Source of the DNA: Sulfuriferula sp. AH1
GTDB taxonomy: Bacteria > Pseudomonadota > Gammaproteobacteria > Burkholderiales > Sulfuriferulaceae
Assembly (NCBI RefSeq): GCF_002162035.1
Contig: NZ_CP021138.1
Coordinates: 682,001 to 746,000, forward strand
Direction: 5' to 3'
DNA length: 64,000 bases
Shown: positions 1 through 64,000 of the stretch, in pieces
How positions within the stretch are numbered: the first letter of the stretch is position 1
Layout of the letters: each line of letters begins with the position of its first letter
Notes under the pieces: model-generated
What the model saw: the letters and a program-made list of their open reading frames with translations, nothing else
What the model was told of the DNA's origin: nothing
Database searches by the model: none
Program-made: the position numbers and the translations under genes

Positions 1-701
1 ATATCGACGCCGTGCGCCAGGTTGCCGAGCACAATCATGAAGTTGTGGCCGTGCTGGTCGAGCCGGTCGAGGGTGAAGGCGGTGTCCGGATACCGGATGC
101 AGCTTACCTGAACGATTTGCGGCAAGTGTGTGATGAACACGGCTGGCTGTTGATGCTGGATGAAGTGCAAACCGGCGTGGGGCGGACAGGTACCTGGTTT
201 GCGTTCCAGCATACGTCTATTTATCCCGATGTGATGACGCTGGCCAAAGGCTTGGGTTCCGGCGTTCCTATCGGCGCTTGTGTTGCCCGTGGTGCGGCTG
301 CGGATGTATTCAAGCCTGGCAATCACGGTTCCACATTTGGCGGCAATCCTCTGGCGTGTGCTGCCGGTCTGGCGACATTGCAGGCATTGGAAGACGAAAA
401 TCTGCTGGCGAATGCCAACAGCATCGGCGCAGCGCTGGTTGCCGGATTTGAACGTGAGCTGGCGGGTGTCGCGGGTGTGAAAGCGATACGTGGCGTTGGC
501 ATGATGATAGGCATAGAGCTTGACCGGCCGTGCGGCGAGCTGGTGAAGATGGCGCTGGCGGCGCATTTGTTGATTAACGTGACGGCGGATAATGTGATTC
601 GTCTGGTGCCGCCACTGATTATGAATGCGGATGAGGCGGCGCAATTGATCAGCGGCTTAAGTCCGATTATTCGCGAATTTCTGACCGGGACCGCCGTATG
701 A
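1..701 (+). CDS. argD: Acetylornithine aminotransferase, 5'-truncated by window edge
   Basis: PLP-dependent class III aminotransferase that converts N-acetylglutamate semialdehyde to N-acetylornithine in arginine synthesis (cytosolic). The reading frame is already open at base 3, so only the C-terminal part, about 232 residues, is present. Two family hallmarks are visible: the LDEVQTG segment carrying the PLP-pyridine Asp (Asp codon at 159-161) and LAKGLGSG with the Schiff-base Lys (codon 246-248). Its stop overlaps the argF start by four bases (ATGA), indicating translational coupling in an arg operon. A succinylornithine or GABA aminotransferase is possible from the fold alone, but the argF-argG context makes ArgD by far the best call. 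Confidence 0.95.
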   Translation, partial: IDAVRQVAEHNHEVVAVLVEPVEGEGGVRIPDAAYLNDLRQVCDEHGWLLMLDEVQTGVGRTGTWFAFQHTSIYPDVMTLAKGLGSGVPIGACVARGAAADVFKPGNHGSTFGGNPLACAAGLATLQALEDENLLANANSIGAALVAGFERELAGVAGVKAIRGVGMMIGIELDRPCGELVKMALAAHLLINVTADNVIRLVPPLIMNADEAAQLISGLSPIIREFLTGTAV

Positions 702-1618
702 AACCTATCAAGCATTTTTTGCAGTTTCAGGATCTGACGCGTGACGAGTATGAGTATATTTTTGCCCGGGCAAAAATCATCAAGGCGCGATTCAAGAATT
801 ATCAGACCTACCATCCGCTGCTGGATCGTACTCTGGCGATGATATTCGAGAAACAGTCGACGCGGACCCGCTTGTCGTTTGAGGCAGGAATGCATCAGCT
901 GGGCGGTTCGGCGATTTATCTGAATACCCGCGATACCCAGCTGGGTCGCGGCGAGCCGGTGGAAGATGCGGCTGAAGTCATTTCGCGCATGGTCGATATC
1001 GTGATGATACGTACCTTTGAGCAGGACATCATCGAACGTTTTGCCGCGCATTCGCGCGTTCCGGTGATTAACGGCCTGACCAACGAATATCATCCCTGCC
1101 AGATCATGGCGGATATCTTTACTTATATAGAGCGCCACGGCTGCATCAAGGGTAAAACCGTGGCCTGGGTAGGCGACTCCAATAATATGTGCAACACCTG
1201 GCTGCAAGCCGCGGTGGCGCTGGATTTTAATGTGCATGTGTCGACCCCGCCGGGCTATGAGGTTGAACCTGAGCGCGCCGGTTTATACGATACCAGTCAC
1301 TATGAAAGCTTTGCCGATCCGATGGAAGCCTGCCGCGGTGCGGATATGGTGACTACCGACGTGTGGACCAGCATGGGTTTCGAAGCCGAAAACGAAGAGC
1401 GCAAACGCGATTTTCAGGATTGGCAAGTCGATGCCGAGATGATGCAGGTCGCTGCACCCGATGCCTTGTTCATGCATTGTCTGCCTGCGCATCGTGGCGA
1501 AGAGGTCGCCGCCGAAGTCATCGACGGTCCGCAAAGCGTGGTATGGGACGAAGCGGAAAACCGTTTGCATACGCAAAAAGCATTGATGGAATATCTTTTG
1601 TTGGGAAAAGTGGAATGA
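698..1618 (+). CDS. argF: Ornithine carbamoyltransferase
   Basis: Catalyses ornithine + carbamoyl phosphate to citrulline. The 306 residues match the family length. The carbamoyl-phosphate loop STRTR is at residues 54-58, HPCQIMAD lies mid-protein, and the ornithine-domain motif HCLPAHRG is near residue 260. The ATG sits inside the argD stop (ATGA overlap) and the end overlaps argG in the same way, so argD-argF-argG form one tightly coupled operon. No oddities were seen. Confidence 0.97.
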
Positions 1619-2829
1619 GCGACGTTAAAAAAGTAGTGCTGGCCTATTCGGGCGGCCTGGATACCTCAGTAATCTTGAAATGGCTGCAAGACGAATACCG
1701 ATGCGAAGTGGTTACCTTCACGGCTGATATCGGCCAGGGCGAAGAACTGGAACCTGCGCGCGAGAAAGCGAAGAAGTTTGGCGTCAAAGAGATTTTTATC
1801 GACGATTTGCGCGAAGAGTTTGTGCGCGATTTCGTGTTTCCGATGTTTCGCGCCAACACCGTGTACGAAGGCGAGTATCTGCTGGGCACTTCCATCGCAC
1901 GTCCGCTGATCGCCAAGCGTCTGATTGAAATCACCAACCTGACCGGCGCGGATGCGATATCGCATGGCGCAACCGGCAAAGGTAATGATCAGGTTCGTTT
2001 CGAACTTGGCGCATATGCGCTGAAACCTGACATCAAGATCATTGCGCCATGGCGCGAATGGGATTTGCTGTCGCGTGAAAAACTGCTGGCCTATGCCGAA
2101 AAACACGGCATTCCTGTGGAAATGAAGCATAAGCACGGCGGCAGTCCTTACAGCATGGATGCCAATCTGCTGCATATTTCGTATGAAGGCCGCGCGCTGG
2201 AAAACCCGGCCATTGAAGCCGAGGCCGACATGTGGCGCTGGACAGTGTCGCCGGAACAGGCGCCGGATGCGGCGGAATATGTCGATCTCGAATACAGGCA
2301 AGGCGATATCGTTGCGATTAACGGTGTGGCGATGAGCGCAGCGACTGCATTGACCGAATTGAATCGCCTGGGTGGCAAGCACGGCATCGGTCGCCAGGAT
2401 CTGGTCGAAAACCGTTACGTAGGCATGAAGTCGCGCGGCTGCTACGAAACCCCGGGCGGCACCATCATGCTCAAAGCTCACCGTGCGATAGAGTCGATCA
2501 CGCTGGATCGTGAAGTCGCTCACCTCAAGGATGAGCTGATGCCGCGTTATGCCAGCCTGATTTATAACGGCTACTGGTGGAGTCCGGAACGCAAGATGCT
2601 GCAAACCATGATCGATGCTTCACAAACGACGGTTAATGGCTGGGTTCGCGTCAAATTGTACAAGGGCAATGTGATGGTAGTGGGGCGCGACTCCAAAACG
2701 GATTCGCTGTTTGATCCAACTATTGCGACGTTCGAGGATGATGAAGGCGCGTATAACCAGGCGGATGCCGGCGGCTTCATTAAACTGAACGCATTGCGTT
2801 TGCGTATCGCCGCAAAATTAAGAAAATAG
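1615..2829 (+). CDS. argG: Argininosuccinate synthase
   Basis: ATP-dependent condensation of citrulline and aspartate to argininosuccinate, the step after ArgF. The protein has 404 residues, normal for the family. The N-terminal PP-loop SGGLDTS is at residues 12-18 and [13 protein letters not shown] follows around residue 120. The frame is open further upstream through argF, but the ATG overlapping the argF stop gives the canonical N-terminus [14 protein letters not shown], so that start is chosen. It is the last gene of the coupled argD-F-G operon. Confidence 0.97.
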
Positions 2830-2837
2830 GAATAACG

Positions 2838-3158
2838 ATGAATCAATTTGATCAGGTAAGCGTGGTAAAACAGGCCAATATTTATTTCGACGGCAAATGC
2901 GTATCGCATACGGTACTATTCGCTGACGGCAGCAAAAAAACCATAGGCGTCATTTTCCCGAGCATACTGGTGTTCAACACCGGCCTGCCGGAAATCATGG
3001 AAATCAATAGTGGCATATGCAAAGTAAAGCTGGCAGGGGAATCCGACTGGAAAACCTATCGTGCCGGCGAGCAATTCAACGTGCCGGGTAACAGCAGCTT
3101 TGATATTGAAACCGTGGAAACACTGGATTACGTCTGCAATTTTGTCACGGCGGCCTGA
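2838..3158 (+). CDS. ppnP: Pyrimidine/purine nucleoside phosphorylase (DUF1255 family)
   Basis: A 106-residue single-domain cupin-like protein of the PpnP/YaiE family, which phosphorolyses several nucleosides to base plus ribose-1-phosphate. Family features include the N-terminal [13 protein letters not shown] segment, the [11 protein letters not shown] core and the [15 protein letters not shown] strand pair. It starts nine bases after argG behind a GGAATAACG leader and is probably read through from the arg operon. No functional link to arginine synthesis is evident. Confidence 0.9.
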
Positions 3159-3171
3159 TCTTAGAGGCGTT

Positions 3172-4047
3172 ATGAAAAAACAACTCAAATTGGCTGTCAT
3201 GGCAATGCTGATGATCGCGACGGTGGAGAGCCATGCGATGACGGCAGACGAGGCCAAAATGGTCGCAAATGCGGCTGTGCGCGGCAGCGCAAGCTCACAA
3301 GTGCTGCTGGCTGTAATGTATCGCCATGGCGATGGCGGTTATGCCAAAAATGATCAGCTGGCTGCGTACTGGTTCGAGCAGGCCGCCCAACAGGGCAATC
3401 CTTATGCGCAAATGGCGTTGGGCGATTTGTACGAGCAGGGTGCAGGCGTCAACAAGAACCTGAAGGTTGCCGCCGACTGGCGTGAAAAAGCAGCCAAACG
3501 CGGTAATGTGCAGGCCCAGTTAAAACTCGGTCAAATGTATCTGTCCGGCAGTGGGGTGGTCAAGGACCTGAACAAAGCCGAATACTGGCTCAAGCGAGCG
3601 GCTATCGAGGGCAATAGCGAAGCGCAATTTGAGTTGGGCAAACTTTATCGGACCGAAGGCTGGAAGAAGCATGATCCGGACCTGGGCAATAGCTGGCTGG
3701 CAAAGTCGGCAGCGCAAGGCTACGAAGGCGCTGTTGAATTCGTGCATTTTTTTGAGCATATCGGCCTGCAGTTAAAAGAGGATTTGAGTCAGCGTGCGCC
3801 GCAGTTGCACAAACTGGCAGCGGATGGCGACGCAGAAGCGCAATACCAGCTGGCGATGCGCTATGAACACGGCGTCGGGGAGAAGCAGGACTATGCCCAA
3901 GCGATGTACTGGTTCAAGCAAGCTGCCAATCAGGGGCATGTAAAGGCGATCAAAAGTCTGATACATATCTACCAGCAAGGTCTGGATGACAATCCTGTCA
4001 GCATGGTGCAAGCACAATACTGGCAAAATAAGCTGGATAACCACTAA
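3172..4047 (+). CDS. Sel1-repeat (TPR-like) exported protein
   Basis: A 291-residue protein with an N-terminal signal-like segment (MKKQLKLAVMAMLMIATVESHA, cleavage probably after residue 22) followed by about six Sel1-like repeats of the A-x2-W-x2-KAA-x2-G form. Sel1 repeats are alpha-helical protein-protein interaction scaffolds, often periplasmic in proteobacteria. The frame opens farther upstream inside ppnP, but the ATG after GAGGCGTT gives the signal peptide and is preferred. The specific partner and process are unknown. Confidence 0.85.
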   Translation: MKKQLKLAVMAMLMIATVESHAMTADEAKMVANAAVRGSASSQVLLAVMYRHGDGGYAKNDQLAAYWFEQAAQQGNPYAQMALGDLYEQGAGVNKNLKVAADWREKAAKRGNVQAQLKLGQMYLSGSGVVKDLNKAEYWLKRAAIEGNSEAQFELGKLYRTEGWKKHDPDLGNSWLAKSAAQGYEGAVEFVHFFEHIGLQLKEDLSQRAPQLHKLAADGDAEAQYQLAMRYEHGVGEKQDYAQAMYWFKQAANQGHVKAIKSLIHIYQQGLDDNPVSMVQAQYWQNKLDNH

Positions 4048-4056
4048 CCTGTATTG

Positions 4057-4752
4057 ATGCCAATGAATAGTACATATTTTTCTGTAAATGCCTCGAATGA
4101 TTTGCTTAGCCTGCTTTTTTGCGCTGCTCTGCTCGGTCTTTATCATGTTTATCTGGCTTATAAAGTTAAAAAGCGCCCCACTTATACTATACAGGCGGTT
4201 AACCGGATTGCACGGACGGCATGGGTAGAAACCATAATGCAGGAGCGACGTGACGTGCTTGCCGTGCAAACGCTACGTAACTCGACCATGGCGGCGACAT
4301 TTCTCGCCTCCACAGCGGTACTGCTTATCATCGGCGTGCTGACTCTGAGTGGGCAAGGTGCCAATCTGAGTACTACATGGCATGCTCTGAATATGGTGGG
4401 AACTACCGAGAGTTCGGTCTGGCTCGCAAAACTGATGCTGTTGTTGAGTGACCTGTTTGTCGCATTCTTCTGTTTTTCAATGTCCATTCGCATGTTTAAC
4501 CATGTTGGATTCATGATTAACGTGCCTTTGGCGCTCAATCATAAAATGATTTCCGCACAACATGTTGCGTTGCATCTCAATCGGGCAGGCAAGTTTTACA
4601 GTATCGGAATGCGGGCATTCTATTTCCTGGTACCGCTGGTATTCTGGCTGTTCGGACCCCATTTCATGGTCGCATCGACTATACTGCTGATTTTCGTATT
4701 GTATTTCCTTGATCGTGCGCCCAAAGTGATGTCGGACGATTATTCGGAATGA
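4057..4752 (+). CDS. DUF599 family integral membrane protein
   Basis: About 231 residues with four predicted membrane segments (roughly residues 14-33, 80-105, 125-148, 185-225). The conserved stretch WVETIMQERRDVLAVQTLRN ahead of the second helix is typical of DUF599 proteins, whose function is unknown. A TTG lies one codon upstream and a second ATG two codons downstream. No strong ribosome-binding site distinguishes them, so the first ATG is used. It lies between the Sel1 protein and yajQ on the same strand and may be co-transcribed with them. Confidence 0.8.
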   Translation: MPMNSTYFSVNASNDLLSLLFCAALLGLYHVYLAYKVKKRPTYTIQAVNRIARTAWVETIMQERRDVLAVQTLRNSTMAATFLASTAVLLIIGVLTLSGQGANLSTTWHALNMVGTTESSVWLAKLMLLLSDLFVAFFCFSMSIRMFNHVGFMINVPLALNHKMISAQHVALHLNRAGKFYSIGMRAFYFLVPLVFWLFGPHFMVASTILLIFVLYFLDRAPKVMSDDYSE

Positions 4753-4763
4753 AAGGATGAGTC

Positions 4764-5249
4764 GTGCCAAGTTTTGATATTGTGTCTGAAGTGGATAAGC
4801 AGGAAGTCAAAAATGCGGTGGAACAAACCAACAAGGAGGTTTCCACCCGTTTCGACTTCAAAGGTTCTGATGCACGTGTCGAACAAGCCGAATATGCGTT
4901 AACCGTGTTCGCGGATGACGAGTTCAAGCTCGATCAAGTGCAGGAAGTGCTGAATAACAAGCTTATCAAGCGCAGCATCGATATCAAATGCCTGGATTTC
5001 GGTAAAGTCGAAAAAGTGACGGGTAACAAAGTCAAACGTACCGTCACCGTAAAAACCGGCGTGGAAATCGAGCTGGCAAAGAAAATAGTCAAGGAAATTA
5101 AAGACAGCAAGCTGAAAGTGCAAGCCAGCATTCAAGGCGACACCGTGCGCGTCACTGGTGGCAAACGTGATCTGCTCCAGGAAGCCATCGCCCTGGTACG
5201 CAAGCAGGTTGCTGATTTTCCACTGCAATTCCAAAATTTCCGCGATTAA
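4764..5249 (+). CDS. yajQ: YajQ family nucleotide-binding protein
   Basis: A 161-residue protein with two RNP-like alpha/beta domains, the standard YajQ (DUF520) architecture. The N-terminus [19 protein letters not shown] and the motif [11 protein letters not shown] are diagnostic. Family members bind nucleotides, and some bind cyclic-di-GMP and act with transcription factors. The GTG start follows an AAAGGA ribosome-binding site. A GGDEF-EAL protein lies about 23 kb away, but no direct link is visible. Confidence 0.95.
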
Positions 5250-5341
5250 ATTCGACAGTCGGATTGGCACTTTCCTTCCATAGCTGATTGGCTTCTGGTA
5301 TGCTTGATGCTGGATGTAACCGTTTAGCATAAGGACACGAA

Positions 5342-5779
5342 ATGATTATCCGTGACATTTTGACGATCAAAGAAGGTAATGAAATCTGTGCGATTTCGCC
5401 GAATCATACTGTAGCGGATGCTGTTGCGTTAATGGTGAAGCATGACGTAGGTTCACTCGTTGTACGCCAGGATGGCGTCATGGTGGGTTTGCTGACGGAA
5501 CGCGATGTATTGCGTGGACTCAATCAGCATGGCGGCAATTTCATGACGCAAACCGTCAGTGGCATGATGGTCACTGAGCCGATTATCGGTAACCCTGACG
5601 ATACTGTGGATTATGTTCGCGGCGTGATGACCGAAAATCGTGTCAGTCACCTTCCGGTGATGGAGGGCGATAATCTGCTGGGCATTATTTCCTTTCACGA
5701 CGTCGCCCGCGCCTGTCTGAATGCAGCCGATTTCGAGAATCGTCTGTTAAAGCGCTATATCAAACATTGGCCTGAGTAA
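5342..5779 (+). CDS. CBS-domain pair protein
   Basis: 145 residues made almost entirely of two CBS domains (roughly residues 8-65 and 75-132), including GLLTERDVLRGL and LLGIISFHDVARACL, the usual second helix of each CBS repeat. Such stand-alone Bateman modules bind adenosyl ligands and regulate partners. The partner here is unknown. It is the last plus-strand gene before a hairpin shared with the convergent rsgA. Confidence 0.9.
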   Translation: MIIRDILTIKEGNEICAISPNHTVADAVALMVKHDVGSLVVRQDGVMVGLLTERDVLRGLNQHGGNFMTQTVSGMMVTEPIIGNPDDTVDYVRGVMTENRVSHLPVMEGDNLLGIISFHDVARACLNAADFENRLLKRYIKHWPE

Positions 5780-5790
5780 TCCTGTAAAGA

Positions 5791-5820
5791 CAGGATGAGC
5801 AGCATATCCGGCTCATCCTG
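5791..5820. terminator. Hairpin between convergent genes, probable bidirectional terminator
   Basis: Perfect 10-bp inverted repeat CAGGATGAGC / GCTCATCCTG with a 10-base loop, lying between the ends of the CBS gene (+) and rsgA (-). There is no long T-run on either side, so its terminator strength is uncertain. Confidence 0.5.
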
Positions 5821-5847
5821 CAATCCCCGCAATACCCTTCACTCCCG

Positions 5848-6723
5848 TTATTTCCCGATTAAACTTTTCAAGATATCCTGATATGCCGCCAGTCTCGTAT
5901 CACTGATTTTGCCGGCCTGATGGGCAGTCAGTACCGCACAGCCCGGCTCGTGCGTGTGTTTGCAATTGCTGAACCTGCAATGGCCGATATATGGGCGGAA
6001 CTCGATGAAAAGCTGGTCGAGTTCGTCCGCCTTGACGTGGTTCAGGCCGAATGCCTGCATGCCCGGTGAATCGATCAGGCGGCTGGTTGCGTCGAGCTGG
6101 TACATCTTTGCGCTGGTCGTCGTATGTTTGCCGGAATCCAGCGCAACGGATATGTCACCGGTAACCGAGTCTGCGGCCGGGATAAGCGCATTAATAAGGC
6201 TGGATTTCCCCATGCCGGACTGACCGACAAACGCACTGATCTTGCCGCGCAAATAAGGCAGCAATGCAGTGACATCATGATGGGCAGAGACGCGAACGAC
6301 AGGACAGCCCAATGTGATGTATGCGCTGAGCTGCTGATAGGCCAAATCGGCCAGTTCGCCCAGATCGGATTTATTCAGGCAGATAACCGCCTCGATGCCG
6401 GCTGCTTCGGCAGCGATCAAACAGCGATTGACCAGCAGATCGTAATAGCTGGGGACGGGCGCGACGACGATGACGGTCAGATCCACATTGGCGGCGATCA
6501 GTTTGCTGCGGTGCGCGACCGAGCGATGCAGCAAGCTGGTTCTGGGCATCACGGTTTCGATGACGCCCTGATTCGGGCTGGTCAGCTTGAGTTTCACCTT
6601 GTCGCCACAGGCAACATCGCTTTGTCTGCCGCGGGTGACGCATTCGTACTGAGCATCGCCGGACTCTACCTGATAATGCCGGCCATAGCTGGCGATGACA
6701 AGGCCTTCGCGCAGTTCGGTCAT
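5848..6723 (-). CDS. rsgA: Small-ribosomal-subunit biogenesis GTPase RsgA
   Basis: A circularly permuted GTPase that assists late 30S maturation. The 291 residues comprise an N-terminal OB fold, G4 NKSD (117-120), G1 GQSGMGKSS (167-175), G3 DSPG (218-221) and a C-terminal zinc-binding cluster C249-C254-H256/H258-C262. The order G4-G1-G3 is the diagnostic permutation. Its ATG overlaps the mutS stop, so the two minus-strand genes are translationally coupled. Confidence 0.95.
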
Positions 6724-9320
6724 GGTTTCAGCGATTTGAGCGTGTAGAGCATTTCCAGTGCAGCTTTCGGACTCAGGGTGTCGGGATCGATGCTGTCCAG
6801 CATATCGATCGCGGGGTGCGGTTCGGGTACGGATGCCGCACGGGAGAACAGGTCGGGCTGCTGGTCGCTATGGGTAGCGGCCTGCTCCAGTTCCACGAGC
6901 TTGCGCCGTGCCGCTGCGATAATGGGTTGCGGTACGCCGGCCAGCGCTGCGACTTGCAGGCCGTAGCTTTGATTGGCCGGGCCGTCCTTGACGCTATGCA
7001 AAAACACGATGCGATCCTTGTGTTCGATGGCTTCGACATGCACGTTGACGATTTGCCGCCAGGTGACGGGTAGCTGGGTCAGTTCGAAATAGTGGGTGGC
7101 AAACAGCGTATAGGCGCGGGTTTTTTCGGCTAACTGGCGCGCTACTGCCCATGCCAGTGCCAGACCGTCGAAGGTCGATGTGCCTCGACCGATCTCGTCC
7201 AGCAGAACCAGGCTCTGCGCGCTGGCATTATGCAGGATATGCGCGGTTTCCGTCATTTCCACCATGAAGGTGGAGCGTCCGCCCGCCAGATCGTCCGAGC
7301 TGCCGATACGGGTGAAAATCTGATCGATGATGCCTATCCGTGCCTGTTTGGCGGGCACCCAGCTGCCGCAACAGGCGAGCAGGGCAATCAGCGCAGTCTG
7401 GCGCATATAGGTGGATTTACCGCCCATGTTGGGGCCGGTAATCAGTAGCATTTGCCGGCTGCGCGACAGTTCGGTGTCATTGGGAATGAAATCGCCGATG
7501 CGACTTTCCACGACGGGGTGGCGGCCTGCGGTAATGGAGATAACCGCATCGTCTGTCAGTTCAGGCTGGCAGAAATTCAGCGTCTCGGCACGCTCCGCCA
7601 GTGCGCAAAGCGCATCGAGCTGGGCAAGGGCGGATGCCAGTTTTTGCAATTGCGGTACAGCCGGCAGCAATGACGACAGCAATTCGTCGTACAGCAGTTT
7701 TTCCCTGGCGAGGGCGCGGTCGGCTGCGGACAAGGCTTTGTCTTCGAATGCTTTCAATTCCGGGGTGATAAAGCGTTCGGCATTTTTGAGTGTTTGCCGG
7801 CGCCGATAATCTTCCGGCACATTGTCGGCTTGGGCGCGACCGATTTCGATGTAAAAACCGTGTACCCGGTTGTATTCGACCCGGAGCGTCGCGATACCGG
7901 TGCGCTCGCGTTCGCGCGCTTCCAGCGCGATGAGGAATTCACCGCTGTTGGTTTGCAAGCCGCGCAGTTCGTCGAGCTGGCTATCGTAGCCATCGGCAAT
8001 GACACCGCCTTCGCGCAACACGACGGAAGGCTCGGTCCGTATGGCGCGAATGAGCTGCTGGTGTAACGCTTCCTGTGGGGCGCAGGCGGCAGTCAGTTGC
8101 CGGATCAGAGGGCTATTGATGCTGCTGAGTGTCTGCTGCAGTTCGGGCAGCCAGCCCAGCGTGTCGCGCAACCCGGATAAGTCGCGGGGGCGCGCGCTCG
8201 CCAGGGCGATACGCCCGCCGATGCGCTCGATATCGACACAGCTTTGCAGGCTGCGTTGCAACTGTTCGCGGCCATGCTTGTGTTCAATCAGATCGGCGAT
8301 GGCGAGCTGGCGCTGACCGAGTATCTCGCGATCGCGCAAGGGATGATGCAGCCAGTGCCGTAGCCGGCGCGTGCCCATGCTGGTGGCACAGGTATTGAGC
8401 AAGGACAGCAGGGTAGGTGAGGCTTCGCCGCGCAGGGTTTCGCTGATCTCCAGATTGCGCCGGGTGGCGGCGTCCATCAGCACGAACTCGCTGTCACGCT
8501 CGATGATGAGGCCGTTGATATGCGGCAATTGGCCACGTTGCGTGGCTTGCGCATATTGCAGCAATGCACCGGCAGCACTGACCGCCGCATCCATTTGCGC
8601 ACACCCGTACGCTTGCAAATCGTGCGTGGCAAATTGTTGACAAAGCAGTTCCTGTGCGCGTTTTACGTCGAATTGCCAGACAGGCAGCTCGCGCATGATT
8701 TGTGATTCTGTCAGGGCAGGGTACTGCGCTCCTTCAGCAATTAAAATCTCTGCCGCTGCGATGCGTTCCAGCGTTGCGGCTAACTGATTCGGCGCAATCT
8801 CGCTGACATGAAATGCGCCGCTGGACAAATTGAGCCAGGCCAGACCCAGTGTGGTATTGGAAACGGTAGCGATGGACAGCAACAGGCTGTCGCGATGATC
8901 GTCCAGCAATGCCGCATCAGTCAGCGTGCCGGGCGTGACGATGCGTGCCACGCGGCGTTCGACCGGGCCCTTGCTGGTAGCCGGGTCGCCGATCTGTTCG
9001 CAAATCGCTATGGATAAACCGAGCTTGACCAGTTTGGCCAGATATTGCTCGGCAGCATGATAGGGGACCCCGGCCATTTTAATCGGTGTGCCGGCAGTGG
9101 CGCCGCGAGTGGTCAGTGTAATCCCCAGCAATTGCGACGCTCGCACCGCGTCATCAAAAAATAGCTCGTAAAAATCCCCCATGCGATAAAACAGCAGCTT
9201 GTCGGGATGCTCGGCCTTGATGCGCAAATATTGCTGCATCATCGGGGTATGATTTTTGGCAGAAATATCGTGATCCGGTTTTTCGTTTGTTGAGGATTCT
9301 GTTTTTGCGGGTTCGAGCAT
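6720..9320 (-). CDS. mutS: DNA mismatch repair protein MutS
   Basis: An 866-residue mismatch-recognition ATPase that works with MutL. The mismatch-intercalating F-x-E motif is F50-Y51-E52 (within [10 protein letters not shown]), Walker [10 protein letters not shown] is near residue 628 and Walker B/signature [14 protein letters not shown] near residue 705. A helix-turn-helix dimer region is at the C-terminus. The N-terminus carries about 22 extra residues before the usual HTPMMQQYL start. An internal start is possible, but no better in-frame ATG was seen before that motif. It is coupled to rsgA downstream. Confidence 0.97.
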
Positions 9321-9512
9321 GTGAGCGGCGTTCGGTTTTCAAGGCTGGATTATCTTCAGATTATGCCGCAAATTTGCGGTTCGCGTAAAACTGGTTGGTA
9401 TTGGGACAGGAAGTCGATGCGGTGAGCTGGAAAGCAGGCGGACCTATGTGTATGGTTAAAATGTGGTTGCGGATCGAACTGTCATGCTGATTCGATAGAC
9501 GGCAGAGGGCGG

Positions 9513-9548
9513 CACTGGCATGGCCATTATCAAATGGCCATGCCAGTG
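9513..9548. repeat. Strong 16-bp hairpin near the end of the Tad locus
   Basis: Perfect inverted repeat CACTGGCATGGCCATT / AATGGCCATGCCAGTG around a 4-base ATCA loop, between the mutS start and the end of the last minus-strand gene of the Tad region. It could terminate leftward Tad transcription, but no T-run follows on the minus strand. The rest of the roughly 250-base gap shows nothing else recognisable and presumably holds the mutS promoter. Confidence 0.55.
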
Positions 9549-9578
9549 TTGCAGGATAGTTGAATGCTTCTGCCGGGT

Positions 9579-9827
9579 TTATTGTGCCGCGGGTTCTGCC
9601 GGTGCCATAGGAGCCATAGGCATAGGTGCTGGGGTATTTTTATTTGCCTGCAGAGACTCAATTTTCTTATTGAGAATCAGGACCTCCAGTTGGGTAGCGA
9701 CCACGGTGTTATTGATTCGACTGATGCCAACAAGGGCTATCACGAAGGAGAGTAACGCGATAATAAACGTTACCGCTATCCATAAGCCTTGTCTTTCCGG
9801 TTCAATAATGTGCTTTATATCAGACAT
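9579..9827 (-). CDS. Small single-pass membrane protein, function unknown
   Basis: 82 residues: a cytoplasmic N-terminus (MSDIKHIIEPERQ), one hydrophobic helix at about 15-38, a short heptad-like coil (about 43-60) and a Pro/Ala/Met-rich tail. No family was recognised. It lies downstream of the TPR lipoprotein on the same strand, so it could be the last Tad-linked gene or an unrelated neighbour. Confidence 0.6.
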   Translation of the reverse strand: MSDIKHIIEPERQGLWIAVTFIIALLSFVIALVGISRINNTVVATQLEVLILNKKIESLQANKNTPAPMPMAPMAPAEPAAQ

Positions 9828-9916
9828 TTCATACCCCTTTGCATTTAAAGTTAAGAAACAAACTACTTACTACGGCCAACAAACAATATACTGATTCGGT
9901 GAAGAATCAATTATTG

Positions 9917-11038
9917 CTATCTCTCATTGAACGCAAGCCGGATTTTGTCCTGCTTGCCATCAAAAAAGGCGATATTTTCGGCAATGTTCCTGCCTAGAAC
10001 GAGACGCACATTGATATTTGCGTGCATTCCGTCGTTTTGAACCAGACTGGCTTGTTTAGGCAAGCTTGATTGCAGGCGTTGCGCTTCCAGTTGATGACCA
10101 TTTCGGTATTGAATCTGGGTAATCTGAACCCTGAATGGCTTCTGGTTGGTCAAACGCTCGGTGACATAACCCTGACCATGCAAAAACTGCTTAACTCTTT
10201 TTGCCATGCCGGTGACGCCATTGCCGTTTGCGATCTCGAGTTTGATCGGGCTTGTGCTGCGGGTATCAGCGCTTTGTATCGACATCACATGTTGTTCGTG
10301 CAATTCATACACATTCGGCGCGACCTGCACTGCTTTAACCTGACTTTCTACCTGCGGTATCGTAGGGGCGAGCGTCCGATTAATCACTCCACCAGGTAAG
10401 GCGAGAGATTGTGGAGCCGATGCCGCAACGGATAGGCCGGAATGGTCTGCTGGTGTTTGTGAGGCATTTCTGCTTGCCGTTTCGGGAGCAGTCAGGACAG
10501 TTTCCGTCGCCTTGATTGCCTTGGTGAGCGCAACGATCGAATCGGCATTGTCGCCAGCCTTGGCATATGCCAGACCAAGATTATTGAGCGCACGCTGATT
10601 TCCCGGATCCAGTTTCGCAGCTTCCTGCAAAGCGGTGACTGCTTCCTTGTTCTGCCCCTGCAAATAATAGGCATAACCCAGGTTGTTGTAGATATGCGCT
10701 GATTTTGGCGATTGCTGTACTGCAACTTTCAGTACTTCGATCGCCTCGGCATATTTGCCCTGCAGGGAGTAAATCACACCCAGTCCATTGCGGGCTTCCA
10801 CGAAATTGTTATTGGCTGCCAGCGCTTTACGGTATGCCAGGGCGGCTTGCTCATAACGATTCTGCCCCTGGTAATAGCGTCCCAATTGATAATAGGCCCC
10901 GGGTTCCTCGGTGGAATTTCTGATGCTGGTGACGGGTTTGATCTGCCAGGCAGCCATACTGGATGATTGATAGCTGGTGCAGCCGCTCAGCAGCGGCAGG
11001 CAGCACATCGCAGGTAAAATGATTTGTTTGATACGCAT
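9917..11038 (-). CDS. TPR lipoprotein with C-terminal LytR_C-like domain (TadD-like)
   Basis: A 373-residue lipoprotein with signal and lipobox LLSGC (Cys20). At least three TPR units follow at about residues 45-165 (PGAYYQLGRYYQGQNRYEQA, NNLGYAYYLQGQNKEAVTAL and others). A linker then leads to a region at about 265-355 resembling the LytR cell-envelope C-terminal domain (KLEIANGNGVTGMAKRVKQF). TadD-type TPR lipoproteins assist Tad pilus assembly, and the position directly after tadC supports that role. The C-terminal domain assignment is from motif resemblance only. Confidence 0.8.
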   Translation of the reverse strand: MRIKQIILPAMCCLPLLSGCTSYQSSSMAAWQIKPVTSIRNSTEEPGAYYQLGRYYQGQNRYEQAALAYRKALAANNNFVEARNGLGVIYSLQGKYAEAIEVLKVAVQQSPKSAHIYNNLGYAYYLQGQNKEAVTALQEAAKLDPGNQRALNNLGLAYAKAGDNADSIVALTKAIKATETVLTAPETASRNASQTPADHSGLSVAASAPQSLALPGGVINRTLAPTIPQVESQVKAVQVAPNVYELHEQHVMSIQSADTRSTSPIKLEIANGNGVTGMAKRVKQFLHGQGYVTERLTNQKPFRVQITQIQYRNGHQLEAQRLQSSLPKQASLVQNDGMHANINVRLVLGRNIAENIAFFDGKQDKIRLAFNER

Positions 11039-11058
11039 GATCTATCTCCATTCAGGCG

Positions 11059-12000
11059 TTATTGCTGCCCTGTCAACGTCGGCAGCAGAATACGGTATAT
11101 GCTGATAAATGCCGGTCCAAGCAGTACGAGCAGCATGGATGGGAAAATACAGAAAATCAGCGGGAATAACAGCTTGAGCGGTATCTTGGCCGCCGCTTCT
11201 TCAGCACGCAGGCGGCGCTTGGTACGCAATGTGTCGGAATGCACCCTGAGCGCATCTGCGACACTGGTACCGAAGCGATCCGATTGCACCAGCATCGCTA
11301 CCAGCATGTCGACTTCTTCTACCCCGGTTCTCAGCGCCAGATTGCGCAATGCTTTTTCTCGGGTGTTGCCTGCCCGCAATTCGAGATTGACCAGATGCAG
11401 TTCTTCTCCCATTATCGGACTTTTCAGGCTCATTTCTTCGCCGACGCGCGCCAATGCGGCATCAAGTCCCAAGCCGGCTTCAACGCAGACAGTCATCAAA
11501 TCAATCGCATCCGGGAAATTGTCGAAGATCTCGCGCTTGCGATTGCGTATGTGCCGCTCCAGGAACGCATTGGGCAGAAAATATCCAAACGCGGCCAGAA
11601 ATACGATAACGGCAAGCAAGACGTTGGGTTTCAGGGCGGTACCGGCGATGGCGCCATACAGAAAGAACAGGCCAGGAAGCGCAAAGGTTAGAGCCGTCTT
11701 CATTGAAAAGAATAGTATCGGGGCGGTAGTGCTGCGATAACCGGCATTCATGAAACGGATACGCAGCTGCGAGTTTTCCCAGCCTTCCTTGGGAAGAGAA
11801 AGTTTGGCAAGCGGACCGGTGAGTTTGACAATGGTGCGGATCCAGGTCGATTCTTCGTGCGCGTGGGCTGGAGGACTGGAATCTAGCTGATGCAGCCGTG
11901 CATGCAGCAGATTCGGCGAAAACTGGAAGAAAATAGCCATGGCCACGCCGAAAACCGCGACAAAGATGATAATCAGGTAAATGATTTGTATGGAGCTCAT
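11059..12000 (-). CDS. tadC: Tad pilus inner-membrane platform protein TadC
   Basis: 313 residues of the type II secretion F (GspF/TadC) family: an N-terminal membrane helix, two central helices, the cytoplasmic F domain containing FPDAIDLMTVCVEAGLGLD and a C-terminal helix. TadB and TadC form the platform in the inner membrane on which the CpaF ATPase acts. It is placed immediately after tadB in the usual order. Confidence 0.93.
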   Translation of the reverse strand: MSSIQIIYLIIIFVAVFGVAMAIFFQFSPNLLHARLHQLDSSPPAHAHEESTWIRTIVKLTGPLAKLSLPKEGWENSQLRIRFMNAGYRSTTAPILFFSMKTALTFALPGLFFLYGAIAGTALKPNVLLAVIVFLAAFGYFLPNAFLERHIRNRKREIFDNFPDAIDLMTVCVEAGLGLDAALARVGEEMSLKSPIMGEELHLVNLELRAGNTREKALRNLALRTGVEEVDMLVAMLVQSDRFGTSVADALRVHSDTLRTKRRLRAEEAAAKIPLKLLFPLIFCIFPSMLLVLLGPAFISIYRILLPTLTGQQ

Positions 12001-12029
12001 GGTGATACCTCTTTATTTATTGTCGAACT

Positions 12030-13004
12030 TCAAATCCGTATTTTTATCACGCGCCACATCCAGAAAACGCCCAGTACCATCAGGCCCAATGCAACACCGA
12101 CCAGCTTTATGCCCATCGGGTCGGTCCATAATTGCTTGAGGAATCCGGGGTTAAGGGCATTGATGGCAAACGCCAGAACAAAAGGCAGTGCAGTCAGGAT
12201 TTTGGCCGATAGCACGCCTTCCGCCGATAGAACCCGAACCGTGCCAAGCAGCTTCAGGCGAGCGCGGATCAACGCGCTGATATTGCCCAGCAGTTCGGCC
12301 AGATTGCCGCCGGTCTCACGCTGTATCAGTACTGAGATCACGAAATAACGCAAATCCGTGCTGGGTATGCGGGTAGCCAGGTTGGTCAGGGCATCCTGTA
12401 TCGAAATGCCGTAGTTGATTTCGTCAAAAACAATATGGAATTCACCTGCAACCGGTTGCGGCATCTCTTCGCCCACCATTTGCAACGCACTGGGGAAAGC
12501 ATGCCCTGCCAGCATGGCGCGTGCCATCAGATCCAGCGCATCGGGTAATTGCTGTTCTATGGTATCCATGCGTTTGCGTTTGGCATTGACGACATAAAAC
12601 CACGGTATTATTCCCAGCCCTATCGTTATGGCAACGCTCACCAGAATCGAAAGCCCCAGAAATATTGCAAACAGCGCCCCGCCCAGAGCCATCAGCAAGG
12701 AAATGCCGATAAAGCCGGCAACATGCAATTCCAGACCCGATTGCAGCAGCAATCGGTCCAGATGATGTATGCGCGGAATCCGCAGAAGAAGCCGTTCCAT
12801 CGCAGGTGTTTTGGCGAGCAGGCGCTGCTTGGCGAGCGTGCTGCTTTGGGTCGTAGCGCCGCCCGCAGACATGGCTTGCAGACGACGTGCAATGCGCTTT
12901 GCTTCCGGGCCGCTTGCAGCATTCCATGCCAGATACACGCCCTCCAGAAACAGAACGACAGCGAGAAAGCCGAATACCACGAATAAATAATAGAGGTAAT
13001 CCAC
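12030..13004 (-). CDS. tadB: Tad pilus inner-membrane platform protein TadB
   Basis: 324 residues, type II secretion F domain: an N-terminal helix (residues about 3-25), two helices near 95-140, and the cytoplasmic LPDALDLMARAMLAGHAFPSAL motif characteristic of TadB/TadC, with C-terminal helices. It partners TadC and the CpaF ATPase. It starts nine bases after the cpaF stop, so it is very likely in the same transcript. Confidence 0.93.
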   Translation of the reverse strand: MDYLYYLFVVFGFLAVVLFLEGVYLAWNAASGPEAKRIARRLQAMSAGGATTQSSTLAKQRLLAKTPAMERLLLRIPRIHHLDRLLLQSGLELHVAGFIGISLLMALGGALFAIFLGLSILVSVAITIGLGIIPWFYVVNAKRKRMDTIEQQLPDALDLMARAMLAGHAFPSALQMVGEEMPQPVAGEFHIVFDEINYGISIQDALTNLATRIPSTDLRYFVISVLIQRETGGNLAELLGNISALIRARLKLLGTVRVLSAEGVLSAKILTALPFVLAFAINALNPGFLKQLWTDPMGIKLVGVALGLMVLGVFWMWRVIKIRI

Positions 13005-13013
13005 GTGGATCTC

Positions 13014-14375
13014 CTACTCGTATAACTGGGTTGGGTCGAATAGCTCTTCGGGCACTTCAATGCCGCGTGTGCGCAGACGATCGACAAATTTCGGACGGAT
13101 GCCGGTTGCGCGGAAATGGCCCAATACTGTGCCATCTGGCGCGACGCCAGTCTGTTCGAAGATAAAAATCTCCTGCATGGTGATGATGTCGCTTTCCATG
13201 CCGGTGATTTCCTGAATACTGGTTAATTTGCGTTTGCCGTCACTCATCCGCGCCACATGGATGACGGCGGTAAGTGCCGAGCTGATTTGCTGGCGCATGG
13301 TTTTAGGTGGCAGGTTGAGCCCGGCCATGCCCGCCATGTTTTCCAACCGGGTCAGTGCATCCCGCGGCGTATTGGCGTGAACCGTCGTCATGGAGCCTTC
13401 ATGGCCGGTATTCATCGCCTGCAGCATGTCCAGGACTTCGGCACCCCGTACCTCGCCGACGATGATGCGGTCGGGGCGCATGCGCAGGCTGTTTCTTACC
13501 AGCATGCGTTGGGTGACTTCACCTTTGCCTTCGATATTGGGCGGGCGGACTTCCAGTCGAACCACGTGCGGCTGTTGCAATTGCAATTCAGCAGCATCCT
13601 CGATGGTGACGACCCGTTCAGAGGCGGGAATATAGCCGGAGAGGATATTGAGCAACGTGGTTTTGCCGGTTCCCGTGCCACCGGAAATCAATAAATTCAC
13701 TTTCGCTTGCACTAATCCTTCAATGACTTGCGCCATCTCCGGCGTTAAGCTTTTCATTTGCAGGAAGTCGTCCATACGCAACGGTATGACTGCAAATCGG
13801 CGTATCGACAGTATCGCGCCATCAATCGCCAGAGGCGGAATAATGGCGTTCACCCGTGAGCCGTCGGGAAGCCGCGCGTCAACCATCGGGCTGGATTCGT
13901 CCACGCGGCGGCCGACGCCGGAGACGATCTTGTCGATGATCTTGAGCAAGTGGGCTTCATTTTCGAAATGGACGTCGGTTAATTCCAGTTTGCCCTTACG
14001 TTCCACATACACCTGACGATAAGTATTGACCAGAATATCCGACACGGTGGGATCCGCCATGAGCGGTTCCAGCGGTCCCAGGCCCAATACTTCGTGCTGA
14101 ATGTCGCGTACCAGGCTTTTGCGTTCGGCATCGTTGATCGCCAGCGTTTCTTCTGCGAGCAGACGCTCCACCATGGTTTTTAATTCTTCGCGTAATTGCT
14201 CCGGCGACATGGTTTCCATCATCGCCAGATCGACACGGTCAAGCAGTTTGCGATGTATGCGTGTTTTCAGCTCGCGGTATGATTTCCGTTCCACGAATCC
14301 GGATTGCGGGGTAGCTACCGGAGCTACAGCCGTATCATTTTTTATGTCTTCCAGCCTATCTCGTAGCGACATCAT
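13014..14375 (-). CDS. cpaF: Tad pilus secretion ATPase CpaF/TadA
   Basis: A 453-residue hexameric type II/IV secretion ATPase that powers Flp pilus extension. Walker [10 protein letters not shown] is at residues 232-240, the Asp/His boxes follow and the Walker B region [11 protein letters not shown] is near residue 305. The preceding [12 protein letters not shown]-type N-terminal domain is also present. Two successive ATG codons begin the gene, and the first is used. Neighbours TadZ, TadB and TadC confirm the system. Confidence 0.96.
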
Positions 14376-14474
14376 TCGACTCCTTTTTCAAGCTTCATTT
14401 TGACTGCGATGATGCTGCAATCTCAGCGTAACGTTTTTGCGCACTGTCCCTCATATGTAGCGATCTGTTCATTA

Positions 14475-15641
14475 TCAATGGTGCAGCAAATGCGACAGCC
14501 AGCCGTCATTCTTTGGCTGATGAGTATTGCCCATGGTATAGGCTATTTCCTGCAGGGATTTTGTGACCGGATCGCGCTGAGCGATCTTCATGATCGGTAT
14601 GCCCTGATTGACTGAGGCGGATACGGCCGCAAAGCTGTTGGGAATGGTTCTGAATACTTTTATTCCCAGTGTCTGTTCAACATCTTCCAACTGGACTTCA
14701 CCGCCTTTTTCATAGCGATTGACGATCAGATGTATTTTGTCCTTGCCGTAACCCAGCGCCTGGAGTGCATGGAGCAGGCGTTTGGCGTCGCGAATGAATG
14801 GCAGCGTTTCCTGCAATACCAGAAAAATCATGTCGGTATGATCCAGCGCCATCACGGTAGACGCATTGAGCGCCCGGCCGATATCCAGAATGACATAGTC
14901 GTATTGTGTTCTGGCCAGCTCAAGCAGCGCTTCGATATGCCTGGGCTTGATTTCTATCGCATGCTCGGGGTCCTCGGGGGCCGCCAATACGCCCAGATTC
15001 GGTAATACATGCAGCATGGACGAAGCCAGAAATGAGGCATCCAGGCGTGCAATATTGTCGGCTACATCGGCCAGCGTGTTGGTGGGTATCTGATCGGAAA
15101 TGAACAGCGAAGCATCGCCGAATTGCAGATTAAAATCGAGTAGCGCCACTTTGCTGGATTGTCCTGCTGCCAGAATATAGGCCAGATTGCTGGCGAGAAA
15201 AGTCGCGCCGCTGCCGCCTTTGCAGGCAATGAATGCCATGGTTTTGCCGTGTTTGTGATTGGTTATCGCCAGCGTACTTTTTTGCTCAATGTGCGCCACG
15301 GTTGCCCGCAGTGTTTCCGGCGCCACAGGTAATGGTAAAACGTCCTTTATCCCGACATGCATCATGTTGATTAGAAACTCGGATGAAGGATCCTTGCACA
15401 GCAAAACGATAGCCAGGCCAGGCTGGAGCAGGTTTAATTGTTCCAGCGTTCTGAATTCCTCTGCTCCCGGGCATATGCCGTCAATGATAATCAGGTCGGG
15501 AATATCCGCACCATGATCTTCTGCCAGTAACTCCAGGCCGCCATCAAGCAGCGTGATCTGCCGTTGCGGATGCTCCTCCATCAGAATCTGGCGAATGCTG
15601 TTCGCATGTGTCTTATTGGCGGAAATAACATTAATTTTCAT
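14475..15641 (-). CDS. Tad pilus localisation protein CpaE/TadZ
   Basis: 388 residues with an N-terminal receiver-like domain (about 1-120) and a C-terminal ParA/MinD-like ATPase domain (from about 133). The deviant Walker A is KGGSGAT (141-147), which lacks the second, catalytic-loop Lys, as is common in TadZ proteins. TadZ directs polar placement of the Tad machine. It is encoded directly upstream of cpaF. Confidence 0.92.
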   Translation of the reverse strand: MKINVISANKTHANSIRQILMEEHPQRQITLLDGGLELLAEDHGADIPDLIIIDGICPGAEEFRTLEQLNLLQPGLAIVLLCKDPSSEFLINMMHVGIKDVLPLPVAPETLRATVAHIEQKSTLAITNHKHGKTMAFIACKGGSGATFLASNLAYILAAGQSSKVALLDFNLQFGDASLFISDQIPTNTLADVADNIARLDASFLASSMLHVLPNLGVLAAPEDPEHAIEIKPRHIEALLELARTQYDYVILDIGRALNASTVMALDHTDMIFLVLQETLPFIRDAKRLLHALQALGYGKDKIHLIVNRYEKGGEVQLEDVEQTLGIKVFRTIPNSFAAVSASVNQGIPIMKIAQRDPVTKSLQEIAYTMGNTHQPKNDGWLSHLLHH

Positions 15642-15663
15642 TTTATAAGCTCTTTTATTCTGA

Positions 15664-16233
15664 TTATAGAGAATAGCCCATACTCTCTGCCGGCATGACT
15701 ACGGTTGATGCCGGTATCGCAATGTGCAGGAACGAAAACAATCCGATCATGGGCTGGTATAGCACAGGGTGGGTGCACGGCAGCTCGTCTTCCGCGCATA
15801 CTTCAGCCAGGACGAAACGGATGCAGCTATTGCTTCGGGTGGCGTCCAGGCAGGCCGAGATGTTGTCCTCGGGACTGGTCGGCATTGCACCGGAAGGGAT
15901 TTCTACCGTCGGTGAACTCAGATAGTGGATGTTGATTTTCGTGCTGGTGATCTCGTTGCCGCCAGGTAATGTCGGGTCGCCGTTGGCACCGGAATGAAAA
16001 ACAGCATCTTTTTGCATAGTGGTGATCTGCCCGGCAGTAAACAGACTGACGACCGCTTCGCGCGCCGCTGCGCGGGTTACTTCCTGTACCGTATTGCGTA
16101 CATAGAGAAAGCGTCCGAACTCGATGATGCCCAGCAATAAAGTAAAGAACACGATGGCGATCAGGGCGAACTCCACTGCAGCCACGCCTGACTGCGGTTC
16201 TTTCAATCTTGTTATCAGTCTGCTTGCAATCAT
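15664..16233 (-). CDS. TadE-like pseudopilin
   Basis: 189 residues with the TadE motif GVAAVEFALIAIVFF in a single N-terminal membrane helix (about 17-42) followed by FGRFLYVRNTVQEVTRAAAR. TadE/TadF are minor pseudopilins processed by the prepilin peptidase. The C-terminal part contains several Cys residues (CLDATRSNSC, CAEDELPC) that could form periplasmic disulfides. Confidence 0.88.
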   Translation of the reverse strand: MIASRLITRLKEPQSGVAAVEFALIAIVFFTLLLGIIEFGRFLYVRNTVQEVTRAAAREAVVSLFTAGQITTMQKDAVFHSGANGDPTLPGGNEITSTKINIHYLSSPTVEIPSGAMPTSPEDNISACLDATRSNSCIRFVLAEVCAEDELPCTHPVLYQPMIGLFSFLHIAIPASTVVMPAESMGYSL

Positions 16234-16246
16234 GATGGCACCGTCC

Positions 16247-16726
16247 TTATTTCATATAGCGCATTGTTGTATAAGGGGAAAGTGTGCGCGTATAAGAGGT
16301 TACCCCGCCTTCCGGCAAGAAGAAGGGAATTAAACCGCCTATGGTGATGTTATAACCGGAAATGGCTACCGTTACGTCCGTGGGCGCTGTACCGTCTGTG
16401 CATGCGCTCGGCAGGCAGGTTACCGTCACATTGGCCGTTGTGATCGCAGGCACAAGGGCGGCGGCGTTGGCTTCGGCTATCACCAAGTCCTGCGCTGCGG
16501 GAACTCCCGCGCTTGCAATCTGGTCTTTGGATACCGTCGACATATAGCGCGCGCCGTCGCGAGTGGCTTTGTCCAGCGCGTTGTAATACCAGAAAGCCCG
16601 GCCGAATTCGATAATCCCCGCAACGATGATGAGCAGGAAGATAATGACGAATGCAAACTCTACGGCAGCTACTCCGCGCTGCGTCAGTTTCAGGCTGTTT
16701 CGTATGTCTGAGCGGATGGTATTCAT
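16247..16726 (-). CDS. TadE/TadF-like pseudopilin
   Basis: 159 residues. The N-terminal TadE motif GVAAVEFAFVIIFLL begins at about residue 18, followed by IEFGRAFWYYNALDKATRDGARY. A short exported domain contains two Cys (CLPSAC). It is a second minor pseudopilin in tandem with the neighbouring TadE-like gene, only a few bases separating each gene from the next. Confidence 0.88.
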   Translation of the reverse strand: MNTIRSDIRNSLKLTQRGVAAVEFAFVIIFLLIIVAGIIEFGRAFWYYNALDKATRDGARYMSTVSKDQIASAGVPAAQDLVIAEANAAALVPAITTANVTVTCLPSACTDGTAPTDVTVAISGYNITIGGLIPFFLPEGGVTSYTRTLSPYTTMRYMK

Positions 16727-16728
16727 GA

Positions 16729-18123
16729 TTATCTGTAAAGCTTGATATCACTAGGTGGGAACGGTGTTGGCAACAGCCCGCCGAATTCTACGTATATTGC
16801 CTTATCGGTAGGCTTGTCCGCCTTTTTCTGCATGAAAAATTTGCCGACACCCATTACCGTGGCCGGTCTGCATACGCCGCCCGCCGTCGAGCAATCGACA
16901 ATGACTATATTGAGAACACGTCGTCCTGGTTTCCCAGGGTGCGCTGGAGAGGGGGCTTTAAAAAAATTGCCGCTGGTCTGGGCGTAAGGTGAAGTCTCCG
17001 GGTAATTCGTGGCATTTTCCTGACCATCAGGCGGTGGGAGCTTATATAGCGTTGGCCATTGTGCAACAGTAGCGCCAGTGGGGCGATAGGCCGACCAGAG
17101 CACGCCGTAATTAAAGGGTACAGGAGGAGTGGTAGGCGTAAAAAATGTTGGTCTTCTATTATAAAGCACGGGTCCCCAAGGTTGGCCGCTGTCGGTAAAA
17201 GTGATACTTTGCTGTTTAGGATCCGGATCCATCCAATCTTTGGGCGAACCGGCGGGATTACTGTCGTAAATGTATTCTTTAATATTGGTATCGGGAGGAG
17301 CAGTACCAGGATCGCATTTGCTTTGAGGAGGGTAGCTGTCAAATCTGGAGTCCAGTGCTGCAAGCTGGGGATCGGATATCCCGGTATTGGTGTTGACTGT
17401 CTGACCCACGATAGGCGTGTAACCTATTTTTCCGGTACAGACGTAAGGCAGGGTGTCCGTCGTGTTGGTGGCTGAACAACTGCCTGGCGTTGATGATTCC
17501 GGATCAAGCCAGTACATCGTACCCGGTCCGATCGGGTTGGCATCACTGACTTTATAGGATATGCCACGTTCGTACCCCAATTCATTGGTCGTGCCCGGGT
17601 CGGGTAATTGGCAGATAGCGATGGGCGTGATATCGACTTCGTATTTCCCAGCAACCGCCAGCCCGTAAGTGGAAGTGTTTTGCGGGCCTGCGGGGATCGC
17701 GCGCATAAACCAGGTACGCAGATCGCCGGAAGGAATCATTACTTTCAAAAAGGTTTTGCCGGCGGCCAAGGTATCTGTGGTAATGCTGCTGGCAGGCGAC
17801 ATGCAGCTATCCTGGGGGCAGCTGCCGGCGCTGATATCGCCGATGCCAATCACTACCGGATGGGTAAAATCGAAATTGTTCTGACCTGCGGTCAATATGG
17901 CTCTATTCACTGCCTTGGTAATGCCCGCGGCCGTTCCATCCAGCTCCTTGGCACCACTAAGCGCCGCGGCGTCAGCTGCATTTTGCAGTTCGGTTTTTGT
18001 GATGTATAAATGCCCCAAATCCAGCACCAGACCAAGCAAGCCTATCAGAACGAACAGGGAAAGCCCGACAATGATAGCCACCGCGCCTTGCTGGCGGTTT
18101 CTGAAACCAGTCGTACTGTTCAT
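16729..18123 (-). CDS. TadG-like pilus-assembly protein with large exported domain
   Basis: 464 residues. The N-terminal TadG/Flp-type segment GAVAIIVGLSLFVLIGLLG is followed by VLDLGHLYITKTELQNAADA, the standard TadG start. After it comes a long Pro/Thr/Gly-rich, Cys-containing exported region without a recognised domain (no clear vWA motif). It is the third pseudopilin-like gene of the locus and lies at the end of the secretin-lipoprotein stretch. Confidence 0.85.
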   Translation of the reverse strand: MNSTTGFRNRQQGAVAIIVGLSLFVLIGLLGLVLDLGHLYITKTELQNAADAAALSGAKELDGTAAGITKAVNRAILTAGQNNFDFTHPVVIGIGDISAGSCPQDSCMSPASSITTDTLAAGKTFLKVMIPSGDLRTWFMRAIPAGPQNTSTYGLAVAGKYEVDITPIAICQLPDPGTTNELGYERGISYKVSDANPIGPGTMYWLDPESSTPGSCSATNTTDTLPYVCTGKIGYTPIVGQTVNTNTGISDPQLAALDSRFDSYPPQSKCDPGTAPPDTNIKEYIYDSNPAGSPKDWMDPDPKQQSITFTDSGQPWGPVLYNRRPTFFTPTTPPVPFNYGVLWSAYRPTGATVAQWPTLYKLPPPDGQENATNYPETSPYAQTSGNFFKAPSPAHPGKPGRRVLNIVIVDCSTAGGVCRPATVMGVGKFFMQKKADKPTDKAIYVEFGGLLPTPFPPSDIKLYR

Positions 18124-18163
18124 TTCGGCTCTCCTCGCTCCTCATGCGGCAGACTGCTGGATA

Positions 18164-18481
18164 TCAAGGGGTGGTACCCGTGCTGGTGCTCGTACTTGTG
18201 CCTGTGCCGACGCCAATGGCGAATACATTGGGTTGTGCGGGTGGGCGCTCATAGGATTTATGGTAGCGATCTATGCTTGCATTAGCTGCCTGGCCATCTA
18301 TGCCAGCCACCGGGTCCTTGTTCTGGGAAGCGTCAGGGTTGATGATCTGCTGCGCTTTTGCCGTGTTTAGCGCTTCCCCGAATTTTTCATCCAGGTGTGG
18401 CGTTGGCGCTACACAGCCTGCCATTAGCGTAGTGGACACCAGCAAAGCCGCGAGCTTGAAATCGAGTATTGTGTTTTTCAT
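18164..18481 (-). CDS. Small lipoprotein of the Tad locus
   Basis: 105 residues: signal peptide with lipobox LMAGC (Cys at about residue 22), a short helical region NPDASQNKDPVAGIDGQAAN and a C-terminal Gly/Thr/Ser repeat (TGTSTSTSTG). The family is not firmly recognised. Comparable small lipoproteins accompany the secretin in other Tad loci, and this one directly follows the secretin gene, so a pilotin or assembly role is an inference. Confidence 0.75.
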   Translation of the reverse strand: MKNTILDFKLAALLVSTTLMAGCVAPTPHLDEKFGEALNTAKAQQIINPDASQNKDPVAGIDGQAANASIDRYHKSYERPPAQPNVFAIGVGTGTSTSTSTGTTP

Positions 18482-18495
18482 GATGTTCTCTCCTT

Positions 18496-19983
18496 CTATT
18501 TCATTTCAAAGCCGGTGGAACCGCTTTGTGGTGCAGGCGGTGCAACGGTCGTGGCAGGCGCTTTGGTGTCAGCAGGCTTTGCAGCATCGGCAGGTTTGCC
18601 TTCCATCTTGCCGCCGAGGAAGAATTCGCTGCGGCTGGGTTCTATGAAATTATCCGTTGGCAGTTTGTAGTCCGGCGGTAACGGCTTGACCAGGTGCGGG
18701 GTCACTACGAACATCAGTTCGGTCCGGTCGTTCTGGAATCCGCTGCTGCGGAACAAGGCCCCAAGTATGGGTAATTCGCCCAATCCCGGGAATGCCTTGA
18801 CGTTCTGGGTGACATTGTTTTTAATCAGGCCGCCGATGGCGAAGCTTTGGCCGTCAAGCAGTTGTACGGTCGTGGAAGCGCGGCGGGTGGTGATGGTGGG
18901 GAGTATGCTCGAGGTGTTGCCTGACGTGACTGTCGTGCCGGTCGTCGACAGTTCCGATACTTCGGGTGTTACCCGCAGATTGATACGGCCGCCTTCGAGT
19001 ACCGTAGGGGTGAATTTCAGGCCTACGCCAAATTCTTTTTCTTCCAGCGTAATCGTGGTACCGCCTACGCCCGTCTGAGGGACCGGGATGAAGATCTTGC
19101 CGCCGGCCAGGAATGAACCTTCCTGCCCGCTCATGGCCATGATGGTGGGTTCGGCCAGGATTTTTACCAAATCATTATTTCGTTGGGCATCAAATGCAAG
19201 GCTGTTATTCGCATCATGGATGAAATTGACATTCCCTCCCAGCCCGCCGACAAGAAACGAAGAAATAAAGCTGGGGCTCCAGCTTGGCCCAAAGCGTTGT
19301 GCATTGTATTCGGCGCCTAATTTATCGACCAGCGTTTTGGATACTTCGGCTACTTTTACTTCCAGCATAACCTGTTGAGGTGATGAGACCTGCAGCAGGT
19401 TGACTACTTTCTTGCCGGCATACGCCTCAGCTAATGCCAACGCCCTGTCCACCTTGACGGCATCGGAGACGACACCGGTCAATACCAGCGAATCGGCTGC
19501 GGCGTTGACCTTGATGTTTTTCTCTCCGGGCAGTAATTGCTGGAGTTTGCCCTGTAGTCCACCGGCATCCATACCGACGGAGACATCCACTACTGTAGTC
19601 TGCCCGTTTTTATTCCACACGATGATGTTGGTCGAGCCAACTGATTTTCCTAGCAGATAGATTTCAGTCGAACTGAGCAGAATCACATCGGCTACAGCAG
19701 GATTCCCTACGGAAATCCTGGATGCAGGCGTGGGAAGTCGTAGCAATGTGGATTTGCCTATTGTCGCATTGATCTGAGGCGCCAGTTCGATGGTGCTGCT
19801 CACGGGCGGTATTTTACTGGGACCGGACTGCTTTGCAGTCGGTGCGGATTTTGTCGTTTTCTTCGTCGCAGCCATGGCTGTCTGGGTCGATAGCGACAAG
19901 GAGAGCAAAATGGCAGTGCTCAGTATCAGCGCATGCCGGTTTGACTGGGAAAGCTGACTATTCTGAATTTCTTGTTGATTCAT
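18496..19983 (-). CDS. Tad outer-membrane secretin RcpA/CpaC
   Basis: About 495 residues: a signal peptide ending TQTAMA, a pilus secretin N-terminal domain (SRISVGNPAVADVILLSSTE), a BON-like segment and the secretin domain with the VPQTG and LPILGALFRS motifs near the C-terminus. It forms the outer-membrane channel of the Flp pilus. An ATG 11 codons upstream exists, but the chosen ATG follows an AAGGGG ribosome-binding site and places the signal peptide better. The C-terminal 50 residues are Pro/Ala/Lys-rich. Confidence 0.92.
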   Translation of the reverse strand: MNQQEIQNSQLSQSNRHALILSTAILLSLSLSTQTAMAATKKTTKSAPTAKQSGPSKIPPVSSTIELAPQINATIGKSTLLRLPTPASRISVGNPAVADVILLSSTEIYLLGKSVGSTNIIVWNKNGQTTVVDVSVGMDAGGLQGKLQQLLPGEKNIKVNAAADSLVLTGVVSDAVKVDRALALAEAYAGKKVVNLLQVSSPQQVMLEVKVAEVSKTLVDKLGAEYNAQRFGPSWSPSFISSFLVGGLGGNVNFIHDANNSLAFDAQRNNDLVKILAEPTIMAMSGQEGSFLAGGKIFIPVPQTGVGGTTITLEEKEFGVGLKFTPTVLEGGRINLRVTPEVSELSTTGTTVTSGNTSSILPTITTRRASTTVQLLDGQSFAIGGLIKNNVTQNVKAFPGLGELPILGALFRSSGFQNDRTELMFVVTPHLVKPLPPDYKLPTDNFIEPSRSEFFLGGKMEGKPADAAKPADTKAPATTVAPPAPQSGSTGFEMK

Positions 19984-20076
19984 GATTGAAATCCCCTTCA
20001 TGTCGTGATGATTCATTGGTTGTCAATCTGTGTGCTGTCCCGAGTGCCGGCCAGTACGAGCAGAAATCCGTAGCGA

Positions 20077-20952
20077 CTAAAATTCATGAGCTGATTCCTG
20101 GGTGCCTTTAATGACCTCAACTTTTTCCTTTGGGGCTTTGTGGACTGGCGCACGATAAACAATTACTTTTTTCACCACTTTTTTCTCGACAACTACCGGT
20201 TTCGGTGCCGGAGCGGGTGCTGCTTCTGCTTCTGGCTCATTTTGGCGTTGCAGCATGTTGGTCTTGTTGGCGCCCTCCGTCGTTACCTCGCTGCTATCCA
20301 TCTGATTGCGCAGGACCAGCGACAGGGTGCCGACACTGCGGGCCAAATCGAGTTTTTCGGCTTCTTCGGGTGTGACTTCGAGGGTGACTGCATTGACCAC
20401 TTTGGGCTTGGTTTCATCACGACTGGCTTCTTGCGCTACCGCCAGCACCAGCATGTGTTCCAGCACGATCTTGGAAATGATCTTGTTTTTGCCTTCGCCC
20501 TTGATGTTGTCATCTTCGGTATTTACCATGATGTCAACGTAATTGCCGGGGAGCGCAAATCCCGCTACGCCAATGACATCATTGACGCGAACTGTCATGG
20601 CGCGCTTGCCTTCACTGATGACGGCAGACAAGCCGCCTTTCGTGCCCAGCGGGGCAAGCTTGGATTCCAGTATGGGTTCGCCGCGTTGCAGGCTGACTTT
20701 TACCACACGGGAATCCAGGGCTTTAGGATCCTGTATGGCGCCTTGCGGGACGCTGCCGTTGGGCCAGTCCAGCAATTTGAGCATCTGGGGAGTGAGTGGC
20801 GTGCCCAAATCGATATCATTGGCAGCCACTACGATCTTGGTGGTGGCTACACTGGCCTGTTCTGTCATCCAGCGTGATGCCAGTACCACCGCGCCTAATC
20901 CGACAGCGACCGAAACCACGATCATTATTAATGCTCTTGGATTCTTCATCAC
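20077..20952 (-). CDS. Flp pilus assembly protein CpaB/RcpC
   Basis: 291 residues: an N-terminal membrane anchor, then a SAF domain (AANDIDLGTPLTPQMLKLLDW) and the RcpC/CpaB domain with MTVRVNDVIGVAGFALPGNYVDI. The C-terminus is a Lys/Pro/Ala/Val-rich tail. CpaB is periplasmic and supports secretin assembly. The gene sits between the secretin and the AAA ATPase gene. Confidence 0.9.
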   Translation of the reverse strand: MMKNPRALIMIVVSVAVGLGAVVLASRWMTEQASVATTKIVVAANDIDLGTPLTPQMLKLLDWPNGSVPQGAIQDPKALDSRVVKVSLQRGEPILESKLAPLGTKGGLSAVISEGKRAMTVRVNDVIGVAGFALPGNYVDIMVNTEDDNIKGEGKNKIISKIVLEHMLVLAVAQEASRDETKPKVVNAVTLEVTPEEAEKLDLARSVGTLSLVLRNQMDSSEVTTEGANKTNMLQRQNEPEAEAAPAPAPKPVVVEKKVVKKVIVYRAPVHKAPKEKVEVIKGTQESAHEF

Positions 20953-20987
20953 ACATTCCCCTTCATTTATGCATTTTCAAGCAACTG

Positions 20988-22307
20988 TTAATCGTGTGTG
21001 AAATAGTTATTCCACGCCCAATCGAGTAATTCTTCGGATAATCTCGGTTCTATGCCTTCATAACGCGCGATATCTCTCACCTGTTCGAGAATGTCCCTCG
21101 GGATGCACGCGAATAGAGGTTTTCCTGTTTTGTAGTGAAGCTCGCGCAACAGGTAGCTAATGCCCGCTTCGTCATAGGGGATTTGCAGTTCGTCACACAC
21201 CTGGCGTGCAATTGCGCGATATTCGCCTTCATCCAACGGGCCAACGTATATCTTGTAGCCGAGCCGGCGCAGAAACGCATCGTCAGCCAGCTTGCTGGGC
21301 GGCATGTTGGTGGAAAACACCACGATCACATCGAATGGGAGAATGAATTTTTTGCCGGTATGCAAGGCCAGATAGTCTACATGCCGGTCAAGCGGGACGA
21401 TCCAGCGATTCATGATGTCGATTGCCGGCGTCAATTGCCGCCCCAGATCGTCAATGATCAGCAGGCCGTTGTTCGCCTTGACTTGTGGGGGAGCCTGGTA
21501 GAATCGGGCGCTTTCGTCAAAGTCCAGATCCAGCATGGATAAGGAAAGCTCACCTCCGGTCTTGATGACGGGGCGATGGCACAAGACCCAGCGGTTATCG
21601 CACGACTTTCTGCGATCCAGTTCAAGTACAATGCCTTCGTTTAGCGGCAATGCCGGTGTATGGGTGAGAGGGTCGAATACCTGGATGACTTCATTGTCGA
21701 CCACGATGGCGTGGGGAATGGCTACCTCATCCGACAGCAAACCCACCAGATGTTCTGCTATGAATGTTTTGCCGCTGCCCGCCGGGCCGTATATGAAAAT
21801 TGCGCGCCCCGAATTCATGGCTGCGCCGAATTGTTTAAGGATGCCTTGCTTCATGACCAGACCGCTGAATGCCTGCGCCAGTTTCTCGCGGGTCACTCGC
21901 ATCGTTGCAATCGATTGCTGATGTACCTGGTCGATGTAGGCATTCAGGCTGACGGGAGCTGCACCGGCATACTGGTTTTTTTGCAGGAAGTCCTGCGCAC
22001 GCAGGCGTCCCAATTCGGTCAGGTTGTAGATGGTCGCGGTTTCGGTTTCACTGCTGCGAGTGACTTCGCACAAGCGTTCGGTGCGCATGAATGCGAGCAA
22101 GGGTTCGAGTACGCCGATAGATAGCTTGGAATGCTGGGCCAGATCCATTAGCCGTAACTGACCGCGCAGGAACAGGATTTTGGCGAGCAGTTCTACCAGA
22201 AACAGGAAACCGAGTCCCGTCTCTTCAACGGTGTATGGCTGGCGTGGCAACTGTGCTTTACGCCGTTCGATTTCCAGTGCGTCATCTTTTGATTTGCTTA
22301 CCATCAT
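20988..22307 (-). CDS. AAA-type ATPase associated with the Tad locus
   Basis: About 439 residues. The N-terminal part (to about residue 110) looks like a winged-helix, as in LMDLAQHSKLSIGVLEPLLA. It is followed by an AAA domain with Walker A GPAGSGKT (near 174-181 from this start) and Walker B LLIIDDLGR. A TTG start 11 codons earlier is possible. It is not one of the core Tad proteins, and its function is unknown. The location between prepilin peptidase and CpaB suggests a regulatory or assembly role. Confidence 0.82.
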   Translation of the reverse strand: MMVSKSKDDALEIERRKAQLPRQPYTVEETGLGFLFLVELLAKILFLRGQLRLMDLAQHSKLSIGVLEPLLAFMRTERLCEVTRSSETETATIYNLTELGRLRAQDFLQKNQYAGAAPVSLNAYIDQVHQQSIATMRVTREKLAQAFSGLVMKQGILKQFGAAMNSGRAIFIYGPAGSGKTFIAEHLVGLLSDEVAIPHAIVVDNEVIQVFDPLTHTPALPLNEGIVLELDRRKSCDNRWVLCHRPVIKTGGELSLSMLDLDFDESARFYQAPPQVKANNGLLIIDDLGRQLTPAIDIMNRWIVPLDRHVDYLALHTGKKFILPFDVIVVFSTNMPPSKLADDAFLRRLGYKIYVGPLDEGEYRAIARQVCDELQIPYDEAGISYLLRELHYKTGKPLFACIPRDILEQVRDIARYEGIEPRLSEELLDWAWNNYFTHD

Positions 22308-22403
22308 GTCCGTCCGCTCTTCAGTTGTTGTTATCAGCAAACTTCATTTGCTGCAGATTCTGCAGCTTGATGCAAAAGTGTTTTTCCGTGCCCGCCTTAT
22401 TCC

Positions 22404-22931
22404 TTATTCAGTATGTCGCCAAATGAGATAACCCAAAGTACCTGCGGTAATGGCGACTGCGTATGGTAACTTGCCTACCGACACCGGCAAATCATTCATG
22501 TTGGGTGTCTGGCCTGCGCTTACTTTCACAACGGCACCAAGTAACATCAGTTTTACGTTCTGTAACAGGCGAGTCACCATTCCCATGCGTATTGCAAAAG
22601 CCAGCGCCATTACGCCGCCGGCGAGAAACGTGCTTAATATCGCCATTAACACGTCAGTCGGGCCCAGAAATACGCCAACGACCGCCATCAGTTTTACATC
22701 GCCAGCGCCAAGCGTCCGCATCAGATAAAAGGGCAGCAGCACCACCAATCCTATAATGCTGCCTTCCAGTGCGCTGACGACACCTGCCATTCCATTCAGC
22801 CATGCGCTCAGGGATACGCCGATTATCCAGCCGGTCAGAATGAGTGCATTCGGAATGCGATGACTGCGCACGTCATGCCATGTGGCTAACGTTAACAAGC
22901 TGATCAGCATTCCTATATTTAGCTCATCCAT
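22404..22931 (-). CDS. Prepilin peptidase TadV/CpaA (A24 family)
   Basis: 175-residue polytopic membrane aspartic protease that cleaves Flp and TadE/F prepilins. The catalytic aspartates are Asp20 in WHDVRSHRIPN and Asp78 in GAGDVKLM. The short length without an N-methyltransferase domain is typical for TadV. It is located just downstream of the prepilin genes, which are its substrates. Confidence 0.92.
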   Translation of the reverse strand: MDELNIGMLISLLTLATWHDVRSHRIPNALILTGWIIGVSLSAWLNGMAGVVSALEGSIIGLVVLLPFYLMRTLGAGDVKLMAVVGVFLGPTDVLMAILSTFLAGGVMALAFAIRMGMVTRLLQNVKLMLLGAVVKVSAGQTPNMNDLPVSVGKLPYAVAITAGTLGYLIWRHTE

Positions 22932-22954
22932 TCGTTTTTTCTTTTATCTTTCAT

Positions 22955-23146
22955 TCAGGCGCAGCTTGACGGGTTTGTGACGCAGCCGGCAACCCTGTCC
23001 CACAGTGCCTGAAGCGTATTGCCCAATGCGGCTATCGCCCCAAGAATAACTACTGCAATCAGCGACGCTACAAGCGCATATTCGATTGCCGTCACACCTG
23101 ACTCGTCCTGTAGCAGAATCCGTAAATCAGATTGGATGCGATGCAT
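22955..23146 (-). CDS. Flp-type IVb prepilin (copy 1)
   Basis: 63-residue major pilin precursor with leader, cleavage site G17|V18 and the invariant Glu/Tyr pair (VTAIEYALVASLIAVVILG). The mature part ends with two Cys (CVTNPSSCA), which may form a disulfide. It is the substrate of the adjacent A24 peptidase. A second, different prepilin gene lies immediately upstream. Confidence 0.92.
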   Translation of the reverse strand: MHRIQSDLRILLQDESGVTAIEYALVASLIAVVILGAIAALGNTLQALWDRVAGCVTNPSSCA

Positions 23147-23325
23147 AATTAATCCTTCGCATGTTTTTCTGGCGCTTTATTCTTCAATGATCGCTTATGT
23201 TGTTTTTTCGACCGTTGCGCAAGACATATCCAGTCTTGTGCAGGTAATCGCAACACTGATTACGCATAGGGTTAACGTATTCGAGCGCCGTTAACCCCAC
23301 CGTCATCCAATACCGAATGCATTAA

Positions 23326-23502
23326 TTACGTCGTTAGTTTCGAGGCGACAAAATTGAATACATTACTTAAGTTAGTGCCAACTGCTGTGACAGCAGCAAT
23401 GATGACCACTGCGATCAGCGCTGCAATAAGGCCGTATTCAATAGCCGTTACGCCTTCTTCGTCTTTCCAGAAACGCTGCATCCCGTGAATTAGATTTTGC
23501 AT
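23326..23502 (-). CDS. Flp-type IVb prepilin (copy 2, 58 aa)
   Basis: Short gene found by direct translation of the minus strand. It encodes a 58-residue prepilin, MQNLIHGMQRFWKDEEG followed by VTAIEYGLIAALIAVVII and ending FVASKLTT. Processing at G17|V18, with Glu22 and Tyr23, is as in copy 1, but it lacks the C-terminal Cys pair. A GGAGAGG ribosome-binding site precedes the ATG. It is the first gene of the Tad cluster and therefore a good candidate for the major Flp pilin. Confidence 0.9.
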   Translation of the reverse strand: MQNLIHGMQRFWKDEEGVTAIEYGLIAALIAVVIIAAVTAVGTNLSNVFNFVASKLTT

Positions 23503-23545
23503 GACACCTCTCCTTATTTAATTAAAAAACACGCCCGGCCAACTT

Positions 23546-23571
23546 ACGATACTTTCGGGAGAAAGTATCGT
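23546..23571. promoter_or_regulatory. Inverted repeat upstream of the flp genes
   Basis: Perfect 11-bp inverted repeat ACGATACTTTC / GAAAGTATCGT separated by GGGA, about 45 bases upstream of the first prepilin ATG. It could be an operator or a 5'-UTR stem-loop. The remaining AT-rich stretch up to the GT87 gene end (about 165 bases) shows nothing else clear. Confidence 0.5.
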
Positions 23572-23735
23572 TGGTTTCAATATAGGCTAGATTTCGGAGT
23601 TTGCAATTGATAATTGTCAATTTGCAATATTATTCAAGGGGAATATATTCTATCGTGATTTTTGCGATAAGAACCCGTCATTCCCAAGGCAAATTTGTGA
23701 GAGTGGGAGAATGGGGCAAACGGATAAGGAGCGCA

Positions 23736-25067
23736 TCAAGTGCCGGCCTTGTGCGTGATGGCAAAGAACGCGCCGATTATCGCGTAATACAAAACCAGTA
23801 TCAGAAAAGCGGATAGCAGATGTGCGCGTTCCAGTGTCATGGTGTCGGTACCGGCTGCATGTTTTCCTTGCAATATCTTATTGGCAGCAATAAGCAGACA
23901 GCCCAGTCCGAGCAGTGCGTAGAAATAGTAGGCAGACAGGGTGAATGCGGTCTGGCTATTTTCTGCTGCAGGGGTGAGTAATTGCGAGAAGCTGCTCGCC
24001 AATAACGTCAGTAAAAGGGGGAAGTTGAATTTCCATGTCAACTGGTAAGTATGTGCCAGGCGGAACAGTACGAAAAACGGAAGCAATAATAAGGGAAAAT
24101 AATACATCCAGCCCAACGGAGAGATAAGTAGGGCGGCGACGAGCGTAAATGAAAAACCGAGGTCGGCACGCACGTCGGGCGCGAGTTGCTGAGTGCGCCG
24201 CAACAGCCAGGCTAGCAATATAACCAGCGTTGCCGCCAGCAGGTAGTACAGGGTCTTGCCAAGAAGAGGCGCGTCTATCAGGGGTATGTTCTCTGAACCG
24301 CCGAATATGCGGCCGAAAAATCCATAAGCGGACGCATTCCAGTTGGATGACTGCCAGGTGACGCTACCGAGTGCCTGTATGTAATTCTGATAGGAATCCA
24401 GCCCGAGTGCCGCCAGACCCAGCAACCCGCTTGCTGCCGCCGTCGCCATGAACCATATTGCTGGCCGCCAGCGGCGTTGCAATAAAAAATAGATCAGGAA
24501 CAAGCCCATAAACAGTTTAATGGCGAAAGCCAGCCCCAGCAGTATTCCGCTTAAGCGCTCCTGTCCTCGCCGCTCGGCTAGCCAGCCGCCTGCCACCAGC
24601 ATGAATATCAGCAATGCCGCTTGCCCGATCAGGATATTGGTAAGCGTGGGAAAGTAGGCGAATAGCAGGATGAGCACGATCAACGTGTAATCGGTATCCT
24701 GTCTGTTGTCAGCTCGCTGGAGCAGAAGGGCACCAATAACGCCGAAACCCAGCGACAGCAGCGACCATATCGTGAATGCGGCTTGATAGGGCAGCCAGCC
24801 GAGAGGTGACAACAGCAATGTAAAGAACGGCGGGTTGAGGTTGGGGTGCAGCGTCAGTCTGCCGGTGTGATGCGTATTGATCAGATTGAAGGCATTGAAA
24901 GGTACAGGAGTATAGATGTCCCTGCCTTCCAGCAGGAATTGCAGGGAGGCATAGAATACGGCGAAATCGGAGCGGTAAGTTGAGACGTAATAAATAACCA
25001 GCCCATAAATCCCTGCAAGAACAAGCAGCCAGCCAAGCAGACTAATACGAGTTGTCGAAATTTTCAT
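23736..25067 (-). CDS. GT87 family (DUF2029) membrane glycosyltransferase-like protein
   Basis: 443 residues with about ten membrane helices. The first periplasmic loop contains YVSTYRSDFAVFYASLQFLLEGRDIY and NPPFFTLLLSPLGWLP, the signature of the DUF2029/GT87 family, whose characterised members are polyprenyl-phosphate-mannose-dependent mannosyltransferases. The conserved Asp in SDFAVFY is the likely catalytic residue. Sugar donor and acceptor are unknown. It has no obvious link to its neighbours. Confidence 0.85.
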   Translation of the reverse strand: MKISTTRISLLGWLLVLAGIYGLVIYYVSTYRSDFAVFYASLQFLLEGRDIYTPVPFNAFNLINTHHTGRLTLHPNLNPPFFTLLLSPLGWLPYQAAFTIWSLLSLGFGVIGALLLQRADNRQDTDYTLIVLILLFAYFPTLTNILIGQAALLIFMLVAGGWLAERRGQERLSGILLGLAFAIKLFMGLFLIYFLLQRRWRPAIWFMATAAASGLLGLAALGLDSYQNYIQALGSVTWQSSNWNASAYGFFGRIFGGSENIPLIDAPLLGKTLYYLLAATLVILLAWLLRRTQQLAPDVRADLGFSFTLVAALLISPLGWMYYFPLLLLPFFVLFRLAHTYQLTWKFNFPLLLTLLASSFSQLLTPAAENSQTAFTLSAYYFYALLGLGCLLIAANKILQGKHAAGTDTMTLERAHLLSAFLILVLYYAIIGAFFAITHKAGT

Positions 25068-25145
25068 TCTGTCCCCTGGGTGAGTTCACGTTTCTATGGC
25101 GGCGTTGCTAACGAATCGAGTATGGCTGCCGTCCGTTTGATTAGT

Positions 25146-25679
25146 CTAGAATTCGCAGCGTCTCCAGTCAAAATACGGTCCTGGATCAGTTTTGCGCCCC
25201 GGTGCAATATCGCTGTGTCCGGTAACGTCGGTGATCGGATAAACGGCTTGGAGTGCGCCGGTAAGCTGCTGTAATTGCCGGTATTGGGCGTCGGTGAAAG
25301 GGGTGTTGTCATCCCCCTCCAGTTCGATGCCGACCGAAAAGTCGTTGCAGCGCTCCCAGCCCTGCCAGTTGGATACGCCGGCATGCCAGGCGCGTTTGGT
25401 GCAGGGCACGAACTGGATCAGCTCGCCATCGCGGCGAATGAGAAAATGTGCCGAAACGCGTAGCTGGTGGATCTGGGCATAATAAGGATGTGTCTGCGGG
25501 TTTAGCCTTCCGCTAAAAAGTTCGATGATGCCGTTGCCGCCGAATTCGCCCGGCGGTAACGAAATATTGTGGATCACAATCAGCCTGACATCGTCAGCGT
25601 GTGCGCGCCAATCGCAGTGCGGTGATGCGATAAATCTCGCCGGAGCGGCCACGCCTTGGTTATCGATTTTTATCTTCAT
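25146..25679 (-). CDS. ampD: 1,6-anhydro-N-acetylmuramyl-L-alanine amidase AmpD
   Basis: 177 residues, amidase_2 fold. Zinc ligands are visible as His37 (VIHNISLP), His155 (GHSDIAPGR) and Asp165 (KTDPGPYFDW). It is a cytoplasmic amidase that cleaves anhydromuropeptides in peptidoglycan recycling, and in many proteobacteria it influences beta-lactamase induction. Its end and the FDWRRC terminus are typical for AmpD. The start overlaps the stop of the thioredoxin-like gene by four bases. Confidence 0.94.
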   Translation of the reverse strand: MKIKIDNQGVAAPARFIASPHCDWRAHADDVRLIVIHNISLPPGEFGGNGIIELFSGRLNPQTHPYYAQIHQLRVSAHFLIRRDGELIQFVPCTKRAWHAGVSNWQGWERCNDFSVGIELEGDDNTPFTDAQYRQLQQLTGALQAVYPITDVTGHSDIAPGRKTDPGPYFDWRRCEF

Positions 25680-26014
25680 GGTTCCTCATGCGCAGGCTGT
25701 GCAAGCGCCTCGCGAATCGCATCGGCAAGCAAGGCCGGCGTTGCTTCAGCGTGCAGCGGGGCGTGAAACTTGCCGTTGACGAACAGGAACAGGCTCGGCA
25801 AATGGAAAACGTCGTATTCCCGTGCCACTGCCGTGGCCGTCTGTACATCGACTACATGGCAGTGCTGCAATAGCGGGCTGCTGAATGCTTCCAGTAAGCG
25901 CAGCCAGACGCGGCAACTGCCGCACCCCGGCGCGCTGAATAAAACCAGGCTCACGCCGTGATTATTTGCCAGTCGCGGATGGAAATCAAATTCGGACAAT
26001 GGCGTAACTTGCAT
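25676..26014 (-). CDS. Thioredoxin-fold protein
   Basis: 112 residues with a CGSC redox motif (Cys31, Cys34) after strand VSLVLFSAPG and a cis-Pro in FHLPSLFLFVNG. There is no signal peptide, so it is cytoplasmic. It is translationally coupled to ampD through a 4-base overlap. The substrate is unknown. Confidence 0.85.
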   Translation of the reverse strand: MQVTPLSEFDFHPRLANNHGVSLVLFSAPGCGSCRVWLRLLEAFSSPLLQHCHVVDVQTATAVAREYDVFHLPSLFLFVNGKFHAPLHAEATPALLADAIREALAQPAHEEP

Positions 26015-26040
26015 AGGTTATTTTACCGGGATTGTGTATG

Positions 26041-26196
26041 GTCCTAGAAAGACACGAAATGCACAAAAAGACTTCACAATTCTTTATGGGCGGCTTTCAA
26101 TTGCAGACGGATCGGTGTTTTTATCGCGTGACCTTAGCGTGAATAATGTTTTATAACCAGCACACCCATTCATCTTTTTTCGTGTCTTTCGTGGAC
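26041..26196. repeat. Possible MITE-like element with 19-bp imperfect terminal inverted repeats
   Basis: The gap between the thioredoxin-like and WaaA-like genes is bounded by GTCCTAGAAAGACACGAAA and, inverted, TTTCGTGTCTTTCGTGGAC (17 of 19 match, with an inner 13-bp perfect core). The enclosed ~118 bases encode nothing visible. No flanking target duplication was seen. Confidence 0.45.
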
Positions 26197-26208
26197 AAGC
26201 CTTACCGG

Positions 26209-27273
26209 TTATTTAATTAGCGTCAGTACCCGTCCCATTGCTCCTGCTTGCGTATCGAGCCAGTCTCGCGCCTGGCTGGCGATTTTCGCACCATGGGCAG
26301 GGTCGTCAATCAGCGTCTTGATATGCGCGAACAATTGCTCGTTATCGCTGCCTGCCAATACTGCACCGGCTTCGATTGCCGCTGCGATCAACGGCAATTC
26401 TCTGTGCGCCGGGCCGACCAGCACCGGCTTGCCGTGCAATATCGGCGACAGGATATCCGGTGCATTTTTGGCATCCGCATGCAAGGTGGCGCCTGTCACC
26501 ACAAAATCCACACAAGCGTAAAACGCCGCTAGCGGGTGCGGTTGTTCAATATAATAGACGCGCGTTTTGATCGGCACGAACGAAGTCGACAAACGCTGAT
26601 GGCGTATGGTTTGCAAGCGATACTTGATGGATTCGCGATAGACCGGCTCGCAGCGTTCGGGGTCGCGTGGCGCGAGCAGCATCAGCCCCATTTTGTGCCG
26701 TATTGCCCGGCTGAACAATGCGTACGCGAGGTCTTCCTCGTTTTCGCCCGTTGCTGCGAAATACCCTAGCCAGCGACCGCTCTCATGCTGTTCCTTGAAG
26801 CGCTGGCATAGGCCCGTATCCACGGTTACGGTTGGCAGGCTTTCCAGTCCTGCCAGCGGGTCGCCGGTGACTTCGGCGTTACTCAGCACGCCCGCCTGCG
26901 TGGCGGTGACTGCCTGGCAGCCTGCTTCGGTTGCGCCGCTGTCGCGGGCGTTAATCCAGAAGCGGGGACATGCCAGCGCACTGAGCAGCGGCGCATAACG
27001 ACCAGCCAGGCCGAGTGCAATCACGCGTTGCGGCTGTATTTTATGAAGGCGCGCAATGGCGGCAGCCGAATCTTCCGGCAGTATCGTGTGGGGTAAGGCA
27101 GGTGCAGTGACCGGTGTGTCGACCAGGGCAATGGCGATATTGTGAAATTTGGCCTGTAATGCTGCAATGAAAGCATCCGCCCGGGCCAGGGTGGCGGCAT
27201 CAGTTATCAGCAAGCTGCTATTGACCACGTCTGCGGGTAACTTGTTAAAACCTAAAAAATCAAACAAACCCAT
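26209..27273 (-). CDS. WaaA (Kdo transferase)-like glycosyltransferase
   Basis: 354 residues with a GT-B-like layout. The second half carries LMLLAPRDPERCEPV and VTGATLHADAKNAPDILSPI followed by HGKPVLVGPAHRELPLIAAAIEAGA, resembling the PRHPER and GGHNPLEP-type nucleotide-sugar motifs of WaaA/KdtA. It is shorter than WaaA (about 420) and lacks the N-terminal membrane anchor and the complete GGHN motif, so the donor or acceptor may differ. It may be a divergent LPS or glycan transferase. Confidence 0.7.
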   Translation of the reverse strand: MGLFDFLGFNKLPADVVNSSLLITDAATLARADAFIAALQAKFHNIAIALVDTPVTAPALPHTILPEDSAAAIARLHKIQPQRVIALGLAGRYAPLLSALACPRFWINARDSGATEAGCQAVTATQAGVLSNAEVTGDPLAGLESLPTVTVDTGLCQRFKEQHESGRWLGYFAATGENEEDLAYALFSRAIRHKMGLMLLAPRDPERCEPVYRESIKYRLQTIRHQRLSTSFVPIKTRVYYIEQPHPLAAFYACVDFVVTGATLHADAKNAPDILSPILHGKPVLVGPAHRELPLIAAAIEAGAVLAGSDNEQLFAHIKTLIDDPAHGAKIASQARDWLDTQAGAMGRVLTLIK

Positions 27274-27377
27274 GATGTGCCTAGTGAATTGGTGTGGTTA
27301 AAAACAGTTAAGCATACCTTAAATGACAAGGCGTACCAACTGCTTTGAGGGAGGGGTTTTTTATATCCGCAGGTGAG

Positions 27378-27406
27378 CGGGACAGTCCGGGTGCCGGTCT
27401 GTCCCG
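27378..27406. terminator. Hairpin between WaaA-like and GGDEF-EAL genes
   Basis: 8-bp inverted repeat CGGGACAG / CTGTCCCG with a 13-base GC-rich loop, just after the GGDEF-EAL stop (minus strand). There is no T-run on the minus-strand side, and a T-run precedes it on the plus strand. A weak terminator candidate. Confidence 0.35.
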
Positions 27407-27426
27407 AGGCATTCTCCTGGGTGCGG

Positions 27427-29787
27427 TCAGCTTTTGAATATCTCGTCCATCGGTACCGGCCTGTGCAGCAGGTAACCCTGTGCATAATCGACGCCGATAC
27501 TGCGCAAGCAGGCGAGCGTGGCTTCATTTTCCACAAATTCGGCTATGGTTTTAATGCCCATGGCATGGCCGATGCGATGAATGGATTCCACCATGGTGTA
27601 ATCCACCGGATCATGGGCGATGTCAAGTACCAGCGAGCCATCGATCTTGAGGTAATCCACATGCAGGCTTTTCAGATAACTGTAGGACGACATGCCGCTG
27701 CCAAAATCATCCAGGGCGAATTTACAACCCTGTGCCCGGAGCGCGTTGATAAAACGCTGCGCCATCGCCATTTGTGAAATGGCGATGGTTTCGGTCACCT
27801 CAAAACACAGGCAGGCCGGATTGATATTTCTGGCATGTATTTCTCCCAGCACAAAATCCAGCAGGCTTTCATCCATGAGCGACTGACCGGAAAGGTTGAT
27901 GGCATAGAAGGCACGCTGACCACGCAGATCGGATTGCTGAATAAGCTTGAACAGGTTGCTGATAACCCGTTTATCGATTGCCGGCATCACGTTGTAGCGT
28001 TCGGCGGGTGGAATAAATACACCTGGCATTACAATATTTCCATCCTCATCCACCATGCGCAGCAGGATTTCGTAATGTACTTCGTCCTTGTGCGGAGCAA
28101 GCGGTACAATCTGCTGACAATAAAGTTTCAGGCGATCCTCCTCAATGGCTTGGCGTATGCGCGTTACCCATAGCATTTCGGAATGTTTCTTGGCGATTTC
28201 GGCATCTCCGCGCAAGACATGCACCCGGTTGCGGCCTTGCTCTTTTGCCATATGACAAGCTGTATCCGCTGCACTGACCGCAAGTGATGCTGTACCGGTA
28301 TGACATGTTATCGGCACGACGCCGATACTGGTGCCTACGGTAAACACTTTGTCGTCCCAGATAAAACGGAAGTCGGCGATTGCGGCGCGAATCGCTTCTG
28401 CCACGCGCTCGCCCGCATTGAGGTCGCAATTGGCAAGCAATATGCCGAATTCGTCGCCGCCCAGCCGAGCGATAATGTCGCCCTTGCGCACTTTTTGCCC
28501 GATCAGCAATGCCATCTGCACCAGCAGCTGATCGCCCGCGATATGGCCGCAGGTATCATTCACTACCTTGAACTGATCCAGATCCATCACCATCAGCACA
28601 TGTTCGGCATTACGCCGGGTAGCGGATTCGATCAGCAGCTCCAGATCCGTTTCAAACCCGTAACGATTCGCCAGCCTGGTCAAGGGGTCGTGCGTTGCTT
28701 GCCAGGCCAGCCGTTGCTGCAGGGTATGCGATTCGGTCATGTCCTGAAATGCCAGTACTGCTCCCATTGTCTCCTTGGCCGGACTCATGATGGGCGAGGC
28801 AGTCATGCGGATAGAATAGGTATCGCCATTACGTCCGAGCAGGGTCAGCTGATCGCTTGTCAGTCTGGCGCAATCGCCGGCATGGGTGGCAGCGCGTACA
28901 TCGATAGGCATCTGGCTGCCGGTCTCGATCAGCCGCAGTATATCGGCCAGGTGTTTGCCTTCGGATTCTTCGGGCTTCATGTTCAGCATGCGGGCCGCAA
29001 CGGGATTGATATAGGCTACCCTGCACTGCGCATCGGTGGTGATGATGCCGTCGGCGATCGAGAACAAGGTCACTTCGGCCAGATCTTTTTCGGCCTGCAA
29101 GCTGTTTTCCATCGTTCGGGTGCGCCGCACTACCAGCAGCGCCACCATGAAACTGGTGGCAACCGTTAACAGGCCGATCAGTGTAATCAATTCCTGGGCG
29201 CGCCCGCTTCTGGCGTTGATCTCAAGAATCGCGGTCTGGGTTTCCTTGTCCTGCAGCTGCATCAGTTCCGTATAGGTTTGCATCACCTTGTTCTGAGCCG
29301 GGATGGCTTGCTCAAACAATATGGAAGAAGCCTGTTTGATATGCCCTTGCTCGATTTTTTGCAATACCGCATTTTGCGCTTCGCCTGATGCTGTGCGTAT
29401 ATAGAAAAGTGCACGTTGGAACAGCTGTTTTTCTTCGGCGCTGGCGGGCAGTTTTTCATATTCGATTCGTGCGTGAATGAAATTTGTGAGTCCGGTATCA
29501 AATTGCTGGCGCTGTTCATCCAGTTGGAAGGCATCTGCTGTTCTGGTCATGGTGAACAACAGCATGGCCCGTTCGCGTGCTATATGGCGTAATTCGTTTA
29601 CCAGTCTGGATTTTTCCGTCGCTTCGGTAATCAGGCGAGCAGTAACATGGCGATTAACCTGCAATTGATCGATAGTAAAAGCGCCAGCAGTCGCGAGTAA
29701 CAACAGGACGGCTGCAAACCCCGCACCCACTACATAATGAGAGTGGAAGCCTTTTTTCGCTTGTTTGGCATTCCCAAGCATATGCAT
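27427..29787 (-). CDS. Membrane sensor with PAS, GGDEF and EAL domains
   Basis: 786 residues: TM1 (about 20-42), a four-helix-bundle sensor region in the periplasm, TM2 (about 203-222), PAS (about 236-350), GGDEF with the intact motif ARLGGDEFGIL near residue 444, and EAL (about 540-780). The EAL signature reads EILLR (Ile instead of Ala/Val), and DDFGSGMSSYSYLKSL and YLKIDGSLV are intact. It is likely bifunctional or a regulated cyclic-di-GMP enzyme. The input signal is unknown. A second ATG two codons in is an alternative start. Confidence 0.92.
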   Translation of the reverse strand: MHMLGNAKQAKKGFHSHYVVGAGFAAVLLLLATAGAFTIDQLQVNRHVTARLITEATEKSRLVNELRHIARERAMLLFTMTRTADAFQLDEQRQQFDTGLTNFIHARIEYEKLPASAEEKQLFQRALFYIRTASGEAQNAVLQKIEQGHIKQASSILFEQAIPAQNKVMQTYTELMQLQDKETQTAILEINARSGRAQELITLIGLLTVATSFMVALLVVRRTRTMENSLQAEKDLAEVTLFSIADGIITTDAQCRVAYINPVAARMLNMKPEESEGKHLADILRLIETGSQMPIDVRAATHAGDCARLTSDQLTLLGRNGDTYSIRMTASPIMSPAKETMGAVLAFQDMTESHTLQQRLAWQATHDPLTRLANRYGFETDLELLIESATRRNAEHVLMVMDLDQFKVVNDTCGHIAGDQLLVQMALLIGQKVRKGDIIARLGGDEFGILLANCDLNAGERVAEAIRAAIADFRFIWDDKVFTVGTSIGVVPITCHTGTASLAVSAADTACHMAKEQGRNRVHVLRGDAEIAKKHSEMLWVTRIRQAIEEDRLKLYCQQIVPLAPHKDEVHYEILLRMVDEDGNIVMPGVFIPPAERYNVMPAIDKRVISNLFKLIQQSDLRGQRAFYAINLSGQSLMDESLLDFVLGEIHARNINPACLCFEVTETIAISQMAMAQRFINALRAQGCKFALDDFGSGMSSYSYLKSLHVDYLKIDGSLVLDIAHDPVDYTMVESIHRIGHAMGIKTIAEFVENEATLACLRSIGVDYAQGYLLHRPVPMDEIFKS

Positions 29788-29941
29788 CCCCCGGCATTTA
29801 TAATTTATGGGTTGAGTGTAATGGATTTAAACGCATCTGAACACTCATGCCATCCATTTGTTGACGCACGAAAATTGCTGGAGTACTGTAAAAATGCGAT
29901 ATCTCAGGGATACTTTCAATTCGCCATACTAAGGAGTTGCC

Positions 29942-30178
29942 ATGTTTTACACTCAGGATCTGGTCGATGAAATGAATGCTTTGGTACGTTATGATTTGGG
30001 GACTACGCAACAAGGAGTCAAAGTACACAAGACCGCCGATCCGGCAGTGATCGCGGCCACCGTGCGTTTATTTGATAAAGGCCTGGTTACGCAGGTGGAT
30101 GGCGGATATTTGACGGATTTGGGGAGAGAAGTGGCTGAGCACTGTGGGGGAGTGATTGATTTGGCACTAATAAGATGA
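29942..30178 (+). CDS. TIGR02647 family protein
   Basis: 78 residues matching the small conserved family TIGR02647 (LGTTQQGVKVHKTADP, LFDKGLVTQVDGGYLTDLGRE). Function is unknown, and the sequence suggests a winged-helix-like fold. It is divergent from the GGDEF-EAL gene, and the roughly 150-base gap between them must hold both promoters. An AAGGAG ribosome-binding site precedes the ATG. It is the last chromosomal gene before the prophage, and its stop codon lies at or within a few dozen bases of the inferred left phage end. Confidence 0.85.
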   Translation: MFYTQDLVDEMNALVRYDLGTTQQGVKVHKTADPAVIAATVRLFDKGLVTQVDGGYLTDLGREVAEHCGGVIDLALIR

Positions 30179-30320
30179 ACAAAGAAAACGCGCAAAGCCA
30201 CGCGGTTATTGAATTACACGGAAAACAATGAAAAAAACACAAATCGCAAAAAATGCGCAAAAATAAACAAAAAACGGTTTAATTTGCGTTTTTTTTGGCA
30301 CTAAAATAGTCGATTAATAA
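30176..30320. other. Candidate prophage left end (attL) and transposase-binding region
   Basis: AT-rich stretch between the host gene and the repressor stop. It holds several copies of an RCGCAAA-type motif: AACGCGCAAAG, ATCGCAAAAAA, TGCGCAAAAAT and, inverted, AATTTGCGTTTT. Mu ends begin 5'-TG and hold three transposase sites. Here TG occurs at 30176, 30210 and 30229, and the last directly precedes the motif cluster. The exact end cannot be fixed without the right end. Confidence 0.45.
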
Positions 30321-31253
30321 TTACACTTTGAAACGTCCGAATTTAAACGGGACTACAATACCGACAATATGAAAAGTTTCAGCTTCAGCTGATGTATATA
30401 TTTCAGGCTCTCCGCCGACACTTGGATTATCACTCTTCACTATTATCCTGCCATCAAGCCGTTTGTTAATGCGTTTAAACCGCATAAAACCATCCTGAAT
30501 AAATGCATAGATAGCATCATCAATAAAGATTTTCACAGAAGTATCAATCACAACTTGGTCACCGTGCGATAAGGTTGGATGCATGGAGTCTCCAGATACG
30601 TTTGCCAGTTTTATTGATCTGAGATTGCTGCCGACCCTCTCGCGTACCAATCGTGCATCCATATTGACCTTAAAGACTACTCTCTCATCTTCATGATCAA
30701 CGAACTGACCAGATCCAGCACTGCCCTTTACCAGAGGATAGTAATCAATTTCCATCGTGGCATGTTCAGGTGATTCCAGAGCGCTATTAACACGCTCTTC
30801 TTGGGCTTTAACAGCGCGTTGCTTCCCATCTCCTGTCACTAATGGCTCTGACCCGATGCCAGTCGGATACGGTGCTGTGCTAACGTGGAGTTCCTGCATA
30901 TTAATTGTGTTTTCATGAATTGCATTTTTTGTATGTTGCTGAATTGCATTTTTTTGAATATCTGATAGCCCTGCTTCCATGCTTCTTTCTAACAGAAGTA
31001 GTGTTTTGTTAAAAATATTAGGATTTAGTTTAAGAAAATCATGGATAAGCCCTAGCACATTAGCTGGGGGCTGATATTCCGTGCGCATACCGCCTTTCCC
31101 ACCACTCCCTTCGACAATTCGATGAGGCCATTCTGACTTTTTAGCAAAGGCTCGAGCGGCTTTCTCTGTACGCGGCATCCCTGGTATCACCTTAGCACTA
31201 CCAAGCGTTGCTAATTGTGATGCTGAAAACCAGATATTGACGACCGTACTCAT
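30321..31253 (-). CDS. Mu-like phage repressor (Mu-type HTH plus S24/LexA-like domain)
   Basis: About 310 residues. The N-terminal Mu-repressor/transposase DNA-binding domain is FSASQLATLGS...GGKGGMRTEYQPP. A low-complexity linker follows, and the C-terminal LexA/S24-like domain contains VSGDSMHPTLSHGDQVVID (Ser nucleophile in GDSMHP) and FKRINKRLDGRIIVKSDN (Lys dyad candidate). Like Mu c it is transcribed leftward from the operator. A TTG 11 codons upstream is an alternative start, and the ATG is preferred. An S24 domain implies possible RecA-linked cleavage, unlike classical Mu c. This is inference from the motif. Confidence 0.9.
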   Translation of the reverse strand: MSTVVNIWFSASQLATLGSAKVIPGMPRTEKAARAFAKKSEWPHRIVEGSGGKGGMRTEYQPPANVLGLIHDFLKLNPNIFNKTLLLLERSMEAGLSDIQKNAIQQHTKNAIHENTINMQELHVSTAPYPTGIGSEPLVTGDGKQRAVKAQEERVNSALESPEHATMEIDYYPLVKGSAGSGQFVDHEDERVVFKVNMDARLVRERVGSNLRSIKLANVSGDSMHPTLSHGDQVVIDTSVKIFIDDAIYAFIQDGFMRFKRINKRLDGRIIVKSDNPSVGGEPEIYTSAEAETFHIVGIVVPFKFGRFKV

Positions 31254-31257
31254 TATG

Positions 31258-31363
31258 TATAGTACGGGCGCAAAGTTAGGGCGCAAAAATTAGGTAGGGG
31301 CGTATTTAACATATTGAAATAAATATAATTTATAAAATTAACCTAAAAATATAGTACGGGCGC
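31258..31363. promoter_or_regulatory. Operator region with repeated TATAGTACGGGCGC
   Basis: Two perfect 14-bp direct repeats TATAGTACGGGCGC (31258-31271 and 31350-31363), with degenerate copies between and after them (GTTAGGGCGC, GGTAGGGGCGT, AGTACGGTAG). One full copy abuts the repressor ATG and the other directly abuts the -35 of the ner promoter, so repressor or Ner binding here would control both directions, as in the Mu O1-O3 region. Confidence 0.7.
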
Positions 31364-31392
31364 TTGACTTGTTAAAAGTACGGTAGTACAGT
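31364..31392 (+). promoter_or_regulatory. Early promoter (Pe) of ner, probably leaderless
   Basis: TTGACT (-35) and TACAGT (-10) separated by 17 bases. The -10 ends six bases before the ner ATG and no Shine-Dalgarno sequence is visible, so transcription should begin at or within a base or two of the start codon. An AGTACGG operator-like half-site lies in the spacer. Confidence 0.65.
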
Positions 31393-31398
31393 TCAGTC

Positions 31399-31785
31399 AT
31401 GTCAAAAAAGAAGCCAGCGTTAAACATGCCAAAAAAACCAGACCCTAAGGACTGGACGAGACACGACGTGTTATACGCCGTGCGACGCACAGGAACCACA
31501 TTACAGCAGCTCTCTATTGAGCTTGGATACCATCGCGGCACCTTAGGTAACGCGCTGCATATTCCCGCACCCAAATACGAGAGACTGATTGCTGAACACC
31601 TGGGCTTGCCTGTCCAGGATGTATGGCCCACACGCTACCACCCAGATGGCACACCTAAAAGCGGGCGTGGCGAACGTGGGTTGGGGCGTTACAAACGTAA
31701 AACGACTAAGCCGAATAATAGCACTGTCGGTGAAATAGGCAATGTCAAACAGGTAAACAAAGGAGCGACAGATGCGTCGCGTTAA
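31399..31785 (+). CDS. ner: Ner-like early transcriptional regulator
   Basis: 128 residues. The first ~85 match Mu Ner (KDWTRHDVLYAVRRTGTTLQ, LGYHRGTLGNAL, DVWPTRYHPDG), a lambda-repressor-like HTH that down-regulates early and repressor transcription. It carries a basic C-terminal extension of about 40 residues that is absent from the 75-residue Mu Ner. First gene of the rightward early operon. Confidence 0.93.
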   Translation: MSKKKPALNMPKKPDPKDWTRHDVLYAVRRTGTTLQQLSIELGYHRGTLGNALHIPAPKYERLIAEHLGLPVQDVWPTRYHPDGTPKSGRGERGLGRYKRKTTKPNNSTVGEIGNVKQVNKGATDASR

Positions 31786-32203
31786 AGATACCGTCACAGG
31801 TGATTTATTTATGGTGCCAACGCCCGTCGGCAATGTACCTGGCAGCTTGGCTTGCCGAGTTGAGATCGCACACTGCATGAGCGATGCTCTGATAAGACAT
31901 GACCGCTACGAAGTGGCTACACAAATCAGCCGACTGACTGGCCGTGAAATCAGCAAGCATATGCTGGATGCCTACACAGCTGAATCACGTGAGACACATA
32001 TTCCTCCCATTGATATTGCGATTGCATTTGATTTGGCGACAGGTGGCGTAGCGATGCTTAATCTTTATGCTGCCAAGCTCGGTGCACGAGTACTGATCGG
32101 TAAAGAATCCTTAGATGCTGAAATCGGCAAACTGGAACGACTTAAAGAAGATGCATCCAAAAAGATCAAAGAACTCAAGCGCGTGATGGGAGAAATAGAA
32201 TGA
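31772..32203 (+). CDS. Mu-like phage early protein, function unknown
   Basis: 143 residues. The N-terminal half is rich in helix-forming segments (RHDRYEVATQISRLTGREIS), and the C-terminus is a clear coiled coil (EIGKLERLKEDASKKIKELK). AAAGGAG precedes the ATG, which overlaps the ner 3' end. No named family was recognised. The position between ner and A suggests an early regulator or transposition accessory role, which is inference. Confidence 0.8.
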   Translation: MRRVKDTVTGDLFMVPTPVGNVPGSLACRVEIAHCMSDALIRHDRYEVATQISRLTGREISKHMLDAYTAESRETHIPPIDIAIAFDLATGGVAMLNLYAAKLGARVLIGKESLDAEIGKLERLKEDASKKIKELKRVMGEIE

Positions 32204-32436
32204 TCAAGCCATCTATTATCAACACCGACCCGTTAAATCAGTGGCAGCAAGAAATGTTTGATGCATTCAATGCAGCAGCTTCGACAGAAGCATCTGCCAG
32301 TCATCACCTGCAGCAGAATTGCGAATTCCAGAGGCTACCTGCCGTAAAGATAGCTGGATCAATTCGCGGTTGGCAACATCTTGCGGGATACTTTCGCTCG
32401 TTTTTTCAAAAGATGTGGCGAGGTCTTCATGGCTAA
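32200..32436 (+). CDS. Doubtful small ORF overlapping an antisense gene
   Basis: 78 codons beginning with an ATGA overlap to the preceding gene and a GGGAG ribosome-binding site. Its first ~22 residues look plausible, but the rest lies opposite a better-looking minus-strand gene and reads like an antisense translation (HHLQQNCEFQRL). It may be a real short gene or only a chance continuation. Confidence 0.35.
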   Translation: MIKPSIINTDPLNQWQQEMFDAFNAAASTEASASHHLQQNCEFQRLPAVKIAGSIRGWQHLAGYFRSFFQKMWRGLHG

Positions 32437-32533
32437 TTCCTGTTTGAAGACAAAGCACATTTGCAAGATGAACGGTAGCTGTTTGCATGCCAGCCATCAG
32501 GCCAACGATTACTTTAAGTTGATTTTCAGTCAT
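32267..32533 (-). CDS. Small leftward phage protein, function unknown
   Basis: 88 residues (MTENQLKVIVGLMAGMQTAT, SFEKTSESIPQDVANRELIQ) with natural amphipathic-helix composition and an AAGGGA ribosome-binding site before its ATG. It is the only leftward gene in the early region besides the repressor, and it sits just before transposase A. It is favoured over the overlapping plus-strand ORF. Confidence 0.55.
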   Translation of the reverse strand: MTENQLKVIVGLMAGMQTATVHLANVLCLQTGISHEDLATSFEKTSESIPQDVANRELIQLSLRQVASGIRNSAAGDDWQMLLSKLLH

Positions 32534-32619
32534 GAGGGTTCCCTTGTGCTAAATGGTTTTGTGTGGAAACAAGACTTTAGCACGGGGATGAACCCTCGCC
32601 AATGTAACTGGGGTGCAGC

Positions 32620-34731
32620 ATGAAAACGCACTACTCCTGCGCCGAACTTGCTGCAATGAAGCTGCCAGGGCTACCAACAACAGAAAAAAGATTACGTGAT
32701 CGAGTAAAGTCTGAAGGCTGGGCATCACGCCAAGTTCCAGGCAAGGGCGGAAAAGGTGGTATGCGTACTGAGTATCAGCCGCCAAAGGCATTGCTTTCAT
32801 CCATTATTAGCCAGCATATCAAGTCCTCCCCCGTCAGTGCGGTTACCCCCGCGCTGGCTTTGCCCAGTAGTGAAGTGACTGCTGCTGGGCTTTTTTCTTC
32901 TGCTGTATTGCCTGTTGCGATACGGTCGCATGAGCTTAAAGACTGGCAGCGTAGCAGTGCCGAAGCCCGTGCCGCGTTGATTGGTGAAGTGCGCCGCCTT
33001 GCAGTTCTTGCAGGCACAGAAAAAGCCATTCAAGCAGTGATCGCATTGGCAGCGAATGGCGAGTTGCCAGCCCATCTGCAAGCGATGGTATCGGTCGCCA
33101 ATGCGAAATCGGGTGTAGATGGTAAGCGCACGCTGTCCAGACGATCACTTTACCGCTGGATGAAAGAGGCTGAACAAGGATTTACAGCGCTGGCACCACT
33201 GCAACGCGAAAATTTAAAAGTGCCAGCTTGGGCACCAGCACTGCTTGAATTGTATCAGCGGCCACAAAAGCCAGCGCTTAAATGGGTTATGGAGCAACTG
33301 CCCTCTGTATTGCCCAGCCATATAACGCCACCATCCTATTGGGCTGCAAATCGCTTCATCCAAAAAATGAGCAAGGTGGATGTTCAGCAAGGTCGCATGG
33401 GCAAGAGAGAAATCAAGAACATCAAGCCATTCGTTCGACGTGATACTGGTGAAATGTGGCCAGCAGACGTATATACCGCCGACGGCCACACATTTGATGC
33501 TGAAGTTGCGCATCCTGCGCATGGCAGGCCGTTCCGTCCTGAAATAACGACAGTGCTGGATATTGCAACACGTCGTGTAGTTGGTTGGAGCGTGGACTTG
33601 GCAGAATCAACCTGGTCTGTGCTCGATGCGCTGCGTCATGCGTGTATTCAGCATGGCATCCCTGCGATTTTCTACGTTGATAACGGCTCTGGTTTCAAAA
33701 ATGACGCGATGAGCAATGAATCAACGGGCTTTATGGCGCGGCTGGGTATTGAAATCACACATAGCTTGCCATACAACTCACAGGCGCGCGGTATTGAAGA
33801 GCGCTCGCATAAATCATTTTTGGTACGCGCAGCCAAATCACTGCCCACTTATATGGGGGCAGACATGGACAGAGAAGCCAAGCAAAAAGCATTCAAAATA
33901 ACCCGTGCTGACATCAAAACTGCAGGCGTATCAAAATTACTGATGCCCTGGAATGCCTTTGTGAACTTCATTAGTGAAGAGATTGAAAAAGCCAATAACC
34001 GTGAGCATCGCGGCTTGCCAAAAATCAGGGATGCCGCTGGAAAATTACGTCACCAAACACCCAATGAAGCATGGGAATTAGCAGTTAGCGAGGGTTGGAA
34101 GCCAACGGAAGTTGAAGCGCATGAACAGCTAGATCTATTCAGGCCGTACAAGCTGGCAAAAGCACTTCGCGGTGAGGTCAGATTGTTTGGGAATACCTAT
34201 TTTGATGCCGCATTGGCAGATCATCATGGTGACACTGTACGGGTTGGGTATGACATTCTTGACCCGCACCAAGTCTGGGTACGTGATCTTCAAGGGCGGT
34301 TAATCTGCGTAGCAGGCTTTGAGGCAAACAAACGCAGCTACTTCCCACAGTCATTCCAGGACAAAGCCAACGAAACACGTGCTAAAGCCAGAATTAAACG
34401 CGCGGCCGCACATATTGAAGAGGCTGAGGCAGAGCTTAGCCAGACTTATGACGCATTGCCTTTTATCGAAGCCAATACCTTGCCTAGCATGCCAGTAGTT
34501 CTTGCAGAAACAATGCAAATCACTGAGTCAGCTACCCGTCCAAACCTATCTACGATGGGAGATTACACCCTGCTGACATGGCTTGCAGAGCACCCAGAAG
34601 ACTGGACGGATGGATTTAGAAGCTACTTCAATAAACGTGCTTCCGAAGGTTCGCGCACGATAAACAACGCACTTGATGAATACAACTTATGGGGAGAACT
34701 GAATAAAACAGATTTTAGAGTTGCCGTCTGA
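32620..34731 (+). CDS. MuA-like DDE transposase
   Basis: 703 residues. The N-terminal enhancer/end-binding HTH (YSCAELAAMKLPGLPTTEKR...GKGGMRTEYQPP) is followed by Ibeta/gamma-like binding domains. The integrase core has Asp288 (TADGHTFD), Asp354 (YVDNGSGF) and Glu393 (ARGIEERSHK), with spacing close to MuA (269/336/392), and a Mu C-terminal domain follows. It catalyses strand transfer in integration and replication. Its N-terminal domain is paralogous to the repressor's, as in Mu. The stop codon lies within a GCCGTCTGAA sequence. Confidence 0.95.
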   Translation: MKTHYSCAELAAMKLPGLPTTEKRLRDRVKSEGWASRQVPGKGGKGGMRTEYQPPKALLSSIISQHIKSSPVSAVTPALALPSSEVTAAGLFSSAVLPVAIRSHELKDWQRSSAEARAALIGEVRRLAVLAGTEKAIQAVIALAANGELPAHLQAMVSVANAKSGVDGKRTLSRRSLYRWMKEAEQGFTALAPLQRENLKVPAWAPALLELYQRPQKPALKWVMEQLPSVLPSHITPPSYWAANRFIQKMSKVDVQQGRMGKREIKNIKPFVRRDTGEMWPADVYTADGHTFDAEVAHPAHGRPFRPEITTVLDIATRRVVGWSVDLAESTWSVLDALRHACIQHGIPAIFYVDNGSGFKNDAMSNESTGFMARLGIEITHSLPYNSQARGIEERSHKSFLVRAAKSLPTYMGADMDREAKQKAFKITRADIKTAGVSKLLMPWNAFVNFISEEIEKANNREHRGLPKIRDAAGKLRHQTPNEAWELAVSEGWKPTEVEAHEQLDLFRPYKLAKALRGEVRLFGNTYFDAALADHHGDTVRVGYDILDPHQVWVRDLQGRLICVAGFEANKRSYFPQSFQDKANETRAKARIKRAAAHIEEAEAELSQTYDALPFIEANTLPSMPVVLAETMQITESATRPNLSTMGDYTLLTWLAEHPEDWTDGFRSYFNKRASEGSRTINNALDEYNLWGELNKTDFRVAV

Positions 34732-34748
34732 ACTGCAATCCAGACGGC
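34723..34748. repeat. Neisseria-type DNA uptake sequence in an inverted repeat at the transposase stop
   Basis: GCCGTCTGAA (34723-34732) equals the neisserial DUS 10-mer and contains the transposase TGA. The partner CAGACGGC (34741-34748) forms an 8-bp stem with a 10-base loop. DUS inverted repeats commonly act as terminators in Neisseriaceae. Confidence 0.6.
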
Positions 34749-34756
34749 TTTGAGGC

Positions 34757-34779
34757 AAACGGGGAACAAACCCGTTTTT
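34757..34779 (+). terminator. Intrinsic terminator-like hairpin between A and B genes
   Basis: AAACGGG / CCCGTTT stem with a 7-base loop, extended by TT. It sits 28 bases upstream of the B-like ATG and may attenuate B expression. Confidence 0.5.
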
Positions 34780-34807
34780 ATAACAGCAGCAAATTGGAGT
34801 TTAACAC

Positions 34808-35551
34808 ATGAAAAAGCATTTCGTAAAAACCAGCAACTTTCTTAGTTTCATTGACGGGATACAAGCCGTAGAAGCCCGTGGCGCAGCTGAAGCCAGCATG
34901 ATGCTGGTGTTTGGTAACGCGGGTTACGGTAAGTCGGAAACACTCGACCACTGGGCAACACAGGAAGACGCAATCTACCTGCGTGCAAATGTTGACTGGA
35001 CACCTAAGTACTTTCTGATTGAGCTGGCGAAATTCTTGCGTACTGATGCGGGTGGCACATCGGAGCAGCTATTTGCTCGTCTTTTAGCACGTATTGCCAG
35101 TGAACAAATCCCTATCGTCATTGATGAGGCTGACCACTGCCTGCATAACAATGCTGCTGTGCTTGAGAAGATACGCGACTTTGCTGACCGTACTGAAACC
35201 TTGGTAATACTGGCTGGTATGGAAAAAATACAGGGCAAGATCGCCCGCCACCCACAGATCAGCAGCCGTATCGCACGGGCGGTTGAATTCGCCGCATCAG
35301 GCTTAGAAGACACCCGCAAGCTTTGCGATGAACTCTGTGAAGTTAAGGTAGATGCCGCCCTGGTCGCTGAAATACAGCGCAGCACTAGCGGCCGCGTGCG
35401 TGAAATTCTCAATGCTATCGCCATCGTCGAATCAGCGGGGGTGCGAGCAGGCAAGGCCATCGTGACACTCGAAGATGTCGCAGGCCAAGCCCTTACGCAC
35501 GATTGGCAGGCGCGCCGTCCGAAACTGGTCAAGCTGGGCGGGGGGCGTTAA
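34808..35551 (+). CDS. MuB-like AAA ATPase (transposition target selector)
   Basis: 247 residues. Walker A GNAGYGKSE is near residues 36-44, Walker B IPIVIDEADH near 103-112, and a C-terminal helical lid is present. In Mu, B forms ATP-dependent filaments on target DNA and activates A. This form is shorter than Mu B (312), lacking its N-terminal HTH domain, as in some other transposable phages. It directly follows the transposase. Confidence 0.9.
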   Translation: MKKHFVKTSNFLSFIDGIQAVEARGAAEASMMLVFGNAGYGKSETLDHWATQEDAIYLRANVDWTPKYFLIELAKFLRTDAGGTSEQLFARLLARIASEQIPIVIDEADHCLHNNAAVLEKIRDFADRTETLVILAGMEKIQGKIARHPQISSRIARAVEFAASGLEDTRKLCDELCEVKVDAALVAEIQRSTSGRVREILNAIAIVESAGVRAGKAIVTLEDVAGQALTHDWQARRPKLVKLGGGR

Positions 35552-35553
35552 AC

Positions 35554-36138
35554 ATGGGTTTGATGCAAACACTTTTAACGGTTTTAGTAGCGCGGAGTGA
35601 CGGCATCTCGCCAGCTGATGCAAGTCGTCTGGTTAAGCGTAGTCGCCAGGCAACACAAAAAGCACTGGCTAGTCTGGCAAAGCGTGAAATAGCCGTGGCC
35701 AGTAACGGCGTTTATCGGGTTACAGATAAAGGCGCGCAATTTCATGCAGGTGGTGAGGTTATTAAATCCGGTCCTTGCAAAGCACGCGGTACGCCACGGC
35801 TTGTCGCAAACACGCTGCGTGCAAAGGTATGGCGGGCAATCCGTATTAAACGCAAATTCGGACTGGATGACCTGGCGCGTACTGTGCTGGATGGTAGCGA
35901 AGCTGCTATTGACCCAGTCAACAATATTAACCGATATGTGACCGCATTGGCGCGGGCGGGTTATTTGCAGGAAATGAAGCGACGTAGCGCCGGTTCTGCA
36001 CTGACTTCACCAGGCAGCAAGCGCTGGCTGCTGGTGCGGGATACAGGGTTAAAGCCACCTGTGCGCCGCCAAGCTGGCGGGGTTTATGACCAAAATGAAT
36101 GCCGCATGTATGGTCTGGGAGATAACCATGTGGCTTGA
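35554..36138 (+). CDS. Winged-helix-like phage early protein, function unknown
   Basis: 194 residues. The N-terminal region resembles a winged-helix (ADASRLVKRSRQATQKALAS, LAKREIAVASNGVYRVTDKG), and a second helical DNA-binding-like segment follows (DPVNNINRYVTALARAGYLQ). The ATG lies just after the B-like stop. The frame is open 17 codons further upstream, but that would overlap B. No named family was recognised. Confidence 0.75.
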   Translation: MGLMQTLLTVLVARSDGISPADASRLVKRSRQATQKALASLAKREIAVASNGVYRVTDKGAQFHAGGEVIKSGPCKARGTPRLVANTLRAKVWRAIRIKRKFGLDDLARTVLDGSEAAIDPVNNINRYVTALARAGYLQEMKRRSAGSALTSPGSKRWLLVRDTGLKPPVRRQAGGVYDQNECRMYGLGDNHVA

Positions 36139-36442
36139 CCTATTACAAAAGGCGGTGGCTGCCAGCAATCGTACTCAAGTTGCTGCCACGCTGGGTGTTT
36201 CGCGCACCAGTGTATCGCTTTTATTAAGCGGTAAATACGGCGCTGGCACCAGCAAGATGGCTGAGCTTGTCATCCAGACATACACCCGTACCAGCTGTCC
36301 ATACCTTGGCCGTGACATCCCACAAAGCGAATGTGACAGCCATGCTAACGCAGCTATTCCAACCAGCAGCCCGCGCGCAATGAAGCACTGGCGTGCATGC
36401 ATAACCTGCCCAACAAAAGGAGCGAATCATGATATCAAATAA
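36128..36442 (+). CDS. HTH (Cro/LacI-like) phage protein with Cys-containing C-terminus
   Basis: 104 residues. A helix-turn-helix is at the start (KAVAASNRTQVAATLGVSRT, SVSLLLSGKYG). The C-terminal part carries Cys pairs (CPYLGRDIPQSEC, CITCPT) that may bind a metal. The start overlaps the previous gene's end, and two upstream in-frame ATGs exist. Function unknown. Confidence 0.7.
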   Translation: MWLDLLQKAVAASNRTQVAATLGVSRTSVSLLLSGKYGAGTSKMAELVIQTYTRTSCPYLGRDIPQSECDSHANAAIPTSSPRAMKHWRACITCPTKGANHDIK

Positions 36443-36716
36443 AGTATTTAACCTGGTACACACCCAGCAAATCAGTTTGCAGAATGAAGTGATCCGCATC
36501 CTGCGCAGCATAGGGCTGCAAGTGATCAGCGTGAGCCAGGACCCTCGGATGACGATAGAAATCGCACCTGTGCGTAATCAATTGCATTACGCAAAGCTCA
36601 TGTCACACAGCGGCATCGTCTCACGTCGCAGCGGATATAACGTCGAGTTCAGTGCATTGGTTGAACAAGTCCGCGTTATCTGGCGTGAAACGATAGAAAG
36701 CGAGGCCGCAGCATGA
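36429..36716 (+). CDS. Phage early protein, function unknown
   Basis: 95 residues, predicted alpha/beta with no recognised motif (QNEVIRILRSIGLQVISVSQ, NQLHYAKLMSHSG). It is preceded by an AAAGGAG ribosome-binding site and overlaps both neighbours by a few bases, in the tightly packed early operon. Confidence 0.7.
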   Translation: MISNKVFNLVHTQQISLQNEVIRILRSIGLQVISVSQDPRMTIEIAPVRNQLHYAKLMSHSGIVSRRSGYNVEFSALVEQVRVIWRETIESEAAA

Positions 36717-36880
36717 AAAATGACGGACTTAAATACCGCATGAGCTGCAACAAATTCAAGTGCGCAAGTACGGTCAAGCTCTTCAACAAAAGGTGGCGCT
36801 GTGATACCTGCCGCGCGCGCATCGCCCAACAGGCCGCGAAAGCAGTGAGCCAATCAGCAGGAGGCACAGCATGCGCTTAA
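36713..36880 (+). CDS. 55-residue zinc-ribbon-like phage protein
   Basis: Short gene found by direct translation: MKNDGLKYRMSCNKFKCAST, then LFNKRWRCDTCRARIAQQAA. The four Cys (12, 17, 30, 33) are spaced like a small zinc ribbon, and the rest is basic, consistent with nucleic-acid binding. Its ATG overlaps the previous stop and its end overlaps the next gene, the pattern of a translated gene in this operon. Function unknown. Confidence 0.7.
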   Translation: MKNDGLKYRMSCNKFKCASTVKLFNKRWRCDTCRARIAQQAAKAVSQSAGGTACA

Positions 36881-37419
36881 CCTGCCCAGCATGTGGCGCA
36901 ATAAGCAGCCTCGACGCCATGATAGAGCATCAGGCAGCGCGTGAAGCACTGGCTGCTGCATTGTGCATAGATACGCGCCTCGGCCCTTTGATGATGAAGT
37001 ACCTTGCCTTGTTCCGCCCTGCGAAAACAGGGCTGTCCATGAGCCGTGTCGCCGTATTGCTAGGCGAGCTGATGCCCATGATCCATGCCGCTAAAATCAC
37101 CCGTAATGGCACGCTATACGCCGCGCCACGTGAAGCATGGGTCATTGCGCTAGAGGACATACTTGCTCGACGCGATAGCCTCAGCCTGCCGTTAAAGTCG
37201 CATGGCTACTTGCTAGGAATACTCGCAAACCAAAACCAGCAAGCCAATGCGCGTGCCGAGAAATCAACCGAGCAGCGACGTGCTGGACAGACGCCAGTTG
37301 GCACATCTGCTGCCCATCAGGCATTCAAGCCAGAAGCCCCAGTAGAACGCAACCCGATGGCAGCAGCGAAAGCCATTGCTGATGCCAAAGCCATTATGAA
37401 AGGAAATCAGCATGCATAA
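36871..37419 (+). CDS. Phage early protein with N-terminal zinc-ribbon half
   Basis: 182 residues starting MRLTCPACGAISSLDAMI (one CxxC), a mostly helical core (LCIDTRLGPLMMKYLALFRP) and a low-complexity C-terminus rich in Ala, Gln and Lys. No named function. It overlaps the upstream zinc-ribbon gene by ten bases. Confidence 0.7.
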   Translation: MRLTCPACGAISSLDAMIEHQAAREALAAALCIDTRLGPLMMKYLALFRPAKTGLSMSRVAVLLGELMPMIHAAKITRNGTLYAAPREAWVIALEDILARRDSLSLPLKSHGYLLGILANQNQQANARAEKSTEQRRAGQTPVGTSAAHQAFKPEAPVERNPMAAAKAIADAKAIMKGNQHA

Positions 37420-37726
37420 ACACCAGCTCATCAGCATCATGGCAAAGCACGTCGGCGCTGGCAATGGCGTGTCGGTGGAAGCGCTATCGATATTATTAAA
37501 TTGCTGTGCCCGTAAAGTGCGCAGTGCTATTAGTGACGCACGGATAGAAGGGATCGCCATATGTGGCCATCCGCATACAGGTTACTACATTGCAGAAACA
37601 GCAGAAGAGCTGGAGCAAACCTGCCAGTTCCTGCGCTCACGCGCCATGCATAGCCTGCACCTTGAATCCAAGCTACGCAATATCCCGCTAAACGACCTAT
37701 TGGGTCAGATGCATCTGAGGACGTAA
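37412..37726 (+). CDS. Phage early protein, HTH-like, function unknown
   Basis: 104 residues. It has an HTH-like N-terminal segment (GNGVSVEALSILLNCCARKV, RSAISDARIEGIAICGH) resembling DeoR/initiator winged helices, then a helical tail (EELEQTCQFLRSRAMHSLHL). It overlaps the preceding gene by eight bases in the early operon. Confidence 0.7.
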   Translation: MHKHQLISIMAKHVGAGNGVSVEALSILLNCCARKVRSAISDARIEGIAICGHPHTGYYIAETAEELEQTCQFLRSRAMHSLHLESKLRNIPLNDLLGQMHLRT

Positions 37727-37728
37727 TC

Positions 37729-37974
37729 ATGAAAACAGTAATTGAACCTAAATTCAGGTGTGGTGAATGTCATGAGCTACACGATGACGAAGACGAAGCA
37801 AGATTTTGTTGTGTCCCAAGCGTAGTGGAAGTTTATATCTGCCCTATATGCCATACCGAATATGACCATGATGAAGAGGCAGCCATCGAATGCTGTGGAT
37901 TCGATCCGGATGGCCCGCCACCGCCTCCAACCGCAGCCGAGCTTGAGGCAGCAGGACAAGAGAGACTTTTTTAA
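37729..37974 (+). CDS. Small Cys-rich acidic phage protein (zinc-binding-like)
   Basis: 81 residues with three Cys clusters (CGECHELHDDEDEARFCC, CPICHTEYDHDEEAAIECC), very acidic between them, and a Pro stretch near the C-terminus. The layout suggests a pair of treble-clef or zinc-ribbon fingers. Function unknown. Confidence 0.75.
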   Translation: MKTVIEPKFRCGECHELHDDEDEARFCCVPSVVEVYICPICHTEYDHDEEAAIECCGFDPDGPPPPPTAAELEAAGQERLF

Positions 37975-37997
37975 CTGAATTAACAAAGGAGAAACAA

Positions 37998-38522
37998 ATG
38001 GCAAAACCAGTAACTAGGCTCAAGACTAAAGCACAAATCTATGTTCCACAAAGCAAAGACGATGCTGCCGCAAACATCAGAAAGATCGGCGATATCCAGC
38101 GCGAATCTATACGTACTACTGCTGAGATGAACGATGAGATCGCTGTCATTACACATAAATATCAGCCGCTCCTGGATGCGCTTGGCGAGCAAATTAAAAC
38201 GCTGCAAGAAGGTGTGCAAGGATATTGTGAAGCACACCGTGATGAACTAACAGATGGCGGCCGCGTTAAAACTGCCAATCTCATCACAGGAGAAGTTCAG
38301 TGGCGCCAGAGACCTCCATCAGTATCTGTACGAGGCGCTGATTCTGTTATCGAAATGCTGAAAAGACTAGGGCTTGCTCGTTTTGTACGCACAAAGGAAG
38401 AGGTAAATAAAGAAGCGATTCTCAATGATCCAGATGAAGTACGTGGAGTTGCTGGCTTGAATATTGTGACCGGCGTAGAGGATTTTGTAATCACTCCGTT
38501 TGAGCAGGAAACAATCGCCTGA
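37998..38522 (+). CDS. gam: Mu Gam-like host-nuclease inhibitor
   Basis: 174 residues of the Mu Gam family. The long N-terminal helix (RKIGDIQRESIRTTAEMNDE, YQPLLDALGEQIKTLQEGVQ) and the core KTANLITGEVQWRQRPPSVS are typical. Gam binds DNA ends, is a bacterial Ku relative and shields phage DNA from exonucleases. It is preceded by AAAGGAG. Confidence 0.93.
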   Translation: MAKPVTRLKTKAQIYVPQSKDDAAANIRKIGDIQRESIRTTAEMNDEIAVITHKYQPLLDALGEQIKTLQEGVQGYCEAHRDELTDGGRVKTANLITGEVQWRQRPPSVSVRGADSVIEMLKRLGLARFVRTKEEVNKEAILNDPDEVRGVAGLNIVTGVEDFVITPFEQETIA

Positions 38523-38612
38523 CTTCAAGTATGGAAAAAGTTTAACCGTAGCACCCACCAACCAAAGGAGTAACAGCATGAGCAAGAACTGATTGACCGC
38601 ATAACCGAAGAG

Positions 38613-38864
38613 ATGAAGCTGCAGCACAACCGCGCTGTCAACAAGGCTGATGTTTCTGCATTCCTTGAGTCACTGGCAACTGCCAGCACCATTGCGCTGG
38701 CCACCGGTGGCGAAGTTATGCTGCCAGACATCTGCAAGATCAGCGTCACCACCCGCGCCGCGCGCACTGGCCGCAACCCTGCCACCGGCGCAGAAGTCGA
38801 AATCCCGGCCAAGCGCGTGCCAGCATTCAAAGCGGTAAAGGCCTTGAAGGACGCCGTAGCCTAA
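38613..38864 (+). CDS. HU-like DNA-binding protein with frameshifted N-terminus
   Basis: The 83-residue readable part contains NKADVSAFLESLATASTIAL and a TTRAARTGRNPATGAEVEIP segment, the DNA-binding arm of HU/IHF proteins. In the same frame upstream is QELIDRITEE, the normal HU N-terminus, but no start codon. The ATG after AAAGGAG at 38578 reads MSKN* in another frame. One extra base near 38584 would give MSKELIDRITEEM. Either the gene is damaged, or it starts internally or at a non-standard codon. Confidence 0.75.
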   Translation: MKLQHNRAVNKADVSAFLESLATASTIALATGGEVMLPDICKISVTTRAARTGRNPATGAEVEIPAKRVPAFKAVKALKDAVA

Positions 38865-38875
38865 ACCCTCGCTTC

Positions 38876-38899
38876 CAGCCCGTTAAACATAGCGGGCTG
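38876..38899. repeat. Hairpin after HU-like gene
   Basis: CAGCCCG / CGGGCTG 7-bp stem with the loop TTAAACATAG, and no T-run. A possible attenuator or RNA-processing stem. Confidence 0.35.
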
Positions 38900-38936
38900 C
38901 TGGAGAAGGTTTAACGAAATAGCAAAAGGATTAGAC

Positions 38937-39587
38937 ATGGACTTTACTGAACAGGATTTTTTGAATGATGTGACCGAACACCAAATGATCATCATTCGTG
39001 ACGATGGCGTAAATCGGCATATTCGTTTCAAACGGCCCAATACATTCTGCATGCACTTTGATCTAATCACTTGGCCAGGGAACCTCTGTTACACGGGTGA
39101 TATGGGAACCTACGTTTTCAGGCGCCTTGATGATATGTTCGAGTTCTTCCGTACCGACCGCGAGCGCGGCTACATGAACAATGGAAAAACGCTGTCGATC
39201 AATCTCGGATACTGGTCTGAGAAGCTAATTGCCATTGATCATGGCGGCGTTACGAGATTTGATCCAGACAAATTTCGCGCTGTTGTCAGCGAATATCGGC
39301 TGAGCTGGATGCGCGAACGGAGGATCGATAAAGAATCTCGTCGCGAGTTGTGGGCTGCAGTAGACGATGAGGTTTTAAACCGCGCCGATGATGGGGAGCA
39401 CGCCGCATTCCAAGCAGCATATGACTTTTGCCACAAGATAGACGGCAAAGAGTTTCAGTTTAGTGACTTTTTTGAGCACAGATTTACTGAATATACGAAC
39501 TATTTTATTTGGTGTTGCTACGCGCTGGCATGGGGCATTCAGAAATATGACCAAGAGTGCGAAGTATCTAAGGCTAATCATGAATAA
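38937..39587 (+). CDS. Conserved phage protein, function unknown
   Basis: 216 residues, rich in aromatic residues (YTGDMGTYVFRRLDDMFEFF, YFIWCCYALAWGIQKYDQEC). Proteins of this appearance occur in diverse tailed phages, but no function is known to me. It lies between the HU-like and GemA genes. Confidence 0.75.
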   Translation: MDFTEQDFLNDVTEHQMIIIRDDGVNRHIRFKRPNTFCMHFDLITWPGNLCYTGDMGTYVFRRLDDMFEFFRTDRERGYMNNGKTLSINLGYWSEKLIAIDHGGVTRFDPDKFRAVVSEYRLSWMRERRIDKESRRELWAAVDDEVLNRADDGEHAAFQAAYDFCHKIDGKEFQFSDFFEHRFTEYTNYFIWCCYALAWGIQKYDQECEVSKANHE

Positions 39588-39987
39588 CACCGCACCTGAC
39601 ATCCGCAAGCGCGAACTTGCCCAGATCCACGTAGCCAAAACGCAGCTCTGTCTTGATGATGAAACCTACCGTGCCATGCTATGGACGGTTGCGCGCGTCA
39701 AGAGCGCTGCCGATCTGGACTGGACCGGGCGCAAGCAGGTGCTGGATCACCTCAAGGCCAAAGGGTGGAAGAAAACCACCAAGAGCCGCCCAGCGCCAGC
39801 CAAATCCAAAGCGCACCTGGTTGCCAAGGTTCGCGCATTGTTGATCGATGCTGGCAACCGACCCGACACCTACGCTGATGGCATGGCGCGGAGAATGTTT
39901 AGCGTAGAGCGGTTTGAGTGGTGCGACTCTCGCCAACTGGTCAAGATCATTGCAGCGCTGGTCATTGATAGCAAACGGAATAGCTGA
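39580..39987 (+). CDS. gemA: GemA-like (Mu gp16 family, DUF1018) regulatory protein
   Basis: 135 residues. The family core is RKRELAQIHVAKTQLCLDDE, YRAMLWTVARVKSAADLDW, with a C-terminal FEWCDSRQLVKIIAAL helix. Mu GemA affects host gene expression and DNA topology. The frame is open upstream, but the ATG overlapping the previous gene's end gives the canonical N-terminus. Confidence 0.9.
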   Translation: MNNTAPDIRKRELAQIHVAKTQLCLDDETYRAMLWTVARVKSAADLDWTGRKQVLDHLKAKGWKKTTKSRPAPAKSKAHLVAKVRALLIDAGNRPDTYADGMARRMFSVERFEWCDSRQLVKIIAALVIDSKRNS

Positions 39988-39988
39988 T

Positions 39989-40222
39989 ATGAGCACAACA
40001 AATAACGTGATTATTGTCCGCGTTACCTTCGGTGTGGTGATACCAAATGGTCAAGCAACGGAAAAAGAAATAACCGATTGGCTTCGTTTCTATTTGGATG
40101 GCAGTGGATCACTCTCAAATGCAAATCCATTTGCCGATCAGGAGCCAGAGGGAGTACCTGGGATGTTTAAATGGGATGTGGTTTGCGCTGGAGTCAGAGA
40201 CAGGAAAGGAATAACTAAGTGA
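39989..40222 (+). CDS. Small phage protein, function unknown
   Basis: 77 residues (MSTTNNVIIVRVTFGVVIPN, TDWLRFYLDGSGSLSNANPF). Probably a small alpha/beta fold with no recognised family. It sits between gemA and the Mor-type gene and its end overlaps the latter's GTG. Confidence 0.6.
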   Translation: MSTTNNVIIVRVTFGVVIPNGQATEKEITDWLRFYLDGSGSLSNANPFADQEPEGVPGMFKWDVVCAGVRDRKGITK

Positions 40223-40611
40223 ATACCGCACTGCTTGCCGATGACCTGCCGCCCAGTCTGCGCGATATTGCCGAGCTGATCGGCCTGCCCGGTACACTCA
40301 GGCTGGTCGAAACCTATGGAGGCGTTCGGCTATATGTACCGAAAAAGCTGGATGCAGAGCACAAGCTCGCGCAGTTGATTGGCCTGGAGCAAGCAGCCAA
40401 GCTGGCAGATACTTATGGAGGAGAGATGCACTTCGATATCCCGCGTGCGGTCGAGGCTACACGAGCCGCCCGTGATCGCTGCATCCGCGCAGATCAGGCC
40501 AGTGGCAGTACCCACCGTGAACTGGCGCTGAAATACAGCCTGACAGAGCGGCAGATACGTAATATCCTTGGCGCTGAGGCTGAAAATAGCCAGCAGGAAC
40601 AGCTTTTCTGA
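40219..40611 (+). CDS. Mor-type transcription activator
   Basis: 130 residues of the Mor/C family. The N-terminal dimerisation region (LPPSLRDIAELIGLPGTLRL) is followed by two repeat-like YGG strand motifs (VETYGGVRLYVP and ADTYGGEMHFDI) and a C-terminal HTH (STHRELALKYSLTERQIRN). In Mu, Mor activates the middle promoter and C the late promoters. This is the only such gene seen here, so it may do both. It is the best candidate to act on the three repeated palindromes. GTG start. Confidence 0.9.
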   Translation: MNTALLADDLPPSLRDIAELIGLPGTLRLVETYGGVRLYVPKKLDAEHKLAQLIGLEQAAKLADTYGGEMHFDIPRAVEATRAARDRCIRADQASGSTHRELALKYSLTERQIRNILGAEAENSQQEQLF

Positions 40612-40621
40612 ATAAGGAACC

Positions 40622-40951
40622 ATGATGAAATCATTGCTTGTAGGTGGGCCAAAAAATGGAACGGTCTTATATATTAAAGCGGGAATTTCAGTGCTCACCG
40701 AGCATGAAGGGAAACGATATGAATACCAGCGAAAGATATTTGCATGGTACGGAGACAAGATAGATGCAGTGTGGCCTGTGTGGCTACATGGAGATGGACC
40801 GGATGCTGAAGAAGTGCTATCGATGATCCAGAAAGCGGAGATCGTTCCGATTGGGAAGGCTACTGAATTGGCATCGGACCAGATTGTTATATTAAATATC
40901 CCGGCGGCAGTTAGATCGATAGATTTAACTGGGATGGAAAAGTTATTTTAG
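40622..40951 (+). CDS. Phage accessory protein, function unknown
   Basis: 109 residues (MMKSLLVGGPKNGTVLYIKA, YEYQRKIFAWYGDKIDAVWP) with no recognised family. AAGGAACC precedes the ATG pair. It lies after the Mor gene, at the start of a visibly more AT-rich stretch, so it may be part of an accessory insertion. Confidence 0.7.
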   Translation: MMKSLLVGGPKNGTVLYIKAGISVLTEHEGKRYEYQRKIFAWYGDKIDAVWPVWLHGDGPDAEEVLSMIQKAEIVPIGKATELASDQIVILNIPAAVRSIDLTGMEKLF

Positions 40952-40983
40952 GATAGTAAGTTTTTAATCAAGGGGAGAGTGTC

Positions 40984-42003
40984 ATGGATTCGGGAACAAT
41001 AATGCTGGGGGTGTTTTTTGGTAGCTGGATAGGCTGGATGATCTTTTTTGGTCTGCGGAAATCGAGTGGTGTTGTTGTTTTTGGTGGTGGATTTATTGTT
41101 GCATGCTTAACTTTGGTAGCAGGGATTTACATATCAAAATATTCTAAACAAGAAAATCAGCCAGATATTGCATCATCTGCTGTTAATCTTAATATCAGTA
41201 CAGAAGGTGTTTTGGAAAAGGATAAGCCACTTGTTGCGCAAGCAGTAAAAGCTTTTTTTGGTCAGTGTCCTAATGTTGCTACCTTGGCTGGAGATATCAA
41301 GGATGCCAAGATTTCATGGGGGTACGCAGATAATACAGGGAGTATTCAGCATGGCTGGCGAAACCCCGTTGAGCTTGTTGTTAAATTTAGCCAAGACCCT
41401 CAAGATCAGCGATTAATTGATTGGCGCGCTTTCGGACATACTTGTTACTACACAATGGGTGGTGGTATTGATCCAGGCTGGAATACTGGAAAAGAACCGT
41501 GTGCCAATATCTGCGGAGTGACAGCTAATGACAATGGTGAGTTTTTTGCTGAAGTGCCGCAGATGGAATTGCTTGATGATCCAAAAACTCAAGAGTATCA
41601 ACAGGCTTTGATTAAAGCCAAAACAGAATGGAATGCAGACTTATCTAAGGAAATGGCAAATGCCAAAAAAGGTGATGAAGACTCTATTAGTAATGTCGGA
41701 TATCTATATGGTCGTGGCACATTAGGCTTCAAGGGCGATAAGTACAATGAGTGCGTTTGGCGTTCAGTTAGTTACCTCACAACAAGATATGAAGTAAGTT
41801 CTGACCTAATAAAAAGTGCTACCCAGCGCAAGCAAATGGAAGCTGCTTATATTGAAGGTAAACGGCAAACAGCTAAAGGGGTTTGTAGCCGTAATTTATC
41901 GCCAGAGCGTGCATTAATTGCTATTGAAGAAGCTAAAAAAATTGCCGATTCAATTCCAGGAAAACGACCAGCACGCAGACCTGTACTGAATAATGAGATA
42001 TAG
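40984..42003 (+). CDS. Membrane-anchored protein of unknown function (accessory gene)
   Basis: 339 residues with two N-terminal membrane helices (about 4-24 and 30-50) and a large, probably periplasmic domain containing four Cys (CPNVA, TCYYTMGGGIDPG, CANICGV). A lysine-rich helical tail follows. The DNA is clearly more AT-rich than the flanking phage genes. It overlaps the following secreted HNH gene by eleven bases. Function unknown, and an exclusion role is possible but unproven. Confidence 0.75.
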   Translation: MDSGTIMLGVFFGSWIGWMIFFGLRKSSGVVVFGGGFIVACLTLVAGIYISKYSKQENQPDIASSAVNLNISTEGVLEKDKPLVAQAVKAFFGQCPNVATLAGDIKDAKISWGYADNTGSIQHGWRNPVELVVKFSQDPQDQRLIDWRAFGHTCYYTMGGGIDPGWNTGKEPCANICGVTANDNGEFFAEVPQMELLDDPKTQEYQQALIKAKTEWNADLSKEMANAKKGDEDSISNVGYLYGRGTLGFKGDKYNECVWRSVSYLTTRYEVSSDLIKSATQRKQMEAAYIEGKRQTAKGVCSRNLSPERALIAIEEAKKIADSIPGKRPARRPVLNNEI

Positions 42004-42277
42004 AATTTCAGCCCTTATCCTGCTTGCATTATTAGCCACTGATGCCGCTGCGCGATCTGCAGCAGAAGTCCGGGCATTTAAGCGCATAAATCCCTGCCCG
42101 GAGACAGGCGTAACGCGCGGATCGTGTCCAGGTTATGTCGTCGATCACATCATTCCGCTGTGCGCTGGTGGGGAAGATGCACCAGAAAACATGCAGTGGC
42201 AGGAGCTGTCCGCATCAAAGGTGAAAGACAAAGAAGAGTGGCGCACATGTCGCTTGCTAAGAAAGCATGCAAGTTGA
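41993..42277 (+). CDS. Exported HNH-nuclease-like protein
   Basis: 94 residues: a signal peptide (MRYRISALILLALLATDAAA) followed by CPGYVVDHIIPLCAGGEDAP and NMQWQELSASKVKDKEEW, the signature of a small secreted HNH-nuclease family. The DH and N residues are compatible with a beta-beta-alpha-metal site. It is translationally coupled to the membrane-anchored gene upstream. Possible periplasmic DNA degradation or exclusion function (inference). Confidence 0.8.
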   Translation: MRYRISALILLALLATDAAARSAAEVRAFKRINPCPETGVTRGSCPGYVVDHIIPLCAGGEDAPENMQWQELSASKVKDKEEWRTCRLLRKHAS

Positions 42278-42312
42278 CTAAGCGTTAAACACAGCGTAGA
42301 TTATTAACCCTC

Positions 42313-42341
42313 AATGGACGCAAATGCGTCCATTCTCTTTT
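42313..42341 (+). terminator. Terminator at end of early/middle region
   Basis: Perfect 9-bp stem AATGGACGC / GCGTCCATT with an AAAT loop followed by CTCTTTT. It separates the accessory/HNH genes from the late lysis promoter that begins directly downstream. Confidence 0.7.
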
Positions 42342-42393
42342 GCGGAAGCCCTTCCGCCTTAATCAATTATCATGCTGCCGCGACAATGGCACC
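42342..42393 (+). promoter_or_regulatory. Late promoter A (lysis operon): palindrome plus -10, 31-nt spacing
   Basis: Palindrome GCGGAAG-CC-CTTCCGC followed by CTTAA ending at 42362, then exactly 31 bases to the endolysin ATG. GACAAT sits at -12 to -7 from the ATG, and no ribosome-binding site is visible. It is the same arrangement as at the head and tail blocks. Confidence 0.7.
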
Positions 42394-42831
42394 ATGATTA
42401 CATCACGCAAACTAGACGACTTACAGCTGCCCGTCAAAATCAAGGCGCTTAATCTCATTCACGAGTGCAAGCTGGCCGGTATTGACTTGCTCATTACCTG
42501 CACCTACCGCGATTTTGAAGCACAGAATGCGCTTTACGCGCAGGGCCGCACAGTACCTGGTCGCATCGTGACCAATGCTCGCGGCGGGCAATCCTTTCAT
42601 AATTTCCATATGGCATTCGATGTGGTTCCGCTACGGGCTGGTAAGCCGGTATGGGGGACGACTGGCGCAGATGGCTTGCTCTGGCAAAAGGTCGGCGCGC
42701 TCGGCGAGGCGCAAGGTCTGGAATGGGCCGGACGCTGGAAGCGGTTCCGCGAATTGCCTCATTTTCAGCTGACTGGCGGGCTGACACTGGCTGAGGTTAA
42801 TGCTGGCAAGAAGCTGGAAGGCGCGGCATGA
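42394..42831 (+). CDS. Endolysin, M15/VanY-like L-alanyl-D-glutamate peptidase
   Basis: 145 residues. The peptidase M15 signature is present as GGQSFHNFHMAFDVVP (His and Asp zinc ligands) and LPHFQLTGG (final His). Such phage peptidases cleave peptidoglycan cross-bridges or stems for lysis. The ATG is fixed by its distance from the late-promoter palindrome. First gene of the lysis operon. Confidence 0.92.
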   Translation: MITSRKLDDLQLPVKIKALNLIHECKLAGIDLLITCTYRDFEAQNALYAQGRTVPGRIVTNARGGQSFHNFHMAFDVVPLRAGKPVWGTTGADGLLWQKVGALGEAQGLEWAGRWKRFRELPHFQLTGGLTLAEVNAGKKLEGAA

Positions 42832-43082
42832 AGTTCTCAGATCTGTTCCGTGATGCCGGTACCGGGATGCTTTCTCACACCAAGCTGTGGGCAAATATTG
42901 GCTATGCGACGCTCACCGTTGCCTTCATCAAGGACTCATGGGCTGGCGGCCTAACCGACATGAAGATATTCGCTTATGGCGCAGTGGTCACAGGCAGCGC
43001 CGCCGCATCAAAGCTGCTGTCGATGCGTTACGGCATCAAACCCGACACCAAGGATGCTGCCAATGAACCCGGAAACCCTTAA
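42828..43082 (+). CDS. Small membrane protein of lysis cassette, possible holin
   Basis: 84 residues with two hydrophobic segments (KLWANIGYATLTVAFIKDSW, FAYGAVVTGSAAASKLLSMR). It overlaps the endolysin by four bases. Holin function is suggested by size, topology and position only. Confidence 0.7.
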   Translation: MKFSDLFRDAGTGMLSHTKLWANIGYATLTVAFIKDSWAGGLTDMKIFAYGAVVTGSAAASKLLSMRYGIKPDTKDAANEPGNP

Positions 43083-43548
43083 ATTAATCGCCTCGGCGGT
43101 AGCTGCTGCACTGTTGTTCGGCGCTGGCTATCGCCTTGGCTCACGCCTTGCTCACAATGCCTGCGAAGCTGATAAGGCTGCTGCCCTGCAGCGCTTGATT
43201 ACCCAGCAGGCTGCCGTGGCCGCTCAGGATAATGAAGTGCTTACTACGCATGAAGTGGCCAACGAGCGCATCCGCGTCGTTTATCGAACCATCACTCAGA
43301 AAGCCAATGATTATGCGATCACTCATCATGATGATGCTTGTGGCCTTGATGCTGACGGGCTGCGCCTCTGGAATGCAGCCAATGCCGGTGATACCCCGCC
43401 AGCCGCCAGCCAACCTGACTACACCTTGCCCGCCGCTGCCACCACCAAAATCGGGGCAGATAGCGGATCTGCTGACCAACCACGTGGAAACGGCACAGCT
43501 GTATTACCAGTGCCGCGAGAATCATCAAGCGCTGGTGGACTGGAGTAA
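43063..43548 (+). CDS. Rz-like i-spanin
   Basis: 161 residues: an N-terminal membrane anchor (LIASAVAAALLFGAGYRLGS), then a periplasmic coiled coil (AALQRLITQQAAVAAQDNEV, ANERIRVVYRTITQKA). An Rz1-type lipoprotein gene is embedded in another frame, the classical Rz/Rz1 architecture for outer-membrane disruption. Confidence 0.8.
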   Translation: MNPETLKLIASAVAAALLFGAGYRLGSRLAHNACEADKAAALQRLITQQAAVAAQDNEVLTTHEVANERIRVVYRTITQKANDYAITHHDDACGLDADGLRLWNAANAGDTPPAASQPDYTLPAAATTKIGADSGSADQPRGNGTAVLPVPRESSSAGGLE

Positions 43549-43564
43549 GAACGATGGCAAATAA
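43307..43564 (+). CDS. Rz1-like o-spanin lipoprotein, embedded in Rz
   Basis: About 85 residues: signal and lipobox (MMMLVALMLTGCAS) followed by a proline-rich mature part (PPANLTTPCPPLPPPKSG). It overlaps the Rz-like gene almost completely in a different frame. An ATG two codons later is an alternative start. Confidence 0.85.
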   Translation: MIMRSLIMMMLVALMLTGCASGMQPMPVIPRQPPANLTTPCPPLPPPKSGQIADLLTNHVETAQLYYQCRENHQALVDWSKNDGK

Positions 43565-43585
43565 TTTACATGCAGGAGAGCGCTG

Positions 43586-43816
43586 ATGGATGCGTTTGAC
43601 CGCGCTCAGGCGCTTGAACTGGAAGAGTATGAGCGGCGCCAGCGCGCCGCAATTTTGCCGAATACCCTAACCGAATCGGCGATAGAGTGTGTCGAGTGCG
43701 AAACGCCCATCCCTGAAGCGCGTCGCCTGGCTGTGCCGGGCGTTCAGTTATGTATTACATGCCAGACGCGGCTTGAGCTGGTTCGAAAAATAAACGGAGA
43801 GAGACATGGCGGCTGA
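43586..43816 (+). CDS. TraR/DksA-type C4 zinc-finger protein
   Basis: 76 residues with the DksA/TraR zinc finger ECVECETPIPEARRLAVPG...LCITCQ (four Cys). TraR-like proteins bind RNA polymerase through the secondary channel. Small versions are common in Mu-like and P2-like phages. GGAGAG precedes the ATG. Confidence 0.88.
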   Translation: MDAFDRAQALELEEYERRQRAAILPNTLTESAIECVECETPIPEARRLAVPGVQLCITCQTRLELVRKINGERHGG

Positions 43817-44030
43817 CGAACACACATTATTGCTGGGTGAGATCAAGGGCAAGCTGGATCTGGTGATTGCACGCCAAGTTGAGCAAGGCGAAACACTTGA
43901 TGTGCTGGATGGCCGCATGCGTGCTGTGGAGGTGAAATCTGCCATGCATGGCGGTCTGGCAGGCGGCTTGGTTGCAATTGGAATGACTCTTTTGGTGGAA
44001 AAGGCCAAGCGCGTTGTCGGGATGGCATGA
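43806..44030 (+). CDS. Small phage membrane protein, function unknown
   Basis: 74 residues: an N-terminal helix with coiled-coil character (LLGEIKGKLDLVIARQVEQG, ETLDVLDGRMRAVE), then a hydrophobic segment (HGGLAGGLVAIGMTLLVEKA). Its start overlaps the TraR-like end. It could contribute to lysis or be a morphogenesis accessory. Confidence 0.65.
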   Translation: MAADEHTLLLGEIKGKLDLVIARQVEQGETLDVLDGRMRAVEVKSAMHGGLAGGLVAIGMTLLVEKAKRVVGMA

Positions 44031-44033
44031 CCA

Positions 44034-44534
44034 GTGGCACATAAACCAGAAAAAAAGACCGCAGCACGCGCGGCATTCGTTTACGAGGCGTTAACCCTGG
44101 AGGTGATAGCCCAGCGTGTTTGCGCCTCACTTGGCACTGTTTCGCGCTGGAAGCGCGATGCATTGGCTGAAGGCGACGATTGGGATCGGGCGCGCGCTGC
44201 TGCGCGATTGTCCGGCCAAGGCGCCGAGGCCGTCACTCAGGCGGTGATGGAAGACTTCGTGCTGCTGTTCCAGAGTACGATGACTGAAGTCAAGGCAGCC
44301 ACCGATATCAAGCCGATGGCAAAGGCCGAGATCATCAGCCGGTTGTCGGATGCTTATCAAAAGACCATGTCTGCCGTGGCCAAGGGCAATCCCAAGTTGA
44401 ATAAGCTGGCTGTGGCGATGGAGGTGATGCAGTCGCTGGCTGAGTTTGTGCGCAAGCACTATCCGAAGCATGCCAATGCGTTTGCGGAGATATTGGAGCC
44501 ATTTGGCGAGGATGTGGCTAAAAACTATGGGTAA
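44034..44534 (+). CDS. Mu gp27-like (DUF1804) protein, terminase small-subunit role
   Basis: 166 residues. HTH at the N-terminus (ALTLEVIAQRVCASLGTVSR), followed by a helical C-terminus. The DUF1804 family precedes gp28 in Mu-like phages and is thought to act as the small terminase. GTG start. It is coupled to the next gene. Confidence 0.88.
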   Translation: MAHKPEKKTAARAAFVYEALTLEVIAQRVCASLGTVSRWKRDALAEGDDWDRARAAARLSGQGAEAVTQAVMEDFVLLFQSTMTEVKAATDIKPMAKAEIISRLSDAYQKTMSAVAKGNPKLNKLAVAMEVMQSLAEFVRKHYPKHANAFAEILEPFGEDVAKNYG

Positions 44535-46152
44535 CACTACCCGCCGTGCCTTCCTCGATGGCATCGCCAGCCTAGCCACAGAGTACCGCCGCCAGATTGA
44601 GGCCGAGGTCGATGGCTTCACGCCTGATATGGCCGCACGCCAGGCGCGTCGTGATAAGGCGCATGCCAGCTTTGAATTCTTTGCCCGTACCTATTTCCCG
44701 CATTATGTGAAGTATGCGAATGCGGTGCTGCATGATTTCCTTTACCCGCGCTTACAAGAGATTGTGGATAACGGCGTGGGTGACCATGATGCCATTGCCG
44801 CCCCACGCGGTAACGCTAAATCCACCATCGTCACGCAGATATTCGTGATCTGGTGCGTGATTACCGGCCGCAAGCATTTCCCTGTGATTATCATGGATGC
44901 GCTGGATCAGGCGCTGCCGATGCTGGAGGCCATTAAGGCCGAGCTGGCATTCAACCCGCGCTTGCTGATGGATTACCCGGAGGCAACGGGGCAAGGCCGG
45001 GTGTGGCAGGTTGGCACTATCGTCACCGCTAATGATGCCAAGATTCAGGCGTTCGGCTCTGGCAAGCGTATGCGCGGCTTGCGTCATGGCCCGCATCGTC
45101 CGGATCTTGCAATCGGTGATGATCTGGAAAACGACGAGAACGTGCGCAGCCCCGAACAGCGTGACAAGCTGGACAGCTGGATCAAGAAAACCGTGCTGTC
45201 ACTGGGTGCGGCTGACGACTCGATGGACGTCATCATCATTGGCACTATTCTGCATTACGACTCGGTGCTGGCGCGCCTTATCAAGAACCCGCTGTGGAAG
45301 TCGCGCAAATTCAAAGCCATCATAGAATGGCCGCACCGCATGGATCTGTGGGACAAGTGGGAAGAGATCCTGCTCAATGACGGTGATGAAGTCGCCAAGC
45401 AGTTCTATGCAGAGCGTAAAGCCGAGATGGATTCAGGCGCGATAGTGTCATGGCCAGCCGCCCAGCCGCTTTACACACTGATGGTGAAGCGTGCCCGTGA
45501 TGGCCGCCAGGCGTTTGACTCCGAACAACAGAATGACCCAGTGAGCGGCGATGATGCGCCGTTTGCCAACTGCATTACTTTCTGGGTAAATCGCCTTAAT
45601 GAATGGATATTCTATGGCGCGTGCGACCCCTCACTTGGTAAGGCAGGAGGGTCGCGTGACCCATCTGCATTACTGGTAGGCGGATTCAACCGCAGCACGG
45701 GTATTCTGGACGTGGTTGAAGCGGCGATCAAGAAACGCCTGCCTGACCGCATCATCGAAGATGTGATTATGCTGCAGGCTGAATACCACTGCTTGGTATG
45801 GGTCGTGGAGACGGTGCAGTTCCAGGAGTTCCTGCGCACCGAGCTGGTAAAGCGATCCGCTGCGCGTGGCATCCCGGTACCCGCCCGTGCAGTGACACCA
45901 CATACCGACAAGATCCTGCGCATTGAGACCTTGCAGCCGCACATGGCCAACGGCCTGATTCGCCTCAACCCAAACCAGCACACGCTGATCGATCAGCTGC
46001 GGCACTTCCCTAAAGCCGATCACGATGACGGCCCGGATGCGCTTTATATGCTGTGGGCTGCTGCGCTATCCGGTGGTGGCGCAATCGAATACCAAACACT
46101 AGGACGTCGCCGAGAATCGGCGCGCGGCCTGAATGACTTTATGGGAATGTGA
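44527..46152 (+). CDS. Mu gp28-like terminase large subunit
   Basis: 541 residues. Walker A-like APRGNAKST is near residue 97, a Walker B-like acidic segment LAIGDDLENDE is near 195-205, and a nuclease-like C-terminal domain contains FYGACDPSLGK and the terminal KADHDDGPDAL. It packages phage DNA with flanking host DNA in Mu. The overlap with gp27-like fixes the start. Confidence 0.92.
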   Translation: MGNTTRRAFLDGIASLATEYRRQIEAEVDGFTPDMAARQARRDKAHASFEFFARTYFPHYVKYANAVLHDFLYPRLQEIVDNGVGDHDAIAAPRGNAKSTIVTQIFVIWCVITGRKHFPVIIMDALDQALPMLEAIKAELAFNPRLLMDYPEATGQGRVWQVGTIVTANDAKIQAFGSGKRMRGLRHGPHRPDLAIGDDLENDENVRSPEQRDKLDSWIKKTVLSLGAADDSMDVIIIGTILHYDSVLARLIKNPLWKSRKFKAIIEWPHRMDLWDKWEEILLNDGDEVAKQFYAERKAEMDSGAIVSWPAAQPLYTLMVKRARDGRQAFDSEQQNDPVSGDDAPFANCITFWVNRLNEWIFYGACDPSLGKAGGSRDPSALLVGGFNRSTGILDVVEAAIKKRLPDRIIEDVIMLQAEYHCLVWVVETVQFQEFLRTELVKRSAARGIPVPARAVTPHTDKILRIETLQPHMANGLIRLNPNQHTLIDQLRHFPKADHDDGPDALYMLWAAALSGGGAIEYQTLGRRRESARGLNDFMGM

Positions 46153-46153
46153 A

Positions 46154-47665
46154 ATGGCTGAAGACACTAAATTACCCCTGGATGCGAATAATGAAATCGC
46201 CACGGTTGCCAAGGATATTACCTATCTGGCGTTTCAGGGCATTTTGCGTAGCCGCGATGCGACACTGGAGACGCGTGGCGGTAATCGCAGCTATGCGATC
46301 TACGATGACATCGAACGTGACTGCCATGCTTACGGTGTGCTGCAGAAGCGCAAGCTGGCTGTGGTGGCGCGGCCCTGGCAGGTTGACCCGGCATCGAATG
46401 ATACGCTTGACATCAAGGCGGCCGACATGGTTCGGGCACAGTTGTCAGCGATCGGCGTGCCGGCAGCCGATAACCCAGGTGACCAGGTGGTGATGGCCAG
46501 CAACTTTGATTTGGTGTGTTTCAACCTGCTGGATTCCATACTCAAGGGCTTTGCTGTTGGCGAGATCATGTGGGATATCGACGGCAAGGAGATCGTCGCG
46601 CGCGAGATTCGCCCCAAGGATCAGCGGCGGTTCAACTTCGATACCGACTATAAGCTGCGCCTGAAAACATGGAGCCAGCTGATACCAGGTGAGACAGTGC
46701 CGCCGCGCAAGTTCATCGTGCACACCTTCGGCGCGAAGGATGGCTCACCTTATGGCATCGGTGTCGGCTCCAGGCTGTTCTGGCCGACATTCTTCAAGCG
46801 CCAGGACATTACGTTCTGGCTGACCTATCTGGACAAGTTCGGTAGCCCTACAGCCGTGGGCAAGTATCCAGGTGGCACACCCGCTGAGCAGCAGAAGGAT
46901 CTGCTGAATGCATTGGCGGCTATCTCTCAAGACGCTGGCGTGACGGTACCCGATAACATGGTGATCGAGCTGCTGGAGGCTAAGCGCAGCGGCACGGTGA
47001 CTTACGAACAATTCGCTCGTTACATGGATGAGGAAATGACCTTTGCCGTGCTGGGCGAAGCGCCGACCTCTAAAGGCGGCGGTGGTGCTCAGCAGACCGC
47101 TGCGCTGGCGCGTGAGGAGGTGCGGCTGGAGCTGGTGCAGGCGGATGCCGATCTGCTATCGGCCACGCTTAACGCGACCTTGTCGCCCTGGTTAACGGCA
47201 TACAACGTACCTGGTGCGCGGCCGCCGAAGATATGGCGCCAAGTGCAGGAAGCCGAGGATCTGAAGGCGCGATCGGAGCGGGACAGGAATCTGTTTGTCA
47301 TCGGATTTCGCCCGACATTAGCTGAGGTAACCAAGACTTACGGCGGCGAGTGGGAGGCGGTACCGCCTGCCGTCGTGCGCAAGACTGATGCGCTGCCGGC
47401 AGCATTTGCCGAGGCTGGCGATAACGGGCCATTCACCGATGACTTGCTGGCCAACAGGTTAGCGGTTGAAAGCGCCAAGCCCTGGACTGACACGCTGGTG
47501 AAGATTAAATCCATCGTCGACAGCGCTGCCTCACTTGAAGATTTACGTGATGCGTTAATCGGTGCATTCGGTAATCTGCCGCAGGATGAGCTGGTCAAGG
47601 TGATGCAGGCGGGTTTCGCCGTTGCAGATCTGGTGGGGATGGCTGATGTCGCTGACGGCCAGTAG
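46154..47665 (+). CDS. Mu gp29-like portal protein (DUF935)
   Basis: 503 residues of the DUF935 family: YAIYDDIERDCHAYGVLQKR, RLKTWSQLIPGETVPPRKFI and GSPYGIGVGSRLFWPTFFKR are typical. It forms the dodecameric head vertex. It follows gp28-like with one base spacing and overlaps the MuF-like gene. Confidence 0.92.
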   Translation: MAEDTKLPLDANNEIATVAKDITYLAFQGILRSRDATLETRGGNRSYAIYDDIERDCHAYGVLQKRKLAVVARPWQVDPASNDTLDIKAADMVRAQLSAIGVPAADNPGDQVVMASNFDLVCFNLLDSILKGFAVGEIMWDIDGKEIVAREIRPKDQRRFNFDTDYKLRLKTWSQLIPGETVPPRKFIVHTFGAKDGSPYGIGVGSRLFWPTFFKRQDITFWLTYLDKFGSPTAVGKYPGGTPAEQQKDLLNALAAISQDAGVTVPDNMVIELLEAKRSGTVTYEQFARYMDEEMTFAVLGEAPTSKGGGGAQQTAALAREEVRLELVQADADLLSATLNATLSPWLTAYNVPGARPPKIWRQVQEAEDLKARSERDRNLFVIGFRPTLAEVTKTYGGEWEAVPPAVVRKTDALPAAFAEAGDNGPFTDDLLANRLAVESAKPWTDTLVKIKSIVDSAASLEDLRDALIGAFGNLPQDELVKVMQAGFAVADLVGMADVADGQ

Positions 47666-48836
47666 TCAATTCAACAAGCCGTTTGCTGAGCAGCTGGCGT
47701 TCTTCCGCAAGAAGATCAACCTGCCCAGCGAGCGCTGGGACGATGTCTGGCAGCAAGCGCATGACCGCGCATTCATGGTGGCAGGCGCGCAAAAGGCCGA
47801 CTTGCTGGATGACTTGCGCAAAGCCGTCGACAGCGCGATCGCAGAAGGCAAAAGCATAGGCTGGTTCCGCAAGAACTTCGACGCCATCGTGGCGAAGCAC
47901 GGCTGGACAGGCTGGATGGGTGAAGGCTCGAAAGGCGGCCGCGACTGGCGCACGCGCATCATCTACCAGACCAACATGAGTATGAGCTACTCGGCAGGCC
48001 GGTGGGCGCAGTTAAGCGACCCTGATCTGATCAAGATGCGGCCATACAAGCGCTACGTGCACGCGGATGGCGTGCGGCACCCGCGCCCACTGCATCAGAG
48101 CTGGAACGGCATCACGTTGCCGCATGACGACCCTTTCTGGGACTCGCATTTCGCACCGAACGGCTGGGGCTGCCATTGCCGTATCACGGCTGCATCCGAG
48201 CAGGACTATCAGGCTGCCAAAGGCACAGACAAAGCCAGCCGCCCGACTGGCTGGGACACGATCAACCCGAAAACAGGTGCGCCGCTGGGGATCGATGCAG
48301 GGTTTGGTTACGCGCCTGGTAAAAGCGGCGACGTCCCCCTGCGCGAGATGGTGTCAAACAAGCTGGTGACGTACCCGCCAGCGATCAGCAAGGCGCTGTC
48401 GCATGATGTGAACCGTTATATTAATGCCCATGACCAAGCGGCCGATTACGCTGTGAAAGTGCTGGCTGATCGTTCCAAAACAGAGCCGCTCTGGCTGGGG
48501 TTCGTAGAGAATGCAGAGGCAGTGAGCGCTGCGGCCGGCCAAGATGTTAAGGGTTATATGGTGCTGCTGCCGGATGAAGCGCCGCGCCATGCCGAGAGCG
48601 TGCACCAGTACGATGGCGGTAATCAACGCCCGCCTATCCCGCAGGATTATGCGCAAGTCTGGAAGGTTCTGGCCGAAGCAGATAGCCTGCGTGCAGGTGA
48701 TCGATCAGCAACGGGATTAACAACCGTCGTCGCTGTCAAGAAAATCGGGGAAGAGGTATTTCGGTGTGTATTCGATGTGCGGCCAGGTAAGAAGAATCGC
48801 GCACTGGCGCTGTTGTCGCTGGTGATCAAGCGGTAA
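47646..48836 (+). CDS. MuF-like head morphogenesis protein (Mu gp30)
   Basis: 396 residues with the MuF core RIIYQTNMSMSYSAGRWAQL, and PNGWGCHCRI with the characteristic CHCR. After the MuF domain, the C-terminal ~120 residues (DRSATGLTTVVAVKKIGEEV, FRCVFDVRPGKKNRALALLS) resemble the small nuclease/toxin-like domains often fused to MuF proteins. That is a tentative call. A start eight codons upstream is an alternative. Confidence 0.88.
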   Translation: MSLTASSQFNKPFAEQLAFFRKKINLPSERWDDVWQQAHDRAFMVAGAQKADLLDDLRKAVDSAIAEGKSIGWFRKNFDAIVAKHGWTGWMGEGSKGGRDWRTRIIYQTNMSMSYSAGRWAQLSDPDLIKMRPYKRYVHADGVRHPRPLHQSWNGITLPHDDPFWDSHFAPNGWGCHCRITAASEQDYQAAKGTDKASRPTGWDTINPKTGAPLGIDAGFGYAPGKSGDVPLREMVSNKLVTYPPAISKALSHDVNRYINAHDQAADYAVKVLADRSKTEPLWLGFVENAEAVSAAAGQDVKGYMVLLPDEAPRHAESVHQYDGGNQRPPIPQDYAQVWKVLAEADSLRAGDRSATGLTTVVAVKKIGEEVFRCVFDVRPGKKNRALALLSLVIKR

Positions 48837-48910
48837 GGCAGATGGTGGCCGATGTCTGATTCCCCGACCATTACGCCCTAAGCGAGTCCATCTATCCGTT
48901 AAATATAGTT

Positions 48911-48961
48911 CAGTTTGTGAAATTGTGCAAACTGGTTTTCTGACTGTTATGTAAATTACAT
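48911..48961. promoter_or_regulatory. Inverted repeats and possible promoter ahead of the cassette-like genes
   Basis: CAGTTTG / CAAACTG inverted repeat (48911-48934) and the palindrome ATGTAAATTACAT (48949-48961), in an AT-rich stretch just upstream of the 91-residue membrane gene and its AAGGAG site. Possible own promoter and operator of the inserted genes. Confidence 0.4.
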
Positions 48962-48985
48962 ATTGGATACCAAGGAGATAAAGCC

Positions 48986-49261
48986 ATGAGCAACGAAGAA
49001 TTTAAAATGAACGCGGCTGGCGGGCAGTCCGTGTGGGCTGACACGTGGGGCCTACAGCGCAGGATACGGGCCGTAATGTGGCTCGCCATCAATGGAGCAT
49101 TTGCCGCGATGCTGTGGTTCGGGTTCGTTGAAGGCGTGGAAGGCGCGCGCAATCTCTCGCTGTTCCTGGTATGGGCGAGCTTCATCATCTCGTGGGGAAT
49201 GCTGGTGCCGGACATCCAGAAGGAACTCGCAAAGAAAGGCCGCTCGGCCCGAAGGCCATGA
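48986..49261 (+). CDS. Small two-helix membrane protein in cassette-like insert
   Basis: 91 residues with two membrane segments (AVMWLAINGAFAAMLWFGFV, LSLFLVWASFIISWGMLV) and a basic C-terminus. A strong AAGGAG site precedes the ATG. It lies between the MuF-like and gpG-like genes where Mu has no such gene, and overlaps the next small membrane gene by four bases. Function unknown. Confidence 0.7.
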   Translation: MSNEEFKMNAAGGQSVWADTWGLQRRIRAVMWLAINGAFAAMLWFGFVEGVEGARNLSLFLVWASFIISWGMLVPDIQKELAKKGRSARRP

Positions 49262-49416
49262 ACGTGCTGTATGACCTCAGCGTGACATTCTTTCTCGTGT
49301 GGTTCGGCGCATGGGTGAGTGCCGTAGCGTATGCGATGCATATCGTGCTGAGCGAAGCGGGATGGGATGCGGCGCTCAAGAGTAGGGACAACGCAAAGGT
49401 AAGCGGCGGAGCGTAG
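49258..49416 (+). CDS. 52-residue membrane protein ending inside attC-like site
   Basis: MNVLYDLSVTFFLVWFGAWV followed by a short soluble tail. The ATG overlaps the preceding gene's stop, so the pair is coupled. The stop codon falls within the attC-like element, a common arrangement for integron cassette ORFs. Function unknown. Confidence 0.6.
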   Translation: MNVLYDLSVTFFLVWFGAWVSAVAYAMHIVLSEAGWDAALKSRDNAKVSGGA

Positions 49417-49445
49417 CGGAGTCCGCCTTGACCACAGGGTTGGGC
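49386..49445. repeat. Integron attC-like site
   Basis: R' core GTTGGGC (GTTRRRY consensus) at the right and a degenerate R'' GGACAAC at the left, each with a 5-base spacer. Between them, imperfectly paired arms GGTAAGCGGCGGA and TCCGCCTTGACC carry single unpaired bases and enclose an 11-base loop. Size (60 bp) and layout fit a folded attC, although R'' deviates from RYYYAAC at two positions. Confidence 0.6.
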
Positions 49446-49540
49446 GGCATTTACAGGAGAACGACATAGACGGACGAATACTCACCTGCGTTTATTGTGG
49501 GCACGAATACCCGCAGGATACCCCGGCATCGGGAAGCGAA

Positions 49541-49771
49541 GTGCTTACCGAGCACATCAAGGTTTGCCAGCGGCACCCAATGCGGAAGGCCGAGAGCGAC
49601 ATTGCCATGCTGCGGGGCGCGCTGGTCGGTTTGATCGGAGCCGACAGCGAACAAGAACTGCGGCAGATGGAGGCGACCATGCGCGTGCTACCGGCACCGG
49701 AAGCCGATAAGGCGGTTTCCATCAATGCGATCCACGCGCTGCTGGCGACCATGCCGCCCAACACGTATTAG
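49541..49771 (+). CDS. Zinc-finger-like small protein, probably starting upstream at ATA
   Basis: 76 residues from the first standard start (GTG). In the same frame upstream are DGRILTCVYCGHEYPQDTP and then HIKVCQRHP, together a C-x2-C...H...C zinc site that would be cut off by the GTG start. A GGAG site stands six bases before an ATA codon at 49466, so the original start was probably ATG mutated to ATA, or ATA is used. The C-terminus is helical. Function unknown. Confidence 0.6.
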   Translation: MLTEHIKVCQRHPMRKAESDIAMLRGALVGLIGADSEQELRQMEATMRVLPAPEADKAVSINAIHALLATMPPNTY

Positions 49772-49780
49772 GCACCCATC

Positions 49781-50299
49781 ATGATAGAAACCAAATGGAA
49801 TGATGCAGACGTACTCGCTGCCCTGGAGCGCCTGGCACAAGCGACTGCGCAACCGCGCCCTGCATTGCTGGCCATTGGCGAGAGTCAGGTTGAGTCAACC
49901 AAGAAACGTTTCGAAACCAGTACAGCGCCAGACGGATCGCGCTGGGCGCCCAATAGCGAAGCGACCTATCTGGGTATGGTCAATGCATTCGGCAAGGGTA
50001 ATTTTGGCAAGAACGGACGGATCAATGCACGCGGTGCTACGCGTGTGGCGGGTAAGAAGCCGCTGATCGGCGAGACTCGAATGCTGTCTACCCAGATATT
50101 TTATGAAGTCGATCATGATAGCGTACGCTGGGGATCGCCAATGGTTCAGGCGGCCATGCAACATTTCGGCGGTACCAAGAGCAAGTTCCCAAATCTGTGG
50201 GGCGATATCCCTGCACGGCCATTCCTGGGCGTATCCGAAAGTGATGCGGTGATGATTGTCGATACGGTCAGCGACTACCTGCGCAAGGTAATTGGCTAA
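49781..50299 (+). CDS. Mu gpG-like virion morphogenesis protein
   Basis: 172 residues of the phage virion-morphogenesis (gpG/gpS-like) family: STKKRFETSTAPDGSRWAPN and VRWGSPMVQAAMQHFGGTKS, and ARPFLGVSESD near the end. Involved in head-tail joining or tail completion. After it lie about 250 bases without a gene, ending in late promoter B. Confidence 0.88.
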   Translation: MIETKWNDADVLAALERLAQATAQPRPALLAIGESQVESTKKRFETSTAPDGSRWAPNSEATYLGMVNAFGKGNFGKNGRINARGATRVAGKKPLIGETRMLSTQIFYEVDHDSVRWGSPMVQAAMQHFGGTKSKFPNLWGDIPARPFLGVSESDAVMIVDTVSDYLRKVIG

Positions 50300-50498
50300 A
50301 ACGCGATTTAAGCGATTTAAGCCGTTTCATATATACCGTTGTAGCAAAAAATCAGGCGGCAAGATTTTAACGGGGGTTTAACGCCCTACATTCACGCGCA
50401 TGTATCGCGCCGAGGATGCGTTTTTGGGGAGGAAATGGATTTTGCATTCCCAGCGCATTCTGGTACGCTAAAAAAGACTGATAAAAAACCCGCATTAA

Positions 50499-50549
50499 CG
50501 GAACCCGTTCCGCCTTAACCGGCGGCGAAGCCGCCGTCACAATGGCGGC
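50499..50549 (+). promoter_or_regulatory. Late promoter B (head operon)
   Basis: Palindrome CGGAAC-CC-GTTCCG followed by CCTTAA ending at 50518, then 31 bases to the protease ATG. CACAAT is at -12 to -7, and no ribosome-binding site is seen. A GGCGGC-GAA-GCCGCC stem lies between the -35 and -10 positions. In the gap upstream of the palindrome, the only other repeat noticed is a GTTTAACG-type motif. Confidence 0.7.
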
Positions 50550-51653
50550 ATGAATACATCCAAACCCATCCAGATCTTCCGTCCCGGCACTCATACTGCG
50601 ATGAGCGGTGCTGTGCTTGGGTTTTCTGAAACCGATCTTGCTGCTTCGGCAGCGGCTTATGATCCGGCTAAGCACGAAGCGCCGCTGGTCGTCGGCCACC
50701 CGACGCATGATGGCCCTGCCTACGGCTGGGTGAAGTCACTTGGGTTCGCTGAAGGCGGCCTTGAGGCGCAGCCTGACCAGGTTGACCCCGACTTTGCCGA
50801 GATGGTTACTGCTGGCCGCTTCAAGAAGATTTCTGCTAGCTTCTATTCCCCTGATTCCCCAAACAACCCTGTGCCAGGCGTGTACTACTTGCGCCACGTC
50901 GGCTTCCTCGGTGCGCAGCCGCCTGCGGTTAAGGGGCTGCGTGCGCCTGAGTTTGCCGACAATGAATCCGGCATTGTCGAATTCGCCGATTGGTCTGACA
51001 TGCAGAATGCTGGCCTGTGGCGCAATCTGCGTGAGTGGATTATCAGCAAATTCAGTCTGGATGAAGCAGACAAGGTGATCCCCGGCTATACCGTCGCCTC
51101 GCTGGAGGATGACGCCCGCAAGGAATCGCCTGACGAACCTACCCCCGCACCCTATTTTACCGAGCAAGCCAACCCCCAAGAGGAGATACACGTGACCCCA
51201 GAACAAGCTGCTGCGCTGGAAGCTGAAAACGCGCGTTTGAAAGCCCAGAACGCGGAATTTGCGGCCGCCGATAAGCTGGCCAGAACCGCCGCCATTCACA
51301 CTGAAAACACCGCCTTTGCCGAAGCGCTGGTATCGGCGGGCAAGCTGCTGCCTGTGAATAAGGATGTAGCGATCGCCACGCTGAATTACTTCGCTGGACA
51401 GGATACGCCAGTCGAGTTCGGCGAGGGCGATGCTAAAAAGCCGATGGTCGATGCGTTCAAGGAATTTTTACAAGCGCAGCCAAAAGTAGTGGCGTTTGGT
51501 GAGCACGCTGCCGGCGAGATCAAGCAGGTCGATATGGAAGACGCTACGGCGATCAGTGCCAAGGCAGTCGAGTTCATGGAAGCAGAAGCCAAGGCTGGGC
51601 GCACTGTCAATATCGCTCAGGCCGTGGCACATGTCACGCAAGTTAACCAATAA
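50550..51653 (+). CDS. Mu gpI-like prohead protease with internal scaffold region
   Basis: 367 residues. The N-terminal protease domain has PLVVGHPTHDGPAYGWVKSL and FKKISASFYSPDSPNNPVPG (conserved His and Ser). The C-terminal scaffold half has a coiled coil (AAALEAENARLKAQNAEFAA). A strong AGGAGAT site and an in-frame GTG at 51192 mark an internal start, which would yield a separate 153-residue scaffold like Mu gpZ. Confidence 0.88.
   Translation: MNTSKPIQIFRPGTHTAMSGAVLGFSETDLAASAAAYDPAKHEAPLVVGHPTHDGPAYGWVKSLGFAEGGLEAQPDQVDPDFAEMVTAGRFKKISASFYSPDSPNNPVPGVYYLRHVGFLGAQPPAVKGLRAPEFADNESGIVEFADWSDMQNAGLWRNLREWIISKFSLDEADKVIPGYTVASLEDDARKESPDEPTPAPYFTEQANPQEEIHVTPEQAAALEAENARLKAQNAEFAAADKLARTAAIHTENTAFAEALVSAGKLLPVNKDVAIATLNYFAGQDTPVEFGEGDAKKPMVDAFKEFLQAQPKVVAFGEHAAGEIKQVDMEDATAISAKAVEFMEAEAKAGRTVNIAQAVAHVTQVNQ
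51192..51653 (+). CDS. Internal in-frame scaffold protein (Mu Z-like)
   Basis: GTG start six bases after AGGAGA, in frame within the protease gene. It would produce a 153-residue Ala/Glu-rich coiled-coil scaffold (MTPEQAAALEAENARLKAQN). In Mu, Z is expressed the same way from within I. The start is inferred from the ribosome-binding site. Confidence 0.6.
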   Translation: MTPEQAAALEAENARLKAQNAEFAAADKLARTAAIHTENTAFAEALVSAGKLLPVNKDVAIATLNYFAGQDTPVEFGEGDAKKPMVDAFKEFLQAQPKVVAFGEHAAGEIKQVDMEDATAISAKAVEFMEAEAKAGRTVNIAQAVAHVTQVNQ

Positions 51654-51665
51654 AGGAGCAGCACG

Positions 51666-52040
51666 ATGTCGAATGTTTTAACTAAAAATTTCGTGGCCGG
51701 GGCGGCGATCCTTGCTGCTACTCAGGTCAAATTCGGCGCGGACGACAATACCGTAGTACCGGCAACTGGCCCGACTGATTTGATTATCGGTGTTACGACT
51801 GACATTGCGGCGGCACTGGGTGAGCGTGTTGACGTGCAGATGATCGGTACTGCGTATGTCGTTGCCGGCGCTGCGGCTACGCGCGGCACGCTGGCTACAT
51901 CGGATGCATCTGGTCGCGCAGTGACTGCGGCCCCTGCAGCGGGGGTGAATAACAACACGGTAGGCCGATTCCTGGAATCGCCCAGTGCTGCAGGCGATAT
52001 GGTTCGCGTGTTGCTAAACCCCGGATCTGTGCAGGGCTAA
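51666..52040 (+). CDS. DUF2190-like capsid decoration protein
   Basis: 124 residues, Gly/Ala/Val/Thr-rich, with the beta pattern of the DUF2190/capsid cement family (GPTDLIIGVTTDIAAALGER, DVQMIGTAYVVAGAAATRGT). It lies directly upstream of the major capsid gene, where such proteins usually occur. AAAGGAG ribosome-binding site. Confidence 0.82.
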   Translation: MSNVLTKNFVAGAAILAATQVKFGADDNTVVPATGPTDLIIGVTTDIAAALGERVDVQMIGTAYVVAGAAATRGTLATSDASGRAVTAAPAAGVNNNTVGRFLESPSAAGDMVRVLLNPGSVQG

Positions 52041-52080
52041 CCGCCTTCTGGGCTACCCATTTATTTATCAAGGATACGCA

Positions 52081-53157
52081 ATGAAAAACTATTTTATGGA
52101 AAACCGTTTCAGCCTGATGATGGTTTTGGGCATTCTCGTGGCTATGGCCTTCGGTGTTATGGCGCCTGATCATGCTGCGATCGCAAGTGTATTTGTGGGT
52201 TTGAATACCACGGCATTCCCGGTCAATCCGCAGCTGACGGCTATCGCAATTGGTTATAAAAATCCGGACATCGCCCTGATTGCCGATAAGGCGCTGCCGC
52301 GGTTTCCGACTGCGAAAAAATTCAATTTTACGGTTTACAGCGCGGAGCAAGGTTACACCGTTCCGAATACTAATGTTGGGCGTAAATCGGAGCCTAACGT
52401 GGTTGATTTCGGTGGTACCGAAATGACTGGTGAGGTGATGGATTATGGTCTCGATGACGTATTGCCGAATGATGATATTCAGGCATTTGAGAGCATGCCT
52501 AAACCTGCTACCGGCGGCCCGATTGATCCGCAGTCTTTGTCAGCCATGATGCTGACCGGCCTGATCGAGCTGGATCGTGAAGTGCGCGTCGCAGGTACAG
52601 TGTTTAACGCGGCCAACTATGCTGCGGCCAATCAGCAGACGCTGGCTGGCACCAGCCAGTGGAGCGATTACGCCAACTCTAACCCGCTTTCAGCATTGCT
52701 CGGCGCACTGGATAGCACGCTGATCCGCCCTAACAAAGTGATTCTTGGACAGCAGGTATGGACGATACTGCGTCAGCATCCGAAGATCGTTAACGCAGTC
52801 TTTAAGACGCCGCAAAACTCTGGTTCTGTGCCCAAGGAGGCCTTGGCTGAGTTGCTGGAGGTCGATGAAGTGATCGTCGGCGCAGGATTCATCAACACCG
52901 CGCGTAAAGGCCAGGCCCCTAACTATCAGCGCGTATGGGGCAAGCACTGCTCACTGATTTACAGCTCGCTGATGGCGGCTCAGGCGGCGCAGCCTTGCTT
53001 CGGCTTCACCGCACAGTGGGGCACGCGGATTGCTGGTGCGGTTCCGGATTCTAAAATTGGGCTGCGCGGTAGTGTGCGTATCCGTGTAGGCGAAAGCGTG
53101 AAGGAAGTGATCAGTGCACCTGATGCTGGATACTTCTTCCAGAACGCCGTAGCTTAA
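52081..53157 (+). CDS. Major capsid protein, Mu-like
   Basis: 358 residues. The body (TAFPVNPQLTAIAIGYKNPD, FNFTVYSAEQGYTVPNTNVG, LDREVRVAGTVFNAANYAAA) is typical of phage major capsid proteins of this module. The N-terminal ~40 residues carry a strongly hydrophobic segment (MMVLGILVAMAFGVMAP), unusual for a capsid protein. AAGGATACGCA precedes the ATG, so that start is likely real. The segment may be removed by the prohead protease. Confidence 0.9.
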   Translation: MKNYFMENRFSLMMVLGILVAMAFGVMAPDHAAIASVFVGLNTTAFPVNPQLTAIAIGYKNPDIALIADKALPRFPTAKKFNFTVYSAEQGYTVPNTNVGRKSEPNVVDFGGTEMTGEVMDYGLDDVLPNDDIQAFESMPKPATGGPIDPQSLSAMMLTGLIELDREVRVAGTVFNAANYAAANQQTLAGTSQWSDYANSNPLSALLGALDSTLIRPNKVILGQQVWTILRQHPKIVNAVFKTPQNSGSVPKEALAELLEVDEVIVGAGFINTARKGQAPNYQRVWGKHCSLIYSSLMAAQAAQPCFGFTAQWGTRIAGAVPDSKIGLRGSVRIRVGESVKEVISAPDAGYFFQNAVA

Positions 53158-53170
53158 TCATTAACCTCAG

Positions 53171-53196
53171 ACTGCCTGCCGATTCCAGCAGGCAGT
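53171..53196. repeat. Hairpin after major capsid gene
   Basis: Perfect 9-bp stem ACTGCCTGC / GCAGGCAGT with an 8-base loop between capsid and the next gene, and no T-run. It could act as a partial terminator or stabilise the capsid mRNA. Confidence 0.5.
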
Positions 53197-53212
53197 CGTC
53201 AAGGAGAGAATC

Positions 53213-53416
53213 GTGGCAAAACCAAATAAAGGTGTGATGGTGCCGGTGTTGGTAAAGACGCCGGTAACGTATAACGATGAGTCGTTCGCAGCCGGTGATC
53301 TGCTGCAGGTCGATGAGATTCACTTGCAGCAGCTGCTGGATGTGGGGGCGGTTGAGCGGGTGAAGGACGCAGATCAAGGCGGCACGTCAGATTCGCAAAG
53401 TGAGACTGTGGGCTGA
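53213..53416 (+). CDS. Small head protein (Mu gp35-position), function unknown
   Basis: 67 residues (MVPVLVKTPVTYNDESFAAG, LLQVDEIHLQQLLDVGAVER). Position after the capsid gene corresponds to Mu gp35. GTG start after AAGGAGAG. It overlaps the gp36-like start. Confidence 0.75.
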   Translation: MAKPNKGVMVPVLVKTPVTYNDESFAAGDLLQVDEIHLQQLLDVGAVERVKDADQGGTSDSQSETVG

Positions 53417-53841
53417 TGGATTACGCTACACAAGCCGACATGGTGTCTGTATTCGGTGAGCGTGAGGTGGTCATGCTCACCGACCGCAGCCTGCTTGGCA
53501 CGATCGATGCGACTGTGCTGGCTGATGCCTTGAGCCTGGCATCGGATGAGATCGATGCTTATCTGGATGGGCGCTATGCGCTGCCGCTGCCGAACGTGCC
53601 GCGCCTGCTGACCCGGATCTGCTGTGACATTACCCGCTACCGCCTCTCTGGCGGTGACGCGCAGGAAACCGAGCCGTCGCGCAACCGTTACAAAGACTCG
53701 ATCAAGATGCTGGAGGCGGTGAAGCGCGGCGATCTGACGCTGGGGCTGGACCCTGCCCAGCAAGAGGTACCGACGCGCGGCGCCGTGCAGATTAATAACG
53801 GCACTCGTACATTCAGCCGCGACACGCTGGCGGATTACTGA
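53416..53841 (+). CDS. Mu gp36-like protein (DUF1320), head-tail connector
   Basis: 141 residues of the DUF1320 family (YATQADMVSVFGEREVVMLT, ASDEIDAYLDGRYALPLPNV). Believed to be a head-completion/adaptor protein. One-base overlap with gp37-like. Confidence 0.9.
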   Translation: MDYATQADMVSVFGEREVVMLTDRSLLGTIDATVLADALSLASDEIDAYLDGRYALPLPNVPRLLTRICCDITRYRLSGGDAQETEPSRNRYKDSIKMLEAVKRGDLTLGLDPAQQEVPTRGAVQINNGTRTFSRDTLADY

Positions 53842-54433
53842 TGATAACCGAGATCGAAGACGCCATCCTCGCTCGTATCGGGACTGCCAACGATGGCAGG
53901 TTGGGCTACAAGTTTGCCTCGCTGGCGACTTACGGCGGGGAGTTTGACGAAGATATTAACCAGGTGATACGCCGCTTGCCGGGTTTGTGGTGGTGTATGC
54001 GGGTGGTGGCAAGCCAGTGCCTTATGGCACCCAGAAAGCCCGCTGGAAGATGCCTGCGACCTTTGCTGTGCTGGTGGGTGCGCGCAGCGTGCGCGGCGAG
54101 GGTTTTAGCCGTCGTGGGCTGGCTGATGCTGCTGGTGCGGTGCTGGAGGTGGGTGCGTACCGGATGCTGGAAGATGCGCGGCGGATGCTGCTGAATCAGG
54201 ATTTTGGTCTGGCGATCGAGCGGTTTACGCCAGGCGCGGTGAAGACGCTCTACAACGTGCGCATGAACGGGCTGGCGATGTCGGTTTTCTCCCAGGAGTG
54301 GCATACGGCATTCATGATCGATCCGGAGCCGACCGACCCAGCCGCACCAGATTGGTTGCGCTTGGGCATAAATTATTACCTGCAGCCGGACGATGGCATC
54401 CCTGATGCGTCCGATGTGATTACCTTGGTATAG
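53841..54433 (+). pseudogene. Mu gp37-like protein (DUF1834), apparently frameshifted
   Basis: Two frames together make one gp37-like tail-terminator protein. The first frame gives MITEIEDAILARIGTANDGR to INQVIRRLPGLW and then degenerates. A second frame from about 53985 gives VVYAGGGKPVPYGTQKARWK through to SDVITLV. The switch lies in a GTGGTGGTG stretch and needs a net -1 (or +2). No typical slippery heptamer is visible, so a one-base deletion, a sequencing error or an unrecognised recoding signal are the options. Confidence 0.75.
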
Positions 54434-54442
54434 ATAGGAGAA

Positions 54443-54637
54443 ATGACGATGTGGGTTAAAGCAAATGCAGGGCTGAAGGTGCCGATGGAGGGCAAGCCCA
54501 ATGATTATATTACGGAGGATGTGGCGATTGAAGTCCCTGATAGTGCGTATTACTTGCGTCGCCTTGCTGATGGTGACGTTGTTCTGGCGGATGCGCCCGT
54601 CGCACCCAAAGCAAGTACAAGCAAAGGATCTGAATAA
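54443..54637 (+). CDS. Mu gp38-like small protein (DUF2635)
   Basis: 64 residues: VKANAGLKVPMEGKPNDYIT and VPDSAYYLRRLADGDVVLA are diagnostic for DUF2635, always found just before the sheath gene in Mu-like phages. GGAGAA precedes two in-frame ATGs, and the first is used. Confidence 0.88.
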   Translation: MTMWVKANAGLKVPMEGKPNDYITEDVAIEVPDSAYYLRRLADGDVVLADAPVAPKASTSKGSE

Positions 54638-56058
54638 TGGCTAGCAAGAATATTGCCTTCAGCAGTATCCCGTCGAGCATCCGTAAGCCGGGAAAATATT
54701 TCGAATTCAATACCGCCCTGGCGGTACGTACCTTGCCGGGTAACCTGCAAAAGACGCTGATCATGGGCCAGCGCACTGCTGCCGGTACGGTGCTGGCCAA
54801 TGTGCTGACGGATGTTTTCTCGGATACCGATGCGGCGACGTACTTCGGCTATGGATCGATGCTGCATCTGATGGTACGGGCGGCATTGCGCGCCAATCCG
54901 TATCTGGCATTGTCGGTGATCGCGCTGGATGACGATGCGGCCAGCCTGGCTGCCGCCAGCACGGTGACGGTGACCGGCACTGCTTCAACCGCTGGCGTGG
55001 TAACGCTGGGAATCGGTGCGCAGCAAGTGCAGATTGCAGTTAATAGCGGCGACCTGCCGGCGACGATCGCATCGGCACTGGCTACGCAGATCGGCAAGCA
55101 GCCGGATCTGCCGGTCACGGCGACGGTGCTGGCGGGTGTGGTGACATTGACTGCCAAGAACAAGGGCGCGCTGGGTAACTCGATCAAGATCTCGGTGACC
55201 AGCACTGTCGGTACCACCACCGTGGTGGCCACAGCATTTGCTGGCGGTGCGACCGACCCGCAACTGACTACGGTGCTGCCGACTGTATTCTCCGCCGGGC
55301 ACAATATCCTGGTGTCGCCGTATAACGATGCGACAAATCTGACCTCGCTGCGCACGCACCTGGACAGCGTGGCCGGCCCGATGGAGCAGCGCGGCGCAAT
55401 TGGTGTCTGCGGATTTGTGTCCACTTTGTCGACTGCAACGACGGCGGCACTGGCTAATAATAGCGGCCGCATATCGGGAATTCTGGTGCCTAATGCGTCT
55501 GACCTAGTCTGTGAAGTGGCGGCGTCGTATGGCGCGGTGTGCGCCAGCGAGGAGGACCCAGCGCGGCCGCTGAATACGGTGCCATTGACCGGCCTCACTC
55601 CGCCGCCAATGGCGAACTGGCTGTCGCGCACCGAGCAGGAAAACGCGCTGTACAACGGTATCACCCCGGCTGAAGTTGGGCCTGGCGGTGTCGTGCAGAT
55701 CGTGCGCGCGATCACCATGTACACGGTAAATGCCAGCGGTATCCCGGACATCAGCCTGCTGGATCTGACCACTATCCGCACGCTGGATTACGTGCGCAAG
55801 GCCGCCCGTGAACGCATCGCGCTGCGTTTCCCACGCGAGAAGCTATCGGAGCGGACTGCGCCAAAAGTGCGGTCGGAGCTGCTCGATGTGCTGACCAAGT
55901 TGGAGGAGCTGGAAATCGTGGAGAACGTAGCGGCCAATGCAGCAGGCTTGCTGGTTGAGCGCGATCTGCAAGATCCGAATCGACTGGATGCGAAGATCCC
56001 AGCTGATGTGGTGAACGGGCTGCATGTGTTTGCTGGTCGGATTGACTTGTTGCTTTAG
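54637..56058 (+). CDS. Contractile tail sheath protein (Mu gpL-like)
   Basis: 473 residues. The sheath family C-terminus is seen as LDYVRKAARERIALRFPREK and NGLHVFAGRIDLLL. An Ig-like insert region rich in Thr/Val/Ala lies near residues 105-200. It starts one base inside the gp38-like stop. Confirms a contractile (myovirus) tail. Confidence 0.93.
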   Translation: MASKNIAFSSIPSSIRKPGKYFEFNTALAVRTLPGNLQKTLIMGQRTAAGTVLANVLTDVFSDTDAATYFGYGSMLHLMVRAALRANPYLALSVIALDDDAASLAAASTVTVTGTASTAGVVTLGIGAQQVQIAVNSGDLPATIASALATQIGKQPDLPVTATVLAGVVTLTAKNKGALGNSIKISVTSTVGTTTVVATAFAGGATDPQLTTVLPTVFSAGHNILVSPYNDATNLTSLRTHLDSVAGPMEQRGAIGVCGFVSTLSTATTAALANNSGRISGILVPNASDLVCEVAASYGAVCASEEDPARPLNTVPLTGLTPPPMANWLSRTEQENALYNGITPAEVGPGGVVQIVRAITMYTVNASGIPDISLLDLTTIRTLDYVRKAARERIALRFPREKLSERTAPKVRSELLDVLTKLEELEIVENVAANAAGLLVERDLQDPNRLDAKIPADVVNGLHVFAGRIDLLL

Positions 56059-56096
56059 GCGTTAAATTTTGATGGCGATAGCATTGGTTTAACGCC
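56058..56096. repeat. GGCGTTAAA inverted repeat between sheath and tube genes
   Basis: GGCGTTAAA (56058-56066) and TTTAACGCC (56088-56096), 9-bp arms around 21 bases. Possible RNA stem controlling the sheath/tube ratio. Confidence 0.4.
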
Positions 56097-56125
56097 AAGC
56101 TTACTATCCTAACTGGAGAAAGATT

Positions 56126-56500
56126 ATGGCATTAGAAGAATACGCCGGCTCGATTGTGATGGAGATCGATGGTAAAGAGGTCGAGATCGCGAGCCTGAAT
56201 GCGACTGAAAAAACCGGCCGAAAACTGGTCAAGACAATGAATAAAACAGGTCGAGCAAAAGGCTTTTCCAGAGGTATTAAGGAATACGACCTGAGTATTT
56301 CAGCTGTGATTCCGCTGACTGGCGATATTGACTGGGCTGCGATCGAAGGGGCAAAGATTACTCAATACCCGCTATCTACCGGTGGCCAGCGTGTTAGCTA
56401 CCTTGATTGTTTCGCAATTAGTGTTGGTGAAAAATACACGGTAGACAATGAAGCCATGCGCGATATTGCTATGGGCGCATTGCGCAAGGTGGAAGAATGA
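56126..56500 (+). CDS. Tail tube protein (Mu gpM-like)
   Basis: 124 residues (MALEEYAGSIVMEIDGKEVE, KGFSRGIKEYDLSISAVIPL) of the Mu tail-tube family. It follows the sheath gene and overlaps the tail chaperone gene by four bases. GGAGAAAG ribosome-binding site. Confidence 0.92.
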   Translation: MALEEYAGSIVMEIDGKEVEIASLNATEKTGRKLVKTMNKTGRAKGFSRGIKEYDLSISAVIPLTGDIDWAAIEGAKITQYPLSTGGQRVSYLDCFAISVGEKYTVDNEAMRDIAMGALRKVEE

Positions 56501-56808
56501 GCGCCATTATCGTAAAGGGTACGCTGCCGATCGGTGTTGAGGTTGATGGGCAGCGCTATCGGGAGTTCGAGATTCGTTCCGGCACGCTGCGCGATGCCAT
56601 CGCATTATCCGAGATTGACGGCTATCTCGATCTGCCAGAAAACAAGAAGCGTTACTCCGGGATTGCGCAACGGCTAAGTATCGATGGGGTTGATGCCGAG
56701 ATGATCACGCTGGATTTGCTCCTGGATATGGTGGATCGTGATTTCATCGTTATCGATAATGCGGCGGATGAAGTCGAAAAAAAGCTCGATGCGCTGAGCA
56801 GCAGCTAA
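56497..56808 (+). CDS. Tail assembly chaperone, short (0-frame) form, Mu gp41-like
   Basis: 103 residues (GVEVDGQRYREFEIRSGTLR, LDLLLDMVDRDFIVIDNAAD). It belongs to the tail assembly protein that in Mu and lambda is made in two forms by -1 frameshifting. A slippery A-AAA-AAG lies near its 3' end. Confidence 0.9.
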   Translation: MSAIIVKGTLPIGVEVDGQRYREFEIRSGTLRDAIALSEIDGYLDLPENKKRYSGIAQRLSIDGVDAEMITLDLLLDMVDRDFIVIDNAADEVEKKLDALSSS

Positions 56809-56993
56809 AGCCAATTCGCCAGGCGCAGGGGCTGCTCGCCCGCGCCGGGTTCGACCCGGACAAAGTGCTCGATATGAGCGAGGCCGAGGTTGAATCCCAC
56901 CTCAGTGTCGTGCTTCAGCTTTCTGGGGCAAAAGCACATGGTGATACCACTACCAAACGCGTCATCAGCCAGCGCAAAAAGAAACCATCATGA
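56497..56993 (+). CDS. Tail assembly chaperone, long (-1 frameshift) form
   Basis: Frameshifting at the A-AAA-AAG heptamer joins the first 96 residues to 69 residues of the -1 frame, giving about 165. This extension (for example PIRQAQGLLARAGFDPDKVL, DMSEAEVESHLSVVLQLSGA) has no start of its own in front of the overlap, and its stop overlaps the tape-measure ATG. Same logic as lambda G/GT and Mu gp41/41'. Confidence 0.85.
56778..56784 (+). promoter_or_regulatory. -1 programmed frameshift slippery site A-AAA-AAG
   Basis: Within GAA-AAA-AAG of the tail chaperone gene and in the correct 0-frame register for tandem slippage. Downstream of it the -1 frame stays open to a TGA at 56991-56993. Confidence 0.85.
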
Positions 56994-58852
56994 GCGGAAA
57001 ACTTGAACTAGAACTGATAATGCGCTTGCGTGATCTCGCCTCTGGCGCGTTCACCGGTTCACAGCGCAACATGCAGTCTGAGATCGGCCGAACTCAAAGC
57101 TCGGTAGATCTGCTCACCCGCAAAATGCAGGGCTACGAGCGCCAAACTTCAACGGCTATTCAAAAGAATGACAACCTGCTCGCCGGTGTGCGCCGCTTAG
57201 CCAATGAGCGCGGTCCTGTGGCGCTTATCAACGGCCTGCGGACGGTATCAGAGCAGGCGGCACGTGCGCAGCGGATGATTGAGGGAATGTCCAGGGCTGC
57301 TGCGGGTGTCGCTGCAGCAGGTTACGTTATATCGCGCCCGCTGAATCAGACGATGGATTATGGCATGCGGCTGGCGGGCATGGCCAATACTGCATTTACC
57401 GATCGTAACGCTGGCGGTCGTATTGCAGGCAAGGATGAACTGAATAGCGCTATTGTCAAAGCAGTGCGTTACGGCGGCGGTACCCGCGACAGCGCGGCCG
57501 AGACCCTCGATACGTTGATCGCCTCCGGTGCCATGTCGGCCAAGGATGCGATGGGGATGCTGCCGACGCTGGTGCGTTCTGGCACAGCTTCTGGTGCTGA
57601 CCCCAACCAGCTTGCCCAGATCGGCATCCGTGGCATGCAGACCTTTGGCATCAAGCCGGGTGAAATGGGTAATGCCATCGATATGGCGATTACTGCAGGC
57701 CAGGCAGGTGGATTCGAGCTGAAGGACATGGCCAAGTGGCTGCCGCAGCAAATGGCGGCGGCCAAGATATCCGGATTATCCGGTACCGCTGGTCTGGCCA
57801 AGCTGCTGGCAGCGAACCAGGCATCGGCGATTACTGCTGGCTCGAAAGATGAAGCTGGTAACAACCTGGTGAACCTGCTGACCAAGATCAACAGCAGTGA
57901 CACGGCAAAAGATGCTCAAAAGCAAGGTATTAATCTGTCTGGCACGCTGGCTGCAGCACGGGGCAAGGGGATGGACGGCATTGATGCTTTTGTCGCCATC
58001 ACGGATAGCATTGTTGGCAAGGACAAGAATTATCAGGCGCTGCAGGGCAAGCTGAAAACTGCTCAGGGCGGTGATCGCAAGACGATACTTGAAAGCCAGG
58101 CCGATATCCTGCAGGGGTCGGCAATCGGTAAAATTGTACAGGACCGGCAGGCATTAATGGCGCTGGTAGGTATCATGAGTAATCGCAGCTATATGGCGGA
58201 TGTGCAGAAGAAAACACTCGCCGGTGCAGGTGCTACCGAAAAGAATTTTGCTGTAATCTCGGCAGAGGCCGGTTTTAAAGCCCAGCAAGCGGGTAATGAA
58301 AAAGTATTTGCCACTCAGAATGCGTTTGAGAAGCTGGCGCCGATGGTGTCATCAACAGCTGACTGGATGACCAGTATGGCTCGTCAGTACCCAGTATTGA
58401 CTGCTGCAGTCATGGCGGCTACTACGGCACTGACGGCTTTGGCTGCAGCTGCTGCTGCGTCGGGTGTAGCCGGGTTGCTTACAGGCAGGGGTGGCGGCGC
58501 GCTGGCTCAGAAAGCAGGCGGCAGCCTGCTCACCCGGCTTGGCGTCACTGCTGCATTTGCCGGTGGATCATCGCTCACTACTATGGCTGGGCTGGGTGCT
58601 TCCGGGCTGGCTACGATTGCCGGTGGGGTTGGAGTTGCCGGTGCAGCTGGATATGGTGTCGGTAGCCTGGTCAACAAAGGTATTGAGGGCACCGCGTTTG
58701 CCGACTCGCTGGGCAGATCTATTGCAAGGGCATTGGCCTTTATGGGTAGCGCTGAGGCAAGGCAGTCGCTCAAGGTTGAGGTCGACGTCAAAAACGGCAA
58801 TATCGTGGCTGCAGTTAACCAGGCTAACGCACGTCAGGCGAGCCGTCATTAA
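56990..58852 (+). CDS. Tail tape-measure protein (Mu gp42-like)
   Basis: 620 residues: N-terminal coiled coil (LTRKMQGYERQTSTAIQKND), a tape-measure core domain (ASGADPNQLAQIGIRGMQTF, FELKDMAKWLPQQMAAAKIS), hydrophobic Ala/Gly-rich segments near 460-580, and a short tail. It sets tail length and is coupled to the chaperone's long form. Confidence 0.9.
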   Translation: MSGKLELELIMRLRDLASGAFTGSQRNMQSEIGRTQSSVDLLTRKMQGYERQTSTAIQKNDNLLAGVRRLANERGPVALINGLRTVSEQAARAQRMIEGMSRAAAGVAAAGYVISRPLNQTMDYGMRLAGMANTAFTDRNAGGRIAGKDELNSAIVKAVRYGGGTRDSAAETLDTLIASGAMSAKDAMGMLPTLVRSGTASGADPNQLAQIGIRGMQTFGIKPGEMGNAIDMAITAGQAGGFELKDMAKWLPQQMAAAKISGLSGTAGLAKLLAANQASAITAGSKDEAGNNLVNLLTKINSSDTAKDAQKQGINLSGTLAAARGKGMDGIDAFVAITDSIVGKDKNYQALQGKLKTAQGGDRKTILESQADILQGSAIGKIVQDRQALMALVGIMSNRSYMADVQKKTLAGAGATEKNFAVISAEAGFKAQQAGNEKVFATQNAFEKLAPMVSSTADWMTSMARQYPVLTAAVMAATTALTALAAAAAASGVAGLLTGRGGGALAQKAGGSLLTRLGVTAAFAGGSSLTTMAGLGASGLATIAGGVGVAGAAGYGVGSLVNKGIEGTAFADSLGRSIARALAFMGSAEARQSLKVEVDVKNGNIVAAVNQANARQASRH

Positions 58853-58873
58853 TGTTTAAATGGATGATTAGAT

Positions 58874-59056
58874 ATGATGCTGATGTTTGAGATTTCTCGT
58901 CCATTCCGAGCAAAACCGAAGATGGAGAAATATGGGATTTTATCACGGTGGATTTGGTTGTGGTTTTCAGTGGCATATTTGGATGCCGGATTCAATGATA
59001 TTACTAAACAAATCCGCTTAGAGGAACGTGCGCGGATTGTAAATAACCTCTTGTAA
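58874..59056 (+). CDS. Possible small protein between tail modules
   Basis: 60 codons with several ATG options (MFEISRPFRAKPKMEKYGIL, WIWLWFSVAYLDAGFNDITK). One hydrophobic segment and a charged C-terminus. No ribosome-binding site is clear and no homologue was recognised. Placed between the tape-measure gene and late promoter C. Confidence 0.4.
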   Translation: MMLMFEISRPFRAKPKMEKYGILSRWIWLWFSVAYLDAGFNDITKQIRLEERARIVNNLL

Positions 59057-59062
59057 CCATCA

Positions 59063-59115
59063 GGCGGAAGCTCTTCCGCCTTAACCAGCCTCACGCGCGC
59101 GCGTAATCTGTGCGC
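59063..59115 (+). promoter_or_regulatory. Late promoter C (tail tip/baseplate operon)
   Basis: Best-conserved copy: GGCGGAAG-CT-CTTCCGCC followed by TTAA ending at 59084, then 31 bases to the gpN-like ATG. TAATCT is at -12 to -7. No Shine-Dalgarno sequence. Confidence 0.72.
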
Positions 59116-60345
59116 ATGGCCTGGAAAGATACCCTACTTGAAGCCTCGTTCAGAGGCGTTGTTTTCGACTGCATCAGTACGGATGACAGTGCGGATCGCG
59201 CTACGGCCGAGCATTCCTACCCTTACGTCGATGGCGCGGACATCGAAGACCTTGGGCGTGGTCCTCGTCATTTCAGTGTTGCGGCAATATTCTTTGGCGA
59301 TGATTATGAGGTCAGGCTGCAGGCGTTCCTTGCAGCATTTGACCAGCCTGGTCCCGGTGAGTTTATCCATCCCGTATTCGGCTCGATCAAGACCGCGCAA
59401 GCGATACGCTCCAGCGTCCACCATGAGGCTGATAATGTCGACCAGGTGTCAGTCAGCCTTGAGTTTATCGAGTCCACCCCTAGTAATCCATTTTTTGACC
59501 GTAGCCTGCCATCGCAAAAAGCTGATGCCATTGGGCAGCATGGCGATGCGGCCACAGCATCTGCCATATCTGAAATTGGTAACGTGGTCGACAGGCTGCA
59601 TGCAGCTAACCCGCTGGCTGCGCTGGATACCTTGCGCCAGGCGATGACCGGTCCGCTGTTGGCGGGTATGTCGCAGGTGCAAGGTGTATTACTCAGCGGG
59701 ATGGATGTGCTGGCTTACCCTCGCGCATGGGGCAATGATGTTTCTGCATTGGTTGGTGGCGTGCTGGATGCGCAGGATTTCACTACCAATGTGTCGGCTG
59801 CATGGGCGTCGGTACAGAGCAATTTGACGCTGTTCGATGTATTCAGCGCGCCGCCCGCCAGTGTGCCGGCGCAGGTGAATGCAAGCGCTGTGCCGACTGA
59901 GCAGCAGGCTGTGGCTGCGGCAGCTGTCACTGTCAAAATCAATTCAGCTACCGGGCTGGCAAGCGCTGCCGGGATGTTGCTGTCTACCGAGTCGGCCACG
60001 CCGACGTTATCCCCGCTTGAGATCACTGCCATCGCCAATGCTGTGCGTACCAGCATTGAGAGCGCGATTGTCGATGTGCGCGCCATTTATCCGCTGGAGC
60101 AGAGCCGTGCGATTACCGAGCCATTAAAAGATCAGGCGCTGGCGATTCAGGATGCGGCGCGCGCGATTATCGAGATCCGGCCGCCTTTGATCGTGCGGGT
60201 GATGAATGCACCAGGTAATTTCCGTCTGATCGCGCATCGTCTGTATGGCGACCATACCCGTGCGCCTGAGCTGTTCCGTTTGAACAATATACGGCTGCCT
60301 AACTTCATCCAGCAGGGGGATAAGCTCAATGCCTACGCCAGCTGA
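59116..60345 (+). CDS. Mu gpN-like DNA circularisation / tail protein
   Basis: 409 residues. The N-terminus MAWKDTLLEASFRG is characteristic of the DNA_circ_N/Mu gpN family, followed by FSVAAIFFGDDYEVRLQAFL. The C-terminal ~45 residues are LysM-like (LIAHRLYGDHTRAPELFRLN, IQQGDKLNAY). A GTG two codons upstream is possible, but the ATG is fixed by the family N-terminus and by the promoter spacing. Confidence 0.9.
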   Translation: MAWKDTLLEASFRGVVFDCISTDDSADRATAEHSYPYVDGADIEDLGRGPRHFSVAAIFFGDDYEVRLQAFLAAFDQPGPGEFIHPVFGSIKTAQAIRSSVHHEADNVDQVSVSLEFIESTPSNPFFDRSLPSQKADAIGQHGDAATASAISEIGNVVDRLHAANPLAALDTLRQAMTGPLLAGMSQVQGVLLSGMDVLAYPRAWGNDVSALVGGVLDAQDFTTNVSAAWASVQSNLTLFDVFSAPPASVPAQVNASAVPTEQQAVAAAAVTVKINSATGLASAAGMLLSTESATPTLSPLEITAIANAVRTSIESAIVDVRAIYPLEQSRAITEPLKDQALAIQDAARAIIEIRPPLIVRVMNAPGNFRLIAHRLYGDHTRAPELFRLNNIRLPNFIQQGDKLNAYAS

Positions 60346-61453
60346 CAAAGTGCAGCTGCTGATCGGCGGCAAGATGCATGAGGACTGGGAGGACTACGAT
60401 GTCGATTCTGACTTGCTGATCCCTGCGGACGCATGGCATGTCACGATGGGCATGCGTGGTGGCCAGATGCCGCCTGACGTTGTTGTCGGTGCGCCGGCAG
60501 AAGTGCGCGTTGGTGGCGAAACCGTGATGATTGGCCGGATTGATGATATCGATGATGAAGTCAGCAAGACTGCCCGTACATTCTCAATATCTGGTCGTGA
60601 TAAGGCGGCCAACCTGGTCGACTGCTCTGCGCCTGTGTTTGTCGCACGTATGTCCAGCCTGGCAGACATCATGGCCAAGGTGGTGCGGCCGCTGGGTATC
60701 ACCAAGATCCGCATCGATGCTGATGCTACCCGTACCCGTGAAAAAATCAATGTGGAACCGGGCGATAGCGCATGGGATGCGCTGTCGCATATTGCCGAAG
60801 CCAATGGTCTTTGGCCCTGGTTTGATCCGGATGGTACGCTGGTTATCGGCGGGCCGGATTACGCCAAGCCTGAAGTGGCCACGCTCATCCTGCGCAAGAA
60901 TGGCAAGGGCAATAATGTCCTGAGCCTTGCCAAGCAAGAGGCGGTAAACGAACGCTACTCCGAGATTACCGTACTGGGTCAGACTCACGGCACCGCAACT
61001 GAAACGGGAAAGCATGCGCTGCGTGCTACGGCCAGAGACACCAACGTCAGCTGGTATCGACCCAAAATCGTGGTTGACCATGAAGCTGACAATACTGCCG
61101 TCTGTCTCGATCGGGCACGCAAGCTGCTGGCCGATAGCCGCTTGCATGGTTTTACTCTGCAAGCCACGGTTAAAGGTCACCGTATCGTCGCGCCTGGACA
61201 GCCTGCTGGTGGCAAGCTTTGGACGCCTGGCCAGCGTGTTCGGGTGTTTTCTGAGCCGCATGGTATCGATGGCGTATTTTTCCTGATGGCGCGTAAATTC
61301 AGGGGCGGCCGCGCTAGCGGGTCACGCACTGAGCTGACGCTGAAAGAAGATGGCGTCTGGGTGCTGGATGCTCACCCCCATAAGGGCAAGCATCGCCGTG
61401 GCAAGAATAGCGCACCAGGACAGATCATCGACCTTACTGGAGCGGCAGCATGA
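60329..61453 (+). CDS. Mu gpP-like baseplate hub protein (gp44)
   Basis: 374 residues with hub-type motifs (EVRVGGETVMIGRIDDIDDE, FSISGRDKAANLVDCSAPVF, NVEPGDSAWDALSHIAEANG, VLGQTHG). Related to the gp27/gpD hub family. It overlaps the gpN-like gene end. Confidence 0.9.
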   Translation: MPTPADKVQLLIGGKMHEDWEDYDVDSDLLIPADAWHVTMGMRGGQMPPDVVVGAPAEVRVGGETVMIGRIDDIDDEVSKTARTFSISGRDKAANLVDCSAPVFVARMSSLADIMAKVVRPLGITKIRIDADATRTREKINVEPGDSAWDALSHIAEANGLWPWFDPDGTLVIGGPDYAKPEVATLILRKNGKGNNVLSLAKQEAVNERYSEITVLGQTHGTATETGKHALRATARDTNVSWYRPKIVVDHEADNTAVCLDRARKLLADSRLHGFTLQATVKGHRIVAPGQPAGGKLWTPGQRVRVFSEPHGIDGVFFLMARKFRGGRASGSRTELTLKEDGVWVLDAHPHKGKHRRGKNSAPGQIIDLTGAAA

Positions 61454-62055
61454 TTAAGCAGATCGATGCCCGTATCCAGCGCGCCCTCGGCAGCATTCGC
61501 CAGGCATTTCGCGGCGTGCTGACATTGGTTAAATCAGGCGGTGCTGTGCAGCTGGTGCAACTCGATGGCCTGGCCGGCGAGCAGCTGCAGGATGCCGAGC
61601 TGTTCCAGCATTACGGCTACACCAGCAACCCGCCTGCCGGCACGATGGCCATCGTGCTGCCGATCGGCGGCAAGACCGCCCACGGCATCATCGTGGCCAC
61701 CGAGCACGGCAGCTATCGGCTGCAGAACCTGCAGTCCGGCGAGGTGGCAATCTACACCGACGAAGGCGACAGCATCGTGCTCAAGCGCGGCCGCCTGATC
61801 GAGGCAACCACCCAGACGTTTACCCTCAATGCCGGCGTCGCCATCAATCTGAACGCGCCCACTATCACCGCCAACGCCAGCACCGAGGTGGCGTTGAACA
61901 CCCCCGTGGTGGCCGCCAGTACCGACGTGAAGGCGCAGGGCGAGGTGATCGACCACGGCAACAAGTCCATGTCCAGCATGCGCGACGTCTACAACGGCCA
62001 CACCCACACTGACCCGCAAGGCGGCAGTGTGAGCGCGCCCAACGGAATAATGTAA
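61450..62055 (+). CDS. Mu gp45-like baseplate spike protein
   Basis: 201 residues: an OB-fold N-terminal domain, then repeated beta segments (INLNAPTITANASTEVALNT), ending with a NGHTHTDPQGG HxH motif that binds an iron ion at the spike tip in related proteins. It is the membrane-piercing needle. It overlaps gpP-like by four bases. Confidence 0.92.
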   Translation: MIKQIDARIQRALGSIRQAFRGVLTLVKSGGAVQLVQLDGLAGEQLQDAELFQHYGYTSNPPAGTMAIVLPIGGKTAHGIIVATEHGSYRLQNLQSGEVAIYTDEGDSIVLKRGRLIEATTQTFTLNAGVAINLNAPTITANASTEVALNTPVVAASTDVKAQGEVIDHGNKSMSSMRDVYNGHTHTDPQGGSVSAPNGIM

Positions 62056-62426
62056 TGGATGCCTGGATCAATCCGTCCACGGGTGACTATGAACTGAGCA
62101 ATGGTGCGGCTTTGCGCGACCCTGCAAATGGACTAGCCAATGCCGTCTACCTGCGCCTGATGACGCCGCTCGCCAGCTACTGGGCCGACACCACGCTGGG
62201 CAGTCGTTTGCATGAGTTGCAGCGCGAGAAAGATGTGGCGCGTGTTGCGATTCTGGCTCAGCAATATTCAGAGCAGGCGCTGGCCCCGCTCAAGGCCGAT
62301 GGGCGCGTGACGGACATAGCGGTAACTGTGGATCGCCCTGGCAATGGCTGGATGTATTTGTTCATACAGGTGACTGCCGCCAGTGGCGAGCAGTTGCCTT
62401 TTACTTACCCCGTTAAAGTGATTTAA
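62055..62426 (+). CDS. Mu gp46-like baseplate protein
   Basis: 123 residues related to GpW/gp25-like wedge proteins (MTPLASYWADTTLGSRLHEL, IAVTVDRPGNGWMYLFIQVT). One-base overlap with the spike gene. Confidence 0.9.
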   Translation: MDAWINPSTGDYELSNGAALRDPANGLANAVYLRLMTPLASYWADTTLGSRLHELQREKDVARVAILAQQYSEQALAPLKADGRVTDIAVTVDRPGNGWMYLFIQVTAASGEQLPFTYPVKVI

Positions 62427-62429
62427 GAC

Positions 62430-63500
62430 ATGGCATTTTTAACGCTCGATTATCAGGCTGTGCGCGACGGTATATTGCGCGATATCGCTAATCAGCCGCG
62501 CTCGGATGGCCAGGTGCCGAATGTGGCGCTGGATGGCGATTATGCTATCCGGGCGAATGCCACCGGCTCCGCCATCGAAGGGCTTTACCAGCATCAACAG
62601 TGGATCGTGCGCCAGCTTTTCGCGGATACGGCTGACACGGACTACCTGGAGCGGTTTGGCGCGCGCTATAAAATCTATCGGCTGCAAGCCGTGGCAGCTA
62701 CCGGCAGTATCGACTTCTCCGGCACGCCAGGTGCAGCCGTGCCCATTGGCACTGCATCCACGACGATAGATGGCGTTGCCTTTGTCACCACTGCGGCCAG
62801 CGTGATCGGCGCCGGCGGTACGGTGAACATTGCCGCCCAGGCTTCGCTTGCCGGGGCGGCGGGAAACAAGCTTGCAGGCACGGCGCTGACGCTCACCGCT
62901 GCGCCCCCCGGCGTGCTGTCACAGGCGGCGATCAATACCATGACCGGCGGTGCCGATGCGGAGACCAATGCCGCGCTGCTGGCGCGCATATTGTTCCGCC
63001 TGCAAAACCCGCCTTGCGGCGGTGCGGCCCATGACTATTACGCCTGGGCGATAGAGGTATCCGGCGTCAGCGCTGCCTATGTGTACTCCAACCGGCGCGG
63101 GCTGGGCACGACCGATGTAATCATCCTGACGAATGGCGGGCTTCCCAGTGCGGGCCTGGTGGCCAGCGTGCAAAGCCATATCGATGGCGTGCGCCCGGTG
63201 CAGGCGGATTTTCTGGTGTTCGCGCCAACGGCGGTAGCGGCCAACATCACTGCTACGCTGACCTTGGCGGCCGGGTATGTGCTGGCCGATGTTGCGGCGG
63301 CGATCAATACCGTGCTGGATGCCTATTTCGCCACGTTGAAACCCGGCGACACCTGCTACATCAACCGCATTCGCGCCATTATCTCGGATACGCCAGGCGT
63401 GCTTGATTTCAACCTCACCGCCCCGGCCGGGAATGTGGCCACGCTGGTGGACGCCACCCATACCGAGATTGCTGTTAAGGGCGTCGTGACTCTGACATGA
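62430..63500 (+). CDS. Mu gp47-like baseplate protein (gpJ-like)
   Basis: 356 residues of the baseplate J-like family (VRQLFADTADTDYLERFGAR, NPPCGGAAHDYYAWAIEVSG, VIILTNGGLPS). A wedge component. Its stop overlaps the gp48-like ATG. Confidence 0.92.
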   Translation: MAFLTLDYQAVRDGILRDIANQPRSDGQVPNVALDGDYAIRANATGSAIEGLYQHQQWIVRQLFADTADTDYLERFGARYKIYRLQAVAATGSIDFSGTPGAAVPIGTASTTIDGVAFVTTAASVIGAGGTVNIAAQASLAGAAGNKLAGTALTLTAAPPGVLSQAAINTMTGGADAETNAALLARILFRLQNPPCGGAAHDYYAWAIEVSGVSAAYVYSNRRGLGTTDVIILTNGGLPSAGLVASVQSHIDGVRPVQADFLVFAPTAVAANITATLTLAAGYVLADVAAAINTVLDAYFATLKPGDTCYINRIRAIISDTPGVLDFNLTAPAGNVATLVDATHTEIAVKGVVTLT

Positions 63501-64000
63501 ATCACGCCGACCTTCTAAAGCTGCTGCTGCCGCCGTCGAGCATCGACCCGAATGGGCTGGCGATATCGATCGAATTAGCCGCCGAAGGCAAGGCGCTCGA
63601 CACGGCCTATTACAGCGCCAACCAGCTGCTCGAGGAGGCAGACCCAAGCACCACGGTGATGATGCTTCCCGACTGGGAGCGCAACTACGGACTGCCCGAT
63701 GCCTGCGTGGCGGCCGCCGGGATCATCCAGTCAACTCAGGAGCGGCGCGCTGCACTGGTAGCCAAGGTGACTATGGTGGGCGGCCAGGATCCGGCGTTCT
63801 TCATCGGGCTGGCGGCCGATCTCGGCTACACAGTGAGCATCACCGAATGGCGGCCGCACACCACCGAGGACGATTCTGAGTACCCGGTAACCGACGAACC
63901 CTGGCGCTTCGTCTGGCAGGTCAATGCGCCGCTGAACACCATCCGCGAGCAGACCACCGAAGACGATACCGAAATGGCGCTTGAGGTTTGGGGAAACGAT
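63497..64000 (+). CDS. Mu gp48-like tail protein (DUF2313), 3'-truncated by window edge
   Basis: Frame found by direct translation, open to the last base with 168 codons shown. DUF2313 hallmarks are LLEEADPSTTVMMLPDWERN and YGLPDACV, then TQERRAALVAKVTMVGGQDP. Usually a ~190-200-residue protein linking baseplate to fibres, so most of it is present. Tail-fibre genes are expected next. Confidence 0.9.
   Translation, partial: MNHADLLKLLLPPSSIDPNGLAISIELAAEGKALDTAYYSANQLLEEADPSTTVMMLPDWERNYGLPDACVAAAGIIQSTQERRAALVAKVTMVGGQDPAFFIGLAADLGYTVSITEWRPHTTEDDSEYPVTDEPWRFVWQVNAPLNTIREQTTEDDTEMALEVWGND

Follow-up and report, generated by a model that had tools for sequence, protein, structure and literature searches.

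Three copies of a palindromic element, lying immediately before the lysis, head and tail genes of a Mu-like prophage in Sulfuriferula sp. AH1, are in all likelihood its late promoters, activated by the prophage's own Mor-type protein and predicted from the sequence to give leaderless mRNAs. The evidence obtained here is of sequence, geometry, recurrence and an association of the site with the recognition helix, and from it we infer binding, transcription start, polymerase contacts and timing. The window, that is the whole stretch of 64,000 nucleotides that was analysed, contains the features listed in Table 1.

Table 1. Features of the putative late regulon in the window
Feature	Position	Strand	Details
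Mor/C-family activator, 130 aa	40219..40611	+	recognition-helix segment LTERQIRNIL; Pfam PF08765 Mor 54.8 bits (cut-off 24.9); phrog_836 late transcriptional activator, E 2.2e-38
Intrinsic-terminator-like stem-loop	42313..42334	+	just upstream of first late promoter; consensus scan
Late operator 1	42343..42356	+	CGGAA-GCCC-TTCCG within TGCGGAAGCCCTTCCGCC (42341-42358); -51 to -38 from A of ATG
Core promoter 1	42359..42393	+	-35-like TTAATC 42359-42364; 17-bp spacer; -10-like GACAAT 42382-42387; 6 bp; start codon 42394
Predicted hairpin in read-through RNA	42369..42398	+	pairs endolysin AUG; -12.5 kcal/mol, z -2.84 against dinucleotide shuffles
Endolysin (VanY/peptidase M15), first gene of lysis block	42394..42831	+	phrog_2649 E 1e-29; PF13539
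Late operator 2	50499..50512	+	CGGAA-CCCG-TTCCG within AACGGAACCCGTTCCGCC (50497-50514); sequence reading
Core promoter 2	50515..50549	+	-35-like TTAACC 50515-50520; 17 bp; -10-like CACAAT 50538-50543; 6 bp; start codon 50550
Head maturation protease (Mu I homologue)	50550..51653	+	phrog_976 E 1.5e-130
Late operator 3	59065..59078	+	CGGAA-GCTC-TTCCG within GGCGGAAGCTCTTCCGCC (59063-59080); sequence reading
Core promoter 3	59081..59115	+	-35-like TTAACC 59081-59086; 17 bp; -10-like TAATCT 59104-59109; 6 bp; start codon 59116
Mu N homologue, DNA circularisation/hub (DNA_circ_N)	59116..60345	+	PF07157 E 1.4e-29; phrog_184/phrog_177 for N and next gene
P-like hub, directly after N homologue	60329-61453		phrog_184/phrog_177 for N and this gene

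The original prediction described three copies of one palindrome, each followed directly by TTAA with exactly 31 bases from there to an ATG, and this reading of the sequence held. CGGAANNNNTTCCGCCTTAA occurs exactly three times in the 2,916,145-base genome, at the three late sites; the one match beyond these has 2 mismatches and is the third site read on the complementary strand, and a reversed-pattern control gave 2 + 2 matches at two or fewer mismatches. The full 18-mer with 3 mismatches allowed matched only sites 1 and 3 in the window (0.36 expected; two matches were reached in 3 of 100 shuffles), site 2 being missed because its outer bases differ. Of the palindrome as first drawn, the core CGGAA-N4-TTCCG followed by CCTTAA is conserved and the outer GG..CC arms are variable. 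TTAA-N28..34-ATG alone was not enriched in the window (44 found versus 52.4 expected), enrichment being limited to the combination of palindrome and TTAA-N-ATG. An Rfam scan of 30000-64000 matched no family. The original prediction knew of no such operator from the literature, and among the papers listed in literature searches, few of them from subscription journals, no description of a CGGAA-N4-TTCCG operator was found.

All three sites share one grid: operator, 2 bp, TTAA(C/T)C, 17 bp, a -10-like hexamer ending 6 nt 5' of the start codon, and ATG; at the third the 17-bp spacer contains a CG-repeat tract. If the A of the ATG is taken as +1, the operator dyad is centred at -44.5 and the 31 nt become the -35-to-start distance of a leaderless mRNA, a reading that goes beyond the original prediction. 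Among 60 dereplicated promoters of relatives, A was found at -11 in 53 and T at -7 in 56, the -35 was also conserved, and a Shine-Dalgarno-like 4-mer was present in 3, as against 157 of 335 control starts. A Mor-type dimer would bind the operator at -51 to -38, next to the poor -35-like TTAA(C/T)C, and help the host sigma-70 polymerase to open the -10-like box 17 bp downstream. The predicted transcription start is the A of the ATG, give or take 1-2 nt, and the late mRNAs would consequently be leaderless.

The Mor-type protein had been named as the only activator candidate, and a genome-wide scan indeed gave no other Mor/C-family match above the cut-off (the runner-up, at 13.6 bits, falls below it). 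A separate C activator is thus not needed, and the two Mor/C-family proteins of a Mu-type cascade, Mor then C, were not found genome-wide; one protein would cover the work that is split in Mu between them. The protein has the Pfam Mor domain with C-terminal HTH, and its gene lies at the end of the early region, with three ORFs between it and the endolysin. A profile of 14 Mor relatives matched the PDB chains of Mu C and Mor (E 0.0014-0.026), which the single window sequence did not reach, and a scan of viral contigs with that single protein gave one relative. Other phage regulators are also encoded, among them a repressor-like ORF at 31399-31785.

Comparison with Mu draws on two papers (PMC4390567, PMC4287176) and on the Mu record. 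Mor at Pm, and C at the late promoters Plys, PI, PP and Pmom, are likewise dimeric activators of the Mor/C family, working at a dyad near -44 that replaces a good -35 and precedes a sigma-70-like -10 (PMC4390567, PMC4287176), and the binding site of Mu Mor consists of two 5-bp inverted repeats with their centre at -43.5 (PMC4390567). Promoters before the lysis, I and tail genes are also common to both (PMC4390567, PMC4287176; Mu record). The elements had been predicted at Mu-like positions, which was borne out for lysis and I; the third precedes N, one gene before P, rather than P itself, whereas the Mu tail promoter lies inside N. The prophage further differs from Mu in operator sequence, in half-site spacing (4 bp versus 6 bp) and in that its late genes are predicted to be leaderless, where those of Mu have annotated ribosome sites.

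The element recurs widely. A scan of viral contigs with the operator pattern gave 83 stretches, 66 of them with an ATG 30-33 nt after the TTAA, whereas only 1 was found when the palindrome was scrambled and the tail and ATG were kept; in genome contigs the pattern was found in 36 stretches across many host genera. The TTAA-N31-ATG to be sought in Mu-like relatives recurs with some latitude; the spacing was exactly 31 in 42 of the 86 pattern matches within the 83 viral stretches. In relatives it runs from 30 to 33, mostly 31 or 32, where all prophage sites have 31; in one of the relatives' sets behind the spacing and symmetry the ATG lies at 36-39 nt by construction and some matches are likely due to chance. 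A Mor-family match at E <= 0.001 was present in all 18 pattern-found records of at least 24 kb, over the Pfam cut-off in 15, and two or three elements at two or fewer mismatches in 17 of the 18, some without a start codon in range. The two records of at least 24 kb in a second set (G051, G066) had no Mor-family match, and their pattern match lacked the start-codon geometry. Absence of the element before the same genes in relatives had been named beforehand as an observation that would count against the proposal; instead, its ATG was the protease start in 16 of the 18 records and the N start in 8 (G042 and G048 being near-identical), and across many Mu-like phages it stands ahead of the protease (I), N and lysis genes. 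In KS10, TJ1 and RR1-B the leaderless grid was not found at the gene starts inspected. Alteromonadaceae phage B23 (KY939598) and Chromohalobacter phage YPCBV-1 (OP380511) also pair a Mor-like protein with a GAA-N4-TTC operator upstream of late genes, but their half-sites are CTGAA and their Mor helix carries Trp or Tyr; in B23 two genes show the leaderless grid and N has no such element, and YPCBV-1 has leaders with ribosome sites.

The site was tied to Mor by 40 Mor-selected loci: of the 8 whose Mor carries Arg at one recognition-helix position, 5 have CGGAA-N4-TTCCG, and none of the other 32 has it (p = 8.5e-5). The 40 loci were hand-picked as the stronger matches with downstream sequence from more than 100 matches in 83 of 300 genomes, three being shorter than 19.9 kb. 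With late-promoter layouts only, 4 of the 8 Arg loci remain (p = 7.7e-4), L249 being dropped since what follows its site, 29 nt on, is the Mor ORF rather than a late gene. Because the CGGAA pattern itself served to find the 18 near-complete records, they provide no unbiased test of the operator code. Exceptions were G034, with one CGGAA promoter yet a Mu-type Mor with Tyr at the key position, L243, with Arg and a hybrid CTGAA/TTCCG site, and L245 and L264, which have Arg but lack a symmetric site. Of the 24 loci whose residue is aromatic, just 3 had a symmetric CTGAA site (p 0.26), so that for Trp/Tyr the code depends on sites that were read by hand and are partly asymmetric. The table of hand-read operators omits G034, the exception, and G048, a near-copy of G042; with G034 added back the p values are 1.9e-6 and 0.0034. 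In the Mor-selected set taken by itself the 4-nt/37-nt geometry ranked first of 280 cells, though with only 13 versus a mean of 4.66 (p = 0.001 before correction). Exhaustive repeat listings in the Mor loci were noisy, and the conclusions rest on other analyses, the Arg count among them.

It is distinctly improbable that another DNA-binding protein, a phage repressor or host factor, binds the palindrome while Mor acts elsewhere. The link of Mor to the site is one of sequence and further regulators such as the repressor-like ORF are encoded, but the operator occupies the position of the Mu Mor site and varies with the Mor recognition helix, the genome scan found no copy near the repressor or early region, and the element is spread over many host genera. 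Still less probable is that the palindromes are intrinsic terminators or RNA hairpins ending upstream operons, with a constant spacing due to shared ancestry. They do sit between operons and could fold as RNA, and in RR1-B two late genes are preceded by a comparable CGGAA..TTCCG stem with a T-run after it. However, CCTTAA and no U-tract follows the palindrome, which is not among the matches of a terminator consensus scan, and on these two points termination was rejected as its main role. It is also the sequence and not pairing alone that is conserved, the outer arms and central 4 bases varying, at a fixed distance to the -10 and ATG and in step with the Mor residue. The stem-loop just upstream of the first promoter is weak as a terminator, since consensus matches were as frequent as in shuffles (16 found versus 15.2 expected). 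A phage late regulon under Mor, as in the original prediction, is the best-supported reading, through its Mu Mor-like site position, its recurrence before the same genes and its tracking of the recognition-helix residue.

Also beyond the original prediction is a second inverted repeat at the -10 box. At site 2 it reads GCCGCC..GGCGGC around the box, with a predicted hairpin of -15.9 kcal/mol (z -1.73), and at site 3 the predicted hairpin is weak (z only -0.45); predicted strength is accordingly strong, moderate and weak at sites 1, 2 and 3. Less certainly than the activation by Mor, this repeat would fold read-through RNA against the start codon and silence the endolysin and head genes in such transcripts, while RNA begun at the late promoter would lack the hairpin. 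Relatives with leaders have the hairpin at the start codon or the ribosome site, and its 5' arm falls immediately before the point where transcription is predicted to begin; in that folding the -10 box was sought 24-28 nt after the operator and starts were inferred, so that the operator-to--10 distance is partly by construction. Covariation of the repeat exceeded that of within-class swaps in the GGC class alone (p 0.002; GCG class p 0.31, other classes p 0.43). Against shuffled upstream bases there was no effect at SuMu I (p 0.50), where the -10 was set differently in the folding and shuffle analyses, and none that was significant at L259_1973 (p 0.21), Mu I (p 0.17) or YPCBV-1 I (p 0.083); YPCBV-1 lys was folded but left out of the shuffle test. 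The ribosome-site region of Mu lys was open in both RNA forms (0.62 and 0.70). The Mu I and lys promoters varied too little among natural variants for a test of covariation, with 3 of 42 records at 80-90% identity; the one divergent variant examined, from E. coli SE11, kept a weaker stem.

The T4 late promoters of gene e (lysozyme), soc and I-TevI similarly lie within an inhibitory RNA hairpin, the read-through RNA folding over the start region and the late transcript lacking the 5' part of the structure (PMC3014915, PMC2988022). T4 differs in having its own late sigma factor, and in the leaderless promoters described here both arms precede the predicted transcription start, site 1 being the exception, with an outer stem that runs into the start codon. 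A lock like that of gene e against early lysis and assembly, perhaps also in Mu, is proposed from the predicted folding. It is possible, if slightly more doubtful than probable, that Mu-like phages, and Mu among them, place their Mor/C late promoters inside an RNA hairpin, which would confine translation to RNA begun at those promoters and, in some phages, also let no other RNA past a terminator; the leaderless promoters of the prophage's lineage would be the extreme form, their hairpin being upstream of the transcription start. That the repeat acts instead as DNA, for example as a supercoil-driven hairpin holding the -10 bases in its loop for easier melting, seems rather unlikely: the -11 to -7 bases do lie in the loop in many promoters, with the symmetry centred at -9, but the loop is shifted upstream in L237, L120 and L082, and the hairpin position in the leadered relatives also argues against it.

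If correct, these findings would link the Mor recognition helix legibly to its operator, so that in many uncharted Mu-like prophages the late regulon could be annotated from sequence, and would predict that the host polymerase transcribes a set of leaderless late mRNAs. They also suggest that Mu-like phages may guard their lysis and head genes against read-through by the logic of T4 lysozyme.

At each of the three sites, direct reading gives the same order of palindrome, TTAA, 31 bases and ATG; the original prediction of a fixed spacing held exactly in all three, and these are the only exact copies of the element in the genome. With the A of the ATG as +1, an operator CGGAA-N4-TTCCG lies at -51 to -38 and is followed by CC, a -35-like TTAA(C/T)C lies at -35 to -30 and, after a spacer of exactly 17 bp, a -10-like hexamer occupies -12 to -7, leaving 6 bp before the ATG. 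Because all three sites fit this one promoter grid, the constant 31 nt resolves into 2 (the rest of the -35) + 17 + 6 + 6. No Shine-Dalgarno sequence was seen by direct reading before the three start codons. That the elements would precede the same genes as the late promoters of Mu (lys, I and P) held for the endolysin and the protease, whereas the third precedes the N homologue, with the P-like hub gene after it. The CG-repeat tract of site 3 is common to the N promoters of G006, G010, G018, G042 and G049, and protease promoters tend to GCC[ACAAT]GGC-like arms; these spacer classes seem to be tied to the gene and not to the phage.

Positions of features in the window and in records of relatives
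Feature	Sequence	Position	Remarks
Mor-type activator gene	window	40219-40611 (+)	130 aa
HNH-like small ORF	window	41993-42277	phrog_6050, E 3.4e-4; between Mor gene and lysis promoter
Site 1, endolysin	window	ATG 42394	-10-like GACAAT
Site 2, head maturation protease (Mu I)	window	ATG 50550	-10-like CACAAT
Site 3, Mu N homologue	window	ATG 59116	-10-like TAATCT
CG-repeat tract	window	59087-59103	site 3, directly 5' of -10 box
CGGAA-N4-TTCCG, then CATTAA	L249	near 1364 (Mor strand)	29 nt before Mor ORF
Two copies of ACCGGAACCGAGTTCCGGT, then T-run	L196 (RR1-B)	upstream of 11615 and 19069	before late genes
Annotated diversity-generating retroelement genes (Avd, reverse transcriptase)	L192 (YPCBV-1)	34205-35938	end of Mu-like phage
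Terminator-like hairpin	L197 (SuMu)	near 10121	between -10 and start codon

Searches of relatives for the palindrome with TTAA and ATG, suggested with the original prediction, found the arrangement again in viral and genome contigs. The exact pattern CGGAANNNNTTCCGCCTTAA matched 83 viral stretches, 66 of them with an ATG 30-33 nt after the TTAA (at exactly 31 in 42 of 86 matches), compared with one stretch when the palindrome was scrambled and its tail and the 30-33 nt distance to an ATG were kept. Genome contigs gave 36 stretches with the pattern and ATG, many from Gallionella, Sideroxydans, Nitrosomonas, Nitrosospira, Methylobacillus and similar genera; those from unrelated titles may be chance matches. 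Two or three elements (≤2 mismatches), not all of them with a start codon in range, were present in 17 of 18 near-complete records (≥24 kb, found through the CGGAA pattern), and the element's ATG was the protease start in 16/18 and the N start in 8/18, two of the eight being near-identical. Of the remaining element ATGs, two opened genes with a direct match to lysis queries, a third had such a match in the next frame, and several of the remaining genes were amidase-like by eye. A Mor-family match (E ≤ 0.001) was present in all 18, over Pfam's cut-off in 15, and in 25/50 and 2/16 of all records asked, shorter fragments included; none was found in two other records >24 kb, where pattern matches were without the start-codon geometry.

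In a dereplicated set of 60 promoters, chosen for an ATG 36-39 nt downstream of the operator, 53 have A at -11 and 56 have T at -7; the TTAA bases are kept in 56, 48, 53 and 46 respectively. A Shine-Dalgarno 4-mer preceded 3/60 promoter starts compared with 157/335 starts inside operons, and the protease and N homologues start at the promoter's ATG, the predicted start of transcription. The 37-nt distance recurs in L263, a Mu-type relative whose operator, TTAAA-CCGG-TTTAA, has an entirely different sequence. Leaders with ribosome sites were found in L259, L260, L262 and YPCBV-1, SuMu is also leadered, and the -10 boxes of leadered relatives, sought at 24-28 nt, lie 24-26 nt after the operator; judged from predicted starts, some members of the family are leaderless and others are not. 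The operator had been flagged as one not known from the literature, and among the papers listed from a mostly non-subscription literature none gave an account of it or of Mu-like phages with leaderless late mRNAs.

The Mor-type protein had been named as the sole activator candidate and is indeed the only Mor-family member above cut-off in the genome, so that a separate C activator seems to be absent. According to PMC4390567 and PMC4287176, the site bound by Mor in Mu is a 16-bp element that has its centre at -43.5 and contains two inverted repeats of 5 bp; the dyad centre here is at -44.5 with half-sites 4 bp apart. We file the activator, on its sequence, in the Mu Mor/C family, and the promoters would work like Mu's Mor/C promoters.

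The strongest link between operator and Mor is the recognition helix (TERQIRNIL), whose second Arg is aligned with a Tyr of Mu Mor and Mu C. In 40 loci picked by Mor homology without regard to operators, CGGAA-N4-TTCCG occurred in 5/8 with Arg and 0/32 with another residue (Fisher 8.5e-5), or in 4/8 (p 7.7e-4) without L249, whose site before the Mor ORF perhaps reflects autoregulation or chance. Symmetric CTGAA sites occurred in 3/24 aromatic-residue loci versus 0/16 others (p 0.26). In hand-read sites Arg goes with G, and Trp or Tyr with T, at left half-site position 2 (at 80% identity 16 vs 1 and 12/12 clusters, p 2.5e-7; at 60% 7 vs 1 and 8/8, p 0.0014). Some records of that table had been selected by the CGGAA pattern, and G034 was omitted from it (p 1.9e-6 and 0.0034 with G034 added); the count on Mor-selected loci is the cleaner test. 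G034 (L176-L177), possibly a mosaic phage, is the clearest exception, with a Mu-type Mor carrying Tyr beside one CGGAA promoter; L243 has a hybrid site, and L245 and L264 have Arg without a symmetric site. Enrichment over all Mor-bearing sequences, a count biased by pattern-found records, peaked for half-sites 4 nt apart with the ATG 37 nt on (56 vs median 18), again the top cell in the Mor-selected 40 (13 vs 4.66). The RR1-B repeats are terminator-like with half-site spacing 5, and Arg is likewise present in the recognition helix of the RR1-B Mor.

A second inverted repeat surrounds the -10 box, most often centred at -9, where pairing reached 57%; nine other centres gave 16-36%, and arms swapped between promoters gave 48%. 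Stems of at least 6 pairs occurred in 22/60 promoters versus 3.0 in shuffles, and the mean RNA z-score was -1.78, the three control segments ranging from -0.16 to -0.72. The arm sequences vary among promoters, which makes recognition by one sequence-specific protein unlikely; covariation within subclasses was found in only one of three. By predicted folding the lysis promoter is the best case in the window (endolysin AUG paired, z -2.84), followed by site 2 (moderate) and site 3 (weak). For the leadered relatives, folding predictions place a hairpin at the start codon or ribosome site of the read-through RNA, its 5' arm being absent from RNA of the predicted start. The read-through fold was -11 kcal/mol or stronger in 14/15 items (exception SuMu I), and shuffling of upstream bases gave p < 0.05 in 10/14 items tested, 9/14 coming from three related prophages. 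For Mu, lys (p 0.023) and I (p 0.17) went in the same direction; their starts were placed 7 nt past the -10, near the position implied by the oligonucleotide design in PMC4461284. Some hairpins of leadered relatives end in a U-tract, terminator-like. Such intrinsic-terminator-like hairpins lie between -10 and start codon in the second elements of L259 and L262 and in SuMu, with the 5' arm upstream of the predicted start; the second element of L260 has a hairpin at the same position without a clear U-tract. The chances are about even that read-through hairpins act as a lock at late promoters, like that of T4 gene e, and would thereby guard against early lysis and assembly. The evidence here is of sequences, statistical tests and folding predictions; binding by Mor, transcript starts, translation and timing are inferred from it. 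Compared with the Mu Mor/C promoters, the prophage has a variant in its operator, its predicted leaderless layout and its use of a single activator, the Mor-type protein, which would bind all three sites.
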